In this document: one piece after another, positions 1-60,959 of the stretch
Layout: every line of letters begins with the position of its first letter
Numbering within the stretch: the stretch's first letter is position 1
Assembly: GCA_022825945.1 (NCBI GenBank)
Contig: JAJDVS010000009.1
Location: 1 to 60,959, forward strand
Direction of reading: 5' to 3'
From: Pseudomonadales bacterium
GTDB lineage: Bacteria > Pseudomonadota > Gammaproteobacteria > Pseudomonadales > Pseudohongiellaceae
Length of the DNA: 60,959 nt
Notes under the pieces: generated by a model
The model's input: the letters and a program-made list of their open reading frames with translations, nothing else
What the model was told of the DNA's origin: nothing
Database searches by the model: none
Made by a program: the position numbers and the translations under genes

Positions 1-236
1 GGCACAGAAGTCAACATTTATATATTACTAGGCACAACAAAACGGCTTTCCGAAAGTCAAAATGAAAACCTTGGTAGAATCAATCGAGTACGATCATGGA
101 TAATCGCATACAGGGGGCTAAACCGTCGAAGTCAAGATGCAGTTTGACCTGGATTCCTGGACGATTTCCTCCCTGCGGCCGGAAGCCGGAGAAGCGGAAC
201 CGCGATTGCCCGCGGAAATCGATCTGACTTGAGGCG
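1..236. other. Window edge, no gene recognised
   Basis: The first 236 bases are somewhat AT-richer than the rest at their left end and carry no convincing reading frame on either strand. No copy of the repeat families found elsewhere in the window is visible. The region lies downstream of copD and may contain its terminator, but I see no clear hairpin followed by a T-run. Confidence 0.5.
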
Positions 237-1151
237 CTACATGGCCGGCGGGCCCACGGTGGTGGCCAGGTAGCTGGTGACCGCCAGTATCGCCCCGGCA
301 ATCGCGATTTCCATTCGGATGGCTCTCCCCAAGGCGGCGGGTTCCGCGCCGGCGAACATTTTCGGCACGAGCAGGAACCGGTTGCCTGCGGCCACGAGCA
401 GCAACAGTCCCACCAGCGCCAGTTTGATCAGCAGCGTGACGCCATAGGGTGTGCTCGGCAATTCACCCGGCGAGTGGAACAGTTCCAGCGCAAGCAGTAG
501 TCCCGCGGCGAACAGCGCCAGCAGGCAATAACCCGCCATATCGCCAAATCCCTTCATGGTTTCCGCTAGACCATCCCCTTCGCGGCTCAGGCAGAAGTAC
601 AGCAAGGGCGCGAAGGCGCCGATCCATACCCCCATGGCCAATACATGGAGGACGATGGCGGCTTTCGCTGGCGCATCGAGCACGGCGACATGGCCGGTGA
701 TGGTGAAGCTTGCCAGCGCCAGCAGCAGGCCCAGGGCGTGAACGAGGCCAATCAGGCGGTAGCGCGACTGTGGCGGGGGGCGGCTGCCAAGGCGCATGGC
801 GAAGGCGGCGCAGGCGATGGTGGGGAGCAGGAAACCCCCAAGGCGCAGCAGGGTGGCGCTGCCGGTTTCAAAACCGAGCAGCAGCCGCGCCATGGCCGGG
901 TCGAACATGCCGCCGGGCCCTCCCCCGCTGGTCATGCCCACCTGAAACAGAAAGCCGAACAGCGCGCCATTGAACCCAAGCAGGCTGCCCAGGCCGATAT
1001 AGGCGCTCAGCAGGACAATGGTCTGACGGCGATCATCACGATAGAACAGCAGGCAGACAGTGCCTCCGGCCAGTGCCGCAATGCCGAGATACTCAAGCAG
1101 TTTCGCCAGTTGAATTGCCAACTCCCAACCGGTGGCGAAGGGAAGGTCCAT
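237..1151 (-). CDS. copD: Copper resistance protein CopD, membrane
   Basis: A 304-residue inner-membrane protein with about eight hydrophobic segments, matching the CopD/PcoD family that works with periplasmic CopC in copper uptake or resistance. Conserved features seen are the glycine-rich GFLFQVGMTSGG region near residues 66-77, a central GHVAVLD segment and a long C-terminal hydrophobic hairpin. It lies 43 bp downstream of copC on the same strand, which is the classic copC-copD arrangement, so the two are probably co-transcribed. Start: ATG followed by a short soluble N-terminus. The family is clear from composition and pairing with copC. Whether it imports copper or only confers tolerance cannot be told. 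Confidence 0.88.
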   Translation of the reverse strand: MDLPFATGWELAIQLAKLLEYLGIAALAGGTVCLLFYRDDRRQTIVLLSAYIGLGSLLGFNGALFGFLFQVGMTSGGGPGGMFDPAMARLLLGFETGSATLLRLGGFLLPTIACAAFAMRLGSRPPPQSRYRLIGLVHALGLLLALASFTITGHVAVLDAPAKAAIVLHVLAMGVWIGAFAPLLYFCLSREGDGLAETMKGFGDMAGYCLLALFAAGLLLALELFHSPGELPSTPYGVTLLIKLALVGLLLLVAAGNRFLLVPKMFAGAEPAALGRAIRMEIAIAGAILAVTSYLATTVGPPAM

Positions 1152-1194
1152 TGAGCTGGCGGGGAATCCGGCGGGAACTCAGACTCGCCGGAGA

Positions 1195-1572
1195 TCAGTT
1201 GCCCGCTACTCCCGCAATGCCGGGGTCCATGGTAAAGCGGAAGCTGTCGGTGAGGGTATGGCCATCAGCGCCGATTGCCGCCCATTCCACGGTGATCTCA
1301 CCTGTGGGAATGCCGGGCGCGGTGATGGAATAGAATGCCGCAGGCTCGGCACTTGCCGAGAATTCGGTGGGAATCTCCACTTCGCCCTGGGTCAACTGCA
1401 AGCGCACGAGGCGCACCGGGCCATTGAACTCCACTTCAATCGCGGCCACCTCGGACACGGTGGAATCGGCGGAGGGCGAAGAGTTTTTCAGCGGAGTATG
1501 GGCATAAGCCGCCGGGAGCGTGAGCATGGCGGCGAATACTGCGATGGACCGGATGACTCGCTTTGGCTGCAT
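1195..1572 (-). CDS. copC: Periplasmic copper-binding protein CopC
   Basis: A small secreted protein of about 125 residues. An N-terminal signal peptide ends in ...PAAYA, and the mature protein then begins with His (AHTPLKNSSP), the first copper ligand of CopC proteins. The family's second signature, GADGHTLTDSFRFT, is near the C-terminus. The expected fold is a single cupredoxin-like beta barrel that binds Cu(II). The start at 1572 is preferred over the ATG two codons upstream because a GAGGA ribosome-binding sequence sits seven bases before it. It is the first gene of a copC-copD pair. Confidence 0.9.
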   Translation of the reverse strand: MQPKRVIRSIAVFAAMLTLPAAYAHTPLKNSSPSADSTVSEVAAIEVEFNGPVRLVRLQLTQGEVEIPTEFSASAEPAAFYSITAPGIPTGEITVEWAAIGADGHTLTDSFRFTMDPGIAGVAGN

Positions 1573-1661
1573 GTGCATTTCCTCGTGTGCCAGACTCGGG
1601 ATTATCGCAAGTAAACCCCTGGTGCGGCACGGAATCGTGCTGCGTCATATTGTCGCATTGC

Positions 1662-2378
1662 CTACTTTCGGCGCCAGACTTCGGCAAGTGGCGACAGGTT
1701 GATTTCATCGAGCACGGTGCCGGGGCGGGCTGCAATCACCATGGCGAGGATGGCGGCGACGTCCTCCGGGGCGATGGCGTTTTCCCCGGCTTCTCCGGGT
1801 CCGAAATGCAGTTCGTCGAAGAAAGGGGTTCGCACCGCGCCAGGATTGATGATGCTGACCCGCACCCCGGACTTGCCGCACTCTTCCCGCAGGGACTGGG
1901 CGAACCCGCGGATGGCGAACTTGCTCGCACAGTAGATGCTGCCCTGCCGCCCTCCGCGCAGGGCGGATTCGGAGCCGGTGAAGACAATATCGCCGCGTCC
2001 CCGCTGTTTGAGCAGCGGCAGCAAGGCTCGGGTAATAATGACGTGTGACAGGAAATTGGTATTCATCACCAGTTGAATATCCGCCAGGGAAAGTTGCTCC
2101 AGATTCGCCATGCGGCCAATGCCGGCATTGTTCACCAGGGCGCGGGGCGGCTGATTCAATGCGGCTGCGATTTCCCCGACGCGTTCCTGCACCGCATCCG
2201 GCCGCGCAAGATCCACCTGCTCCTGGCGGTAATCGGGATGCCCCAGGGGATCGTTGTCCGCATTCTTCACCAGGCCCAGCACCGCATGGCCGAGACGCAG
2301 CATTTCCCGCGCCATGGCGAGACCAATTCCCGAACTCGTTCCTGAAATCACGACGAGCGATTTTGCTTCAACATTCAT
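1662..2378 (-). CDS. Short-chain dehydrogenase/reductase (SDR)
   Basis: A classical SDR of about 238 residues. It has the nucleotide-binding motif SGTSSGIG at the N-terminus, the NNAG motif (LVNNAGIG) in the middle and the catalytic YCASK. Its Ser partner is in GSESAL about 14 residues earlier. The substrate is unknown. The start at 2378 is chosen because an AGAGG sequence lies six bases upstream. An in-frame ATG at 2435 would add 19 residues, but that extension is entirely encoded by repeat C1 and has no ribosome-binding site. It follows recO on the same strand but is separated by about 200 bp of hairpin-rich repeat, so it is probably a separate transcript. Confidence 0.9.
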   Translation of the reverse strand: MNVEAKSLVVISGTSSGIGLAMAREMLRLGHAVLGLVKNADNDPLGHPDYRQEQVDLARPDAVQERVGEIAAALNQPPRALVNNAGIGRMANLEQLSLADIQLVMNTNFLSHVIITRALLPLLKQRGRGDIVFTGSESALRGGRQGSIYCASKFAIRGFAQSLREECGKSGVRVSIINPGAVRTPFFDELHFGPGEAGENAIAPEDVAAILAMVIAARPGTVLDEINLSPLAEVWRRK

Positions 2379-2402
2379 GGATGCCTCTTCGGCTTTGGAT
2401 AC

Positions 2403-2626
2403 TCTCTGAAAAACTCCATCCGTGGAGTTTTTCATTATCGCAAAACAAAAGCGTGGTTTTGTTTTGCCGCCGGATTCAATGGCTTGCTCCAGTCACGGAG
2501 CATAGCTCCGTACCGTTGCGGTCGCGCTCGAAGCTGCGCTTCGAAAACGCTTGCCTCCACCCATCGAATCCGGCGGCACTTCCATGTGCCGCGGGGAAGC
2601 TCTGACTTGATCAGAGCTTCCCCGGG
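2403..2626. repeat. Composite hairpin repeat C1
   Basis: Four consecutive inverted repeats fill the recO-SDR gap. (1) 2408-2433 is a GAAAAACTCC / GGAGTTTTTC stem with A- and T-runs, shaped like a bidirectional terminator. (2) 2440-2467 is GCAAAACAAAA / TTTTGTTTTGC. (3) Arms of about 17 bases (around 2465-2481 and 2560-2577, CCGGATTC / GAATCCGG) enclose a CGGAGCATAGCTCCG mini-hairpin and a GAAGC/GCTTC hairpin. (4) 2594-2623 is GGGGAAGCTCTGA / TCAGAGCTTCCCC. Modules 1 and 2 recur in C2 and modules 1 and 4 in C3. On the minus strand module 1 begins with ATG and reads MKNSTDGVFQRV, in frame with the SDR downstream. Confidence 0.8.
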
Positions 2627-2635
2627 TCAAGTTGG

Positions 2636-3346
2636 TCACTTGGCAAACAAGGCCCGGCTGTGAAGTGGCTTGCCTCCAAGATGGGGGTCCAGGGCCTGGC
2701 GTAGGAGGCGTTTGGCTGCGGCGGCGGCTGCGGGGTCTTCGAGGTCGAGTCGGGCCAGGGCGTGCAGGTGGGCGCCGGGGAAGATTCTTTTGGGGTCATT
2801 GCTGTCTCCGGGATCGGCCTCTTCAAAGCCGAGATCGGGGAGGTAGCGGTACTGCCTGTTGCGGGACAGGGGCTGCTCCCTGTGACATTCGGTTTGCAGG
2901 TTGATGGCGTAGCCGAGTTCGGCGAGCAACTCAAGTTCGAAGCGGCGCAGGATGGGTTCCAGGGAAGAATCGATTGCCAGCGCCCTTAGCGTGTCCTGGT
3001 AGGCCTGGAACAGTTTCGGGTGCTCCACATGGTCGTGGAGCAGGCGGCTGAGCAGTTCATTGACATAAAAACCGCTGAACAGGCGCTCGCCCGCGAGTTT
3101 GGCGGCAGATCCCGCGCTTTCGGTGGCGGTGAGGGTCTTGATTTCGCCGCGGCCCGTCCAGGAAACCTGCAGCGGCCGGAATGGCTGCAACAGGCCTTGC
3201 TGCCGCGACTTGCCCCGGCGGGCGCCACGGGCCACGGTGGCGATTCTGCCGTGGTCGCGGCAGAAGAAGTCCACCAGCAGGCTGGTGTTGCGGAACGGGC
3301 GCCGGTGGATTACCCAGGCGGGTTGCAAAAGGATTCGGGAGGGCAT
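2636..3346 (-). CDS. recO: DNA repair protein RecO
   Basis: RecO mediates RecA loading in the RecFOR pathway of single-strand gap repair. The 236-residue product starts MPSRILLQPA, followed by the diagnostic WVIHRRPFRNTSLLVDFF...HGRI of the N-terminal OB fold. The helical domain contains FELELLAELGYAINL, and a C-terminal region ends in LHSRALF. The start at 3346 gives the normal RecO N-terminus. The longer GTG-initiated frame from 3433 runs through palindromic repeat sequence and is unlikely. It is the last gene of the lepA-lepB-rnc-era-recO series, as in Pseudomonas. Zinc-binding cysteines seen in some RecO proteins are not evident. Confidence 0.92.
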   Translation of the reverse strand: MPSRILLQPAWVIHRRPFRNTSLLVDFFCRDHGRIATVARGARRGKSRQQGLLQPFRPLQVSWTGRGEIKTLTATESAGSAAKLAGERLFSGFYVNELLSRLLHDHVEHPKLFQAYQDTLRALAIDSSLEPILRRFELELLAELGYAINLQTECHREQPLSRNRQYRYLPDLGFEEADPGDSNDPKRIFPGAHLHALARLDLEDPAAAAAAKRLLRQALDPHLGGKPLHSRALFAK

Positions 3347-3430
3347 GTTTGGGTGAATTTTTTGCTCAGCTTCTTTGGGTTGATCAGGTAACTGAATGCG
3401 CCGACCGACTGCCTGCTTCCGGGGGTATCT

Positions 3431-3545
3431 CACATGCCATCCATGGCGCGGCTTCCCAGACTTCGATCAGCTCCAGTCTCGCCCTCCATGGCGAGCCGTT
3501 CGGCCCTCAAAGAGCTTCGCTCTTTGTCGGCTGCGCCGACCGACC
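3431..3545. repeat. Palindrome cluster E across the era 3' end
   Basis: A run of short perfect palindromes on the minus strand overlaps the last 24 codons of era and the era-recO gap: GTCGGCGCAGCCGAC, AAAGAGCGAAGCTCTTT, GCCGAACGGC, CTCGCCATGGAGGGCGAG and GCGCCATGGATGGCATG. The last motif recurs near 46742-46757 upstream of rplM. The density of palindromes is unlike the rest of the coding DNA, and the translated sequence here matches no known Era tail. This suggests a BIME-like repeat fused to the end of the gene. Confidence 0.6.
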
Positions 3546-4390
3546 CTCACCCAGGTCTGAAGCGAAACCTTGCTTTCGAAGGCTTGTTCCATGTCCTTGC
3601 GGGCGGCGGCGCCGATGAGTTTGAGGCGCTGACCGCCGCTGCCGATGAGGATACGTTTCTGGCCCTGCTTTTCCACGGTGATGAGGGCGCTGATCTGGAT
3701 CGCGCCTTTTTCGCTGGCGAATTTTTCGATTTCCACCATGACTTCATAGGGCAGTTCGTCACCAAGCTGCCGGGTGATTTTTTCGCGAATGAGTTCTGCG
3801 GCAAGAAAGCGCGAACTGACGTCGGTGACCTGATCGCCTGGAAACAGAAACGGGCTTTCCGGCAGGAATTCCCGCAGTCTGGTTTCCAGCAGTTCGAGAT
3901 TATGCCCGCCCAGGGCGGAAACCGGCATGATTTCGGCGAAATCGAAATGCGCCGCAAGGCGCTCGATATGGGGCAGCAGCCGGCGCTTGTCCCGAAGCTG
4001 ATCCACCTTGTTGATGACAAGCAATGCCGGCGCCGAAACTTCCCTCACCGCCTGCAATACCGCCTCGTCCTGCTCGTCCCAGCGCAGGCGTTCGCTGACC
4101 AGCATAATGACATCGACTTCGTTGACCACGGTCATGACGGTTTCATTCATCATCCGGTTGATGGCCTTGCCGTAGCGGCGGTCGAGACCCGGCGTGTCCA
4201 CATAGATGCACTGGGCTGCGGCGGTCGTGCTGATGCCGAGGATGCGGGTGCGGGTAGTCTGGGGTTTGCGCGAGGTGATGCTGATCTTCTGCCGCAACAG
4301 GTGGTTGAGCAGGGTCGATTTGCCCACATTGGGCCGACCCACGATGGCGATGTGGCCGCAGCGGGTCGCAGGCTCCCGGGTATTCGTCAC
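3467..4390 (-). CDS. era: GTPase Era, atypical C-terminus
   Basis: Era binds the 3' end of 16S rRNA and helps 30S maturation. The GTPase motifs are intact: GRPNVGKST (residues 18-26), DTPG and NKVD. The KH domain follows up to KVSLQTWVRV near residue 283. The start is GTG at 4390, overlapping the rnc stop as GTGA, which implies translational coupling. The anomaly is the tail. Era proteins normally end with a GWADDERALRSLGY-like helix; here the last 24 residues (GRRSRQRAKLF...) are unrelated and encoded by palindrome cluster E. Shifting by one base near 3530 gives ADKERSSLR, loosely like the normal tail, so a frameshift is an alternative to replacement. Confidence 0.9.
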   Translation of the reverse strand: MTNTREPATRCGHIAIVGRPNVGKSTLLNHLLRQKISITSRKPQTTRTRILGISTTAAAQCIYVDTPGLDRRYGKAINRMMNETVMTVVNEVDVIMLVSERLRWDEQDEAVLQAVREVSAPALLVINKVDQLRDKRRLLPHIERLAAHFDFAEIMPVSALGGHNLELLETRLREFLPESPFLFPGDQVTDVSSRFLAAELIREKITRQLGDELPYEVMVEIEKFASEKGAIQISALITVEKQGQKRILIGSGGQRLKLIGAAARKDMEQAFESKVSLQTWVRVGRRSRQRAKLFEGRTARHGGRDWS

Positions 4391-5067
4391 TCTTTCTGCC
4401 CCAGCGCCGCCAGGGCCTTGCCCGCCGCCACCTGTTCGGCGGCGCGGCGCGAGGGACCGCTGCCTTCGGTGGCGATCCGATGCCCCGGCAGCAAGCAACA
4501 CACCTCGAATCGCTGCTGGTGGCCCTTGCCCCGGATTCCCAGCAATTCATAATCCGGCAAGTCGCGTCGTTCGGACTGGATCAGTTCCTGCAGCCGCGTC
4601 TTGTTGTCCTTGCGCACGCCGCTGCTGGCGTAGTCGGCGCCAGGCTCGGGAATCCAGCGCCGGACGAATTCGCGGCAGGCTTCCATGCCGCCGTCGAGGT
4701 ATATCGCCGCGAGCAGGGCTTCCACCGCCGCTGCCAGGATCGAATCCCTCTCCCGCCCACCGCTGCCCGCTTCACCGGAGCCGAGTTCGAGAAAGTCTCC
4801 GAGTTCGAGATTCCGCCCAACCTGGGTCAGCGTGGAACCCTTTACCACGGCAGAGCGCATAATGGTGAGATCGCCCTCGTCGGCGTCGGGATGGGCGTTC
4901 CAGGCCTGTTCCGCCACCAGAAAGCCAAGCAGGGCGTCGCCGAGAAATTCGAGTCTTTCGTTGTGTTCCCGGCGGGCGCTGCGATGGGTCAGGGCGCGCC
5001 GGGCCAGGGACTTGTCGCTGAATTCATGGCCGATTGCCGCCTCCAGGGTGTCTAGTGGCTTGCTCAT
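4387..5067 (-). CDS. rnc: Ribonuclease III
   Basis: A double-stranded RNA endonuclease that processes rRNA precursors and some mRNAs. The 226-residue length equals the E. coli enzyme. The signature NERLEFLGD (residues 37-45) carries the catalytic acidic residues, and a C-terminal dsRNA-binding domain ends in AAEQVAAGKALAALG. The start MSKPLDTLEA at 5067 gives the usual N-terminus. It lies 20 bp downstream of lepB and overlaps era by four bases. The DUF4845 gene often found between lepB and rnc is absent. Confidence 0.97.
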   Translation of the reverse strand: MSKPLDTLEAAIGHEFSDKSLARRALTHRSARREHNERLEFLGDALLGFLVAEQAWNAHPDADEGDLTIMRSAVVKGSTLTQVGRNLELGDFLELGSGEAGSGGRERDSILAAAVEALLAAIYLDGGMEACREFVRRWIPEPGADYASSGVRKDNKTRLQELIQSERRDLPDYELLGIRGKGHQQRFEVCCLLPGHRIATEGSGPSRRAAEQVAAGKALAALGQKE

Positions 5068-5087
5068 CGCCGCTATCGGGGCCCCAG

Positions 5088-5933
5088 CTACCGGATCCAG
5101 CGGGATTGGGAAAAAGTGGGCAGATTCCAGCCCGGGTCCTTGTGCATCCACACGGCAACCGCCTTGCCGACGATATTCTCTTCCGGCACCACGCCCCAGA
5201 AGCGGCTGTCGCTGCTTTCATCGCGATTGTCACCCATCATGAAATAGCTGTCCGGCGGCACCACCCACAGGGTTCGCGCCGGGTTGCGCGTAAGTTGGTT
5301 CTTGGTCTGGATGGTGTGCTCCACGCCGCCGATGAGTTCGGTCCAGCTAGTGCCCGGCACCGGCCCGAAGGCGGAATTGATGGTGGTCTCGCCTTGGGAT
5401 TCCTTATGCACGAGTTCCCGGTTGATATACAGTTCGCCGTTTTCGTAGCGCACGGTATCACCCGGCACGCCGATGACGCGCTTGATGTAGTACTGATTTT
5501 CATGGGGCGGGAAAAACACCATGACTTCGCCGCGTTGGGGTTCGTCCAAATCCATGAGTTTGGTTCCGGCCACGGGCAGGCGCAGGCCGTAGGCGTACTT
5601 GTTGACGAGAATGAAATCGCCGATATTCAGGGTCGGAATCATCGACCCGGTGGGAATCTGGAAAGGCTCGAAGAGAAAGGAGCGCAGTACCAGCACCAGG
5701 GCAAGCACGGGAAAGAAGGCCCTGGCGTATTCCACCACCACGGGCTCCCGGGCAAGGCCATTGTTCTGGCTTTCGTCCGGCTCGCCGGCGCGGGATGCCG
5801 GACGGTTGCGGCGGGCTTCCTCGGCAAGGGCGAGACGGCCGGGCTTGAGCAGCAGCGAGTCCAGCAGCCAGATCAGCCCGGACAACGCCACGAGGATGAC
5901 CAGCACCAGGGAAAAATCGATATTCATCATCAT
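5088..5933 (-). CDS. lepB: Signal peptidase I
   Basis: An inner-membrane serine protease that removes signal peptides from exported proteins. The 281-residue protein has an N-terminal membrane segment (about 7-25), a linker, a second membrane segment (about 72-86), the catalytic Ser97 in PTGSMIPTL and the general-base Lys151 in YYIKRVIGVPGD. The GDNRDESSDSR box lies near the C-terminus. It is 14 bp downstream of lepA on the same strand. Besides ordinary signal peptides, it is the likely enzyme to cut the fused cytochrome b-c1 at its internal signal sequence (see petBC). Confidence 0.97.
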   Translation of the reverse strand: MMMNIDFSLVLVILVALSGLIWLLDSLLLKPGRLALAEEARRNRPASRAGEPDESQNNGLAREPVVVEYARAFFPVLALVLVLRSFLFEPFQIPTGSMIPTLNIGDFILVNKYAYGLRLPVAGTKLMDLDEPQRGEVMVFFPPHENQYYIKRVIGVPGDTVRYENGELYINRELVHKESQGETTINSAFGPVPGTSWTELIGGVEHTIQTKNQLTRNPARTLWVVPPDSYFMMGDNRDESSDSRFWGVVPEENIVGKAVAVWMHKDPGWNLPTFSQSRWIR

Positions 5934-5947
5934 GGGGGCGCCTGCGC

Positions 5948-7747
5948 CTAACCGTCAGACCGTAATACGGCGAGGAAGGCTTCCTGGGGCACTTCCACAT
6001 TGCCGAGCTTCTTCATGCGTTTCTTGCCGGCCTTCTGTTTTTCCAGCAGTTTCTTTTTGCGGGTGATGTCGCCGCCATAGCACTTGGCGGTGACGTTCTT
6101 CCGCATGGCCTTGACCGTGGTGCGGGCGATGATCTGCCCGCCGACGGCGGCCTGGATCGCCACGTCATACATTTGCCGGGGTATGAGTTCGCGCATTTTC
6201 TCCGCGAGTTCCCGGCCGCGGGAGCGGGCGTGGTCGCGAAAAACGATCAGGGCCAGGGCGTCGATTCGCTCGCCGTTGATAAGAATATCCAAACGGACCA
6301 GCCGTGACGACTCAAAACGGAGGAAATGGTAATCCATCGAGGCATAACCCCGGCTGACGGACTTGAGCCGGTCGAAAAAGTCCATGACCACCTCGCTCAT
6401 GGGCAACTGGTAGCGCAGGGAAACCTGGCGGCCGGCGAACTGCATGTCCCGCTGCACGCCCCGCCGCTCCTCGCACAACTGGATCACCGCCCCGAGATGC
6501 CGCTGCGGCGTGAGAATACCGATCTCCACGATGGGCTCGCGCATTTCCTCGATGTCGTTCACCGGGGGCAACCGGGCGGGGCTGTCCACGATCGTGGTTT
6601 CGCCGTCCTTGCCGAGGACCTCATAGGCCACGGTGGGGGCCGTGGTAATCAGGCTGAGGCCGTATTCCCGCTCGAGCCGCTCCTGGATGATTTCCATGTG
6701 CAACATGCCGAGAAAACCGCAGCGAAAACCGAAACCCAGGGCCGGCGAGTTTTCCGGCTGGTATTGCAATGAGGCGTCGTTGAGGGAAAGTTTCGACAGC
6801 GCCTCGCGGAAGCTCTCGAGATCGTCCGAGTCCACCGGATACAGTCCGGCATAGACCTGGGGCGAAACCTGGCGAAAGCCGTCAAGGGCCGGGGTGTCCG
6901 GCAGTTTCGCGTGGACGATGGTGTCGCCCACGGGAGCGCCGTGGATGTCCTTTATGCCGGCGCAAACGAAACCCACTTCGCCGGCGAGAAGCTGACCGGT
7001 AACCTTGCGCTTGGGAGTGAAGACGCCGAGCTGGTCGACTTCCTGGGGCTTGCCCTGGGTCTTGACGACGATTCGGTCGCCGCTGTCCAGACAGCCGTTC
7101 ATTACCCGCACGAGGGAGACGACGCCGAGATAATTGTCGAACCAGGAATCGATGATCAGCGCCTGCAGGGGCGCGTCCCGGGAGCCGGCCGGGGCCGGCG
7201 CGCGGCGGATGATCTGTTCCAGAATCTCGCCCACCCCCATGCCGCTCTTGGCGCTGGCGGCGATGGCTTCGCCGGCGTCGATGCCGATGATTTCCTCGAT
7301 TTCCTCGCGCACCCGCTCGGGCTCGGCGTGGGGCAGATCCATCTTGTTCAATACCGGAATCACTTCCACGTCCTGGTCGAAGGCGGTATAGCAGGTGGCC
7401 ACGGACTGGGCTTCGACCCCCTGGGAGGCGTCCACCACGAGCAGGGCGCCTTCACAGGCGGCAAGCGAGCGGGAGACCTCGTAGCTGAAATCCACATGGC
7501 CGGGGGTGTCGATGAAATTCAACTGGTAGCGCCGGCCATCGGCGGCATCGTAATGCAGGGTGACGCTCTGGGCCTTGATGGTAATGCCGCGCTCGCGCTC
7601 GATGTCGAGGGTGTCGAGCACCTGGGCGGCCATTTCCCGTTCGCTGAGCCCGCCGCAGAGCTGGATGAAGCGATCCGCCAGCGTCGACTTGCCGTGGTCG
7701 ATGTGGGCGATTATGGAAAAATTGCGGATGAGGGTCTGGTCGGTCAC
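5948..7747 (-). CDS. lepA: Elongation factor 4 (LepA)
   Basis: A ribosome-associated GTPase implicated in 30S assembly and back-translocation. The 599-residue protein has the canonical N-terminus ([14 protein letters not shown]), GTPase motifs DTPGHVDF and NKMD, and the LepA-specific C-terminal domain rich in Lys/Arg (around [21 protein letters not shown]). It heads the lepA-lepB-rnc-era-recO group. Upstream is a 175-bp gap with repeat A1, then mucD on the same strand. Confidence 0.98.
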
Positions 7748-7840
7748 AATGGCGGCGCGGCAAAAAACCAGCCAGCAAGTCTACTGCATCAGGGCGGCGG
7801 TTTCAGCGTGTATGAGACTGGCCCGGGATGGCCGCACCCC

Positions 7841-7893
7841 CTGTCATCCCGCGCGCACCCCCTGTCATCCTGCGCGTAGTCGCAGGATCTCGT
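7841..7893. repeat. REPIN-like repeat A1 (half-sites)
   Basis: Two tandem left half-sites of family A (CTGTCATCCCGCGCG, then CTGTCATCCTGCGCG). The second continues into the hairpin partner CGCAGGATCTC. The right-hand hairpin is missing. It lies between lepA and the end of mucD; nothing else is seen in the gap. Confidence 0.75.
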
Positions 7894-7923
7894 GGGAAGG
7901 CCGCCGCACTTCCGGGCGGATAC

Positions 7924-9300
7924 TCAGGGCAAATCGATGGTCAGACTGCGGTTTTCGCCCTGGCGCAGGATTTCCAGCGGAATCCGGCCCCCTGGCGGGA
8001 GGGATTCGGCGATGCGGGCGAAATCGGCGACGGTATCGACCGAATCGCCATTGAGGCGGGTGATGACATCATTGAGTTGCAGGCCCGACTCGCTGCCCGG
8101 GCCGGACGCCATCTGCGCCACCCGCACACCGCTGATGCCGGCCACCCGGCGGGTTTCCGAACTGAGTTCGGCAACGCGAAAGCCGAGGGAATTGGGGGAG
8201 CGCAACCGCGGTTCCGGGGAAAACGGGATAATGCTTCTCGCGCTTGCATTGGTGGGCGAACTGCCGAGAGTGATCTGGAAGCGCCGCTCCTCGCCATCGC
8301 GCAGCACGGTGACCCGGGTGCTTGCGCCGGGCCGGTACTGGCCGACGAAGAAGGGCAATTCGGTGTAGTACTCGATTTCGTGCCCGTTGAAACGGGTGAT
8401 GATGTCGCCATTGCGCAGCCCGGCCCGCTCCGCGGGGCTTGCCGGCTGCACCCGGTCCACCAGGGCGCCAAGCGGCCGCGCGAGGCCGAACTGCCGGGCG
8501 GTGTCGTGATCGACTTCGCGCATTTGCACACCAAGCAGGCCCCGGGCGACGGAGCCGTTGTCCCGCAGTTGCTCCATCACGTTCACCGCCACATTGCTCG
8601 GAATCGCGAAACTGACGCCGTTGGAGCCGCCGGTGCTGCTCAGAATGCGGGAATTGATGCCGATGACCTGGCCTTCGAGATTGAACAGGGGCCCGCCGGA
8701 GTTGCCCTGGTTGATGGCCACATCGGTCTGGATGAAGGACATGTAGTTGTAGGACGAGCGGCGCGGCACGGTGCGCCCCTTGGCGCTGACGATGCCCGCC
8801 GAGGCCGAGAATTCCAGACCGAAAGGCGAACCGATAGCCAATACCCAGTCGCCGATTCGCACGGCGTCGGAATCGCCAAAGGCGACAAAGGGCAGGGCTT
8901 CCGCTTCGAGTTTTAACAGGGCGAGATCGGAAGGCTCGTCGAGTCCGACAACGGTCGCTTCGAACATCCGCCGGTCATTGAGGTGGACCCGTATCTCCCC
9001 GGCGCCATCCACCACGTGATTGTTGGTGATGACATAACCGTCGGTCGAGATAATGAATCCCGAGCCTACCGCCGGCGGCGGCTGGAACGGTTCTCCGGGT
9101 TGCCGTGCGTCGGGAATCTGCCGGCGGAACAGGTCGTCGAATTCGTCGAACAGGTTGCCGGAAGTGGCGCGCCTGGTGGAGATTTCCACAATGGCGGGGC
9201 CATGGCGTTCCACCAGCCCGGCAAAATCGGGAAGTTCCGCCGCAAGCGCGGGAAATGCCGGCATCCAGGCCAGGGCAAGGGAAACCAGTCTGCTGTGCAA
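7924..9300 (-). CDS. mucD: Periplasmic serine protease MucD/DegP family
   Basis: An HtrA-family periplasmic protease and chaperone for misfolded envelope proteins. The signal peptide ends near ALAAEL. The catalytic triad is His95 (NNHVVDGA), Asp125 (SDLALLK) and Ser201 (GNSGGP). Two PDZ domains follow: the first around MREVDHDTARQFGL, the second ending in LTIDLP. Total length is 458 residues. The start is taken as TTG at 9300, with GGGAG six to seven bases upstream; no ATG gives a proper signal peptide. In Pseudomonas it ends the algU-mucABCD operon. Here mucB and mucC are absent, and 520 bp of repeats separates it from rseA. Confidence 0.93.
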   Translation of the reverse strand: MHSRLVSLALAWMPAFPALAAELPDFAGLVERHGPAIVEISTRRATSGNLFDEFDDLFRRQIPDARQPGEPFQPPPAVGSGFIISTDGYVITNNHVVDGAGEIRVHLNDRRMFEATVVGLDEPSDLALLKLEAEALPFVAFGDSDAVRIGDWVLAIGSPFGLEFSASAGIVSAKGRTVPRRSSYNYMSFIQTDVAINQGNSGGPLFNLEGQVIGINSRILSSTGGSNGVSFAIPSNVAVNVMEQLRDNGSVARGLLGVQMREVDHDTARQFGLARPLGALVDRVQPASPAERAGLRNGDIITRFNGHEIEYYTELPFFVGQYRPGASTRVTVLRDGEERRFQITLGSSPTNASARSIIPFSPEPRLRSPNSLGFRVAELSSETRRVAGISGVRVAQMASGPGSESGLQLNDVITRLNGDSVDTVADFARIAESLPPGGRIPLEILRQGENRSLTIDLP

Positions 9301-9398
9301 GGCGCTCTCCCGAAACGGCGATAGGGCGTCAAATGTACCATAGCCATGGGAATCCTGGCAGTAACATGGCTTTCCCGGACCAGGACCGGTCAGGGAAG

Positions 9399-9512
9399 TG
9401 CCGCCGAATTCGATGGCGTAAGCCATTGAATTCGGAAGCAAAACAAAACCACGCTTTTGTTTTTCGATAATGAAAAACTCCACGGATGGAATTTTTCAGA
9501 GAATACTTGGGT
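9399..9512. repeat. Composite hairpin repeat C2
   Basis: Modules from left to right: GCCGAATTCGATGG / CCATTGAATTCGG (about 9403-9434), then a GCAAAACAAAA...TTTTGTTTTT stem, then the conserved core beginning with ATG at 9470 and containing GAAAAACTCC / GGAATTTTTC (9472-9497). The plus-strand micro-ORF reads MKNSTDGIFQRIL and runs about 30 codons before a stop in A2. It is opposite in orientation to C1 and lacks the GGGAAGCTCTGA module. Confidence 0.78.
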
Positions 9513-9549
9513 ATCTGGCATCTCGCCGCCGCCGGCGTCTCAGAAGTAT

Positions 9550-9633
9550 GTCATTCTGCGCGTAGTCGCAGAATCTCCCTGGGAGGCCACTGCCTGAGAT
9601 TCTGCGACTGCGCTTCGCTTCGCGCAGAATGAC
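9550..9633. repeat. REPIN-like repeat A2 (complete)
   Basis: A full family A unit. The left hairpin is GTCATTCTGCGCG..AGTCGCAGAATCTC and is followed by a spacer of about 23 bases containing GGCCACTG. The inverted right hairpin is GAGATTCTGCGACT..CGCGCAGAATGAC. Two hairpins in inverted orientation is the layout of a REPIN. It abuts repeat B on its right. Confidence 0.85.
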
Positions 9634-9640
9634 TGTGGTT

Positions 9641-9826
9641 GGAGCCTGCGGCGCAGGCTCCTAGGAGTCTGCGCCGTAGGAATTCGCGAAAGCGAAAATT
9701 CGCTGTCGCCGCGCCCCTGGGCGGTCGATTGAGGCGAATATTGGTGGATATTCAACGAAATCGAGCGGCCAGGGGCGCGGATGAGAGCGGATTTGCAGCC
9801 GTGAATTCCTACGGCGCAGGCTCCTA
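9641..9826. mobile_element. MITE-like element B1 (161 bp) plus mini-B
   Basis: 9664-9824 is a full B element of exactly 161 bp. Terminal inverted repeats begin GGAGTCTGCGCCGTAGG and end CCTACGGCGCAGGCTCC. An inner inverted repeat (CGCGCCCCTGG / CCAGGGGCGCG) surrounds an AT-rich centre. TA dinucleotides flank it at 9662-9663 and 9825-9826. To its left, 9641-9661 is a 21-bp mini-B made only of the two ends joined. The right-flank TA and the terminal C form, on the minus strand, the TAG stop of rseA. Confidence 0.82.
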
Positions 9827-10387
9827 GTCCTGCAAATCGTTCACCAGATGGAACAGGGGGGAGTCTTCGATGTGTTCCATTCTGGGAGGTTCGGCTGGAT
9901 CGAATCTCATGCTGCCGATGTATTCGAGGAGGCGCTGCCGGGCTTCCGGGTCTACCGGGGTATTGGCTACTTCGAGCACCTGGGAGACCGGCGCGGAAGG
10001 CTGGGCAGTGGGTGCAGTGGTTCCGCTGGCGACCTGGGGGGCTGCCGGGCTGGTGTCGAGGCCGGCCTGGAGGCCGATGAAAACCGCGGCCGCCACGGTA
10101 GCGGCGATGGCGAGCTTGCCGGCGAATTGCCGCCCGGCGGAAATGTGGCGAGGCTGCCGGCCCGGGACAGGCTCGTCCCGCAGCTTGCCGGCGAGCTGCA
10201 AGTGGAAATCCTTGCTGAGCGGCGCCACGCGCTCGCGTCTCGCAACGGCGCTGGCGAGGTGGAAGCGTTTCCAGGCCGCCAGCAATTCCGGATCGTTGCC
10301 GGCGCTCTTGAGCAGACGCCGCAGCTCAAGGTCGTCGGTTTCGTTGTCCAACATGGCGGAAAGCGTTTCCCACCGTGATTCATTCAT
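9824..10387 (-). CDS. rseA: Anti-sigma-E factor RseA/MucA
   Basis: A membrane-spanning anti-sigma factor of 187 residues. The cytoplasmic N-terminal domain (ESRWETLSAMLDNETDD...LAAWKRFHLA) binds the sigma factor. A single membrane segment lies at about 87-107. The proline/alanine-rich periplasmic tail would be cut by a DegS-type protease, and one is encoded at 54.8 kb. It overlaps rpoE by four bases (ATGA), so the two are co-translated. RseB, which normally binds the periplasmic tail and shields it, is not encoded next to it. The stop codon TAG is formed by the edge of element B1. Confidence 0.9.
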   Translation of the reverse strand: MNESRWETLSAMLDNETDDLELRRLLKSAGNDPELLAAWKRFHLASAVARRERVAPLSKDFHLQLAGKLRDEPVPGRQPRHISAGRQFAGKLAIAATVAAAVFIGLQAGLDTSPAAPQVASGTTAPTAQPSAPVSQVLEVANTPVDPEARQRLLEYIGSMRFDPAEPPRMEHIEDSPLFHLVNDLQD

Positions 10388-10971
10388 GTCCTGCCTCCCG
10401 CATTTCCCGCTTCGCGGATTTTCCGGTCAATGGCTTCCCGCGCCCGGAAAATCCTTGATCTTACCGTACCTACCGGACAATCCATCACTTCCGTGATCTG
10501 TTCATAACTCATCCCGGAAAACTCGCGCAAGGTAAAGGCGGTGCGCAGGTCCTCGGGCAATTCCCCGATGGCGGCGTCGATCACCGCCTGTAAATGCTCC
10601 ATGGCGAGTTCGCTTTCCGGGTCGTCCGTTTCCCGCAAGGCCGGCGCCATATCGCCGTGTTCCGCTTCATCGATCTCGACGCTAGCCAGCATCAGGCGCC
10701 GGTTCCGGGAGGCCAGATGGTTCTTGGCCGTGTTCACCGCTATCTGGTAGAGCCAGGTATAGAACGAACTGTCTCCCCGAAACAGTGAAAGAGCCCGGTA
10801 TGCCTTGATGAATGCTTCCTGACTGATGTCCTCGATTTCCTGTGGATTCTGCACGAAGCGGCTGATCAAACCAGCTACCCGGTGCTGATAGCGCAGCACC
10901 AGAAAGTTGAATGCGTTGGCATCGCCGGCCCGTACCCTCTCCACGAGTTGCCGGTCAGTATCCCGAGACAT
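10384..10971 (-). CDS. rpoE: Sigma factor RpoE/AlgU (sigma-E)
   Basis: An extracytoplasmic-function sigma factor of 195 residues that controls envelope stress genes. Region 2 includes RYQHRVAGLISRFV and the acidic DISQEAFIKAYRAL, then GDSSFYTWLYQIAVNTAKN for -10 recognition. Region 4 has the helix-turn-helix MSYEQITEVMDCPVGTVRSR. It is co-transcribed with rseA. A promoter of the type it recognises lies upstream (11035-11061), implying autoregulation. It is divergent from nadB, an order conserved in Pseudomonas. Confidence 0.97.
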   Translation of the reverse strand: MSRDTDRQLVERVRAGDANAFNFLVLRYQHRVAGLISRFVQNPQEIEDISQEAFIKAYRALSLFRGDSSFYTWLYQIAVNTAKNHLASRNRRLMLASVEIDEAEHGDMAPALRETDDPESELAMEHLQAVIDAAIGELPEDLRTAFTLREFSGMSYEQITEVMDCPVGTVRSRIFRAREAIDRKIREAGNAGGRT

Positions 10972-11034
10972 TCGTTCCTCGCAGTCTTTCCCGGAGGCCT
11001 TCGAACCCTCCCCGAGGCACTGACGCTTTGTTTC

Positions 11035-11061
11035 TGAGACAGCGGATGCGGCAAAAAGTTC
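11035..11061 (-). promoter_or_regulatory. Sigma-E-type promoter upstream of rpoE
   Basis: Read on the minus strand, GAACTT is followed by exactly 16 bases and TCTCA. The known AlgU/RpoE consensus is GAACTT, 16-17 bases, TCTGA. The -35 matches fully and the -10 matches four of five. The spacing to the rpoE ATG is about 65 bases, reasonable for a 5' leader. The site indicates positive autoregulation of rpoE-rseA. Confidence 0.72.
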
Positions 11062-11134
11062 TCACCGGTGCGCCTGTGCTAATGTACCCGGTCATTTTAC
11101 TCCGTCCGCGCTCCGGCGCGGTGCGCTGCGAAAC

Positions 11135-12808
11135 ATGACCGACTCCCCGCCGCAAAAATTCGATATCCTCATCATCGGCAGCGGCGCCGCCGGGCTTACC
11201 CTTGCCCTGCGGGCGGCCCGCTTCGCCGGGGTGGGGGTGTTGAGCAAGGCAAGCCTTGAGCAGGGCGCCACTTTTTACGCCCAGGGCGGAATCGCCGCGG
11301 TGCTCGACGAGGGCGACAGCCTGGAATCCCATATCGAGGACACCATGGCCGTGGGCGGCGGGCTGTGCCACCGCGACATGGTGGAGCATGTGGTGAACCA
11401 CAGCGCCGCGGCGGTGCGCTGGCTGCTTGAACAGGGCGTGCCGTTCAGCACCCGAACGGAAGCCGCCGTGCAAGACGCCGGCAGGACTGCGGATCTGAGT
11501 TCACTTCATCTCGCCCAGGAAGGCGCCCACAGCCATCGCCGCATCATCCACGCCACCGACGCCACCGGCAAGGCGGTATTCGAGACCTTGCGCCGGCGCG
11601 CCCGGGAACATCCCCGCATCCACCTGATGGAAGGCTGGACCGCCATCGACCTGATTACAAGCGAGCCGGAAGCCGGCGGCCGGCGGCGTTGCCGCGGCGT
11701 GCATGTACTCGATGACGCCAGCCGCGAGGTTCACTCAATTGCGGCCAGATTCGTGGTTCTCGCCACCGGCGGCGCCAGCAAGGCCTATCTATACACCACC
11801 AATCCCGACAGCGCCAGCGGCGACGGCATCGCCATGGCCTGGCGCGCCGGCTGCCGGGTGGGCAATATGGAATTCAACCAGTTCCACCCCACCTGCCTGT
11901 TCCACCCACACGCCCGCAGTTTCCTGATTACCGAGGCCATGCGCGGCGAAGGCGCCCGGCTCGAATTGCCCGACGGCGAGCGTTTCATGCACCGTTTCGA
12001 CAGCCGCGGCGAACTCGCTCCCCGGGATATCGTTGCCCGGGCCATCGACCACGAAACCAAACGACTTGGCGAGGACTGCGTGTACCTGAACATCAGCCAC
12101 CAGAACGCCGAACTCGTGCGCGAGCGCTTTCCGAACATCTGCCGCCGCTGCCTCGAACTCGGCATCGACATTACCCGGGACCGGATTCCCGTGGTGCCCG
12201 CGGCGCATTACACCTGCGGCGGGGTGATGATCAACCAGCACGGGGAAACCGACATCGACAACCTGTATGCAGTGGGCGAGACGACTTTTTCCGGGCTCCA
12301 CGGCGCCAATCGTATTGCCAGCAATTCGCTGTCGGAGTGTTTTGTGATCGCTTTCAGCGCCGCTGATTCGATCGCCGAAAAATTCGCCGATACGCCCTTC
12401 TCCGGAGTTGGCGACGATTGGCCCGAGGGCCGGGCCGAATCCGGCGACGACATCCTGGTGTCACACAACTGGGACGAATTGCGCCGCTGCATGTGGGATT
12501 ACGTGGGCATCGTCCGCAGCGACAGCCGCCTGCGCCGGGCCGAGCGGCGGCTCGAATTGCTGCGGGAGGAGATTCACGCCCACTTCCGCAGCTACCGCAT
12601 CAGCCGCGACATCGTGGAATTGCGCAATCTGGTGCTGGTGGCCAGCCTTATAGTGCGCGGCGCCGCGACGCGCAAGGAAAGCCGCGGCCTGCATTTCAAT
12701 CTGGACCATCCGCAAACCGCAAGCGAGGCCGTGGATACGGTTCTGGTCCCCACGGACCATGCCGACCTGTCAGGCGCTCACGCACCCGGGGCTCAGTCGC
12801 TCTCATAG
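11135..12808 (+). CDS. nadB: L-aspartate oxidase
   Basis: An FAD enzyme that oxidises L-aspartate to iminoaspartate, the first step of de novo NAD synthesis. The 557-residue protein has the N-terminal FAD-binding motif IIGSGAAGLTLAL (about 12-24), the substrate-site region YAQGGIAAVLDEGDS, HATDATGKAV, the family motif NQFHPT and the C-terminal helical domain. It is divergent from rpoE. Its 3' end overlaps ygfX by 16 bp on the opposite strand, so any terminator must lie inside a coding region. nadA and nadC are not nearby. Confidence 0.97.
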   Translation: MTDSPPQKFDILIIGSGAAGLTLALRAARFAGVGVLSKASLEQGATFYAQGGIAAVLDEGDSLESHIEDTMAVGGGLCHRDMVEHVVNHSAAAVRWLLEQGVPFSTRTEAAVQDAGRTADLSSLHLAQEGAHSHRRIIHATDATGKAVFETLRRRAREHPRIHLMEGWTAIDLITSEPEAGGRRRCRGVHVLDDASREVHSIAARFVVLATGGASKAYLYTTNPDSASGDGIAMAWRAGCRVGNMEFNQFHPTCLFHPHARSFLITEAMRGEGARLELPDGERFMHRFDSRGELAPRDIVARAIDHETKRLGEDCVYLNISHQNAELVRERFPNICRRCLELGIDITRDRIPVVPAAHYTCGGVMINQHGETDIDNLYAVGETTFSGLHGANRIASNSLSECFVIAFSAADSIAEKFADTPFSGVGDDWPEGRAESGDDILVSHNWDELRRCMWDYVGIVRSDSRLRRAERRLELLREEIHAHFRSYRISRDIVELRNLVLVASLIVRGAATRKESRGLHFNLDHPQTASEAVDTVLVPTDHADLSGAHAPGAQSLS

Positions 12809-13200
12809 TGCAGCCAGCGCCGCAGCCGCCGCAATTCATCGGCGGCCAGGGAATCGGGAAACAGGGTCAGCAGCAGATGGCGGCGGCGGGCGCTCTCCAG
12901 GGGAAACTCGAGCACCAGCAGCCACTCGGAGCCATGCAGCATCCGGGGCGGCGAGGCCGCCACGGTTTCTCCGTCGATTTCCAAAGCGACCGATTTCGCC
13001 CCGAGCCGCAGGCTGACCGCAACTCCCCGGCCACGAAAACCGCGGAACTCATGCCAGAAACTGGCGAGCACAGTCAATGTCGCGCTGGCCTGGAGCCACA
13101 GCGGCGCTCCCGAATGGACCACCGCCAGCAGCGCGAGCGAATGGAATGCCAGCGCCAGCCGCCAGCGCAGCCGGGAAGGAACGGGACGAAGTAACAACAC
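12793..13200 (-). CDS. ygfX: YgfX family membrane protein
   Basis: A 135-residue protein with a hydrophobic N-terminal half (LALAFHSLALLAVVHSG and ATLTVLASF), then a soluble domain ending in RRLRRWLHYES. Length, topology and neighbourhood (nadB facing, sdhE upstream) fit YgfX/CptA, known in E. coli as an inhibitor of FtsZ/MreB assembly that is neutralised by SdhE. In relatives sdhE and ygfX touch or overlap. Here they are 250 bp apart because a nested repeat lies between them, so YgfX expression may be uncoupled from SdhE. Sequence similarity alone is weak; context carries the call. Confidence 0.75.
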   Translation of the reverse strand: MLLLRPVPSRLRWRLALAFHSLALLAVVHSGAPLWLQASATLTVLASFWHEFRGFRGRGVAVSLRLGAKSVALEIDGETVAASPPRMLHGSEWLLVLEFPLESARRRHLLLTLFPDSLAADELRRLRRWLHYESD

Positions 13201-13254
13201 CGCAAAAGCCTAGTCGGCTTTCGAGGGTTTGGCCAGGAGCCGGGGTTTTTCTCC

Positions 13255-13448
13255 CGTCACTCTGCGCGTAGCGAAGCGTAGTCGTTCGATTTCTGCATAT
13301 TCTCCAATATTCGCCTCAATCGACCGGCCAGGGGCGCGACGATAGCGAATTTTCGCTTTCGCGAATTCCTGCGGCGCAGGCTCCCAAGTCTCGACGGCCC
13401 AGCCGCCGGGCATGGCTCGGCGCCACTCGGGACTGCGCGCAGAATGAC
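13255..13448. repeat. Nested repeat: B inside A, with D spacer
   Basis: Left to right: a family A left half-site (GTCACTCTGCGCGTAGCGAAG, 13255-13285), a truncated B element (about 13286-13386, ending GAATTCCTGCGGCGCAGG), a D module with the stem CCGCCGGGCATGGCTCGGCG (about 13389-13430), then the family A right half-site GACTGCGCGCAGAATGAC (to 13448). The two halves of A are thus split by B and D. The same A-D-A layout without B occurs at 24.25-24.48 kb. This gives a relative order: D or A first, B later. Confidence 0.72.
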
Positions 13449-13452
13449 GGAC

Positions 13453-13707
13453 TTATTGAAATGCCGTCTTGTACGCCAGGATGCGGTCGATCAGTGGTTG
13501 CCAGCGGCCCGCCGGCTTGCCTCCCAGCAACCAGCCGAACAGCTCCTGATCCTCACAGGCAAGCAATTCCCGATACCGCTCCTGCTCCTCCGCCTCAAGC
13601 GAACCGTACACCTCCCGCGAAAAAGGCGTCAGCAATAAATCCAGCTCAAGCATCCCCCGCCGGCTACGCCAGTAAACCACCCCCCCATCACCCAACTCCT
13701 GCACCAT
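13453..13707 (-). CDS. sdhE: FAD assembly factor SdhE
   Basis: An 84-residue protein of the SdhE/YgfY family, which promotes covalent attachment of FAD to succinate dehydrogenase. The signature [11 protein letters not shown] (RGM at residues 17-19) is intact, followed by [21 protein letters not shown] and the C-terminal [10 protein letters not shown]. The start is chosen at 13707 from GGAGG four bases upstream; the GTG at 13704 is possible. It precedes ygfX on the same strand but with a 250-bp repeat between. Confidence 0.92.
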
Positions 13708-13850
13708 CACTCCTCCACAACCCACTCTCCGGCACTATAACCCGGCCAACAGAATTCTGAATTGCTCGACGGTCCCCGCTCCGCCCTTGCCAGGAGCCTG
13801 CGCCCAACCAATAGTATGATAATCCATCCTTGCCACTCCCGGTTTCAACC

Positions 13851-14621
13851 ATGACCTATCCGGATTTCAACAACATCTCCGTAGTGCTGGTCCACACCTC
13901 GCATCCAGGCAACATCGGCGCCAGCGTCCGGGCCATGAAAAACATGGGCCTGAGCCGCCTAAGCCTGGTTTCGCCCAAGGAGTTTCCCAGCGGCGTGGCC
14001 GTTGGCCGGGCGGCTTCCGCGGTGGACCTGCTCGACCAGGCCCAGGTCTTCGGCTCCCTCAAGGAGGCCGTGGCAGATTGCGGACTGGTGATCGGCGCCA
14101 GCGCCCGCTCCCGGCGCATCACCTGGCCCCTGCTCGGCCCGGCGGAATGCGCCCGGCTGCTGGTTCGGGAGTCAGGCCGGAACCGGGCCGCGCTGGTTTT
14201 CGGCCGCGAGGATACCGGCCTCAGCAATGAAGAGCTGCAGCTTTGCCATTACCACGTGCGGATACCCGCCAACCCCGATTATCCTTCCCTGAACCTTGCC
14301 GCCGCCGTCATGGTGCTCTGCCACGAGTTGCGTCAGGCCGCCCTCGGCCCGGACGTGTCTGGAGAGCTTGAACGGGACTGGGACCAGCCCATGGCAACCG
14401 GCGCTGAAGTGGAGCGCTTTTATGAGCATCTCGAGCGAATACTGATTGCAGTGGAGTTTCACGACCCGGACCATCCACGCCAACTCATGCAGCGGATCCG
14501 GCGACTGTTCGGGCGCATCCGCATCGACGTCATGGAAATGAACATCCTGCGGGGTATGCTCACCAATATTGAACGCAAACTGGGCGAGGAGCCGCCGCCT
14601 CGGAACAAAGCCCGAAAATAA
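13851..14621 (+). CDS. trmJ: tRNA Cm32/Um32 methyltransferase TrmJ
   Basis: A SPOUT-class methyltransferase that 2'-O-methylates position 32 in the tRNA anticodon loop. The 256-residue protein shows HTSHPGNIGASVRAMKNMG at the N-terminus and the knot motifs FGREDTGLSNEEL and PSLNLAAAVMV. A C-terminal extension contains RIDVMEMNILRGML. In E. coli trmJ lies between suhB and iscR. Here a suhB homologue follows 2.5 kb later, and the iscR place is taken by a SufR-like regulator on the opposite strand. A short B fragment (13792-13804) lies just upstream. Confidence 0.94.
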   Translation: MTYPDFNNISVVLVHTSHPGNIGASVRAMKNMGLSRLSLVSPKEFPSGVAVGRAASAVDLLDQAQVFGSLKEAVADCGLVIGASARSRRITWPLLGPAECARLLVRESGRNRAALVFGREDTGLSNEELQLCHYHVRIPANPDYPSLNLAAAVMVLCHELRQAALGPDVSGELERDWDQPMATGAEVERFYEHLERILIAVEFHDPDHPRQLMQRIRRLFGRIRIDVMEMNILRGMLTNIERKLGEEPPPRNKARK

Positions 14622-14643
14622 GCCGGGCAATGCGGGAAAGAAC

Positions 14644-15312
14644 TCAGGCGGCCCGCTCCACTTCCGCCACCCGGCGGATTCGCCAGGCGCAGCGCCGGTC
14701 ACCCTTCAACAGGTGATCGGTCTGTTCGATGATGACGCCGGGGCCAAGCAGTTCGCAAAACATGCGTTTTTCCGCTTCGCAGAAATGCGGGTAGCTATCG
14801 GCGCAGGCCTGCAGGGGACAATGGTTTTGCACCAGAAGCCAGCCATCGGGCAGCAGGCGCGCTTCCGCCATGTAGCCATCGGCGCCGAGCAGATTGACGA
14901 GACGTTCGACGCGCTGCCGGGTATCCTGTTCCGGTACTTTCCGTTGCGGTCCTGGAATTGCCTCCCGATAGCGTTCCCTGATGCGGTGAAAGCGCTCATC
15001 CACCATGCGCTCGACGCCTTCCCGGCCCCAGCAGACTTCCACCACTTCCAGCATTTCCCGGGCCAGTTCGACACCGGCGCGGGGAAACCAGTCGTTGCCC
15101 TTCCGGGTCAGCGCCCAGCGGGAGACCGGGCGGCCCCGATGCTGCTTTTCAGCGGCCTGTTGCTCGACGAGTTCCAGTTTCGCCAGATCGGCGAGATGAT
15201 GCCGCACGCCCATGGTGGTCATTTCGAGCTGCCGGGAAAGAATCCGCACCGACTGTGGGCCGCGCAGCTTGAGACTGCGCAGGATATGCCGCTGGCTGCG
15301 TGATACTTGCAT
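14644..15312 (-). CDS. SufR-like Fe-S cluster-sensing repressor
   Basis: A 222-residue regulator. The N-terminal winged helix (SRSQRHILRSLKLRGPQSVRILSRQ...MGVRHHLADL) is followed by a basic wing (QHRGRPVSRW). The C-terminal domain holds a cysteine cluster: Cys165, Cys170, Cys178 (in CEAE), Cys186 and Cys208. The C-x12-C-EAE arrangement with a final Cys about 30 residues on resembles SufR, the [4Fe-4S]-binding repressor of suf genes in cyanobacteria and actinobacteria. It sits where gammaproteobacteria often carry iscR. Two near-repeats of ACCTTT upstream could be operator sequence. Function is inferred; regulation of Fe-S genes such as nfuA or ygfZ is plausible but unproven. Confidence 0.78.
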   Translation of the reverse strand: MQVSRSQRHILRSLKLRGPQSVRILSRQLEMTTMGVRHHLADLAKLELVEQQAAEKQHRGRPVSRWALTRKGNDWFPRAGVELAREMLEVVEVCWGREGVERMVDERFHRIRERYREAIPGPQRKVPEQDTRQRVERLVNLLGADGYMAEARLLPDGWLLVQNHCPLQACADSYPHFCEAEKRMFCELLGPGVIIEQTDHLLKGDRRCAWRIRRVAEVERAA

Positions 15313-15402
15313 GAAGGAAACCCTTTGGAACTTGTTCGATGTATCGGTATGCAAGCCGAAAGGTTTACAAAAGGTTGACGAAGCTCCGGTCCGCGCAGGC
15401 TC

Positions 15403-15855
15403 CTACCGCACCATATCCACGTGTGGAATCCCCGCATCGTCATAGGGCGCCGAAACCCGGCGAAATCCCTGGGCGGCATAAAACTCCACCAGGTGCCGCT
15501 GGGCGGAAAGCTGGATTTCCGCGCCGGGCCAGTGCTGTTCGCAGCGGGCGATGGCTTCCCGCAGCAGAATGCCGCCGAGCCCGCCGCCGCGTCGTTTCCG
15601 GCTGACGATGATCCGGCTGATGGCGGCTGCGGGGAACTTCAATTCGGGCGGGTTGAGGCGGGCGTAACAGGCGAGTTTCCCCTCGGCCATACCGCACAGA
15701 TGCAGGGATTGCCGGTCATGGCCGTCCAGGTCCTGATAGACGCAGTCCTGCTCCACCACGAATACCGCCGAGCGCAGCCGCAGCAACTCGTAGAGCAGGT
15801 CTCGATGGAGTTCGGCGAAGGGCAGGCAGAGCCAGCGCAATTCCGGCAAGGGCAT
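15403..15855 (-). CDS. elaA: ElaA family GNAT acetyltransferase
   Basis: A 150-residue GNAT-fold protein matching ElaA: LLRLRSAVFVVEQDCVYQDLDGHD at the N-terminus, the acetyl-CoA loop SRKRRGGGLGGILL, and the C-terminal FYAAQGFRRVSAPYDDAGIPHVDM. The substrate is unknown in the family. The start at 15855 gives the usual ElaA length. The stop codon TAG at 15403-15405 is the edge of a truncated B repeat (GCGCAGGCTCC followed by TA). It diverges from the tRNA-Arg gene. Confidence 0.92.
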   Translation of the reverse strand: MPLPELRWLCLPFAELHRDLLYELLRLRSAVFVVEQDCVYQDLDGHDRQSLHLCGMAEGKLACYARLNPPELKFPAAAISRIIVSRKRRGGGLGGILLREAIARCEQHWPGAEIQLSAQRHLVEFYAAQGFRRVSAPYDDAGIPHVDMVR

Positions 15856-15957
15856 TCTCCGGTCAGGGGCACAACGCGAATGATACGATGCGATAGCCTT
15901 GCGCGGGGGCCGAGTTTCCCAACGGCCCCCGGGAACCGTATACTTCGCGCCAGACTC

Positions 15958-16034
15958 GTCCCCGTGGCACAACTGGATAGCGCGACGCCCTCCTAAGGCG
16001 TAGGTTGCAGGTTCGACCCCTGCCGGGGACGCCA
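15958..16034 (+). tRNA. tRNA-Arg, anticodon CCT
   Basis: A complete cloverleaf. The acceptor stem GTCCCCG (15958-15964) pairs with CGGGGAC (16024-16030). The anticodon stem ACGCC/GGCGT encloses loop CTCCTAA with anticodon CCT at 15992-15994. The T arm carries GGTTCGACC. The discriminator is G and CCA is encoded (16032-16034). It reads the rare Arg codon AGG. The gene stands alone, divergent from elaA and facing ygfZ. No integrase or attachment-site repeat is seen beside it. Confidence 0.96.
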
Positions 16035-16063
16035 GATTCCTTCTCCGGTTTCGGTGGACATCC

Positions 16064-16984
16064 TCAATTGCCCTGGTATCTCAAGGGCAGGGGAAAGGCT
16101 TCCGCCGCGAAATTGCCGTCGAGAAACCATGGCGCGCCGGATTCCGCGATTTCGATACTCACGGCGGCCAGGGCCAGATTGGGCTCGCGGCTGCAATTGG
16201 CGAAGGCCAGCAGTGGCTCGCCCTGGTCTTTCCGATCAGTGGGCTGCGGGCAAAGGCGGCTGTTCTCGCGCAATTTCTGATCGCAATGGAACAGGAACAT
16301 GCGTTTCTTGGGCCTGCCGCGAAAGTGCATGCGGGCAACAACTTCCTGGCCGGTATAGCAGCCCTTGCTGAAATTGATCACCCCGGAGATATCGTAGTTG
16401 AGCAACTGCGGCGTGTACTGCCCGCTCATGCCCGGGCTCACATGCACCTCACCCGCCTCCAGCCCCTCGCCGAGCCAGTCCTGGCAGGGGTCTGCCTGCC
16501 ATTCACCGAACAACTCCCGCAGCGAGGGAATGACGGCTTCATCAAAACACCATAATTCGTAGCGGTCCCCGGGTATCCGCAGCAGACACATCTGCCTGGA
16601 AACCAGGCATTGATTCACCGACGCCGGCGGCTTGGGAAACAGTCTCACCAGCCCATTTTCGCTGCCGGTGGACCACAAACCCAGCGCCAGGGGAATCCGG
16701 ACTCGCCGCAATTCGACTTTTGAAAACACCGCATAACGCGACAACGTGGCGAGTATCTTTTCCGACATTCCCGCCGAAGTCTGCAACAGGCAGGCGCCGC
16801 CGGCAGCCGGCACAAGACGAAAATCCGCAATGACACGGCCTTTCAGATTGCAGATCGCCCCGGGCAGCGAACGATGCTCCGCCAGCAGATCCACATTGCA
16901 GCTCACCTGCCCCTGCAGAAACTTCCGGGCATCCGGCCCGCTGACCTCGACAAACTCATGTCCCGGCAAGGCGCAAACAGACAT
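16064..16984 (-). CDS. ygfZ: Folate-dependent Fe-S protein YgfZ
   Basis: A 306-residue protein of the GcvT-like YgfZ family, which uses tetrahydrofolate to support Fe-S enzymes such as MiaB. The defining motif KGCYTGQEVVAR with its conserved Cys lies at 207-218. The N-terminal region has EVSGPDARKFLQGQVSCNV. It converges on tRNA-Arg, with a 30-bp gap. It fits the theme of Fe-S maintenance genes in this window (NfuA, IbaG, SufR-like). Confidence 0.93.
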   Translation of the reverse strand: MSVCALPGHEFVEVSGPDARKFLQGQVSCNVDLLAEHRSLPGAICNLKGRVIADFRLVPAAGGACLLQTSAGMSEKILATLSRYAVFSKVELRRVRIPLALGLWSTGSENGLVRLFPKPPASVNQCLVSRQMCLLRIPGDRYELWCFDEAVIPSLRELFGEWQADPCQDWLGEGLEAGEVHVSPGMSGQYTPQLLNYDISGVINFSKGCYTGQEVVARMHFRGRPKKRMFLFHCDQKLRENSRLCPQPTDRKDQGEPLLAFANCSREPNLALAAVSIEIAESGAPWFLDGNFAAEAFPLPLRYQGN

Positions 16985-17107
16985 CTACCACTCCCTCTCC
17001 AAGAGCCAAATGCGCGAAGTGTAGCAGCAACAAACTCACCGGGGGTCCACAGCGGCGATACTCCCGGCAAATGCTAACATTAGCCCCCCGTTTACCCCAG
17101 ATTTGTC

Positions 17108-17881
17108 ATGGAATCACTTCTGAATGTCGCACTGATTGCGGCTCGCGCCTCCGCCCGTAATCTCGCCCATGGCGTCGACCGCCTCGACCGGGTTCGCATC
17201 CTCGACGCCAGCGACAGCGACTTCGCCAGCAGCATGGACCAGGATTCGGAACGAACCCTGGTGTACCAGATTCACAAACTCTACCCCGATCACCGGATCG
17301 AATCGCGTCTTTCCGGCGACTGCGGCGGCGGCGACGAGCAGGTGGTCTGGCAGCTTGAGCCACTGGCGGGAAACCGCAACTTCCTCACCGGCCTGCCCTG
17401 TTTCGGCGTTGCCGTGGGCTGCCGCGTCAAGGGCATTTTGAGCCATGCCGTCATCGTACTGCCCCAGAGCCAGGAAGAATTCAGCGCCAGCCGCGGCCAG
17501 GGCGCGCAACTCAATTCGCGCCGCATCCGGGTGGGAGACGATACCCACCCCGACGGCCGCATGATCGCCCTGCACTCGTCCCCCGGACAGAGCGAACGGA
17601 GCCGCGCCATGCAGCGGGCCTTGCAAGCGCGGCAGGTTCTAATACGGCAAAGCGGCTGCCCGGAATTCGATATCGTCCAGACAGCGGCGAACCGGCTGCA
17701 GGGCGGCTGGTGCGGGGAAACCGCCGGCATCGGCGTGCAGGCCGCGGGACTTGTGCTGCGCGAAGCCGGCGGCCTGCTTGCCGGAGAGTCGGGCCAGGCG
17801 GATATTGCCGGCGGCAGCGAAACGCTATACGGCAACCCGCGAATGCTGCGGGAACTTTCGCGAATCCGCAAAGCATTCTGA
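17108..17881 (+). CDS. suhB: SuhB homologue, catalytic residues lost
   Basis: A 257-residue inositol-monophosphatase-fold protein aligned end to end with E. coli SuhB (shared stretches include ASRGQGAQLN and LREAGG). All three metal-binding motifs are degenerate. The TEES glutamates are Arg67/Leu68; the DPLDGT motif reads EPLAGN (Asp84 to Glu, Asp87 to Ala, Thr89 to Asn); and the C-terminal PWD aspartate is replaced near GIGV (about 207-210). Asp44 remains. Phosphatase activity is therefore unlikely. E. coli SuhB also has a non-catalytic role in rRNA transcription antitermination with Nus factors, which this protein could retain. Context near trmJ supports suhB orthology. Confidence 0.85.
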   Translation: MESLLNVALIAARASARNLAHGVDRLDRVRILDASDSDFASSMDQDSERTLVYQIHKLYPDHRIESRLSGDCGGGDEQVVWQLEPLAGNRNFLTGLPCFGVAVGCRVKGILSHAVIVLPQSQEEFSASRGQGAQLNSRRIRVGDDTHPDGRMIALHSSPGQSERSRAMQRALQARQVLIRQSGCPEFDIVQTAANRLQGGWCGETAGIGVQAAGLVLREAGGLLAGESGQADIAGGSETLYGNPRMLRELSRIRKAF

Positions 17882-17981
17882 TCCCGGATCGTTGCAGTCG
17901 CTGGCGCCTTGCAGGCTGCGGGCAGCGGACACACCGGCCAGGATTGCGCTATAGTCGCCGATTGCTTTCTGGGAATCTCAC

Positions 17982-19346
17982 GTGTCATCTGGCGCCCATC
18001 ACAAACTGGTGGAAGGATCCGTGCGGGAATCATTGATCCGGATGACCGCGCCGATGATTGTCGGCATGCTGATGATGTTCAGCTTCAATCTGGTGGACAC
18101 CCTGTTCATCAGCTTTCTCGGCACCGAATCGTTAACCGCCATCAGCTTCACCTTTCCGGTCGCCTTTACCGTGCTGAGCATGGCGATCGGACTCGGCATC
18201 GGCGCCTCGGCGGTGGCGGGCAAGTACATCGGCCGGGAGGACATGGAGCGCGCCAGGGAAGCCGCCACGGTAATCAACTATATCTCCCTGGTCATGGGCT
18301 GCCTGCTGGTGGCGCTGTGCTGGCTCTTCCTCGACGGGATTTTCGGCCTGCTTGGCGCCAGCGAAGAACTGCTGGTGCCGATTCGCCAGTTCATGGCGAT
18401 CTGGCTGCCCGGCAGCCTGCTGATGATCTGCATGATGACGGGCAACAGTATTCTGCGCGCCCATGGCAACACCCGCACTCCGAGCATGCTGATGGCGGCG
18501 GCGGGCTTTGCCAATGCCGTCCTGGACCCGCTGCTGATTTTCGGCCTCGGCCCTTTCCCCGCCCTGGGCATCCAGGGCGCCGCCTGGGCCACGGTCATCG
18601 CCTGGGGGCTGGCGGTGGCCTACCTGTTCCGGCTGCTCGTGTTCGAGCAGGAACTGGTGGCCAGACAGATGCCCGCGCCCGCCGTGATGAAAACATCGGG
18701 AAGCGAAATGCTGCGCATCGGCATTCCCGCCGCCGGCGCCAACATGATGACGCCGCTGGCGGCGGGATTCATGACCGCGATTGCGGCGGGATTCGGCAAT
18801 AACGCCGTTGCCGCGCTCGGCGTCGGCGGCCGCATCGAGCCCATCGCCACCCTGCTCATACTCGCCATGTCGAGTTCCCTGCCGCCCCTGATCAGCCAGA
18901 ATTACGGCGCCGGCCGTCTGGACCGGGTGGCGGAAGCCTATCGGTTGTCGATCCGCTTCGTGCTGGCCTGGCAATTGCTGGTGTTCGCCCTGCTGGCCCT
19001 GGCCGCGCCGCTGATTGCGGAGGTGTTCTCCGATGACCCGGAAGTGATTTCCACCATCCGCCTGTTCCTATGGATCATGCCGCTGGGTTTCGGCATGCAG
19101 GGGGTCATCATTCTCACCAATTCCTCGCTCAATGCACTGCACCAGCCCATGCGGGCATTGTGGCTGAGCATCGCCCGGTTCTTTGTTTTCTACGTGCCCC
19201 TGGCTTGGCTCGGCAGCGTATACTTCGGGCTTTGGGGATTTTTCGCCGGCGCGGTGGGCGGCAATCTGGCCATGGGATTGATTTCCCTGGCGACTTTCAA
19301 TCGGGCGCTTGGCGCCGAACTGCGCCTGCGGGAAAAGCCCGCCTGA
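17982..19346 (+). CDS. MATE family efflux transporter
   Basis: A 454-residue, 12-helix multidrug and toxin extrusion protein, exporting cationic compounds in exchange for Na+ or H+. Seen: the paired six-helix halves, MTAPMIVGMLMMFSFNLVDTLFIS at the start of helix 1, and the second-half equivalent GIPAAGANMMTPLAAGFMT. Start codon GTG at 17982. It lies 100 bp downstream of suhB on the same strand and converges on the radical SAM gene with an 17-bp gap. The substrate is unknown. Confidence 0.93.
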   Translation: MSSGAHHKLVEGSVRESLIRMTAPMIVGMLMMFSFNLVDTLFISFLGTESLTAISFTFPVAFTVLSMAIGLGIGASAVAGKYIGREDMERAREAATVINYISLVMGCLLVALCWLFLDGIFGLLGASEELLVPIRQFMAIWLPGSLLMICMMTGNSILRAHGNTRTPSMLMAAAGFANAVLDPLLIFGLGPFPALGIQGAAWATVIAWGLAVAYLFRLLVFEQELVARQMPAPAVMKTSGSEMLRIGIPAAGANMMTPLAAGFMTAIAAGFGNNAVAALGVGGRIEPIATLLILAMSSSLPPLISQNYGAGRLDRVAEAYRLSIRFVLAWQLLVFALLALAAPLIAEVFSDDPEVISTIRLFLWIMPLGFGMQGVIILTNSSLNALHQPMRALWLSIARFFVFYVPLAWLGSVYFGLWGFFAGAVGGNLAMGLISLATFNRALGAELRLREKPA

Positions 19347-19363
19347 ATTGCCACGGCAAGGAG

Positions 19364-20971
19364 TTAACGGCTGAAAAAGCCCCGCACTTCGGAAAACAGC
19401 AATTTCTCCTCTTTGGCCGCCACCACCTCCACTGGCACAGGGGTGTCTTCCACAAGCTCGAAACTCTTGTCCCGCACCGTGGCGGGCTCTTCCATGGCAT
19501 TGCCTTCGGTGTAGCTCAACCGATTGTTCCGCTGCTGGAAGGCCAGCATTTCCTGACAGATTTCGTCGTACTCACGCTGGCTGAGCAATTCGGGCCTTTC
19601 CTTCATGTTCAAGGTGAATTTTCTGTCATTAACTGCTGATAAATAATGCAAATTTCGCTTGTTTTTGATCAATAGTCCTTCGTCTTCGGCAATCTTGTAC
19701 AGCGGCGTCCCGCGCAGGGGAATATAGGGGAAGAAAAAGAAGAACTCCGGCGCGATGCGGCGGTTGAGTTCCAGGGTCTTGCGCATGTTGGCGGCGGTTT
19801 CCAGCGGCGCGCCGACGATATTGAAAGTCAGCCGGAAGATGCCCGCCTTCCTGCAGTTGTCGGCGGCCTTGATGACCTGCTCGTTGGTCATCTTGCGGCC
19901 AAGCATTCGCGCCCGGTACTCCTCGTCGCCGCTTTCGATGCCAAACCAGATCGTGTGGCAGCCCGCTTCCGCCGCGGTGCGGCAGAATTCCTCGTTCATC
20001 ACCTCGACCCGGGAATTGATGGAAAAAGGCAGGCGGATGCGCTCCTTGTAAATGGCGAAAAATGCCCGGACGAATTTCAGGTTGGAGAGGAACAATTCGT
20101 CCCAGAACTCGAAATAGCCGACGTTGTACCGATCACGCAGCCGCTCGAGCTCGGCCACCATGGCTTCCGGCTCGTACTTGCGCAGGAAGGTCTTCTTGCT
20201 GCGCCAGCCTTCCAGAATGGGCGTATTGCAGCAATAGGTGCAGCGGTAGGGGCAGCCCCGGCCGGTCATCACCGGCAGCACGAGCTTGCCCTTGGGGCCG
20301 AAGATCGAGGAGTTGACGCCTTCGAAGCCGCCGTCCCGGGAGAAGATGTCGTAATCCGGGAAAGGCAGGGCCGCAAGATCGCCGTTCTGGTGCGCTTCGG
20401 TGCGCCAGATTTCGCCATCGGCGAGTTTTTCCCACATGCCGTCGGCGGGGCCCGTTTCTCCCCGCAGATGCCGCACGATATTGCCGATGGCGTACTCGCC
20501 GTCACCCACACAGATGTAATCGACATGCGGGTTGGCGATGGTCTGCTCCTGGGACAGCATGGCCTGGTAGCCGCCGACGAGTATGGGCAGCGACGGCGTC
20601 AGCCGCTTCAGTTCGGCGAAATAGGGCTCCATGGGGAACCAGTGCGGGCTCATGATGGAAAAGGCGATGAGATCGGCATCGATTTCGGCGATCCGGCGGG
20701 CGAAATTCACCGGCGTATAGCGTTCGGCGTCGCGCAGGATCAGCACGGGTTCAAGCAGGACTTCCACATCGGGAAACTCGCGCTTGAGATATGCCGACAT
20801 GCTGGCGATGGGCATGGCAATCTCATTGCCATCGGGAGAATAGAACGAAAAGACCAGCCGCAGCTTCTTTCGGGTAACCGTGCCGAAATAGCGGGACTTG
20901 TGCTGGGGATATACCGGATCTTCGCTGCTGACGGCGATGATCCGTGCCTGGGAATTCATCATCTGTCCCAT
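19364..20971 (-). CDS. B12-binding domain radical SAM protein
   Basis: A 535-residue protein. The N-terminal half (about 35-170) has the cobalamin-binding fold pattern (ADLIAFSIMSPHW, ILVGGYQAMLS, YICVGDGEYAI). The radical SAM core carries CPYRCTYC (Cys240, Cys244, Cys247), followed by an ELFLSNLKFVRAFF region and IESGDEEYRARML. The family includes methyltransferases and ring-forming enzymes such as BchE; the substrate cannot be deduced. The C-terminal 70 residues are charged and variable. It stands alone with no biosynthetic partner genes. The start at 20971 has AGG six bases upstream; ATGs at 20962 and 20959 are alternatives. Confidence 0.88.
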   Translation of the reverse strand: MGQMMNSQARIIAVSSEDPVYPQHKSRYFGTVTRKKLRLVFSFYSPDGNEIAMPIASMSAYLKREFPDVEVLLEPVLILRDAERYTPVNFARRIAEIDADLIAFSIMSPHWFPMEPYFAELKRLTPSLPILVGGYQAMLSQEQTIANPHVDYICVGDGEYAIGNIVRHLRGETGPADGMWEKLADGEIWRTEAHQNGDLAALPFPDYDIFSRDGGFEGVNSSIFGPKGKLVLPVMTGRGCPYRCTYCCNTPILEGWRSKKTFLRKYEPEAMVAELERLRDRYNVGYFEFWDELFLSNLKFVRAFFAIYKERIRLPFSINSRVEVMNEEFCRTAAEAGCHTIWFGIESGDEEYRARMLGRKMTNEQVIKAADNCRKAGIFRLTFNIVGAPLETAANMRKTLELNRRIAPEFFFFFPYIPLRGTPLYKIAEDEGLLIKNKRNLHYLSAVNDRKFTLNMKERPELLSQREYDEICQEMLAFQQRNNRLSYTEGNAMEEPATVRDKSFELVEDTPVPVEVVAAKEEKLLFSEVRGFFSR

Positions 20972-21073
20972 TCGCGACCTGTGGCGGATTATATCATCAA
21001 AGGGTCGGCCTTCGGCGGTTTTCGATGCCTCGTGAATACGATATTCTTCGACCGTGTTGCGAAGCTCCATAAT

Positions 21074-21161
21074 GTCATTTCGCACGAAGCGAGGCGCGGA
21101 ATCTCCCGGCACTTCGCGCCGGGCAGGACGAACTGGATTCCGCGACTGCGCGCGGAATGAC
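21074..21161. repeat. REPIN-like repeat A4
   Basis: A full family A unit with diverged left hairpin (GTCATTTCGCACGAAGCG...GCGGAATCTCC), a spacer of about 30 bases, and right hairpin GGATTCCGCGACTGCGCGCGGAATGAC. It fills the gap between the radical SAM gene and the nitroreductase gene, which diverge, so any promoters for both must lie in or beside it. Confidence 0.8.
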
Positions 21162-21202
21162 CAGGAGGCTGCGCCAGATTCCGGCCCGGTGGAGTGAGTT
21201 CC

Positions 21203-21763
21203 ATGAATGCGATCAAAGCTCTTCTGGGCCGGAATTCGGCGCCCGGGCTGGAGGCGCCGGGGCCGGACGCGGAGCAGTTGGATACGATTTGCCGGGCGGC
21301 GCTGCGGGCGGCGGACCATGCCCGGCTCAGGCCCTGGCGCTTCCTGCTGGTGCGGGGGGAATCGAGGCGGAAGCTGGGCGAGCTGTTTGTCGCCGCCGCC
21401 CTGGAATCGGCGCCGGAAATGACGGCCGCGGAAAAGGATCGACTGCGGGGGAAGACCTTGCGGGCGCCGTTGATCATTGTAGTGATCGCCAGCCACCGGG
21501 AGCATCCCAGGGTGCCCGGCATCGAGCAGGACCTTTCCGCGGGAGCGGCTGCCCAGAACCTGCTCAATGCCGCCCACGCCCTGGGCCTCGGAGCCATGTG
21601 GCGCACCGGCTCCATGGCCTACCATCCCCGGGTGAAGCGGGGACTCGGCCTGGGCGAGGCGGAGAAGATCATCGGCTTTGTGTACCTCGGCGCCGTCAGG
21701 GGCAATCCCAAAACGCTTCGAGAGGAAGATCCGGCGGACTATTTTGCGGAATGGCCGGCATGA
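21203..21763 (+). CDS. Nitroreductase family protein
   Basis: A 186-residue FMN-dependent oxidoreductase of the small YdjA/NfnB-like group. Seen: RAALRAADHARLRPWRFLLVRGESR at the N-terminus (flavin-phosphate binding region), QDLSAGAAAQNLLNAAHALGLGAMWRTG, and the C-terminal GFVYLGAVRGNP. The start at 21203 has GGAG eight bases before it. Its stop overlaps the next gene as ATGA, so it is translationally coupled to the Cys-rich protein. The physiological substrate is unknown. Confidence 0.9.
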   Translation: MNAIKALLGRNSAPGLEAPGPDAEQLDTICRAALRAADHARLRPWRFLLVRGESRRKLGELFVAAALESAPEMTAAEKDRLRGKTLRAPLIIVVIASHREHPRVPGIEQDLSAGAAAQNLLNAAHALGLGAMWRTGSMAYHPRVKRGLGLGEAEKIIGFVYLGAVRGNPKTLREEDPADYFAEWPA

Positions 21764-22164
21764 GCGGTCGCAGCATCGCCATGAACTGCTGGAAGTGCGA
21801 TCACCGCATGAATCATGTGCCGCTGCCTTTTTCCCGCTATGAGGAATGTGGAAAATGCAAGGTTGACCTGCACGTCTGCTACGCTTGCCGGCATTATGAC
21901 CCGACGGTGGCCGACGCCTGCCGGGAGGACCGGGCGGATTTCGTGCTGGACAAGGACCGCGCCAATTTCTGCGATTACTTCCGGCCCGGCAAGAACGCCT
22001 GCCGCGGCAAGGCGCGGTCCGAATCAGGAATCGCCGAGCAGCGGCTTGCCGCCTTGTTCGGCGAGGATGCCCCGGGGGACGACGGGGGCGGGGGCAAGGC
22101 AGCCCCGAGCGAGGCCGATGCGGCCCTCTCCGAACTCAAGCGACTGTTCGGCGACGAAGACTGA
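21760..22164 (+). CDS. Cysteine-rich conserved hypothetical
   Basis: A 134-residue protein I do not recognise. The first 80 residues contain nine cysteines in a zinc-ribbon-like pattern: CWKC, then CGKC, CYAC, and single Cys in ACRED, NFCDYF and NACRG. His residues interleave with them. The C-terminal part is low in cysteine, Gly/Asp-rich (GDDGGGG), and ends in a helix ALSELKRLFGDED, similar to the earlier AEQRLAALFGED. Probable metal binding (Zn or Fe-S). It overlaps the nitroreductase gene by four bases and precedes a PlsC-like gene by 23 bp, so the three probably form an operon. Confidence 0.75.
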   Translation: MSGRSIAMNCWKCDHRMNHVPLPFSRYEECGKCKVDLHVCYACRHYDPTVADACREDRADFVLDKDRANFCDYFRPGKNACRGKARSESGIAEQRLAALFGEDAPGDDGGGGKAAPSEADAALSELKRLFGDED

Positions 22165-22187
22165 GGCCCGGAAGCGCGCGGGAATCC

Positions 22188-22763
22188 ATGCGAACCACCG
22201 TTTTTTCCACTCCCGTCATCACCCCCCTGCTGCGAAGCTTTTCGCGGCTGATGCTGGCCCTGACGGGCTGGAAGATCCGCGGCGGGGAACTCGAGCATCA
22301 GCGCTGCGTATTGATCGGCGCACCCCATACCAGCAACTGGGATTTCCCGCTGATGATCATGGCGGTGCTGGCGCTGAGGCTGCGGGTATTCTGGATGGGC
22401 AAACACACCCTGTTCCCCTTCCCTTTCGCCGGCCTGATGAAATGGCTGGGAGGCATCCCCATCGACCGCAGCCGGCCCCATAACGTGGTGCGGGAGACCG
22501 TGCGGCAGTACGAACAACACGACGAGTTGATCGTCCTCGTGCCGCCGGAAGGCACCCGCAGCAAGGTGGAGCGCTGGAAGACAGGCTTCTACCACATCGC
22601 CAGCAACGCCGGCGTGCCGATTCTGCTCGGCTATGTGGACGCGGGGAAAAAGGAAGCGGGCTTTGCGGATTTCTACCAGCCCAGCGGGAACGTGGAGCAG
22701 GACCTGGCGGAAATCCGCAAATTCTATGCAGGCAAGAAAGGCCTGAAAGCGGCCAATACCTAG
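22188..22763 (+). CDS. PlsC-like 1-acylglycerol-phosphate acyltransferase
   Basis: A 191-residue glycerolipid acyltransferase fold. The catalytic HX4D motif is in APHTSNWDFP, the substrate motif is PEGTRSK, and GGIPIDRS matches the third block of the family. It is shorter than PlsC itself (about 245 residues) and resembles the small acyltransferases seen beside housekeeping genes. GGGA five bases before the ATG supports the start. It is third in the nitroreductase / Cys-rich operon. The TAG stop is followed by AAGCCTGCGG, one mismatch from the edge of repeat B. Confidence 0.85.
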   Translation: MRTTVFSTPVITPLLRSFSRLMLALTGWKIRGGELEHQRCVLIGAPHTSNWDFPLMIMAVLALRLRVFWMGKHTLFPFPFAGLMKWLGGIPIDRSRPHNVVRETVRQYEQHDELIVLVPPEGTRSKVERWKTGFYHIASNAGVPILLGYVDAGKKEAGFADFYQPSGNVEQDLAEIRKFYAGKKGLKAANT

Positions 22764-22846
22764 AAGCCTGCGGCCCAACGCTTTCGCCCCAGGCAAGCTT
22801 CAAACGCGCCTGTGGCAGCGCCGCAATGGCGCTGCCATTCAGCGAA

Positions 22847-23212
22847 CTACAACAGCGCCTGCACCGCCGCCTTGGCTTCGTCGCTGGCGCCGTGGTTCAG
22901 GTCCATCACGACCTGGGCCAGGGACTTGGCCCGGGGATCGGCGTCTTCGGCTTCAAGAACCTGCGCCATGGCGGCCTTGCCGTCTTCGCTGGCGGAATGC
23001 TCGATTCCCATGACGGCGTTCGCCACCGCCTTGAAGGCGGGCCCGACGCCGTCATCGTCGACCAGCGCCTGCAATGCCATCTTGTCGTCGTCGGACGGGA
23101 AGTGATTCAGGCTCATCAGCACCCCGGCGATGACTTCGGTAGCCTGGTCATTGTCGGCGTATACGAACGGCGCAAAAGCGCAGATCAGCACAGCAGCAAT
23201 CAGTTTTTTCAC
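22847..23212 (-). CDS. Small secreted protein, three 35-residue repeats
   Basis: A 121-residue protein with a Lys-Lys start and signal peptide ending in VYA (residue 19). The mature part is acidic and helical and consists of three repeats, with the pattern V-M-x-L-N-H-x-x-S-D-x-x-K-x-A at 31-50, 67-86 and 101-121. The His residues fall at 37, 72 and 107, exactly 35 apart. The start is GTG at 23212, with AGAGGA seven bases upstream, a strong match. No family recognised. Predicted periplasmic; the regular His and acidic residues might bind a metal or a partner, which is speculation. Confidence 0.75.
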   Translation of the reverse strand: MKKLIAAVLICAFAPFVYADNDQATEVIAGVLMSLNHFPSDDDKMALQALVDDDGVGPAFKAVANAVMGIEHSASEDGKAAMAQVLEAEDADPRAKSLAQVVMDLNHGASDEAKAAVQALL

Positions 23213-23337
23213 CTGGATTTCCTCTGGAAAAATGTTTTGGAAAAAGCAGTGTACCACCAGCGCGGGCGGAGTAAAGGGTTGTTGGCATGGTTCCTGGAAC
23301 CGGCATCTTCTTATTTCGTCGTTCTGCGTATCCCTTC

Positions 23338-23421
23338 GTCATTCTGCGCGCAGTCGCAGAATCTCCCTGGGAGAGTGCTGCCTGAGATTCTGCGACTCCG
23401 CTTCGCTCCGCGCGGAATGAC
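23338..23421. repeat. REPIN-like repeat A5 (complete)
   Basis: A full family A unit (left GTCATTCTGCGCGCAGTCGC, spacer with GGGAGAGTGCTGCC, right GACTCCGCTTCGCTCCGCGC then GGAATGAC), with a diverged extra half-site at about 23317-23330. It lies 13 bp from the 3' end of the TauE-like gene and may act as its terminator. Confidence 0.82.
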
Positions 23422-23433
23422 CCGGGTGGGGGC

Positions 23434-24141
23434 TCAGAACCAGTAGGAAAACACTGCGGCGAGGCCAGCCATGCCGCACAGGACCAGGGAGCCGAGACGA
23501 AGCATTCGCGAGGTGATCAGATGCACCGAGCGCATGGCGAGCCAGTAGCCGAGCAGGGTTGCCGGCAGGAAAGGCAGGGACAGCAGCGCTTGCTCCGGGC
23601 CGAAGCGGTCCACCGTGGCCAGCATCATCAGGGTCAGCAGGCAACTGACGATGAAGAAGGCCGCCATGTTGGCGCGGATGAAATCCACCGTCTGATGCTG
23701 CAGCACCAGCGCCATGGGGGGGCCTCCGATGGAGGTGCTGGTGCCCATGAAACCCGACAGGAATCCGGCGCTGAACATGGCCGGGCGGGTGGGTCGAAAC
23801 TCCACCCGGCCGAGGCTGAGCCAGACCGCGGCAAGCACCGAAAGGCCAAGCCACAGGCCCAGGGTGCGCTGGTCAATCCAGAACACGAGCAGCCCCCCGG
23901 CCACGGTGCCGGGAATCCGCCCATAAATGGCGAACTTCAGTCCGCTGAAGGAAATCGACTGCCGAAAGCGCCAGGCATTGGCCAGGGAAAGCGTCAGCGC
24001 AGCCACGGTAATCGGCGCCGGCACATAATCGGGGTCGATGAAAAACAGCAGCGGCGCCGCAATCACCGCCAGGCCAAAGCCAATCGCGGTCTGCACAAAA
24101 GACCCGGCCAGAACAATCAAAGTCGCGAGCAGCACTTCCAC
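23434..24141 (-). CDS. TauE/SafE family sulfite exporter-like protein
   Basis: A 235-residue membrane protein with about eight hydrophobic segments and the family's two homologous halves: GFGLAVIAAPLLFFIDPDYVPAPI in the first, GFLSGFMGTSTSIGGPPMALVLQ in the second. Members move sulfite, sulfoacetate or other organosulfur anions, but most are uncharacterised. The gene is solitary and flanked on both sides by family A repeats. A sulfur role would fit cysD/cysNC at 51.7-54.6 kb, though distance makes that only a suggestion. Confidence 0.87.
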   Translation of the reverse strand: MEVLLATLIVLAGSFVQTAIGFGLAVIAAPLLFFIDPDYVPAPITVAALTLSLANAWRFRQSISFSGLKFAIYGRIPGTVAGGLLVFWIDQRTLGLWLGLSVLAAVWLSLGRVEFRPTRPAMFSAGFLSGFMGTSTSIGGPPMALVLQHQTVDFIRANMAAFFIVSCLLTLMMLATVDRFGPEQALLSLPFLPATLLGYWLAMRSVHLITSRMLRLGSLVLCGMAGLAAVFSYWF

Positions 24142-24614
24142 CTTTCCACCTTCTCATCCTTCCACCGCCCTTCCAGGTGGTTCTTGCTCCCGAACCTGCC
24201 GCGGGCTCATGAAAACCTTTCCATTGGCGCCGGGAAGCCCCCCCACTCCGTCATTCTGCGCGAAGCGAAGCCCTCCCCCTACGTCATTCTGCGCGAAGCG
24301 AAGCCCTCCCCCTACGTCATTCTGCGCGAAGCGAAGCGTAGTCGCAGAATCCCTTTGGGGATTCTGTGTGAGGGTGCATGCCTTCCCTGGCGCGGCTTCA
24401 GTGGTTTCGCCAAATCCCAGCCTCGACTTCCCAGCCGCCGAGCATAGCTCGGCGGCGCTCGCGACTGCGCGCGGGATGACCATAGCGAGCGCGCTCAGCG
24501 CCATAGAGAATTGCGGCTCCACAGGCAATTCGCTTGAGCGGGAACCGGCGCTTGTTTATCATTGCCGGCCTTTCGCAGGCCGGGGCCGCAGCCTCCGGCG
24601 TGTCCGTTTCTTTC
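24142..24614. other. Repeat-rich gap between TauE-like gene and folD
   Basis: This 470-bp gap between divergent genes holds repeat A6 with its D module (24249-24481). The remaining 130 bp before folD contains no recognised gene and no strong ribosome-binding site for folD. The folD promoter is probably in 24482-24610. Confidence 0.6.
24249..24481. repeat. Expanded REPIN-like repeat A6 with D module
   Basis: Three tandem copies of a 35-bp unit begin CGTCATTCTGCGCGAAGCG; the first two are followed by CCCTCCCCCTA and the third completes the hairpin with AGTCGCAGAATCC. After about 70 bp comes the D stem CCGCCGAGCATAGCTCGGCGG and the right half-site GCGACTGCGCGCGGGATGAC. The near identity of the tandem units suggests recent slippage. 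Confidence 0.8.
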
Positions 24615-25508
24615 ATGGAATCCAAGGCCGTGCAGATATTAGACGGAAAGTCCTGCTCCAAACAAATTCGCCGCGAAATCAGCGACCAGGTGGCGCATTT
24701 GCGGGCGGCCGGGAAACGGGTCCCGCATCTCGCGGCGATACTCGTGGGGGATGACGGCGCCAGCGAAACCTATGTGGCCAACAAGGTGCGGGACTGTGAC
24801 GAAGTCGGCTTCGATTCCACTGTGCTGCGACTTGACGCCACAACCGGCGAAGCCGAATTGCTTGCCAGGGTCGCCGAACTCAATGCCGACGGGTCGATTG
24901 ACGGCTTCATCGTGCAGGTTCCCCTACCCGGCCATATCGACGAGCGGAAGATTACCCTGGCCATCGATACCGCCAAGGATGTGGACGGCTTCGGCCCGGA
25001 GAATGTGGGGCTGATGTGCCTCGGTCTGCCGTCCTTCGTGACAGCCACCCCCAACGGCATCATGGAACTGCTGGCCCGCTACCGGATCGAAACCGAAGGC
25101 AGGCATTGCGTCGTGGCGGGCCGCAGCAATATCGTGGGTACTCCCCTTTCGATCCTGCTGTCGCGCAACTCCCGGCCAGGCAATTGCACCGTCAGCATCG
25201 CCCATAGCCGCACCCGCGACCTGAAAGCGCTTTGCGCTTCCGCCGACATCCTGATTGCCGCCATCGGCCGACCCGGATTCATTACTTCGGACATGGTCAG
25301 GGAAGGCGCGGTAGTGATCGACGTGGGAACCACCCGGGTGGCCGATGCTGACCGGCCTTCAGGTTTCCGGCTGGCGGGGGATGTGGATTTTGACGCGGTG
25401 GCGCCCAAATGCTCGTGGATTACGCCGGTGCCCGGCGGCGTCGGGCCCATGACCCGGGCAGCACTATTACAGAATACTCTCAAGGCTTATCAAGGAATCA
25501 GGGGCTAA
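24615..25508 (+). CDS. folD: Methylenetetrahydrofolate dehydrogenase/cyclohydrolase
   Basis: A bifunctional enzyme interconverting 5,10-methylene-, methenyl- and 10-formyl-tetrahydrofolate. The 297-residue protein has the catalytic Tyr-x3-Lys in SETYVANKVRDC, then VQVPLP and KDVDGFGPENVG. The NADP site is GRSNIVGTPLSILL, and the C-terminal signature is PVPGGVGPMT. The start MESKAVQILDGK at 24615 matches other FolDs; no good ribosome-binding site is seen. An aminotransferase gene follows after five bases. FolD feeds one-carbon units to MetH (34.5 kb). Confidence 0.95.
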   Translation: MESKAVQILDGKSCSKQIRREISDQVAHLRAAGKRVPHLAAILVGDDGASETYVANKVRDCDEVGFDSTVLRLDATTGEAELLARVAELNADGSIDGFIVQVPLPGHIDERKITLAIDTAKDVDGFGPENVGLMCLGLPSFVTATPNGIMELLARYRIETEGRHCVVAGRSNIVGTPLSILLSRNSRPGNCTVSIAHSRTRDLKALCASADILIAAIGRPGFITSDMVREGAVVIDVGTTRVADADRPSGFRLAGDVDFDAVAPKCSWITPVPGGVGPMTRAALLQNTLKAYQGIRG

Positions 25509-25513
25509 TCCAT

Positions 25514-26713
25514 ATGTTTGAAAACTTGCAGGCATTGCCGCCGGACCCGATTCTGGCGCTGACGCCGGCCTTCCGGGCCGACCCCAACCCACGCAAGATC
25601 GACCTCGGCGCCGGCGTCTACAAGGACGAGCAGGGCGATACTCCGGTAATGCGCGCGGTGAAACAGGCCGAAAGCGAGCTGCTCGCGGGTCAGCGAAGCA
25701 AGGCCTATGTGGGGCCGGCCGGGGCCGGGGGCTTCAATGAGGCCATGGCCTCGCTGGCGTTCGGCGATGAACTGCTCGCCTCGCTCGGCGAGCGCCGGGT
25801 GAGCTTGCAGACCCCGGGCGGCTGCGGCGGCCTGCGGCTGGCGGCGGAGTTTCTCGCCCAGGCCAATCCCGACGCCACGGTCTGGCTGAGCGATCCCACC
25901 TGGCCCAATCACAGGCCCCTGCTCGGCGCCGCCCGGCTCAGGATGGAAAGTTATCCCTACTACGATTTCAGCTCTCATTCGGTGCGCTTTGACGCCATGC
26001 TCGACCACTTGTCCGGCGCCGCCGCGGGCGATGTGCTGTTGCTGCACGGCTGCTGCCACAATCCCTGCGGCGCCGATCTTGCGGCGGAGCAGTGGCGGGC
26101 GGTGCGCGATCTCGCCCTGGACAGGGGGCTTGTGGTACTGATCGATATGGCCTATCAAGGCCTCGGCGACGGGCTCGAGCAGGATGTCGCCGGTGTGCGG
26201 ATGCTGGCGGAAGCCCTGCCCGAGTTGCTGCTGGTAAGTTCCTGTTCGAAGAATTTCGGCCTGTATCGCGAGCGCACCGGCGCCCTGTCGGCAATCTGCG
26301 CATCGGCAACCGTGGCCAGGGCCGCCGCGAGCCGGCTCGCGGCCACGGCCCGGGCGAACTGGTCGATGCCTCCCGACCATGGCGCCGCCGTGGTGCAGAC
26401 CATCATGGAAAACCCGGCCCTGCGGGCGGACTGGGAAACGGAACTGGCGGAAGTGCGGGGCCGCATCAATGGCCTGCGGACATCCCTGGCGCAAGCCTTG
26501 CGGGAAGCCGGCCTGAGCCGGGATTTCGGTTTCATCGAGCGCGAGAAGGGCATGTTTTCCTTTCTCGGCGTCACGCCGGAGCAGGCGGAAACCCTGGTGA
26601 GTCGATACAGCATCTATCTGGTGAATTCGGGTCGCATCAATATCGCCGGCATCAATCGGGCCAATATCGGCTATCTGGCCGACAGTCTCGCGGAACTGCT
26701 GGCGGAAGGCTGA
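25514..26713 (+). CDS. Aromatic/aspartate aminotransferase
   Basis: A PLP enzyme of the class I aspartate/aromatic group, 399 residues, starting MFENLQALPPDPILAL as AspC/TyrB/PhhC do. Seen: DLGAGVYKDEQGDTPVM, the Tyr/Asn region LHGCCHNPCGAD, the PLP lysine in SCSKNFGLYRERTG, and SRINIAGIN near the C-terminus. Substrate preference (aspartate against tyrosine or phenylalanine) cannot be fixed from sequence. It is tightly linked to folD and converges on the DUF2007 gene with one base between stop codons. Confidence 0.93.
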   Translation: MFENLQALPPDPILALTPAFRADPNPRKIDLGAGVYKDEQGDTPVMRAVKQAESELLAGQRSKAYVGPAGAGGFNEAMASLAFGDELLASLGERRVSLQTPGGCGGLRLAAEFLAQANPDATVWLSDPTWPNHRPLLGAARLRMESYPYYDFSSHSVRFDAMLDHLSGAAAGDVLLLHGCCHNPCGADLAAEQWRAVRDLALDRGLVVLIDMAYQGLGDGLEQDVAGVRMLAEALPELLLVSSCSKNFGLYRERTGALSAICASATVARAAASRLAATARANWSMPPDHGAAVVQTIMENPALRADWETELAEVRGRINGLRTSLAQALREAGLSRDFGFIEREKGMFSFLGVTPEQAETLVSRYSIYLVNSGRINIAGINRANIGYLADSLAELLAEG

Positions 26714-26714
26714 T

Positions 26715-27050
26715 TCAACGCCGGGAGCCAGGGCCCTGGTCCTCGGCGGGCTTCTGGCAATTCCAGCAAATGGCGAAATTGGCATCGTTCCATTCCCGGC
26801 AGCGGCGGCAGCGCCAGTCCGGGCGATGGTCGTCCCCGCCTTCCAGATACTCTTCGACGATGCTCCGGGCGCGATTGTAGTCCACCGGCCGCTCGACCCA
26901 GACTTCGGGCCAGCTTTCCAGAAAAGGCACCTCGCCATAGGCGGAAGACAGGTCGGCATTCCTGACCACCACCTTGATGCCGGCAACCTCCAGCAGATTC
27001 CTGATCTGCCAGACATCTATGGTATTTTCAGAACTGAATACCCGCTTCAC
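26715..27050 (-). CDS. DUF2007 protein with zinc ribbon
   Basis: A 111-residue protein. The N-terminal 70 residues match DUF2007 (RVFSSENTIDVWQIRNLLEVAGI...GEVPFLESWPEVWV), an alpha/beta domain related to PII-like folds and often called putative signal-transducing protein. The C-terminal part has four cysteines in CRRCREWNDANFAICWNC, a rubredoxin-like zinc ribbon. The start is GTG. Function unknown. Confidence 0.85.
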   Translation of the reverse strand: MKRVFSSENTIDVWQIRNLLEVAGIKVVVRNADLSSAYGEVPFLESWPEVWVERPVDYNRARSIVEEYLEGGDDHRPDWRCRRCREWNDANFAICWNCQKPAEDQGPGSRR

Positions 27051-27093
27051 GATGATCTATCTACCCGTGTAACTGCCTCATTCTCCATAAAGT

Positions 27094-27179
27094 CCCGCCA
27101 TTCTGCGCGTGTCGCAGAATCTCGGGAATTGGCCTCCCGGGGAGATCCTGCGACTCCGCTTCGCTACGCGCAGGATGAC
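27094..27179. repeat. REPIN-like repeat A7 (complete)
   Basis: Left CATTCTGCGCGTGTCGCAGAATCTC, spacer with GGCCTCCC, right GAGATCCTGCGACTCCGC... then GCGCAGGATGAC. The left and right hairpins differ (CATTC against CATCC), so they have diverged separately. It ends 16 bp from the murJ stop. Confidence 0.82.
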
Positions 27180-27194
27180 TGGAAGCGGTCGCAC

Positions 27195-28778
27195 TCACCG
27201 CAGCAGATGCCTCGGCCGCAGGCCGCAGAGCCAGAGCGGGGCGGCATAGGCCAGCAGCCCGCCCAGCACCAGCAGGGAAAGCTGCCATACCCGGGCGCCA
27301 ACGGACCATTCCAGCCATTCCCGCCAGGGGCCGGCCAGGCTCAGCAGCGCCACGGTCATCGCGCCATTGGCCGCGACCAATTGCAAAAGCAGGCGGGGCC
27401 AGCCGGGCTGGAACCGAAAGACCCCGTCCCGCCGCAGCCCCCGCAGCAGCAGGGCGGCGTTGAGCGCAGCCGCCATACTGGTGGCCAGGGCAAGCCCCAC
27501 ATGGGCGAAACCGGACAGATAAAAGCCCAGATTCAGAACCATGTTCACGCTCATGGCGATCATGCCGATACGCACCGGCGTGCTGGTATTCTGCCGGGCG
27601 TAATAACCCGGCGCAAAGATCTTCACCGCCATGAAGGCGGTGAGTCCCAGGGCATAGGCCTTGAGGCTGGCGGCGGAGCGTTCCACGTCGAAAGCCGTGA
27701 AATTCTCGTTCTGGAACAACGTCACCAGCAGTGGCTCGGCAATCAGGATCAGGGCCAGGGTGGCCGGCGGGGCGATGAGGCAGACCAGCCGGAAAGCCCA
27801 GTCCAGGGTGGCGGAGAACTCCGCCATGGATTCGCTGGCGTGCTTGCGCGACAGGCTTGGCAGGACCACGATGGCGATGGCGATGCCGAAAGTGCCCAGT
27901 GGCAATTCCATCAGGCGGTCCGAGTAATACAGCCAGGAAACGCTGCCGGTCACGAGCAGCGAGGCGATGATCGTATCGAACAGCAAATTGATCTGGCTTA
28001 CCGAAACGCCGAACAGCGCCGGCAGCATCAGGCGCCGGATGCGCGCAAGGCCTTCGTGCCCGGGGCTCGGCCTGGGCACCGGAAGCAGCCGGACATGCAT
28101 GAGAAAGGGCAACTGGAACAGAAGCTGGGCGACGCCGGCAATCAGCACGCCCCAGGCCAGCGCCAGCGCCGGCTCGGCAAGCCAGGGCGCGAGCAGGAAA
28201 GAGCTGCCGATGAGGGACAGGTTGAGCATGGCCGGGGTAATCGCGGGTCCGGCGAAATAGCCGTAACTGTTCAGCACCGCCCCGCACATCGCCGTCATGG
28301 AAATCAGCAGCAGGTAGGGAAAGGTGATGCGGAACATGGTGACGAAAGTGGCGAACTTGTCCGGCTCGTCGAGAAATCCATAGGCGACCACCGTGGCGAG
28401 AAGCGGCGCGGCGGCGACCACCACCGCGGTAATCAGCGTCAGCAGCCCGCCGAGGGCCGCCGCCACGGCATTGACGAGTTCCCGCACTTCGGCGTGGCTG
28501 CGCTTCGTCCGGTACTCCGACAGCACCGGCACGAAAGCCTGGTTGAATGCGCCTTCGGCGAAAAGCCGGCGCATGAAGTTGGGAATCTTGTTGGCGAGAA
28601 AAAAGGCGTCCACGCCCCCGCTGGCGCCGAACAGGCGGGCGATGACCACATCCCGGGCCAGCCCGAGCACCCGGGACACCATGGTCATCGAGCCGGTAAC
28701 GCCGCTCGACCTGAGCAGGCCATCATCGTTGGGGGCCGGGTCTCCGGCGCTAGCCGGGTTGGCGTCGGATGAATTCAC
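27195..28778 (-). CDS. murJ: Lipid II flippase MurJ
   Basis: Moves undecaprenyl-linked peptidoglycan precursor across the inner membrane. The 527-residue protein has about 14 membrane helices, and the family signature near the N-terminus is TGSMTMVSRVLGLARDVVIARLFGAS. It carries an extra soluble stretch of about 20 residues before it (MNSSDANPASAGDPAPNDDG), longer than usual. It is divergent from rpsT with a 100-bp gap, the same arrangement as in other gammaproteobacteria. Confidence 0.96.
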   Translation of the reverse strand: MNSSDANPASAGDPAPNDDGLLRSSGVTGSMTMVSRVLGLARDVVIARLFGASGGVDAFFLANKIPNFMRRLFAEGAFNQAFVPVLSEYRTKRSHAEVRELVNAVAAALGGLLTLITAVVVAAAPLLATVVAYGFLDEPDKFATFVTMFRITFPYLLLISMTAMCGAVLNSYGYFAGPAITPAMLNLSLIGSSFLLAPWLAEPALALAWGVLIAGVAQLLFQLPFLMHVRLLPVPRPSPGHEGLARIRRLMLPALFGVSVSQINLLFDTIIASLLVTGSVSWLYYSDRLMELPLGTFGIAIAIVVLPSLSRKHASESMAEFSATLDWAFRLVCLIAPPATLALILIAEPLLVTLFQNENFTAFDVERSAASLKAYALGLTAFMAVKIFAPGYYARQNTSTPVRIGMIAMSVNMVLNLGFYLSGFAHVGLALATSMAAALNAALLLRGLRRDGVFRFQPGWPRLLLQLVAANGAMTVALLSLAGPWREWLEWSVGARVWQLSLLVLGGLLAYAAPLWLCGLRPRHLLR

Positions 28779-28879
28779 GGGGCAGCCGGAATGATGATTG
28801 ACACGGACGGGCTAAAACGGCATAGTGTCGCACTTTTTTCAGGGCTGTTGGAATACGGCTGAACCCGGCGGAGGTCTCC

Positions 28880-29143
28880 TTGGCAAATTCCCCACAAGCG
28901 CGCAAGCGCGCCCGGCAAAACGAGAAGCGGCGCCGTCACAATGCGTCCTTTCGTTCCATGGTTCGCACCAGCATCAAGAAGGTTCGCGCGGCGATCGACG
29001 GCAAGGATTACGAGGCCGCCAGCGCCGCCTACCAGGCTGCGGTTCCCGTCATCGACCGCATGGCGGACAAGGGCATTATCCACAAGAACAAGGCGGCCCG
29101 GCACAAGAGCCGGCTCAATGCCGCCGTCAAGGCCCTGCAATAA
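28880..29143 (+). CDS. rpsT: 30S ribosomal protein S20
   Basis: A primary 16S rRNA-binding protein of 87 residues: [20 protein letters not shown] at the start, then the long helices ending in NAAVKALQ. The start codon is TTG at 28880, with GGAGG upstream. A UUG start for rpsT is also known from E. coli, where it is part of translational autoregulation by S20. A mini-B hairpin (29146-29174) sits between this gene and the converging proB. Confidence 0.97.
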
Positions 29144-29145
29144 TC

Positions 29146-29172
29146 AGGACCCTGCGGCGCAGGCTCCTGGTC

Positions 29173-29174
<2 letters not shown>
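29146..29174. repeat. Mini-B hairpin between rpsT and proB
   Basis: A compact inverted repeat (AGGACC / GGTCCT outside, CCTGCG / CGCAGG inside) that resembles the two ends of element B joined without the interior. It lies between converging genes and could serve as a shared RNA hairpin. On the minus strand, TA followed by its first G makes the proB stop TAG. Confidence 0.65.
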
Positions 29175-31435
<2,261 letters not shown>

Positions 31436-31580
31436 TTACGGCGATTCCGACGACGTAAGGCACTAAAATTACAGGACAAGAGAGTCGCTGACCGGTCAGC
31501 GAATCCAGAAATTGATGACCTGGCCCGGACGCCGTCCGGCGATCGTGGTTCTGGATTGGCCGAACCCAGGAACGAAACGG

Positions 31581-31841
31581 TCAGGCGGGGTTTACCACGT
31601 TGACGTATTTGCGTTTCCGGGGGCCCTTGACGGTGAACTGGACGATGCCGTCGGCCTTGGCGTAGAGGGTGTAGTCGCGACCGCAGCCCACTTGTTCGCC
31701 GGGATGGAACCGGGTGCCGCGCTGGCGCACGATGATGTTGCCCGCCTTGACGGTCTGGCCGCCGAAAAGCTTGACGCCAAGCCGTTTGGATATGGAATCG
31801 CGACCGTTATTGCTGCTGCCGCCCGCTTTCTTGTGCGCCAT
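31581..31841 (-). CDS. rpmA: 50S ribosomal protein L27
   Basis: 86 residues with the typical N-terminus [21 protein letters not shown], which reaches the peptidyl-transferase centre, and the beta domain ([22 protein letters not shown]). It follows rplU by nine bases. Confidence 0.98.
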
Positions 31842-31850
31842 GATTCTGCC

Positions 31851-32162
31851 CTACGACTTGATACCGGTGATTTTCACCCGGGTGTACGACTGGCGGTGGC
31901 CCATCTGCTTCCGGTGGTGCTTGCGACGGTGGAACTTGACGATACGGATTTTTTCGCCCCGGCCCTGTTCGAGCACTTCGGCTTCCACCGAACTGCCCTC
32001 CACATAGGGCTGGCCGATTCTGGCCTCGGCGCCTTCGCCCACCATGAGCACCCGGTCAAAGACAACCGTGGCGCCCACTTCCCGGTCGAGTTTTTCCAGC
32101 CGCAATTCCTCGCCTTCGCTCACGCGATGCTGCTTGCCGCCGCTTTCGATTACCGCATACAT
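31851..32162 (-). CDS. rplU: 50S ribosomal protein L21
   Basis: 103 residues, [20 protein letters not shown] at the N-terminus and the C-terminal [21 protein letters not shown]. It is first of the rplU-rpmA-obgE-proB group. The upstream gap to the HicB-like gene carries repeat B3, so the promoter lies in or next to that repeat. Confidence 0.98.
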
Positions 32163-32239
32163 GTTTCCCGCCCGCTACCGGCCCACTGGTCATTCCGGTG
32201 AAAGCGGCGCATTGTACGGGAACATCCCGCCCGAAACAA

Positions 32240-32310
32240 GCCTGCCTGCGCCGTAAGAATTCACGGCTGCAAATTCGCTTTCGCGAATTCCTGCGGCGCA
32301 GACTCCTGGG
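32240..32310. repeat. Internally deleted B element (B3)
   Basis: The left end (CTGCGCCGTAAGAATTC) and right end (GAATTCCTGCGGCGCAG) of family B are joined with most of the interior missing, leaving a simple hairpin of about 70 bp in the rplU / HicB-like divergent gap. Confidence 0.72.
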
Positions 32311-32344
32311 GTAAAATAGCTCGTTCAATCAGGAGCCTGCACAA

Positions 32345-32590
32345 ATGAGACCCATTGAAATCATCTTCGAAGTTACCGAGGCGCCCGAGGGTGGATACGA
32401 TGCGCGGGCGCTTGGCCATGACATTTTTACCCAGGGAAGCGATTGGGACGAACTGAAAGCCATGGCTCGGGATGCCGTGCTTTGCCATTTCGCGTCTGAA
32501 GACACACCTCGCGTCGTAAGATTGCACCTGGTTCGGGATTCGCTCGCTGTCTTGAACGTCGTCGTGCTTGACCGCCATTTTTGTCTGTGA
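32345..32590 (+). CDS. HicB-like small protein
   Basis: An 81-residue protein with the HicB/UPF0150-type beta-alpha-beta pattern: IEIIFEVTEAPEGGYDARALG, then FTQGSDWDELKAMARDAVLCHF. Antitoxins of this group pair with a HicA RNase, but no HicA-like frame is seen on either side, and no DNA-binding domain follows. It may be an orphan. The sequence AGGAGCCTGC just upstream, identical to the end of repeat B, could double as its ribosome-binding site. A coiled-coil gene follows 41 bp later. Confidence 0.7.
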   Translation: MRPIEIIFEVTEAPEGGYDARALGHDIFTQGSDWDELKAMARDAVLCHFASEDTPRVVRLHLVRDSLAVLNVVVLDRHFCL

Positions 32591-32631
32591 CATTCTGGCC
32601 TGCCCTGCAACCGTGGATTCGGAGGCGTTTC

Positions 32632-32859
32632 GTGGGTGAGCGGGACTACGAAGACTCCAGTGTCGAGATCGATCAGAAACTGATCGAGGAAGGCACGATG
32701 CAACTGACCGGCGAAATCAAGGTGCTGGAAGCCTGGCTGCGGGAGCTTGACGAGGCCGAGGCCGAAAATGAGGAAGCGCTTGCGGTTCGCAAATCGTACA
32801 CCGACATGTTGCGCAGCCGGCGCGATATGCTGAGTACCCTCGAGAAACAGGCTCGCTGA
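32632..32859 (+). CDS. Small coiled-coil hypothetical protein
   Basis: A 75-residue acidic, fully helical protein (QLTGEIKVLEAWLRELDEAEAENEEALAVRK...). No family recognised. The start is GTG at 32632, with GGAGG six bases upstream, a strong site that rules out the longer frame. It may be co-transcribed with the HicB-like gene. Element F begins 22 bp after its stop. Confidence 0.65.
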   Translation: MGERDYEDSSVEIDQKLIEEGTMQLTGEIKVLEAWLRELDEAEAENEEALAVRKSYTDMLRSRRDMLSTLEKQAR

Positions 32860-32881
32860 ATTTTCCCACCATTCCGAATAT

Positions 32882-33107
32882 TTAGGGCCTGTTCACACTA
32901 TGCGCTGTTGCTCTGTTGTGTCTGTCACGTCGCCAATCAAGGCGCGGGGAGCGTAGTTTGGTGATTCCAAATGAGCGAGTCGCAACGCCGGGTGGCGACG
33001 TGACAGACACAACCCGAAGGGCCGGGTCTCTTTTTCCTCCGGGCGGCGTTGCCGGACGAAAAAAGAGATCCGGCAGAGCGACAGCGCATAGTGTGAACAG
33101 GCCCTAA
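32882..33107. mobile_element. MITE-like element F, nested inverted repeats
   Basis: 34-bp terminal inverted repeats (32882-32915 and 33074-33107) have one mismatch and start TTAGGGCCTGTTCACACTA. If the element proper runs from GGGCC to GGCCC (32885-33104, 220 bp) it is flanked by TA on both sides. Inside are a perfect 21-bp inverted repeat (32915-32935 with 32993-33013, containing TCTGTCACGTCGCC) and a hairpin with CTCTTTTT / AAAAAAGAG arms. There is no coding capacity. It ends ten bases before the dUTPase gene. Confidence 0.8.
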
Positions 33108-33116
33108 CGTCGCTCC

Positions 33117-33776
33117 ATGCTGTCACGGGATCAAGCCTCCGCCATGCTCTCCCTGCAGGCGGAAATGAACGCGAGAATCGACCCGGACTGGCTCAAGGCC
33201 GCCTACCCCTACCTGCGGGCGGTGATGGTCGAAGGCGCCGAAGCGATCGAACACCACGGCTGGAAATGGTGGAAACGGCAGCGGCGCGACACCGCCCAGT
33301 TGCAAATGGAGCTCGTGGATATCTGGCATTTTCTGCTGTCGGAAATTCTGCTGCGGGAAAACGGAGACCAGAACGCCGCCCTGGCTGTCCTGCTCGGCCT
33401 GCCGGGCGAGAGTCGGAGCGCTGGCGGCATTGCTTTTGACGGCGGGCGGCATCGAATCGCCGAACTCGACCTGCTCGGCAAGCTCGAATTGCTGATCGGG
33501 CTGAGCGCAAGCCGCCGCATCGACCTGCAACTGTTCGGCGCCATCATGGAGGACTGCGAACTGGACTGGCCGGGGCTGTACCGCCAGTACATCGGCAAGA
33601 ATGTGCTCAACCTTTTCCGCCAGGACCACGGCTACAGGGAAGGCCGCTACCGGAAGCTCTGGTCCGGCCGCGAAGACAATGAATGTCTGGCGGAAATTCT
33701 TGACGAACTCGATCCCGAACCGGCGGATTACCGGCGGCGGGTCTACGGGGAACTGGCCCGGCGCTATCCGGGGTGA
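33117..33776 (+). CDS. Dimeric all-alpha dUTPase
   Basis: A 219-residue protein of the all-alpha NTP pyrophosphatase superfamily, the dimeric dUTPase type, hydrolysing dUTP to dUMP. Metal-binding acidic clusters are EGAEAIEHHGWKWWK and QMELVDIWHFLL (ExxxE...ExxD), and GKNVLNLFRQDHGYREG is the third helix block. It is unrelated to the trimeric Dut usual in gammaproteobacteria. The ATG at 33117 lacks a clear ribosome-binding site; 33144 is an alternative. The 5' region is element F, so transcription may start inside that element. Confidence 0.85.
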   Translation: MLSRDQASAMLSLQAEMNARIDPDWLKAAYPYLRAVMVEGAEAIEHHGWKWWKRQRRDTAQLQMELVDIWHFLLSEILLRENGDQNAALAVLLGLPGESRSAGGIAFDGGRHRIAELDLLGKLELLIGLSASRRIDLQLFGAIMEDCELDWPGLYRQYIGKNVLNLFRQDHGYREGRYRKLWSGREDNECLAEILDELDPEPADYRRRVYGELARRYPG

Positions 33777-33794
33777 ACCGGCGCCGGTTGCACG

Positions 33795-34376
33795 CTACCG
33801 GTAGTAGGCGTTTTCCCGGTAGCTGTGGTCGGTGATGTCGCGGACTTCCTTGAGTTGCGGAATCTGGGAAAGCAACGCTGATTCCACGCCGTCCTTGAGG
33901 GTCACGTCCACCATGCCGCAGCCCTGGCAGCCACCGCCAAAACGCAACACGGCAATGTTTTCCTCAAAGATTTCCTCCAGGGTGACATGGCCACCGTGGG
34001 CGGCGAGGCCGGGATTGATTTCATTGTAGAGAATGTAGTTGACCCGGTCCTCGATGGAGCTGTCTTCGCCGATTCGCGGCAGGCGGGAATTGGGGGCCTT
34101 GATGGTGAGCTGCCCGCCCATGGAATCCTTGGTGAAATCCACCACGGCGTCTTCGAGAAAGGGAATGCTGGGCCGGTCGACCCAGGCGGTAAAGCCGGCG
34201 CAGGGCTTATTCTCGTCCGTGGGTTTTTCCTCGCCGGGGCGGCAGTAGGAGATGCAGGTCTCCGCCTGGGGTGTGCCGGCGTCGAGAATGAAGATCCGCA
34301 CGCCAATGCCTTCGCAATCCTGCTTGGCGAGCAGTTCCGCAAGATACTCCTGGGCCGATTCGGTAATGCTGATCAC
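33795..34376 (-). CDS. nfuA: Fe-S cluster carrier NfuA
   Basis: Carries [4Fe-4S] clusters to target enzymes. The 193-residue length is close to E. coli NfuA. An N-terminal degenerate A-type domain ([17 protein letters not shown]) is followed by the Nfu domain with the cluster-binding [12 protein letters not shown] (Cys150, Cys153). The start is GTG at 34376, with GGGGAG eight bases upstream. It is divergent from metH, as in Pseudomonas. Confidence 0.95.
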
Positions 34377-34463
34377 GTGGGGCGCTCCCCGGGATAGCCG
34401 ATGATTCAACCCGGCCATTCTACCGCAAGCTTGAAGATTTTGTTCGGGGCATCGCCCCCGCCC

Positions 34464-34493
34464 CGTCATTCCGCGCGCAGCCGCGGAATGACG
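34464..34493. repeat. REPIN-like single hairpin A8
   Basis: A short family A form in which left GTCATTCCGCGCG pairs directly with right CGCGGAATGAC, leaving only one hairpin. It lies in the nfuA-metH divergent promoter region. No cobalamin or SAM riboswitch is recognisable here. Confidence 0.75.
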
Positions 34494-34548
34494 CAGGGCG
34501 GGTTTTGCTAGAATTACCGACTTTTCTCCCCCGGGGCGGGCTGCGGCC

Positions 34549-38391
<3,843 letters not shown>

Positions 38392-38499
38392 AGAATTTTG
38401 CGCGAAAGTTTGGCGCTGCGGCTTTTCCTGTATTAGGCTTTCCGTGGCGGCGCCGGTTGGCTGGCGCCGTTCTCGATTTCTCGGTGTTTGGGGTTTCTC

Positions 38500-40278
38500 T
38501 TGACTGTTTCGCGACTCCTGTTCTTGATTGCGCTGCTGGGGCTTGCGGGCTGTGGCGGTTCCGGCGGGGCGCGGGATGCGGCGGTGGCTGAACCGGCGGC
38601 GGATACTGTGGCGGCCTTGCTGGCTCGGGCCGATGCCGCCGCCGGCTCCGAGGCCGCCTTGCTGCGGATGGAAGCCGCCGGGCGGCTGCTGGAAGAAGGG
38701 AAATTCGCGGAAGCGGCCGCGGTTGCGGACGCCGGGTTCCCTCCCGAGCCGGAACTGGCAACCGGGCTTGCGCTGTTGCGGACCCGCATCGCCTTGGCTG
38801 CGAACGATGCCGCCGGGGCCATGGCGCGGCTGCGTGAAATCGCGGCGCCGGGGCGGGGGGAAGAAGGCTATATCGACTATTACCTGCTGCTCGGCGATGC
38901 GGCCAATGCCGTGGAGCAGCCGCGGCAGGCCATTGCCGCCTGGACCGAGGCGGCCATTTTGCTCGATGGCGAGACGGGCGAGGAGGTGCGCCGCAAGCTC
39001 TGGGCGACGCTGGAAAGCCGCGGCGCCCGGGAACTGGAGGAAATGGCCGCCGCGAGCACGAGCTATGAATTGCGCGGCTGGGTCGAGCTTGCCCGGGTGG
39101 TGGATTCCGGCGAGCACAGCATTCCACGGCAACTGGAGTCTCTGGTGAGTTGGCGCCGGGCCTGGGAGCAGCACTCGGCGGCGCGGCAATTGCCGGAACA
39201 GTTGCGCCAGCTTGAAGCGGCCTGGGACGAACGGCCGCGCCATATCGCCCTGATGCTGCCCCTGGGCGAAGCGGCCGGCGCGGCGATACAGCAAGGGTTT
39301 CTCGCGGGTTACTACGAGGCCCTGGCGGTTTCCCGGGAGGTGCCACGCATTTCGCTGTTCGACTCCACCGGCGCCGCCGATGTTCGCCCGCTCTACCAGC
39401 AGGCGGTGGATTCCGGCGCCGACCTGATCGTGGGGCCGCTGTTCAAGGACCTGGTCAACCAGTTGCTCGCCGCCGGGGAATTGCCGGTGCCGACCCTGGC
39501 GCTGAACTACACCGATGCGGAACCGCCCGCTGGCAAAGGCAGGCTTTTCCAGTTCGCCCTGGCGCCGGAAGATGAAATCGATGCGGTCATCGACCTTGCC
39601 CTTGAGTCGGGACACCGCAATGCGGCGGTGATCTATCCGGCCAACGATGTCTTTCTGCGTTTGCAGAACATCTTCGCCGAGCGCTGGCAGGCCCGGGGCG
39701 GTGAGTTTGTTGCCCGGGCGGCCTATCTCGGCAGAGGTGATTTCACCGAAGTGGTCAAGAACGTTCTCGATATCGACGCCAGCGAAGCGCGGCTTGCCCG
39801 GCTGCTCGATATCCTGCCCCGGTCGAACGTGGAGTTCACGCCGCGGCGGCGGCAGGATATCGACTTCATCTTCCTCATGGCAAACCCCCAGGTGGGGCGT
39901 CAGATCAAGCCCGCGCTCGATTTCTACTACGCCGAAGACCTGCCGGTTTTCGCCCTGCCCTCGATTTACGACGGCGCGGAAAACCCCGAGAGCAACCGCG
40001 ACCTCAACGGGGTGATTTTCGCCGATGCTCCCCTGATGTGGCTGAACGAGGACCCGGCGCTTGCCGCCGGCGGCACTGAACGCAGGCTGCAGGCGATGGG
40101 AATCGACAGCTTCCGGCTGTATCCCCGGCTCGGCCAGTTCCGCAAGGGACAGGTCACCAGTCTGCGCGGCGCCACGGGAGAGCTGCGCATGGAAGACAAC
40201 CGCCGGATTCACCGCCAACTCACGCCGGGGCGTTTCGAGAACGGCATCGCCGTGCCATTGGCGCAGCCCGGCGCCTGA
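38500..40278 (+). CDS. lpoA: Penicillin-binding protein activator LpoA
   Basis: An outer-membrane lipoprotein that activates PBP1A. Signal peptide with lipobox LAGC (Cys18), then a TPR-like helical domain (about 35-220), then the periplasmic-binding-protein-like LppC domain beginning RHIALMLPLGEAAGAAIQQGF and including VGPLFKDLV. 592 residues. The start is taken as TTG at 38500; another in-frame TTG lies 12 bases upstream. It heads lpoA-yraN-diaA-dolP. Confidence 0.93.
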   Translation: MTVSRLLFLIALLGLAGCGGSGGARDAAVAEPAADTVAALLARADAAAGSEAALLRMEAAGRLLEEGKFAEAAAVADAGFPPEPELATGLALLRTRIALAANDAAGAMARLREIAAPGRGEEGYIDYYLLLGDAANAVEQPRQAIAAWTEAAILLDGETGEEVRRKLWATLESRGARELEEMAAASTSYELRGWVELARVVDSGEHSIPRQLESLVSWRRAWEQHSAARQLPEQLRQLEAAWDERPRHIALMLPLGEAAGAAIQQGFLAGYYEALAVSREVPRISLFDSTGAADVRPLYQQAVDSGADLIVGPLFKDLVNQLLAAGELPVPTLALNYTDAEPPAGKGRLFQFALAPEDEIDAVIDLALESGHRNAAVIYPANDVFLRLQNIFAERWQARGGEFVARAAYLGRGDFTEVVKNVLDIDASEARLARLLDILPRSNVEFTPRRRQDIDFIFLMANPQVGRQIKPALDFYYAEDLPVFALPSIYDGAENPESNRDLNGVIFADAPLMWLNEDPALAAGGTERRLQAMGIDSFRLYPRLGQFRKGQVTSLRGATGELRMEDNRRIHRQLTPGRFENGIAVPLAQPGA

Positions 40279-40281
40279 ACC

Positions 40282-41916
<1,635 letters not shown>

Positions 41917-41955
41917 ACGCGCCCCGGCTCCCTGTTCGCAGGTTTCCGGATGCGT

Positions 41956-42591
41956 TTACGCGGACATTTCCCGCTCAAGCTCCGACAGGCTCGCCTTGAC
42001 CGAATCGCGGTTGAAAAGCCTTTCGCGGTATTCGATCAGCGGCCTGGTGCCGCGGTTTTCCGGCAACTCGATTCCCATCACCGGCAACCGCCACAGAATC
42101 GGCGTGACGCAGCAGTCCACAATGGTGAATTCGTCGCTCATGAAGAAAGGCTTTTCGCCGAAGATCGGCGCGGTGGCGATCAGGCTGTCGCGCAGCTTGC
42201 CGCGCATGGCTTCGAGTTCCCCGTCGTCGCCTTCATTGGCGAGCAGCGGGTCCACCAGGGCGCACCATTCGCGCCGCACCCGGTACATCCACAGCCGGCT
42301 CTGCGCCCGGGCCACGGGATAGACCGGAAACAGCGGCGGATGGGGAAAGCGCTCGTCGAGATACTCCATGATGATGTCGGACTCGTAGAGCACAAGATCA
42401 CGGTCGACCAGGGTCGGCAGGCTGTTATAGGGGTTCAGGTCCACCAGGTCTTCAGGCAGGTTGTCGCCGTCCACGTCAATGAGATCGACGGTTACCTGTT
42501 TCTCCGCAAGGACGATGCGCACGCGATGGCTGTAATGACTGACCGGATCGGAAAAAAAGGTCATTGACGAACGCTTCGCGATAACTCCCAT
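41956..42591 (-). CDS. sspA: Stringent starvation protein A
   Basis: A glutathione-S-transferase-fold transcription partner of RNA polymerase. The 211-residue protein shows KRSSMTFFSDPVSHYSHRVR, LNPYNSLPTLVDRDLVLYES and the family-invariant IIMEYLDERFPHPPLFPVYP. The start at 42591 has AGGA six bases upstream. It follows petBC on the same strand by 32 bp. Confidence 0.95.
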   Translation of the reverse strand: MGVIAKRSSMTFFSDPVSHYSHRVRIVLAEKQVTVDLIDVDGDNLPEDLVDLNPYNSLPTLVDRDLVLYESDIIMEYLDERFPHPPLFPVYPVARAQSRLWMYRVRREWCALVDPLLANEGDDGELEAMRGKLRDSLIATAPIFGEKPFFMSDEFTIVDCCVTPILWRLPVMGIELPENRGTRPLIEYRERLFNRDSVKASLSELEREMSA

Positions 42592-42623
42592 GGGCTTCCT
42601 CATGTGGGCGCTGCGGGCGCCGC

Positions 42624-44732
42624 TCAGTGATAATCCTTGCGGAATTCACGGCTCATCAGGGCCACGGAAACATACAGCAGGCCCAGAAAGAGCAGGACCC
42701 AGACACCCATCTGCTGGCGCCGGTGACGAATCGGCTCGCCGATGTAGTGGAGAAAATTCACCATGTCGGCAATCATGGCGTCGAATTCCGCAGGCTCCAT
42801 GCTGCCGGTTCCCGCCACATGACTCAGGCTGCACTCGGCGGGATCGCCGGCGCCGTGATCGTCGCAGATCACGTCTCCCTGCAATTCATACAGCACATTG
42901 GGCATGCCCACATTGGGAAAGATGCTGTTGTTCGTCCCGAATGGCCGCGCCGGATCGTTGTAGAACGAGCGCAGATAGGTGTAGAGCCAGTCCGGGCCGC
43001 GCACCCGGGAGATCAGGGTCAAATCCGGCGGCGCCACGCCGAACCATTCGTTGGCGTCGTCTTCCGCCAGCGAATTGCGGATATGGTCGCCGATCAGCGA
43101 ATCGTCGAACACCAGGTTTTCCAGCACGAGTTCGTGGGGAATATCGAGATCGTCGGCGGTGCGTTCATAGCGGGCGTAGCCGAGTGCATGGCAGGAAACG
43201 CAGTAGTTCATGTAGTAGTTGAAGCCGCGCTGCAGCGAGGGCTTGTCCAGAAAATCGGTTTCCACGTGGTCCAGGTCCAGATTGCCGGCTTCGGCGGCTT
43301 CCGCCCGTTCCGACACGAGCATCAGCGGCAGAATCACGAGCAGGGCGATGAGCACGATACTGCCGATCAGTTGCGGGATGCTGATCCAGCGCCCGGTGAT
43401 CCGGTCCGGCGGCTGGGCCGTCTTTTCCCGCCGCGTGTACCAGGGCATGAGGAAGAAGTAGCCAAAATAGACCGCGGTCATGATCTGGGCCAGCAAGGTC
43501 TTGGCGGGGCTTACCGCCTGGGTCCCAAGCACGCCGAGAATGAAGAAGCTGACCACGAAAAGCATCAGCGCCACGCGGCTGTACCAGCCCTTGTAGCGCA
43601 TCGAGCGCACTGGGCTGCGGTCGAGCCAGGGCAGGAAGAAGAGAATCGCGATGGCGCCGAACATCACCAGCAGGCCCCAGAATTTCGCGTCGATGCCGAA
43701 CAGCGGCACGGTCACCGCCCGCAGCATCGAATAGAAAGGCGTGTAGTACCAGACCGGGGGCACGTGTTCCGGCGTTCTGAGCGAATCCGCCTCCTGGAAA
43801 TTCGCCACTTCCAGGAAATAGCCGCCCATCTCCGGCGCGAAAAAGATCACCGCGAAGAACACGATGAGAAACAGCACCACGCCGCCGAGATCGTGGAACA
43901 GGGTGTAGTAGGGATGGAAGGGTACGCTGTCCAGGGGTACCCCGTCAGGCCCCTTGTGCCGCTTGATCTCGATGCCGTCGGGGTTGTTGGAGCCCACCTC
44001 GTGCAGCGCCAGGAGATGCAGCACCACCAGGGCGATCAGCACCATCGGCAGGGCCACCACGTGCAGGGCGAAGAAACGGTTCAGCGTCGCCCCGGAAATG
44101 AGATAGTCGCCGCGCACCCAGATCAGCAGATCCTCGCCGATGACGGGAATGGCGCCGATCAGCGACACGATCACGTTGGCGCCCCAGTAGGACATCTGGC
44201 CCCAGGGCAGCACATAGCCGAGAAAGCCTTCCATCACCAGAATCAGGTAGATGGCCATGCCGAAGATCCAGATGAGTTCGCGCGGCCGCTGGTAGGAGCC
44301 GTACATCAGGCCCCGGAACATGTGCACATAGACCACGAAGAAGAACGCCGAAGCCCCGGTGGAATGCACATAGCGCAGCAGCCAGCCCCATTCCACGTCG
44401 CGCATGATGTATTCGATGGACGCGAAGGCGGCGTCGGCACTCGCGGTGTAGTTCATCGTCAGCCAGATCCCGGAAAGAATCTGGATGACCAGCACCGCCA
44501 GGGACAGCACGCCGAAGAAGTACCAGAAATTGAAATTGGCCGGGGCATGGTACTTCGACATGTGCGTTTCCCAGGCCTTGACCACGGGAAGTCTTGCGTC
44601 GAGCCAGCCCACCAGGCCCATGAATCCGACCGTCAAGCGACCGGGAGGGCGTGCCTCGCCAGCACCGTCGGCGGCTGCTGATTCCGATGCTTCATCCACC
44701 GCGACCTCTCCCTGCCCGCCTGTCCCGCTCAT
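42624..44732 (-). CDS. Fused cytochrome b - cytochrome c1
   Basis: One 702-residue frame encodes both the cytochrome b and c1 subunits of the ubiquinol-cytochrome c reductase. Cytochrome b (about 1-440) has heme His pairs 123/137 and 224/239, and the Qo motif reads PVWY (326-329) rather than PEWY. Residues about 455-481 are a hydrophobic segment ending SERAEAAEA, like a signal peptide for c1. The c1 part has heme motif CVSCH (511-515), the axial Met region in PNVGMPNVL, and a C-terminal anchor. The layout is like Bradyrhizobium FbcH, which is cut after synthesis. It overlaps petA by four bases. Confidence 0.92.
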   Translation of the reverse strand: MSGTGGQGEVAVDEASESAAADGAGEARPPGRLTVGFMGLVGWLDARLPVVKAWETHMSKYHAPANFNFWYFFGVLSLAVLVIQILSGIWLTMNYTASADAAFASIEYIMRDVEWGWLLRYVHSTGASAFFFVVYVHMFRGLMYGSYQRPRELIWIFGMAIYLILVMEGFLGYVLPWGQMSYWGANVIVSLIGAIPVIGEDLLIWVRGDYLISGATLNRFFALHVVALPMVLIALVVLHLLALHEVGSNNPDGIEIKRHKGPDGVPLDSVPFHPYYTLFHDLGGVVLFLIVFFAVIFFAPEMGGYFLEVANFQEADSLRTPEHVPPVWYYTPFYSMLRAVTVPLFGIDAKFWGLLVMFGAIAILFFLPWLDRSPVRSMRYKGWYSRVALMLFVVSFFILGVLGTQAVSPAKTLLAQIMTAVYFGYFFLMPWYTRREKTAQPPDRITGRWISIPQLIGSIVLIALLVILPLMLVSERAEAAEAGNLDLDHVETDFLDKPSLQRGFNYYMNYCVSCHALGYARYERTADDLDIPHELVLENLVFDDSLIGDHIRNSLAEDDANEWFGVAPPDLTLISRVRGPDWLYTYLRSFYNDPARPFGTNNSIFPNVGMPNVLYELQGDVICDDHGAGDPAECSLSHVAGTGSMEPAEFDAMIADMVNFLHYIGEPIRHRRQQMGVWVLLFLGLLYVSVALMSREFRKDYH

Positions 44733-45313
44733 GCCGTGTTCTCCTCGTCAATGCCGATGACGAGAATATTGTCGCCCTCGTAGGAGTGGGGCGGCACTTC
44801 CATGTTGCGGGATGCCGGCGAGCCGCTGTAGACCCGGCCCGCGAGATCGAAGCGGGAGCCGTGGCAGGGGCAGAAGAAACCGCCGTTCCATTCGGCGTCG
44901 AAAGGCTGCGGGCGCAGTTCGATGTGTGGCGTGGGGGAACAGAACAGATGGGGGCAAAGGCCGACGAGCACCATGACTTCGGGAGTGCGCGAACGGAACT
45001 CGTTTTGCGCGTACTCCGGCTGCTCGGGCTCCTCCGAATCGGGGTCGGCGAGCCGGTCCGGATCGCGGTTCAGGGCTTCGATCGCCTCGGGACTGCGCCG
45101 GACGATAAAGATGGGCTTGCCGCGCCAGGCGGGAATCGGGCCGAGCATTTCGCCCGGGGCGAGATTGCCGATGTCGATGCGGACCGGCGCGCCCGCGGCC
45201 CTTGCCTCGGCGCTCGGATTCCAGGATCCGATCAAGGGCGCCGCCGCGCCGGCCACGCCCACCGCGCCCAGCGCGGATGTGGAACCTGCCAGAAAGCGTC
45301 TGCGCGCCGTCAT
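44729..45313 (-). CDS. petA: Rieske iron-sulfur subunit of bc1 complex
   Basis: A 194-residue [2Fe-2S] protein with a Tat-type N-terminus (ARRRFLAGS) and one membrane segment. Cluster ligands are present: Cys120 and His122 in CPHLFC, Cys148 and His151 in CPCHGS, with disulfide Cys125/Cys150. The first box is unusual, since bc1 Rieske proteins normally read CTHLGC. The start at 45313 is chosen because AGGAGGT lies nine bases upstream; an ATG at 45322 would abut it. The gene is translationally coupled to petBC. Confidence 0.93.
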   Translation of the reverse strand: MTARRRFLAGSTSALGAVGVAGAAAPLIGSWNPSAEARAAGAPVRIDIGNLAPGEMLGPIPAWRGKPIFIVRRSPEAIEALNRDPDRLADPDSEEPEQPEYAQNEFRSRTPEVMVLVGLCPHLFCSPTPHIELRPQPFDAEWNGGFFCPCHGSRFDLAGRVYSGSPASRNMEVPPHSYEGDNILVIGIDEENTA

Positions 45314-45770
45314 GCGGGCCATTCCATACCTCCTGTCCGGTCATTCCGCGAGTATTCGCCTATCCCGTCATTCTGAGCGTAGCAGGCTTTCCCTTCATTC
45401 TGGGCAGGGCCGACTTCCCCGCCGTTCCGCGAGTAATCGCCCCTTCCGTCATTCTGCGCGAAGTCGCAGAATCTCCATGCGCGGCCACTGCTTGAGATTC
45501 CGCGACTTCGCTTCGCTGCGCGCGGAATGACGGTTGGAGTGCTCCGCTGCGCGCGGAATGACAAATCGCTGTTATTCATGCCAAGAACTTGCATTGGATA
45601 AGAAATTCCAGGAGCCTGCGCCGTAGGAATTCACGGCTGCAAATCCGCTCCCGTCCACGCCCCTGGCCGCTCGATTTCGTTGCATATCCACCAATATTCG
45701 CCTCAATCGACCGGCCAGGGGCGCGGCGATAACGAATTTTCGCTTTCGCGAATTCCTACGGCGCAGGCTC
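45314..45770. other. Repeat-filled gap between rpsI and petA
   Basis: There is no gene in this 457-bp stretch. It holds the expanded family A array A9 and the full element B5, separated by about 50 bp that contain nothing recognised. Transcription from rplM-rpsI into petA would have to cross both. Confidence 0.65.
45340..45562. repeat. Expanded REPIN-like array A9
   Basis: Four or five degenerate left half-sites (GTCATTCCGCGAG, GTCATTCTGAGCG, TTCATTCTGGGCAG, CGTTCCGCGAG) precede one complete unit (left GTCATTCTGCGCG, right GAGATTCCGCGACT...GCGGAATGAC). A further right half-site follows (GCTGCGCGCGGAATGAC). It begins 27 bp upstream of the petA start, so petA's promoter must be inside the array or beyond it. 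Confidence 0.78.
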
Positions 45771-45773
45771 CTA
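45610..45773. mobile_element. MITE-like element B5 (161 bp)
   Basis: A full B element at 45611-45771, exactly 161 bp, inverted relative to B1 and B6. The flanks are CA on the left and TA on the right. The right-hand TA and the terminal C form the TAG stop codon of rpsI on the minus strand. Confidence 0.82.
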
Positions 45774-46163
45774 GCGCTTGGAGTACTGCGGGCGCTTGCG
45801 CGCCTTGCGCAGACCCACCTTCTTGCGCTCGACTTCCCGGGCGTCCCGGGACACGAATCCGGCCTTGCGCAAGGTGGGCTTGAGTTCGCTGTCGTAGTCG
45901 ATCAGCGCCCGGGTAATGCCATGCCGGATCGCCCCGGCCTGGCCGAAACCGCCGCCGCCGCGCACGGTGACCCGGATGTCGAAACGCTCCGCCATATCCA
46001 CCACTTCCAGCGGTTGGCGCACGATCATGCGCGCCACTTCGCGACCGAAATAGGTGTCGATGGGGCGCTGGTTGATCACGATATTGCCACTGCCGCGGCT
46101 CAGATACACTCTCGCGGTGGAAGTCTTGCGACGGCCGGTGCCGTAATGCAGGCTGGTTTCCAT
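45771..46163 (-). CDS. rpsI: 30S ribosomal protein S9
   Basis: 130 residues, with [20 protein letters not shown] at the N-terminus and the C-terminal [17 protein letters not shown] whose last residues contact P-site tRNA. It is downstream of rplM by 36 bp. The stop codon TAG is formed by the edge of element B5. Confidence 0.98.
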
Positions 46164-46199
46164 TTTGATGTTTCTTTCCGGGATTCGTTGCTGGGAGGA

Positions 46200-46631
46200 T
46201 TACAGTTTCAGGGTTCGCGGTTGCTGCGCCGAATGGGGATGCTCGCCGCCGGCGTAGACTTTCAGCTTCTTCAGCATGACCCGGCTCAGCCGGTTGCGCG
46301 GCATCATGCCCCGCACCGCGAGGCGAACCACCCGCTCGGGGGATTTTTCGAGCAACTGCTCGAAAGAGACCGACTTCAGCCCGCCGGGATAGCCGGAATG
46401 CGAGTGATACAGCTTGTCGCTGGCCTTCCTGCCGGTGACCCGCACCTTGTCGGCATTGATCACCACGACGAAGTCGCCGGTGTCCACATGAGGCGTGAAT
46501 TCCGCCTTGTGCTTGCCACGCAGACGAGCGGCAATGGCGCTCGCCATCCGCCCCAGGGTCTGGCCCTCGGCATCCACCAGCAGCCAGTTGCGGGCCACCT
46601 CGCCCTGCCGCGCACTATAGGTCTCCATCAC
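46200..46631 (-). CDS. rplM: 50S ribosomal protein L13
   Basis: 143 residues with [50 protein letters not shown] and MLPRNRL-type motif [21 protein letters not shown]. ATGs at 46631 and 46628 are equally possible starts. It is first of the rplM-rpsI pair. Upstream, 270 bp to the divergent serine hydrolase gene contain a partial family A repeat and the E-like motif CGCCATGGATGGCATG. Confidence 0.98.
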
Positions 46632-46773
46632 TCGATTCTTAAGCGGTTTTCGAAGGAGCGCGGATATTACCCGAGCCGCCCATGGGATTCAAGCGCTGTC
46701 TGCGCCGTCGAGACTTGGGCCAATCGAAGACTCAATGGTAACGCCATGGATGGCATGAACTCACAAAATTCCC

Positions 46774-46828
46774 GATGAGATCCTGCGACTTCGCGCAGGA
46801 TGACAGATAGGGAAGTGCGCAGGATGAC
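46774..46828. repeat. REPIN-like right half-sites A10
   Basis: Two tandem right half-sites (GAGATCCTGCGACTTCGCGC then AGGATGAC; and GTGCGCAGGATGAC) without a left hairpin, in the rplM / serine hydrolase divergent region. Confidence 0.7.
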
Positions 46829-46899
46829 GTGCAAGCCGCGGAGCGGTTTCAACCCCGTCGCGCCTTGTGGCACACTGGCGGTTTTGGCGGGAGATTGCG

Positions 46900-48084
46900 A
46901 TGTTCAGGGTTTGTGTGTTGTTGCTGGCTTTTGGGGTTTGCGGCCTGGCGCGGGGGGCCGGACCGGGAGTTGACGAGGTGCTTGGCCGGCTTGCCGAAAC
47001 CGGGGAGCAGGAAGGGCTGCTGTTCTGGTCCCAGGAGGACCGGCGGGTGGGGTTTGCCCACATTGCCGAGTTGTTTCCGACCCGGCGCATCGGGAAAAGC
47101 GACTCGCCCTCGCCCTTGCGCGAGGCGCCCGTTGAACTCGGCGATGTGCGTTATGAAGTCGATGGTCAGTCCTACTCGCTCGCCGATTATCTGGCCGACC
47201 CCGGCCATGTGGGAATGATCGTCGTTCGCGGCGACGATGTGCTGTTCGAGGATTATTCGGCGGGTAGCGATGCGGGCAGCGTCTGGATTTCCTTTTCGGT
47301 GACCAAGTCCGTCACCTCGATGCTGATCGGCGCGGCGATTGCCGACGGCTTTATCGGGAGCGTCGATGAGAAAGTCGTCGATTACCTGCCGCGACTGCGG
47401 GGAACAAGCTACGGGCAGGCGAGCATCCGCGATGTGCTGAACATGGCCTCGGGCGTGCGCTGGAACGAGGACTATGCCGACCCCGCCTCGGATGTGGCCC
47501 GGGCCGGCGGCGCCAACGGGCTGCCACTCGCCGGTTATCTGGCGACGCTGCCGAGGGCGGACGCGCCCGGCGAGACTTTCAACTACAACACCGGCGAAAC
47601 CAATCTCGCCGGGGAGATTCTGCGAGCCGCGATCGGCAACAATGCCTCCACCTACCTCAGCCGCAGGGTCTGGCAACCATTCGGCATGGAGCACGACGCC
47701 TGGTGGTCGCTGGGTTCTCCCGCTGGCGGCGAGCTCGGAGGCTGCTGCATCCAGGCTTCCCTGCGGGATTACGCCCGCATCGGGCAATTCGCGCTTCGCG
47801 GCGGGCTTCTGCCGAACGGCGAGCGCGTGCTGCCGGATGGCTGGATGCAGGAGTCCACCGAACCCTCGGACGCTTTCGAAGGCTATGGCTACCTGTGGTG
47901 GCTGTTCGAGGGCCGGGGCTATGCCGCCCGCGGGATTTTCGGGCAATTGATCCGCATTTACCCGGACGATGACCTGGTCATCGCCTTCCACGGCAATGCC
48001 GAGGCCGCCGTGGGGACGACATTTCACGCCCACCAGTACGCGGCGGTGGAAGCGATCCGCGATTATCTGGCGGTGGAGCCTTAG
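46900..48084 (+). CDS. Secreted serine hydrolase, beta-lactamase fold
   Basis: A 394-residue protein of the class C beta-lactamase / esterase / 6-aminohexanoate-dimer hydrolase family. The signal peptide is followed by the nucleophile motif SVTK (in SFSVTKSVTSML), the YNT motif (in NYNTGETN) and a C-terminal HGN in place of KTG. The substrate is unknown. The start has GGGAG eight bases upstream. It interrupts the block otherwise conserved between rplM and zapE. The TAG stop at 48082-48084 uses the first G of repeat C3. Confidence 0.87.
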   Translation: MFRVCVLLLAFGVCGLARGAGPGVDEVLGRLAETGEQEGLLFWSQEDRRVGFAHIAELFPTRRIGKSDSPSPLREAPVELGDVRYEVDGQSYSLADYLADPGHVGMIVVRGDDVLFEDYSAGSDAGSVWISFSVTKSVTSMLIGAAIADGFIGSVDEKVVDYLPRLRGTSYGQASIRDVLNMASGVRWNEDYADPASDVARAGGANGLPLAGYLATLPRADAPGETFNYNTGETNLAGEILRAAIGNNASTYLSRRVWQPFGMEHDAWWSLGSPAGGELGGCCIQASLRDYARIGQFALRGGLLPNGERVLPDGWMQESTEPSDAFEGYGYLWWLFEGRGYAARGIFGQLIRIYPDDDLVIAFHGNAEAAVGTTFHAHQYAAVEAIRDYLAVEP

Positions 48085-48175
48085 GGAAGCTCTGATCAAG
48101 TCAGAGCTTCCCTGCGGTACATGGAAGATAATGAAAAACTCCACGGATGGAGTTTTTCAGAGAATACTTAGAGTA
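48083..48175. repeat. Composite hairpin repeat C3
   Basis: Module 1 is GGGAAGCTCTGA / TCAGAGCTTCCC (48084-48112). Module 2 is the conserved core beginning with ATG at 48131, with GAAAAACTCC / GGAGTTTTTC (48133-48158). The A-run, stem and T-run make a plausible bidirectional terminator for the serine hydrolase gene. The plus-strand micro-ORF reads MKNSTDGVFQRIL. Confidence 0.78.
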
Positions 48176-48359
48176 GCGGAAGCGGCTTTCCTTCATCGCC
48201 AGAAGCCCGCGTCGCGAAATTCACGAAATTCCGGATTGACTGTAACCAGTTCCGCTGTGCAGCGTTGTATGTGTTGAATGGCATCGTTGCGGGGCTCGCT
48301 CGGGCGATGCCGGGGGGAACGACGGGCCGGCCATGCCGGCACTATTTTCGGAGAGACCA

Positions 48360-49322
48360 ATGAATCAGGCTCTGGTGAGAAACTGTACCGCCGGCTTCGC
48401 CGCGCTGGCGCTGGCGGCAAGCGCGGAGGCCGCGCTTGGCCAGGACATCGAGCGCAGCTTTTCCGTGAATGCAGGCGACACGGTGCGGGTGGATGTGGAA
48501 CGGGCGCGGATCAGCGTCGAGACCTGGGATCGGAACGAAGTCGCTTTTTCGGCGGTGGAAGCCGACCGGCTCGAATTCGAGTTCGAACAGGAGGACGGCG
48601 TGGTGACGATTCGCGGGCGCGAACCCGATGGCCGCCTCTCGTGGGGCTGGCTGGGGCTGGTGGGTAACGCGAATGCTGAAATCATGCTGAATGTGCCGTA
48701 TCTGCAGGACCTGAATCTGCGTACCAGCGGCGGCGATGTGGAGTTGGACCGCCTGCAGGGGGAATTCAGGGCCCGCACTTCCGGCGGCGACATCGAAGCG
48801 GGCGAAGTCGACGGGACGGTGGACGTGGAAACCTCAGGGGGCACGATTCGGCTGGAGCAGGCAAGCGGCTCGGTAGCCGCGAAAACTTCGGGCGGTCGCA
48901 TCCGGCTTGGCAATATGGCCGGCGCGGTGGACGCCAGAACTTCGGGAGGCAGCATCCGCATCGCCGAAACCGGCGCCGGGGTTGAGGCCCGCACTTCGGG
49001 TGGCTCCATTGAAATCGACCATGCCGGCGGCGCGGTGAATGCCCGGACGTCCGGCGGTTCGGTTACGGTGGGCTTTGCCCGCCAGCCGGAAGCCGGCAGC
49101 GAGTTGCGTACTTCCGGGGGCGGCGTTACGGCGTATCTGCCCGGCGATTTCCGCGCCGATATCTCCGCGCAAACTTCCGGCGGGCGGATTCGTTCCGACT
49201 TCCCCGAAGCCAGCGCGGACGAACGGGGCCGCGAACTCGAACACGCCCTGAACGGCGGCGGCCCCGAACTCATCCTGAAAACCTCCGGCGGCTCAATCCG
49301 CATCCACCGCCGGGAAAGCTAG
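48360..49322 (+). CDS. Secreted DUF4097-like TSGG solenoid protein
   Basis: A 320-residue exported protein with signal peptide ending near ALGQ. Ten TSGG motifs occur at residues 122, 140, 158, 176, 194, 212, 230, 251, 272 and 308; the first seven are exactly 18 residues apart. Each unit follows [R/K/E]TSGG-x-I/V-x-[I/L/V]. This predicts a right-handed beta-helix of the DUF4097 adhesin-like type. No catalytic motif is seen. GGAGAG precedes the ATG. Function unknown. Its stop TAG uses the first G of element B6. Confidence 0.85.
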   Translation: MNQALVRNCTAGFAALALAASAEAALGQDIERSFSVNAGDTVRVDVERARISVETWDRNEVAFSAVEADRLEFEFEQEDGVVTIRGREPDGRLSWGWLGLVGNANAEIMLNVPYLQDLNLRTSGGDVELDRLQGEFRARTSGGDIEAGEVDGTVDVETSGGTIRLEQASGSVAAKTSGGRIRLGNMAGAVDARTSGGSIRIAETGAGVEARTSGGSIEIDHAGGAVNARTSGGSVTVGFARQPEAGSELRTSGGGVTAYLPGDFRADISAQTSGGRIRSDFPEASADERGRELEHALNGGGPELILKTSGGSIRIHRRES

Positions 49323-49485
49323 GAGCCTGCGCCGTAGGAATTCGCGAAAGCGAAAATTCGCTATCGCCGCGCCCCTGGCCAATCGATTGAGGCGAATATT
49401 GGTGAATATGCAACGAAATCGAACGGCCAGGGGCGTGGACGGGAGCGGATTTGCAGCCGTGAATTCCTACGGCGCAGGCTCCTAG
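49320..49485. mobile_element. MITE-like element B6 (161 bp)
   Basis: A full B element at 49322-49482, exactly 161 bp, with perfect TA flanks at 49320-49321 and 49483-49484. Terminal inverted repeats begin GGAGCCTGCGCCGTAGG. The inner inverted repeat is CGCGCCCCTGGCC / GGCCAGGGGCG around an AT-rich core. The left TA plus the first G is the stop codon of the TSGG protein gene. Confidence 0.85.
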
Positions 49486-49488
49486 TGT

Positions 49489-49563
49489 GCATGGTTACGC
49501 GAACAGCGTTGTCAGCTAATGGCACAACATGACGAAAGCCACAGGAGCATGGTTACGCGAACA
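49489..49563. repeat. Direct repeat of 17 bp
   Basis: GCATGGTTACGCGAACA occurs at 49489-49505 and again at 49547-49563, 58 bp apart, between element B6 and zapE. The intervening DNA is unremarkable. Origin unknown. Confidence 0.7.
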
Positions 49564-49587
49564 AGGACGTTCGCGGCCTTGCGCTTT

Positions 49588-50685
49588 TCAGGCCCGGTGT
49601 TCGAGGCTGAGATAGTCCCGGGATTGCATTTCGAGGAGGCGTGAGCGGGTGCGCCCGAACTCGGCGGCGAGGCGGGTATCCCTGTAGAGATTCGGAATTG
49701 CCGCAACGGCGCTGAGAATCAGCTTTACCCGGCTGTCGTAGAAGGCGTCAATGAGATTGATGAAGCGCCGGGCGCCGTCAAGACTGTGGTCGTCGAGGAC
49801 GGGCACATCGCTGATGATCACGGCGTGGAACATTCTGGCGATCTCCACGTAATCCGCCGCGCTGCGGGGCCCTTCGCAGATTGCCCTGAAATCGAACCAG
49901 ACCACATCCTGGGTCATCAGCCGCACGGCGATTTCGCGCTCCTGAATCGCGATGCTTCCATGGCTGACGACACTGGCGGCGCCGGTGGCGAGTGCGTGGA
50001 AATTCCCCCGCAGCAGGGATTCGGTTTCGGGGGTGACCGGATGGTGATACAGCGTGGCCTGCTCGAGGCTGCGCAGGCGATAGTCCACCTCCGAGGCAAG
50101 CTCCACCACCACGCAGTATTGCTCAAGCAGGCCGATGGCCGGCAGGAATCGCTCGCGCTGCAGGCCGTTTTCATACAGCCTGGCCGGGGGAATATTGGAA
50201 GTCGCCACCAGAATCACCTTGCGCCGGAACAAGGCGTCGAGCAGGCCGCCAAGCAGCATGGCGTCGCCGATATCGGAGACATGAAACTCGTCAAAACAGA
50301 TGATTCCGGCCTCGAAAGCAAGTTCTTCCGCCACGGTTTCGAGTGGATCGCGCGCTCCCTGCAAGGCTGCCAGCCGCCGGTGTACGCGCTGCATGAAAGC
50401 GTGGAAATGCGCCCGCAGCTTGTAATTGCCCGGCAGGCAATCGAAAAACAGGTCCATCAGAAAAGTCTTGCCGCGGCCCACCCCGCCCCACAGGTATATC
50501 CCCCGGGGCGGCGCACCCCGCCGGGACAGCCCAAGCCAGGACCAGGGCGGCGAAGGCCGCCGGCGCCAGCGCGGCGCAAGCTCCCCCGCCAGCCGCCCCA
50601 ATTCCCTCACCACCTCCTCCTGCGCCGGATCACGAGTAACCCTGCCCTCATTCACGGCTGATCGGTAACGGCTGCAAATGTCCAT
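49588..50685 (-). CDS. zapE: Cell division ATPase ZapE (AFG1-like)
   Basis: A 365-residue AAA-type ATPase that modulates FtsZ rings. Walker A is GGVGRGKT (67-74), followed by MDLFFDCLP. Walker B is IICFDEFHV, then sensor ATSN and an arginine-finger region YENGLQRERFLPAI. The start at 50685 has AGGA nine bases upstream. In Pseudomonas it also lies between rplM and the cysD/cysN group. Confidence 0.94.
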   Translation of the reverse strand: MDICSRYRSAVNEGRVTRDPAQEEVVRELGRLAGELAPRWRRRPSPPWSWLGLSRRGAPPRGIYLWGGVGRGKTFLMDLFFDCLPGNYKLRAHFHAFMQRVHRRLAALQGARDPLETVAEELAFEAGIICFDEFHVSDIGDAMLLGGLLDALFRRKVILVATSNIPPARLYENGLQRERFLPAIGLLEQYCVVVELASEVDYRLRSLEQATLYHHPVTPETESLLRGNFHALATGAASVVSHGSIAIQEREIAVRLMTQDVVWFDFRAICEGPRSAADYVEIARMFHAVIISDVPVLDDHSLDGARRFINLIDAFYDSRVKLILSAVAAIPNLYRDTRLAAEFGRTRSRLLEMQSRDYLSLEHRA

Positions 50686-51205
50686 CAAAGAAGTCCTTCC
50701 AGGCCCGAAAAGCATTCTCGGAACACCAGGGCGCAAAAGAATATCACCTGACGGGAAAGTGGGTGTCCCATGCCGATTTGCCTCTCCGTCATTCTGCGCG
50801 AAGCGAAGCGGAGTCGCAGAATCTCCCGCAGTGGCCTCCCAATGAGATTCTGCGACTGCGCGCAGAATGACAGGAGTCTCGATGGGTGTCCTGTGTCAAC
50901 CCCTCTCCGTCATTCTGCGCGAAGCGAAGCGGAGTCGCAGAATCTCCCGCAGTGGCCTCCCAATGAGATTCTGCGACTGCGCGCAGAATGACAGGAGTTT
51001 CGATGGGTGTCCCATGCCGGTTTGCCGTCCGCCGCACGCCGCTTGTCGACAAAGGCGAGATGCCAGTTTCGCGAACGACCTGATTCGGATTAAGCGAATA
51101 GGCTTCCCCCTTCCGGGCTCGATCGAAGCCCCGCGCCCCCACATGCGGTATACTCTTCCCTTCCTTGATGTTGACTTTCCGGCCCGCACAGCGAAGGTTC
51201 CCCAC
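50686..51205. other. Gap with tandemly duplicated repeats
   Basis: The 520 bp between divergent zapE and zapG has no gene. It contains the 121-bp tandem duplication carrying A11 and A12. The last 180 bp (about 51025-51205) is unique sequence and probably contains the zapG-cysD promoter. Confidence 0.6.
50781..51020. repeat. 121-bp tandem duplication with A11 and A12
   Basis: Two copies of a 121-bp unit, each a complete family A element plus flank (left GTCATTCTGCGCGAAGCGAA, spacer CAGTGGCCTCCC, right GACTGCGCGCAGAATGAC). The repeat parts differ by a single base over more than 100 bp. This is duplication of a repeat together with its flank, not a separate insertion. Confidence 0.88.
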
Positions 51206-51667
51206 TTGACTATCTGGCTTACCGGAATCGCGTGTCTGGCCCTTGGGCTGGTAATCGGCGCCGCCTTCGCCAGCCGGCTCGGCGGCGGGCCGGCCCGGGT
51301 GCGCGAACTCGAAGAACAGTTGCGCCGCCTGCGGGAAAGCGACCGGGATTACCGCGAAAGCGTGTCCGAGCATTTCAGCACCACCGCCAGCCTCGTCACG
51401 CAGATGACAGAAAGCTACCGGGAGGTGTACCAGCATCTCGCCAGCGGCGCCCAGTCGCTTTGCTCCGCCGAAGTCGCCAGCCGCCTGCTGCCCGCCAACG
51501 ATGAATCGGTTTTCGAGAACACGCCGGAGGCCGGGGAACTCGGCGTGCTGCCGCCCAAGGACTATGCCGCCAGGGCCGACCCGTCCCGCAAGGGCGCCCT
51601 GGCCGAGGATTTCGGCCTGGAAAAACCCGGCAGGGAACCGGACGAAGAATTGGGCGCGAATCGTTGA
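51206..51667 (+). CDS. zapG: ZapG/YhcB family membrane-anchored protein
   Basis: A 153-residue protein with one N-terminal membrane helix ([20 protein letters not shown]), a coiled coil ([28 protein letters not shown]) and a low-complexity tail, matching YhcB (DUF1043), which links cell division and envelope synthesis. It starts at TTG 51206 with AGG eight bases upstream. It is adjacent to cysD on the same strand. The neighbouring zapE is also divisional. Confidence 0.87.
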
Positions 51668-51689
51668 AGCGGAGAACTTCACCCCATCG

Positions 51690-52598
51690 ATGACCGCCTG
51701 CAATCTTACGCACCTGAAGCAGCTCGAAGCCGAGAGCATCCATATCATCCGGGAGGTTGCCGCCGCCTTCGGCAATCCGGTGATGCTGTACTCCATCGGC
51801 AAGGATTCCTCGGTGATGCTCCATCTGGCCCGCAAGGCCTTTTATCCCGGGCGCCCGCCATTTCCGCTGCTGCATGTGGACACCACCTGGAAGTTTCGCG
51901 AAATGATCGCCTTCCGCGACGCCCAGGCGAAACGGCTCGGCCTTGAGCTGATCGTCCACATCAACGAGGAGGGGGTGAAGGCCGGCATCAATCCCTTTGA
52001 TCACGGCAGCGAAAAACACACCGACATCATGAAGACCCAGGCGCTGAAACAGGCCTTGAACCGGCATCGTTTCGACGCCGCCTTCGGCGGGGCGAGGCGG
52101 GATGAGGAAAAATCCCGGGCCAAGGAGCGCGTGTTCTCCTTCCGCGACCGCAACCACGTGTGGGACCCGCGCAACCAGCGGCCCGAATTGTGGAACCTGT
52201 ACAACACCAGGATCAGCAAGGGCGAAAGCATCCGGGTGTTTCCCCTGTCGAACTGGACCGAACTCGACATCTGGCAGTACATCTACCTCAACGATATCGA
52301 GATTGTGCCGCTGTATTTCGCCAAGCGGCGGCCCGTGGTGAGCATCGACGGGGTGGACATCCTCGTGGACGACAACCGCATGCCCCTGCCCCAGGTCGAG
52401 CCGGTACAACTCAAGATGGTGCGCTTCCGCACCCTGGGCTGCTACCCGCTTACCGGCGCCGTGGAATCCGGCGCCGACAGCTTGCCGGAAATCATTCGCG
52501 AAATGCTGCTGGCCACGAGTTCCGAGCGCCAGGGCCGCCTGATCGACTCGGACCAGGCGGCTTCCATGGAGCAGAAAAAACGCCAGGGCTATTTCTGA
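51690..52598 (+). CDS. cysD: Sulfate adenylyltransferase subunit 2
   Basis: The PP-loop subunit of ATP sulfurylase, activating sulfate to adenosine phosphosulfate. The 302 residues equal the E. coli length. Seen: [18 protein letters not shown], the PP-loop [39 protein letters not shown] and the C-terminal KKRQGYF. It is co-transcribed with cysNC, 103 bp downstream, forming the usual pair. Confidence 0.97.
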
Positions 52599-52701
52599 TT
52601 GCGCCTGAAATCCACGCGCCTGGACAATCAGCACTTGTATGTGGCGCCAGGATGTGCCACCGGATTTAGTGGCGCAAGCCAGTAAATCCTTGAGAAACCA
52701 A

Positions 52702-54603
52702 ATGAACCAGCAACCCGATCTGGCCCAGGCCGATATCAAGGCCTACCTCGCCCAGCATGAGCGCAAGGAGTTGCTGCGCTTTCTGACCTGCGGCAGCGTC
52801 GATGACGGCAAGAGCACCCTCATCGGCCGGCTGCTCCACGATTCGAAGCTGATTTACGAAGACCAGCTCGCCGCCATCGAAGCCGACAGCCTGCGCTCGG
52901 GCAGCCTCGACGGCAAGCTCGACCTGTCCCTGCTGGTGGACGGCCTTCAGGCCGAACGCGAACAGGGCATCACCATCGACGTGGCCTACCGCTATTTTTC
53001 CACCGCGAAACGCAAGTTCATCATCGCCGACACGCCGGGCCACGAGCAGTACACCCGCAACATGGCCACCGGCGCCTCCAATTGCGACCTCGCGATTATC
53101 CTCATCGACGCCCGCCACGGCGTGCTGACCCAGACCCGGCGGCACAGCTTTATCGTCTCCCTGCTCGGCATCCGGCAGGTGATCGTGGCAGTGAACAAGA
53201 TGGACCTGGTGGATTATGCCGAAGACGTTTTCAACCGTATTCGCGAGGAGTATCTCGCCTTCAGCGCTGGACTCGAAAGCATTGAACCGCAATTCATTCC
53301 GCTGTCCGCCAAACATGGCGACAATGTGGTCCATGCCAGCCCGGCAATGCCGTGGTACCGGGGCAAGGCGCTGATGACCATGCTGGAAACCGTGGAACTC
53401 TCCGCCAGCCGCAACTTCGCCGACTTCCGCTTTCCGGTGCAGTACGTCAACCGTCCCAATCTCAATTTCCGCGGCTACTGCGGCACCATCGCCTCGGGCG
53501 TGGTGCGCAAGGGCGACGAAGTGATGGTGCTGCCTTCGGGCCGCAAGAGCCGCATAAAATCCATTGTCACCTACGATGAGGAACTCGAACTCGCCTGGGC
53601 CGATATGGCGGTGACCCTCACCCTGGAAGACGAGATCGACCTCGGCCGCGGCGACCTGATTACCCATCCCGACAATCCCCCCGCCGGAGGCGACCGCCTC
53701 GACGCCAGCGTGGTGTGGATGGCGGAAGATCCCCTGCTCCCCGGCGTGCAATACGAAATCAAGCTCGGCGCCCGCAGCGTGATCGGCACGGTAAAGTCGG
53801 TGCGGCATGTGGTGGACATTTCCAATCTTGCCGAGCGCCCCGCCGCCAGACTCGAGTTGAATGAAATCGGCCGGCTCGACATCGCCCTGGAGCAGGCGGT
53901 GCATTTCGACAGCTACCGGGACAACCGCGCCACCGGCGGATTCATCCTCATCGACCGGCTCTCGAATGTCACCGTGGGCGCTGGCATGATCCATTGTGAA
54001 CACGCCCGGGGGGACGCTCCGGCGAACAGCGCAAGCGGCCATGTGAGCGGCAGCGAGCGCGCGGCCCGCTTTGGCCAGCGGCCCGTGACGGTCATGTTCA
54101 TTGGCGTCTCCGGCTCGGGCAAATCGACCCTGGCCCACGCCCTGGAAAGGCGATTGTTCGACCTGGGCCGCTTCAGCACCGTGCTCGATGGCAAGGCCAT
54201 GCGTCTCGGCATCAGCCGCGACCTGCCACACGACGCCGAGGGCCGCGCCGAAAATCTGCGCCGCAGCGCCCATGTGGCCCGCTTTGTGAACGACTCCGGG
54301 CTGATCTGCTGCGCCGCCTTCGTGGCGCCCAACGAAGACTCCCGGGAACACGCCATCAGCGTGATCGGCCGGCGCAACTGTTTTCTGGTGTATCTCAACC
54401 CGCCGCTGGAGATCTGCATGCAGCGCGACCCGAGCGGGCTGTACGCCGCCGCCAGGGAAAACGAATCCGAGCATGTGCCGGGGCTTTCCTTTCCCTATCG
54501 GGGCCCCGTCGAGCCCTGGCTGGAACTCGACACCAGCGCGCTTTCCGTGGAAGCCTGCGTGAACCAGGTGCTTGCGCGACTCGAAGAAGAACAGGTAGTC
54601 TGA
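52702..54603 (+). CDS. cysNC: Bifunctional CysN/CysC sulfate activation protein
   Basis: A fusion of the GTPase subunit of ATP sulfurylase and APS kinase, 633 residues. The CysN part has G1 GSVDDGKST (31-39), [12 protein letters not shown] and NKMD, with elongation-factor-like barrels after them. The CysC part starts near 450 and has P-loop [14 protein letters not shown] (about 468-481), [11 protein letters not shown] and [10 protein letters not shown]. It makes PAPS for sulfate reduction or sulfotransferases. The same fusion is known in Pseudomonas. The start at 52702 is the usual N-terminus. Confidence 0.96.
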
Positions 54604-54618
54604 GGGAACAACAGCCGT

Positions 54619-54750
54619 TGTCATTCTATGCACAGTTGCAGAATCCCGGGCGGTGGCCCCTTCCCGTCATTCTGCGCGTAGTCGCAGAATCTCATGCAAT
54701 GGCCGCAACAGGGGGATTCTGCGACTGCGCTTCGCTTCGCGCAGAATGAC
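54619..54750. repeat. REPIN-like repeat A13
   Basis: A diverged left hairpin (GTCATTCTATGCACAGTTGC) is followed by a complete family A unit (left GTCATTCTGCGCGTAGTCGC, right GATTCTGCGACTGCGCTTCG... then CGCAGAATGAC). It occupies the cysNC-degS gap. Confidence 0.82.
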
Positions 54751-54780
54751 AGGAAGGGGCGAACCCATGAACAGAACCCT

Positions 54781-55911
54781 ATGGCGACTGCGATGAGCCG
54801 TTTACTGCGACTGTTGGGCTTTGCCGGCTGGCCGATGGTTTGCGGCGTGCTGGTTGCCGTGGCCACCCTGCAGTTTCTGCAGTTGCGGGAAATCCGCGGC
54901 CTGCTCGACGGGCTTGCCGGCGAAGTGGAGACCCCCGCGGCGGGTCATTACGAGGCCATCGCCGGGGCGTCGGCCTCGGTGGTGAGCATCAGCGCCACCC
55001 GGGTCAATGTGGAAGCCATCGAGCGCACCGGCGCCGACCGGGTCGATCTCTATCTGGGCGAGCAGGAAAGCCTGGGCTCGGGTGTCATCATCGACCCGCG
55101 CGGATTCATCCTCACCAACCTGCACGTGGTGGACACCCTGTTCGACGCCTTTGACGCCACGGTAAGCCTGAGCGACGGCCGCCATACTCCCGCCACGGTC
55201 ATCGCCTGGGACGAAGTCAACGATTTGGCGGTGCTGCACATCAACATGGCCGATCTGACGCCGATTCCACTGGGCGATGAAAGCGTGCTGGCGGTGGGTG
55301 ACGAGGTTTTCTCCATCGGCTATCCACACAATATCGGCCAGTCGGTGTCCCGGGGCATTGTCAGTTCCCTGAGCCGCGGCCTCGATTTCCCGGTAAACAT
55401 GATCCAGACCGACGCCGCCATCAATCCCGGCAGTTCCGGCGGCGCGCTCATCGACAGCGTCGGGCGGCTGGTGGGAGTCAATTCCTCGATTCTGTCGGAA
55501 TCGGGCAATTTTGAAGGCATCGGCTTCGCCACGCCGGCGCGGTTCGCGGTGAGCGCCGCCAGGGAACTCGTGGAAGAAGCCATCGCCGCCAATTCCGGCT
55601 ATCTTGGCGTACTCACCGGAGAGGCGCTCACCGCCCAGTCCAGCGAACTTTTCTTCGGCGTGGACCATATCCGCGGCATGCTCGTGGAAAGCGTCGATGA
55701 AGGCGGCGCCGCGGCCAGGGTGGGCATTCTGCCTGGGGACGTGATCACCGCCATCAACGACAGCACCGTGGTGGACGACGAAAGCATCGTCATGGAAGTG
55801 CGCGAGAAGAAGCCGGGCGATGTGGTGCGGGTGCAGGTGTACCGCGAAGGCCGCACGCTGGAATTTGAAACCGCACTCGGCTTCGGCCAGGCCATCGTGT
55901 TCGACCCCTGA
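54781..55911 (+). CDS. degS: DegS/AlgW membrane-anchored site-1 protease
   Basis: A 376-residue inner-membrane serine protease with one N-terminal membrane helix (about 15-35), a trypsin-like domain with His115 (LTNLHVVDT), Asp148 (NDLAVLHI) and Ser219 (NPGSSGGAL), and a single PDZ domain. DegS/AlgW senses misfolded outer-membrane porins and cuts RseA to release sigma-E, so it closes the circuit with rpoE-rseA at 10 kb. Its location beside his genes is the same as algW in Pseudomonas. ATGs at 54781 and 54793 are both possible. Confidence 0.92.
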   Translation: MATAMSRLLRLLGFAGWPMVCGVLVAVATLQFLQLREIRGLLDGLAGEVETPAAGHYEAIAGASASVVSISATRVNVEAIERTGADRVDLYLGEQESLGSGVIIDPRGFILTNLHVVDTLFDAFDATVSLSDGRHTPATVIAWDEVNDLAVLHINMADLTPIPLGDESVLAVGDEVFSIGYPHNIGQSVSRGIVSSLSRGLDFPVNMIQTDAAINPGSSGGALIDSVGRLVGVNSSILSESGNFEGIGFATPARFAVSAARELVEEAIAANSGYLGVLTGEALTAQSSELFFGVDHIRGMLVESVDEGGAAARVGILPGDVITAINDSTVVDDESIVMEVREKKPGDVVRVQVYREGRTLEFETALGFGQAIVFDP

Positions 55912-55971
55912 TCCGGGCCAAAGATTCCGGCGTTCCAGCAGCGGCCATCACTTTCGCACTATTCGTTTCGC

Positions 55972-56124
55972 TGTCATTCCGCGCGTAGCCAAACCAAACC
56001 CGTCATTCTGCGCGTAGCCAAACCCATCATTCCGCCCGTAACCAAACCCGTCATTCTGCGCGTAGTCGCAGAATCTCATGCAGTGGCCCCGACAGGGAGA
56101 TTCTGCGACTGCGCGCAGAATGAC
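55972..56124. repeat. Expanded REPIN-like array A14
   Basis: Three tandem left half-sites of about 24 bp (GTCATTCCGCGCGTAGCC, GTCATTCTGCGCGTAGCC, ATCATTCCGCCCGTAACC, each followed by AAAC-type linker) precede one complete unit (left GTCATTCTGCGCGTAGTCGC, right GATTCTGCGACTGCGCGC, AGAATGAC). It lies between the converging degS and hisD genes. Confidence 0.82.
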
Positions 56125-56155
56125 GGAAAAGCGGCCCGGATCAGCAGTTCCGGCG

Positions 56156-57469
56156 TCAACCCGGCAGGCGATACTCCGCGGAGCGGGCGTGGGCCTCGAG
56201 ATTTTCCCGGCGGCCGAGTTCTGCCGCGGTGGCGGCAAGGGCGGCGGCGCCCTCCGCCGAACAGTGGATGATGGAACTGCGCTTCTGGAAATCCGGTACG
56301 CCCAGCGCCGAGGAGAAACGCGCCGTGCCCGAAGTGGGCAGCACATGGCTCGGCCCCGCGCAGTAATCGCCCAGGGCCTCGGCGCTGTAGCGGCCGAGAA
56401 AAATGGCGCCGGCATGCCGGATCTTCTCCAATAGTTTTTCCGGTTCGGCCACCGACAACTCCAGGTGTTCCGGCGCAATCCGGTTGCTGATGGCGGCGGC
56501 CTGTTCCAGGTCTCCGGCAAGTATGAACACCGCGCGCCGGTTGAGACTCTCGGTAATGATGCCGCGCCGCGCCATTTCGGGCAGCAGCCGCTCCATGGCC
56601 GCCTTGACGGCATCCAGATAGCCGGCGTCGGTGGCAATCAGGATCGACTGCGCCTGCTCGTCGTGTTCGGCCTGGGAAAACAGGTCCATGGCGATCCAGT
56701 CGGGATCGGTGGCGCCATCGCAGATCACCGTCAGTTCGGTGGGGCCGGCGATCATGTCGATTCCCACTTCGCCGTACACCAGTTTCTTGGCGATGGTGAC
56801 ATAGATATTGCCGGGGCCGGCGATCTTGTCGACCCTGGAGATGCTTTCCGTGCCGTAAGCCAGGGCGGCAATGGCCTGGGCGCCGCCGATGGCATGGAGG
56901 CGGTCCACTCCCGCCAGGGCCGCCGCGGCGAACACCATGTCGCTGCCGGCGCCATGGGCCAGGGGCACGGTGGCGATGATCTCCCCGACGCCGGCGACGC
57001 TGGCGGGAATGGCCAGCATCAGCACCGAGGAGGGATAGCTTGCCTTGCCGCCCGGCACATAGATGCCCACCCGGTCCAGGGCGCTCACCTTCTGTCCGTA
57101 CACCGAGCCGTCCACTTCGGCATATTGCCAGGAGCCCTGTTTCTGGGCTTCGTGGTAGCGGCGGATACGCTCCGCGGCGTGGCCCAAGGCCCTTGCGGCG
57201 GCTTCGGGCAACCGCGCCAGGGACTGCTCCATCTGTTCCCGGGATACCGTCAGGGCTTCCATGCCGCCGGCGTCGAGTCCATCGAAGCGTCTGGTATATT
57301 CGAGCACCGCGGCATCGCCCCGGGCGCGCACGTCCGCGAGAATCCCGCGCACCTGGCCAGTCGCCTCCTCACCCACCAGCATCCGCCGGTCCAGCGCGGC
57401 GGCGAGTTGACGGTCGAAGTCCGGCGCGGAGGCAATCAGGCTGCGGATGTCGAGTGCGGAATCGCTCAT
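56156..57469 (-). CDS. hisD: Histidinol dehydrogenase
   Basis: Catalyses the last two steps of histidine synthesis, oxidising histidinol to histidine. The 437-residue protein has [51 protein letters not shown] (NAD and metal region), [11 protein letters not shown] and a C-terminal [14 protein letters not shown]. It is ten bases downstream of hisG. The hisC gene that follows hisD in Pseudomonas is not present here. Confidence 0.97.
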
Positions 57470-57479
57470 GGCCCGGCAA

Positions 57480-58142
57480 TCATTTCGCCCGTGCCGACAC
57501 GGCGGCGGCGAGGCGCTCGAGTATAGCCCGGATCGGCCGGCTCTTGATTTTCATCGAAGCCTTGTTGACGATGACCCGGGAGCTGATCTCGGCGATGGTC
57601 TCAGCCGGCGCGAGACCGTTGGCGCGCAGGGTGTTGCCGGTATCGACGATATCCACGATGGCGTCCGCCAGGCCCATGGCCGGGGCGATTTCAAGGGCGC
57701 CATTGAGCTTGATCAATTCCACCTGCCTGCCCTGCTCGGCGAACCAGCGCTTGGCGATCCGGGTGAATTTCGTGGCGACCCGCAGCCCGCCCCCGGTCTC
57801 GCTTGCGGCTTCCGGCATTGCCGTCATCAGGCGGCAGCGGGCAATGCCGAGATCCAGGGGTTCGTAGAGGCCGTCGCCGCCGTATTCCAGCAGCATGTCC
57901 TTGCCCGCCACGCCCATGTCCGCGGCGCCGTTTTCCACGTAAACCGGCACGTCCGAGCCGCGCATGACCAGCAGGCTCACCCCGGCCATGCTCGTGGGAA
58001 ACTTCAGTTTGCGGCTACGGCTCATGTCCTCCAGCGGATTGATCCCCGCCTGCTCGAGCAGGGGCAGGGTTTCGTCGAGGATCCGGCCCCGGGTGAGGGC
58101 GATGACGATGGTCCCGGTGGCGGAATTCATGGCGTTTTCCAT
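57480..58142 (-). CDS. hisG: ATP phosphoribosyltransferase, short form
   Basis: The first enzyme of histidine synthesis. The 220-residue protein has [21 protein letters not shown] at the N-terminus and the PRPP-binding segment [19 protein letters not shown]. It lacks the C-terminal regulatory domain of long HisG, so by family rules it needs a HisZ regulatory subunit, which is not in this window. The start at 58142 has AAGGA six bases upstream; 58130 is an alternative. Confidence 0.96.
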
Positions 58143-58152
58143 CCCGATTCCT

Positions 58153-59430
<1,278 letters not shown>

Positions 59431-59484
59431 CTATTCCGAATCGCCAAAGCGTGGCCAGGCTTTCGCGGCTCGATGCCGCCGGAA

Positions 59485-59712
59485 TCAGGTTTCGTCCGGC
59501 GCCCTGAGGTTCATGGATACGGCGTGGATCGCGCCGCTGAGGATGTGGCTGTTCAGAATCCCGTAGATCTTCTGCTGGCGCTTGACGGCGTTCAGCCCGG
59601 CAAAGACGGAGCCCGTGGCGGAAACGAGGAATTTGCCGTCGCCGCCGCTGACGGCGATTTCACAATCGGGAAGTTCCGCCCGCAGCAGGCGGGCGATTTC
59701 GTCGCAGTCCAA
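59485..59712 (-). CDS. ibaG: BolA family protein IbaG
   Basis: A 75-residue BolA-fold protein with CEIAVSGGDGKFLVSATGSVFAGLNAVKRQQKIYGIL, typical of IbaG, an acid-inducible partner of monothiol glutaredoxins in Fe-S trafficking. The start is TTG at 59712, with GGAG eight bases upstream. The gene lies 18 bp after mlaC. The STAS-domain gene mlaB that usually separates them is absent. Confidence 0.92.
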   Translation of the reverse strand: MDCDEIARLLRAELPDCEIAVSGGDGKFLVSATGSVFAGLNAVKRQQKIYGILNSHILSGAIHAVSMNLRAPDET

Positions 59713-59729
59713 GGTTCTTTCTCCGCCCG

Positions 59730-60335
59730 CTATTGCCAGTTGTCGAGCACGGCGTCGATGTCGTCGCCGTGTTCGGTCATCAGCGCGCTGAACTGGGTAA
59801 AGTACTGGCGTCCCAGATTGATGCCCGCCAGGCTCAGATTGCGCAGCTTCCATTCGTTGTCGGCGTTCAGGAACATCTGGAACTGGAACAGCACCGGCTG
59901 GCCGTTGCCGCCGGCGAGTTCCATGGTGACGATGGTGCTTTCCGGGGTGTCGCGGTCCGGATTTTCCGAAGGACGGAAGCTGACTTCCTGATCAACATAG
60001 GTCAGCAGGGCCGCGCCGTAGAAGCGGGTGAGGTTGCCCCGCAGAATCTGCCCGAATCGCTGCTGCTGCCCGGGGCTGGCGGCGTCGAGATAGCGATTCA
60101 TCACCACCGCCGCCACCGCGTCAAAATCCACGAACCGGTCGAGTACGCCTTCCACGCCGGAGTAGAAGGCTTCGCTGTCGGTGGCGAACAACTGCCGGGT
60201 TTCCCCCACTTGCCGCAGCAGGGTGTCCACGGCAAGCCGGGCGGTGTCTACCGCTGTCGGTTGCTGGGCATGACCGGCGCCATGGGCGGCCATGAACAGC
60301 AGCAGCACGCACAATGTTCTGAAGGGAGATCGCAT
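59730..60335 (-). CDS. mlaC: Phospholipid-binding periplasmic protein MlaC
   Basis: Shuttles phospholipids between the outer and inner membranes in the Mla pathway. A 201-residue secreted protein with signal peptide ending AGHA, then FVDFDAVAAVVMNRYLDAASPGQQQRFGQILRGNLTRFYGAALL, the core of the lipid-binding fold. The mlaD, mlaE and mlaF genes that normally precede mlaC are not adjacent: upstream are a repeat and an unrelated gene. Confidence 0.92.
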   Translation of the reverse strand: MRSPFRTLCVLLLFMAAHGAGHAQQPTAVDTARLAVDTLLRQVGETRQLFATDSEAFYSGVEGVLDRFVDFDAVAAVVMNRYLDAASPGQQQRFGQILRGNLTRFYGAALLTYVDQEVSFRPSENPDRDTPESTIVTMELAGGNGQPVLFQFQMFLNADNEWKLRNLSLAGINLGRQYFTQFSALMTEHGDDIDAVLDNWQ

Positions 60336-60427
60336 GGGCGCGAGTGTAACCCATTCTCCGGAAATTTTGCCAACGCTGCCGAAGCTATTGTGCGCGGCGA
60401 TTCCCATCCTGATGCCGCCCCCCTCCC

Positions 60428-60546
60428 CGTCATTCCGCGCGGAGTCCCTCCTCCGTCATTCCGCGCGAAGCGAAGCGCAGTCGCGGAATCCCATGAACCC
60501 GGCACTGCCATTCGACGGGAGATTCCGCGACTGCGCGCGGAATGAC
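60428..60546. repeat. REPIN-like repeat A15
   Basis: One extra left half-site (GTCATTCCGCGCGGAG), then a complete unit (left GTCATTCCGCGCGAAGCGAA, spacer of about 30 bases, right GATTCCGCGACTGCGCGC, GGAATGAC), located exactly where mlaC would join mlaD. Confidence 0.82.
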
Positions 60547-60556
60547 GGAAGACGGT

Positions 60557-60959
60557 CTATCGCGACAACGCCTCCCGCAGGAACTGCTGTTCCATGCATC
60601 GGAGCGCGTCGGCCACGGGGAGCCAGCCGGGCTGGCCCGCCGCGGCGTGGAAGCTTGCCTCGGCGGGAGTGACCACCGTCGCGTCGTTGGCGCCGCCGGA
60701 GAAGGTCCGCGCCACCCGCAGCCAGCGCTCCACGTGGGCCGCGCCGCGCCAGGTTTCGCCGGCTCTCGCCACCGCCTCGGACCGCAGTTGCGGGGATACG
60801 CAGGCTCCGGCGGCGAAATCGGGCGGCGCATCCGCCTGGGTGTCCCGTGGATTCTGCAGATTCCGCCTATCCGGTTCGAATTCTCTCGGGCCGGTTTCCG
60901 GATTCCAGCGGTCGCGTTCCATCGCCTCGCCGGGAGTCTCGGCGCCGACTTCACCGGGC
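60557..60959 (-). CDS. Unrecognised gene, 5' end outside window
   Basis: The reading frame is open from the window edge to a TAG at 60557. At least 133 codons are seen. An internal ATG at 60922 could be a start, but upstream codons remain open. The visible part is Arg/Asp/Glu/Pro-rich (DRWNPETGPREFEPDRRNLQ), then more ordered (AHVERWLRVARTFSGGAND...GWLPVADALRCMEQQFL). I see no known motif and it does not resemble MlaD, the expected neighbour. The strand is chosen by the long open frame and codon texture; it may be a coding shadow. Confidence 0.45.
   Translation of the reverse strand, partial: PGEVGAETPGEAMERDRWNPETGPREFEPDRRNLQNPRDTQADAPPDFAAGACVSPQLRSEAVARAGETWRGAAHVERWLRVARTFSGGANDATVVTPAEASFHAAAGQPGWLPVADALRCMEQQFLREALSR

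Follow-up and report, generated by a model that had tools for sequence, protein, structure and literature searches.

A short repeat whose edges supply stop codons is probably an IS1182-type MITE that uses CTAG as its target

Within the 60,959-nt stretch of DNA from a Pseudomonadales bacterium that was analysed here (the window), a short repeat, which we call B, abuts the ends of genes in such a way that its edges form their stop codons. This raises the question whether B is directed to gene ends or whether its target simply happens to occur there. The original prediction described three full copies of 161 bp with 22-bp terminal inverted repeats, and these are present (Table 1), with a single mismatch at the left end of copy 1. 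Copies 1 and 3 are bordered by TA at either edge, copy 2 at one edge only, with CA at the other. At all three copies, the TAG at one junction is indeed the stop codon of the neighbouring gene, and the MITE-like nature of the repeat was likewise borne out. The B hairpin has a folding energy of -114 kcal/mol on one strand and -103.7 on the other (z -13.6 and -13.2), and it might conceivably act at mRNA ends. No Rfam family matched B at the gathering score, the sole match in the window being a tRNA (15958-16031).

Table 1. B copies, B fragments and adjoining genes in the window.
Feature	Position	Strand	Remarks
Full B copy 1 with its CTAG sites (9661-9664, 9824-9827)	9661-9827	+	161 bp as 9664-9824; core 159 bp if CTAG (4 bp) is what is duplicated
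Full B copy 2	45608-45774	-	decayed CCAG 45608-45611, CTAG 45771-45774
Full B copy 3	49319-49485	+	CTAG at either edge
rseA (RseA_N)	9824-10387	-	TAG stop 9824-9826 inside right-edge CTAG of copy 1
rpsI (ribosomal protein S9; Ribosomal_S9)	45771-46163	-	TAG stop inside edge CTAG of copy 2
DUF4097 (toastrack) gene	48333-49322	+	TAG stop inside left CTAG of copy 3; TGA in both relatives
Truncated B copy, 102 bp	13283-13384	-	away from any called stop codon
B derivative with internal deletion, 66 bp	32241-32306	-	
B end, 28 bp	38340-38367	+	at 3' end of metH (34549-38391)
B end, 28 bp	40646-40673	+	at CTAG stop of UPF0102 gene (40282-40647)
B-end fragment	15387-15405	-	at GTAG stop of GNAT gene (15403-15855)
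Palindromic B-end remnant	29145-29169	.	few bases past TAG of proB-like gene (29173-30291)
B-end palindrome adjoining copy 1	9639-9663	.	left CTAG common to both

Besides the full copies, the window contains a number of B fragments. A 24-base end pattern matched at 9 places with up to 3 mismatches, and at none in 100 shuffles. Truncated copies had been proposed to lie at the stops of elaA and proB as well. For elaA, which is probably the GNAT gene, this is correct, as the gene ends in GTAG followed by GAGCCTGCGC. The proB-like AA_kinase/PUA gene fits only loosely, because it ends in GTAG and the palindromic remnant lies a few bases away. At metH, the junction codon is CGG and the reading frame continues into the B fragment, while a relative (G032) has TAG at the same codon. 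The gene at 22188-22763 has a weak B-end match (CTAGAAGCCTGCGG). Genes were called with a simple custom hexamer caller trained on the same stretches rather than with a standard program.

The genome from which the window derives carries 62 full B copies, and the 22-base end has 207 matches in it with up to 3 mismatches, as compared to none for a reversed control pattern; the stretches that we extracted around the copies cover 190 of the 207. Within these stretches, 10 inward-facing pairs of B ends lie 170-4000 bp apart, which from their positions we read as neighbouring copies. The commonest dinucleotide flanking the full copies is TA (59 of 124 ends), but TA alone, as originally proposed, is not the target. 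At the position preceding the flanking dinucleotide, C stands in 110 of the 124 ends in this genome and in 174 of 182 from other carriers (six carrier genomes are known), whereas C precedes only 19.5% of non-coding TAs. Taking the 153 full copies of this genome and the other carriers together, the four bases at the end read CTAG in 190 of 306 cases, with C first in 284 and G last in 297. The target of B thus is CTAG, and not merely TA. It is a preference rather than a rule, since 5 of the 62 full copies carry another matching tetranucleotide on both sides (CAAG, CTTG, CCTG, CGAG or TTGG), none of them with a central TA.

Relatives that lack B at a given site show what was there without the insertion. 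Two relatives (G018 and G032) have CTAG alone at the rpsI site, and further empty sites read CTAG (L093), CAAG (L143) and CTCG (L084). These four sites support a target duplication and fit a length of either 2 or 4 bp. It had been suggested that such sites be compared to see whether TAA or TGA had become TAG. For the 22 copies or pieces in this genome with an exact junction stop, the B-less relatives have TAG in nine (one of these with TAA in the other relative) and TGA in four; in a further four the relatives' stop lies 2-12 codons later, one site is mid-gene, and four are uninformative. At the four with TGA, a change of stop would be needed before or together with the insertion. Some of the stop sites used by B are occupied by other repeats in relatives.

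With CTAG as the target, the frequency of B at stop codons can be compared to what the genome offers. Among the 56 non-coding full copies, 14 lie at stops; for free non-coding CTAGs the figure is 12 of 38 across four whole contigs (356 kb; p = 0.49) and 10 of 66 in a second background sample (1.9-fold odds for B, p = 0.25). Active targeting thus is not needed to account for the share at stops, and the original prediction's neutral reading, in which stops are simply where the target occurs, outperforms it. The 14 comprise 11 copies with their own junction stop and three (L093, L164 and L168 (8118)) whose junction codon is TAG or TAA in a relative. Six of the 62 copies were counted as coding, which leaves the 56: five in which a relative's stop follows 1-5 codons later (L084, L112, L124, L143 and L150), and L123, the only full copy beyond which a long frame continues in G032 (stop at +283). 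For L084 and L143, the stops in relatives lie 3 and 5 codons downstream, which places both copies near gene ends. One copy that a gene enters out of frame (L091 (11273)) was retained among the 56. A count of 17 in 60 at stops gave p = 0.82 and 0.085 in the same tests. Coding insertions are depleted (6 of 62 copies versus 19 of 57 free CTAGs in coding sequence; p = 0.003). Genes that enter a full copy use the frame of the junction TAG in 20 of 21 cases in this genome and 28 of 30 in other carriers, and, as had been claimed, a protein is not altered when B inserts at the stop of its gene.

As to the enzyme that moves B, an IS630/Tc1-mariner origin, as originally proposed, was not supported; the IS with matching ends belongs to the IS1182 family. 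Both ends of an intact 1.57-kb IS (L336) are identical to the first 19 bp of B (19/19), and its 440-aa transposase scores 348.4 bits against the NCBIfam IS1182 model (NF033551; cut-off 270). Nine IS copies related by their transposase (L336, L433 and seven more) are bounded by CTAG on both sides; outside these nine, L409, L436, L438 and the fragments L407 and L408, together with the relic in B's own genome (L405), have no credible paired ends. In B's own genome, no intact matching transposase was found, only this broken relic, whose end is identical to B at 16 of 16 positions and which shares a CTAG with one B copy. A matching transposase occurs in 6 of 84 genomes of the genus, with long open frames in G082 (465 aa, 42% identical) and G074 (500 aa, 30-33%); neither locus has B ends, and the inverted pair around the G074 gene (L410/L413) is weak and lacks CTAG flanks. 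A search with PF01609 gave 19 places in five carriers, none with B-like ends paired round an ORF, though two (L285 and L298) contain fragments of the IS1182 IS beside a B-like end. When B was aligned with the L336 IS, only the ends matched, the rest being 9-13-base matches with E values of 0.2 or worse, and no derivation of B's interior by deletion was found. Many MITEs have only their ends in common with their IS, so a common interior was not taken as a requirement. From the shared 19-bp ends and the CTAG-bounded related ISs, B most likely is a 159-bp IS1182-type MITE with its TAG derived from the target, and an IS1182-family IS is its likely mobiliser. These data also suggest that CTAG is the target for one subgroup of the family.

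We therefore regard it as highly probable that B is an IS1182-type MITE using CTAG, with the stop-codon bias as a by-product of the target. B would be a non-autonomous IS derivative whose core measures about 159 bp. An IS1182-family DDE transposase would move it in trans; this enzyme would recognise the terminal repeat GAGCCTGCGCCGTAGGAA, take a CTAG and leave CTAG at both edges, presumably by a duplication of 4 rather than 2 bp. Where this CTAG ends a gene (C-TAG), the TAG is kept at one edge and the protein stays as it was. In this G+C-rich genome CTAG is scarce, and TAG stops make up a large share of its non-coding occurrences, while insertions into coding CTAGs would mostly be removed by selection; the choice of CTAG and purifying selection together would then produce the bias. 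Later T-to-C and A-to-G changes would turn many flanking CTAGs into CCAG or CTGG.

Other transposase families could also be considered. An IS630/Tc1-mariner-type MITE inserting at TA, which would hit stops because they contain TA, would agree with TA being the commonest flank and contained in CTAG, and the available text of several sources lends it some plausibility: RUP, a bacterial MITE, is linked to an IS630, and several MITEs have TA termini (PMC2229807), NTAN is given as the IS630 target (PMC5678879), and ISPsy32, assigned to this family, reportedly has CTAG as its target (PMC8027508), such that CTAG by itself does not exclude IS630. Yet a plain TA target predicts the same share at stops as among non-coding TAs (79 of 1051), as compared to the 14 of 56 seen (p = 0.0001), the ends of B match those of an IS1182 IS, and the single IS630 model used, DDE_3 (PF13358), was detected in none of five carriers, while the control was detected in 3 of 14 named genomes. 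We consider this origin very improbable. The same holds for mobilisation by an IS5-family element of B's own genome (G000:C36), which is bounded by CTAG and TTAG and has an open 385-aa frame. IS5 prefers CTAG, which accounts for 15 of the 24 targets listed in PMC5493358, CAAG accounting for one, and with CTAG reported for both IS630 and IS5 the family cannot be told from the target by itself. However, the ends of this one IS5 element (CAGGCTGCGGAAAAACCC) did not match those of B, sharing only AGGCTGCG with a minority variant of the B end, against 19/19 bp for the IS1182 IS.

It is also conceivable, if improbable, that B is actively targeted to gene ends by something beyond CTAG, for instance by 3'-end hairpins as reported for the IS1182-family member IS1272, which targets inverted repeats (PMC5678879). 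The less favourable background does leave the 1.9-fold excess, and the five copies lying 1-5 codons before a relative's stop would fit; against this, the share of stops among free non-coding CTAGs in the four contigs is not below that of B, and the two relatives without B at rpsI have just CTAG there. A narrower alternative concerns the length of the duplication: only TA would be duplicated within a C-TA-G site, the G and C being end bases of a 161-bp element. The outermost bases of CTAG are the same as the terminal bases of the element, so most copies fit both readings, and some that have A where the end G would be, L091 among them, fit this one better. We think it rather unlikely, since CTAG is followed by C at one end or both in three related ISs (L406, L435 and L439), and TTGG stands at both edges of one B copy. 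The idea that the element's own G turns TAA into TAG is not supported, because the related ISs start with CTAG followed by GAG or CAG, so that the G more likely is part of the target.

In comparison to known systems, among the matches listed the transposase of the matching IS shows 52% identity over 99% to ISKpn6 of the IS1182 family; of 25 plasmid hits listed (out of 3139 records), two were examined. Like B, ISPsy36 of this family takes a palindrome of 4 bp, GGCC in its case rather than CTAG (PMC8027508). B differs from members of this family in having no known protein product and only the IS ends in common. IS1272 is reported to replace stem-loops without target duplication (PMC5678879), unlike the empty sites of B, whereas the 4-bp target of IS5, mostly CTAG and also CAAG (PMC5493358), resembles that of B. 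As for repeats of similar size, ERIC, RUP, Correia/NEMIS and YPAL are short, repeat- or hairpin-forming, intergenic and present in many copies, like B, but they are described with TA termini or variable duplications, unlike its CTAG and junction stops (PMC2229807). CTAG as an IS1182 target, or insertion at stops by design, was not found in the available portions of PMC8027508, PMC8370563, PMC5678879 and PMC4923244, most subscription literature being outside the search, which is weak evidence that the combination of IS1182 with CTAG and stop-codon insertion is new.

What does this imply for the genomes that carry B? YPAL elements, too, sit just after stop codons. Tentatively, C-preceded TAG stops might be shared, self-renewing safe harbours in this lineage, in which unrelated CTAG-seeking families reuse the same stops and the resulting load helped to keep TAG. 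The families in question might be B, the GGTATTCTC and GGGAAGCTCTGAT repeats and others in relatives, and possibly each insertion, by doubling CTAG, provides a new target. More generally, duplicating a rare tetranucleotide whose non-coding occurrences are largely stop codons would be a rule for multiplication at low harm, a rule that predicts the locations of elements in any genome and that can be tested by counting.

The three window copies of B, the MITE-like element, agree with the original prediction: each is 161 bp long with 22-bp terminal repeats, and the junction TAG ends a neighbouring gene, namely rseA, rpsI or, for the third copy, a gene with a DUF4097 domain. B folds into a single long hairpin. 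Its 22-base end has 103 + 104 matches in the own genome (≤3 mismatches; G000, 2.64 Mb, 113 contigs), where the reversed 22-base control pattern has none at that threshold. Stretches sampled around copies cover 190 of these 207 end matches and hold 129 B pieces by blastn (130 once further stretches from three contigs were added), 62 of them full and 53 of these exactly 161 bp. A 66-bp internally deleted form occurs in more than one place (table). Of 84 genomes from the genus, 6 carry B ends.

We consider it very probable that B is an IS1182-type MITE that inserts at CTAG. The dinucleotide flanking full own copies is TA at 59 of 124 ends, CA at 33, TG at 19 and another at 13. It is preceded by C at 110 of these ends and at 174 of 182 ends in other carriers (91 full copies), against a background of 19.5% of non-coding TAs. 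The end 4-mer reads CTAG at 50/124 own ends and 140/182 elsewhere, the remainder being mostly CCAG and CTGG, each one step away, and CTAG stands at both edges of 13/62 own full copies and 55/91 in other carriers. Mean identity of own copies to the reference copy falls from 94.8% with TA on both sides to 93.7% with one and 92.9% with none, the order predicted by decay of the flanks. Thirteen copies carry the same non-TA dinucleotide at both edges, where shuffling predicts 5.4 (p = 0.0002).

Two relatives, G032 and G018, match the rseA region in pieces 83-96% and 79-91% identical. In both, the search covered 39 sites of the own genome at which a gene call extends into B; the matches listed numbered 37 and 39 in the two relatives, and 14 sites had a flag for a B copy or piece close to or at the junction in one relative or both. 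The rpsI site reads CGCTAGAATTTC in both relatives, and CTAG, element, CTGG, AATTTC in the own genome. At L093 G032 has CTAG once; the own edges read CTAG, but CCAG on one side. CAAG (L143) and CTCG (L084) occur once in G032 and at both B edges in the own genome. Copies of B therefore came or went once these lineages had separated. G018 also holds two tandem B-B pairs 2 bp apart (table), an arrangement that insertion of a new copy into a doubled CTAG would produce.

Some stops occupied by B in the own genome have orthologues where, read by eye, the TA is followed at once by another repeat in a relative (table; relatives' stretches L213-L282). Within own stretches, CTA precedes 13/30 matches of the GGTATTCTC repeat and 6/23 of the GGGAAGCTCTGAT repeat (TTA 4), and is absent from the ten commonest flanks of the abundant GTCATTCTGCGCGAAGCGAAGC repeat (90 matches). 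One match of the GGGAAGCTCTGAT repeat provides the TTAG stop of window gene 46900-48084.

The exact 24-base B end was found in genome contigs in at least 103 stretches, at least 80 loci. Among the matches listed are Ca. Rariloculus versatilis, Ca. Azophilus lithoversatilis and three other MAGs, with five full B-like copies 71-82% identical to the window element; in these extra-genus elements one end is exact and the interiors are more diverged. NCBI taxonomy assigns the two named candidates to other orders or families. At L336 (JAPOTJ010000031.1), two B-type ends 1.57 kb apart flank a 440-aa transposase of the IS1182 family (NCBIfam), relatives of which occur in 6/84 genomes of the genus. The relative in the own genome is broken (77% identical over residues 1-179, plus 257-290); a single CTAG separates its end, GGAGCCTGCGCCGTAG, from a B copy. 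C-terminal fragments in G018 and G022 adjoin the same end type, flanked by CTAG and CTGG; G003 has one fragment; long frames in G082 (42% identity) and G074 (30-33%) have no B ends. Across the order, a match at E 1e-40 turns up in 7/293 genomes. The best of these, L433, is intact and 77% identical, has almost identical ends and is flanked by CTAG at either edge. Counting L336 and L433, nine IS copies whose ends pair clearly are enclosed by CTAGs (table); L410, with a weak end pair, has no flanking CTAG. Some related ISs have CTAG followed directly by C, which suggests that the G of the junction TAG belongs to the target and not, as originally proposed, to the element.

Mobilisation by an IS630-type element would be an alternative, and the excerpts of PMC8027508 do give CTAG, the site of B, as the target of ISPsy32, an IS630 element. 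That report led us to rate this alternative slightly higher and the IS1182-type origin slightly lower; it is still very unlikely, the ends of B being of IS1182 type. Siguier et al., as quoted in PMC5678879 and PMC4923244, reportedly count elements with palindromic targets among IS1182; ISPsy36, of this family, has the palindromic 4-mer GGCC in the same excerpts of PMC8027508, whereas B has CTAG. IS5 likewise most frequently targets CTAG, as excerpted from PMC5493358. In the portions of the literature searched, a high-copy MITE combining IS1182-type ends, CTAG sites and retained TAG stops was not found.

Coordinates and loci of B, B-like and neighbouring elements
Feature	Location	Detail
66-bp deleted B	window 32241-32306; G000:C61:16138-16203	
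B-B pairs	G018 C52:1547-1870; C72:15004-15327	
Repeat starting GTGTGCTGTCCC	G018 at L136; G032 at L133	
Repeat starting GGNCCTGTTCACACTATGCGC	G018 at L163, L156	
Repeat starting GGTATTC	G018 at L142	
43-bp repeat ending AGAGAATAC, GGTATTCTCTGAAAAACTCC family	window 9466-9508; 48127-48169	CTA before 13/30 matches, own stretches
Second family GGGAAGCTCTGATCAAGTCAGAGCTTCCC	window 48081-48112	supplies TAG stop (TTAG) of gene 46900-48084
GTCATTCTGCGCGAAGCGAAGC repeat	window 24250-24351; 50781-51012	and elsewhere
B-like, outside genus (among matches listed)	L315, L324, L340, L351; L379	Ca. Rariloculus; Ca. Azophilus
B-like, further MAGs outside genus (among matches listed)	L328, L336, L337, L344, L330	
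Nine ISs between CTAGs	L336, L406, L433, L434, L435, L437, L439, L440, L441	L435 and L439 in one genome
IS5-family IS, open transposase frame	L291 1264-2661 (G000:C36)	between CTAG and TTAG; copy in G032 (L296)

The own genome has 22 copies or pieces whose junction falls exactly on the stop. Where relatives lack B at such a junction, the corresponding codon is TAG in nine cases (once with TAA in the other relative) and TGA in four; in four more the stop comes 2-12 codons later, one site is mid-gene (L098, contig end), and four are uninformative. The TGA cases, window copy 3 among them, are not explained by the simple model.

Four whole contigs totalling 356 kb contain 72 CTAGs, about a third of the 214 that their trinucleotides predict, and the free CTAGs comprise 12 stops, 26 intergenic and 19 coding sites. 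The 62 full own copies lie 14 at stops, 6 in coding sequence (five precede the stop used by the relative by 1-5 codons, and one lies deep) and 42 elsewhere. Stops thus make up 14/56 non-coding B sites versus 12/38 free non-coding CTAGs (p = 0.49) and 79/1051 non-coding TAs (p = 0.0001). A second and less favourable background, from stretches chosen around B copies, gave 10/66 stops (odds ratio 1.9, p = 0.25), which leaves room for a modest excess of B at stops beyond the CTAG share. Genes running into a full copy use the junction-TAG frame in 20/21 own cases and 28/30 in other carriers. The coding share is lower for B (6/62) than for free CTAGs (19/57; p = 0.003). Since five own full copies (L084, L112, L124, L143, L150) lie just before relatives' stops, insertion near the end of a gene, and not just at its stop codon, may be tolerated.
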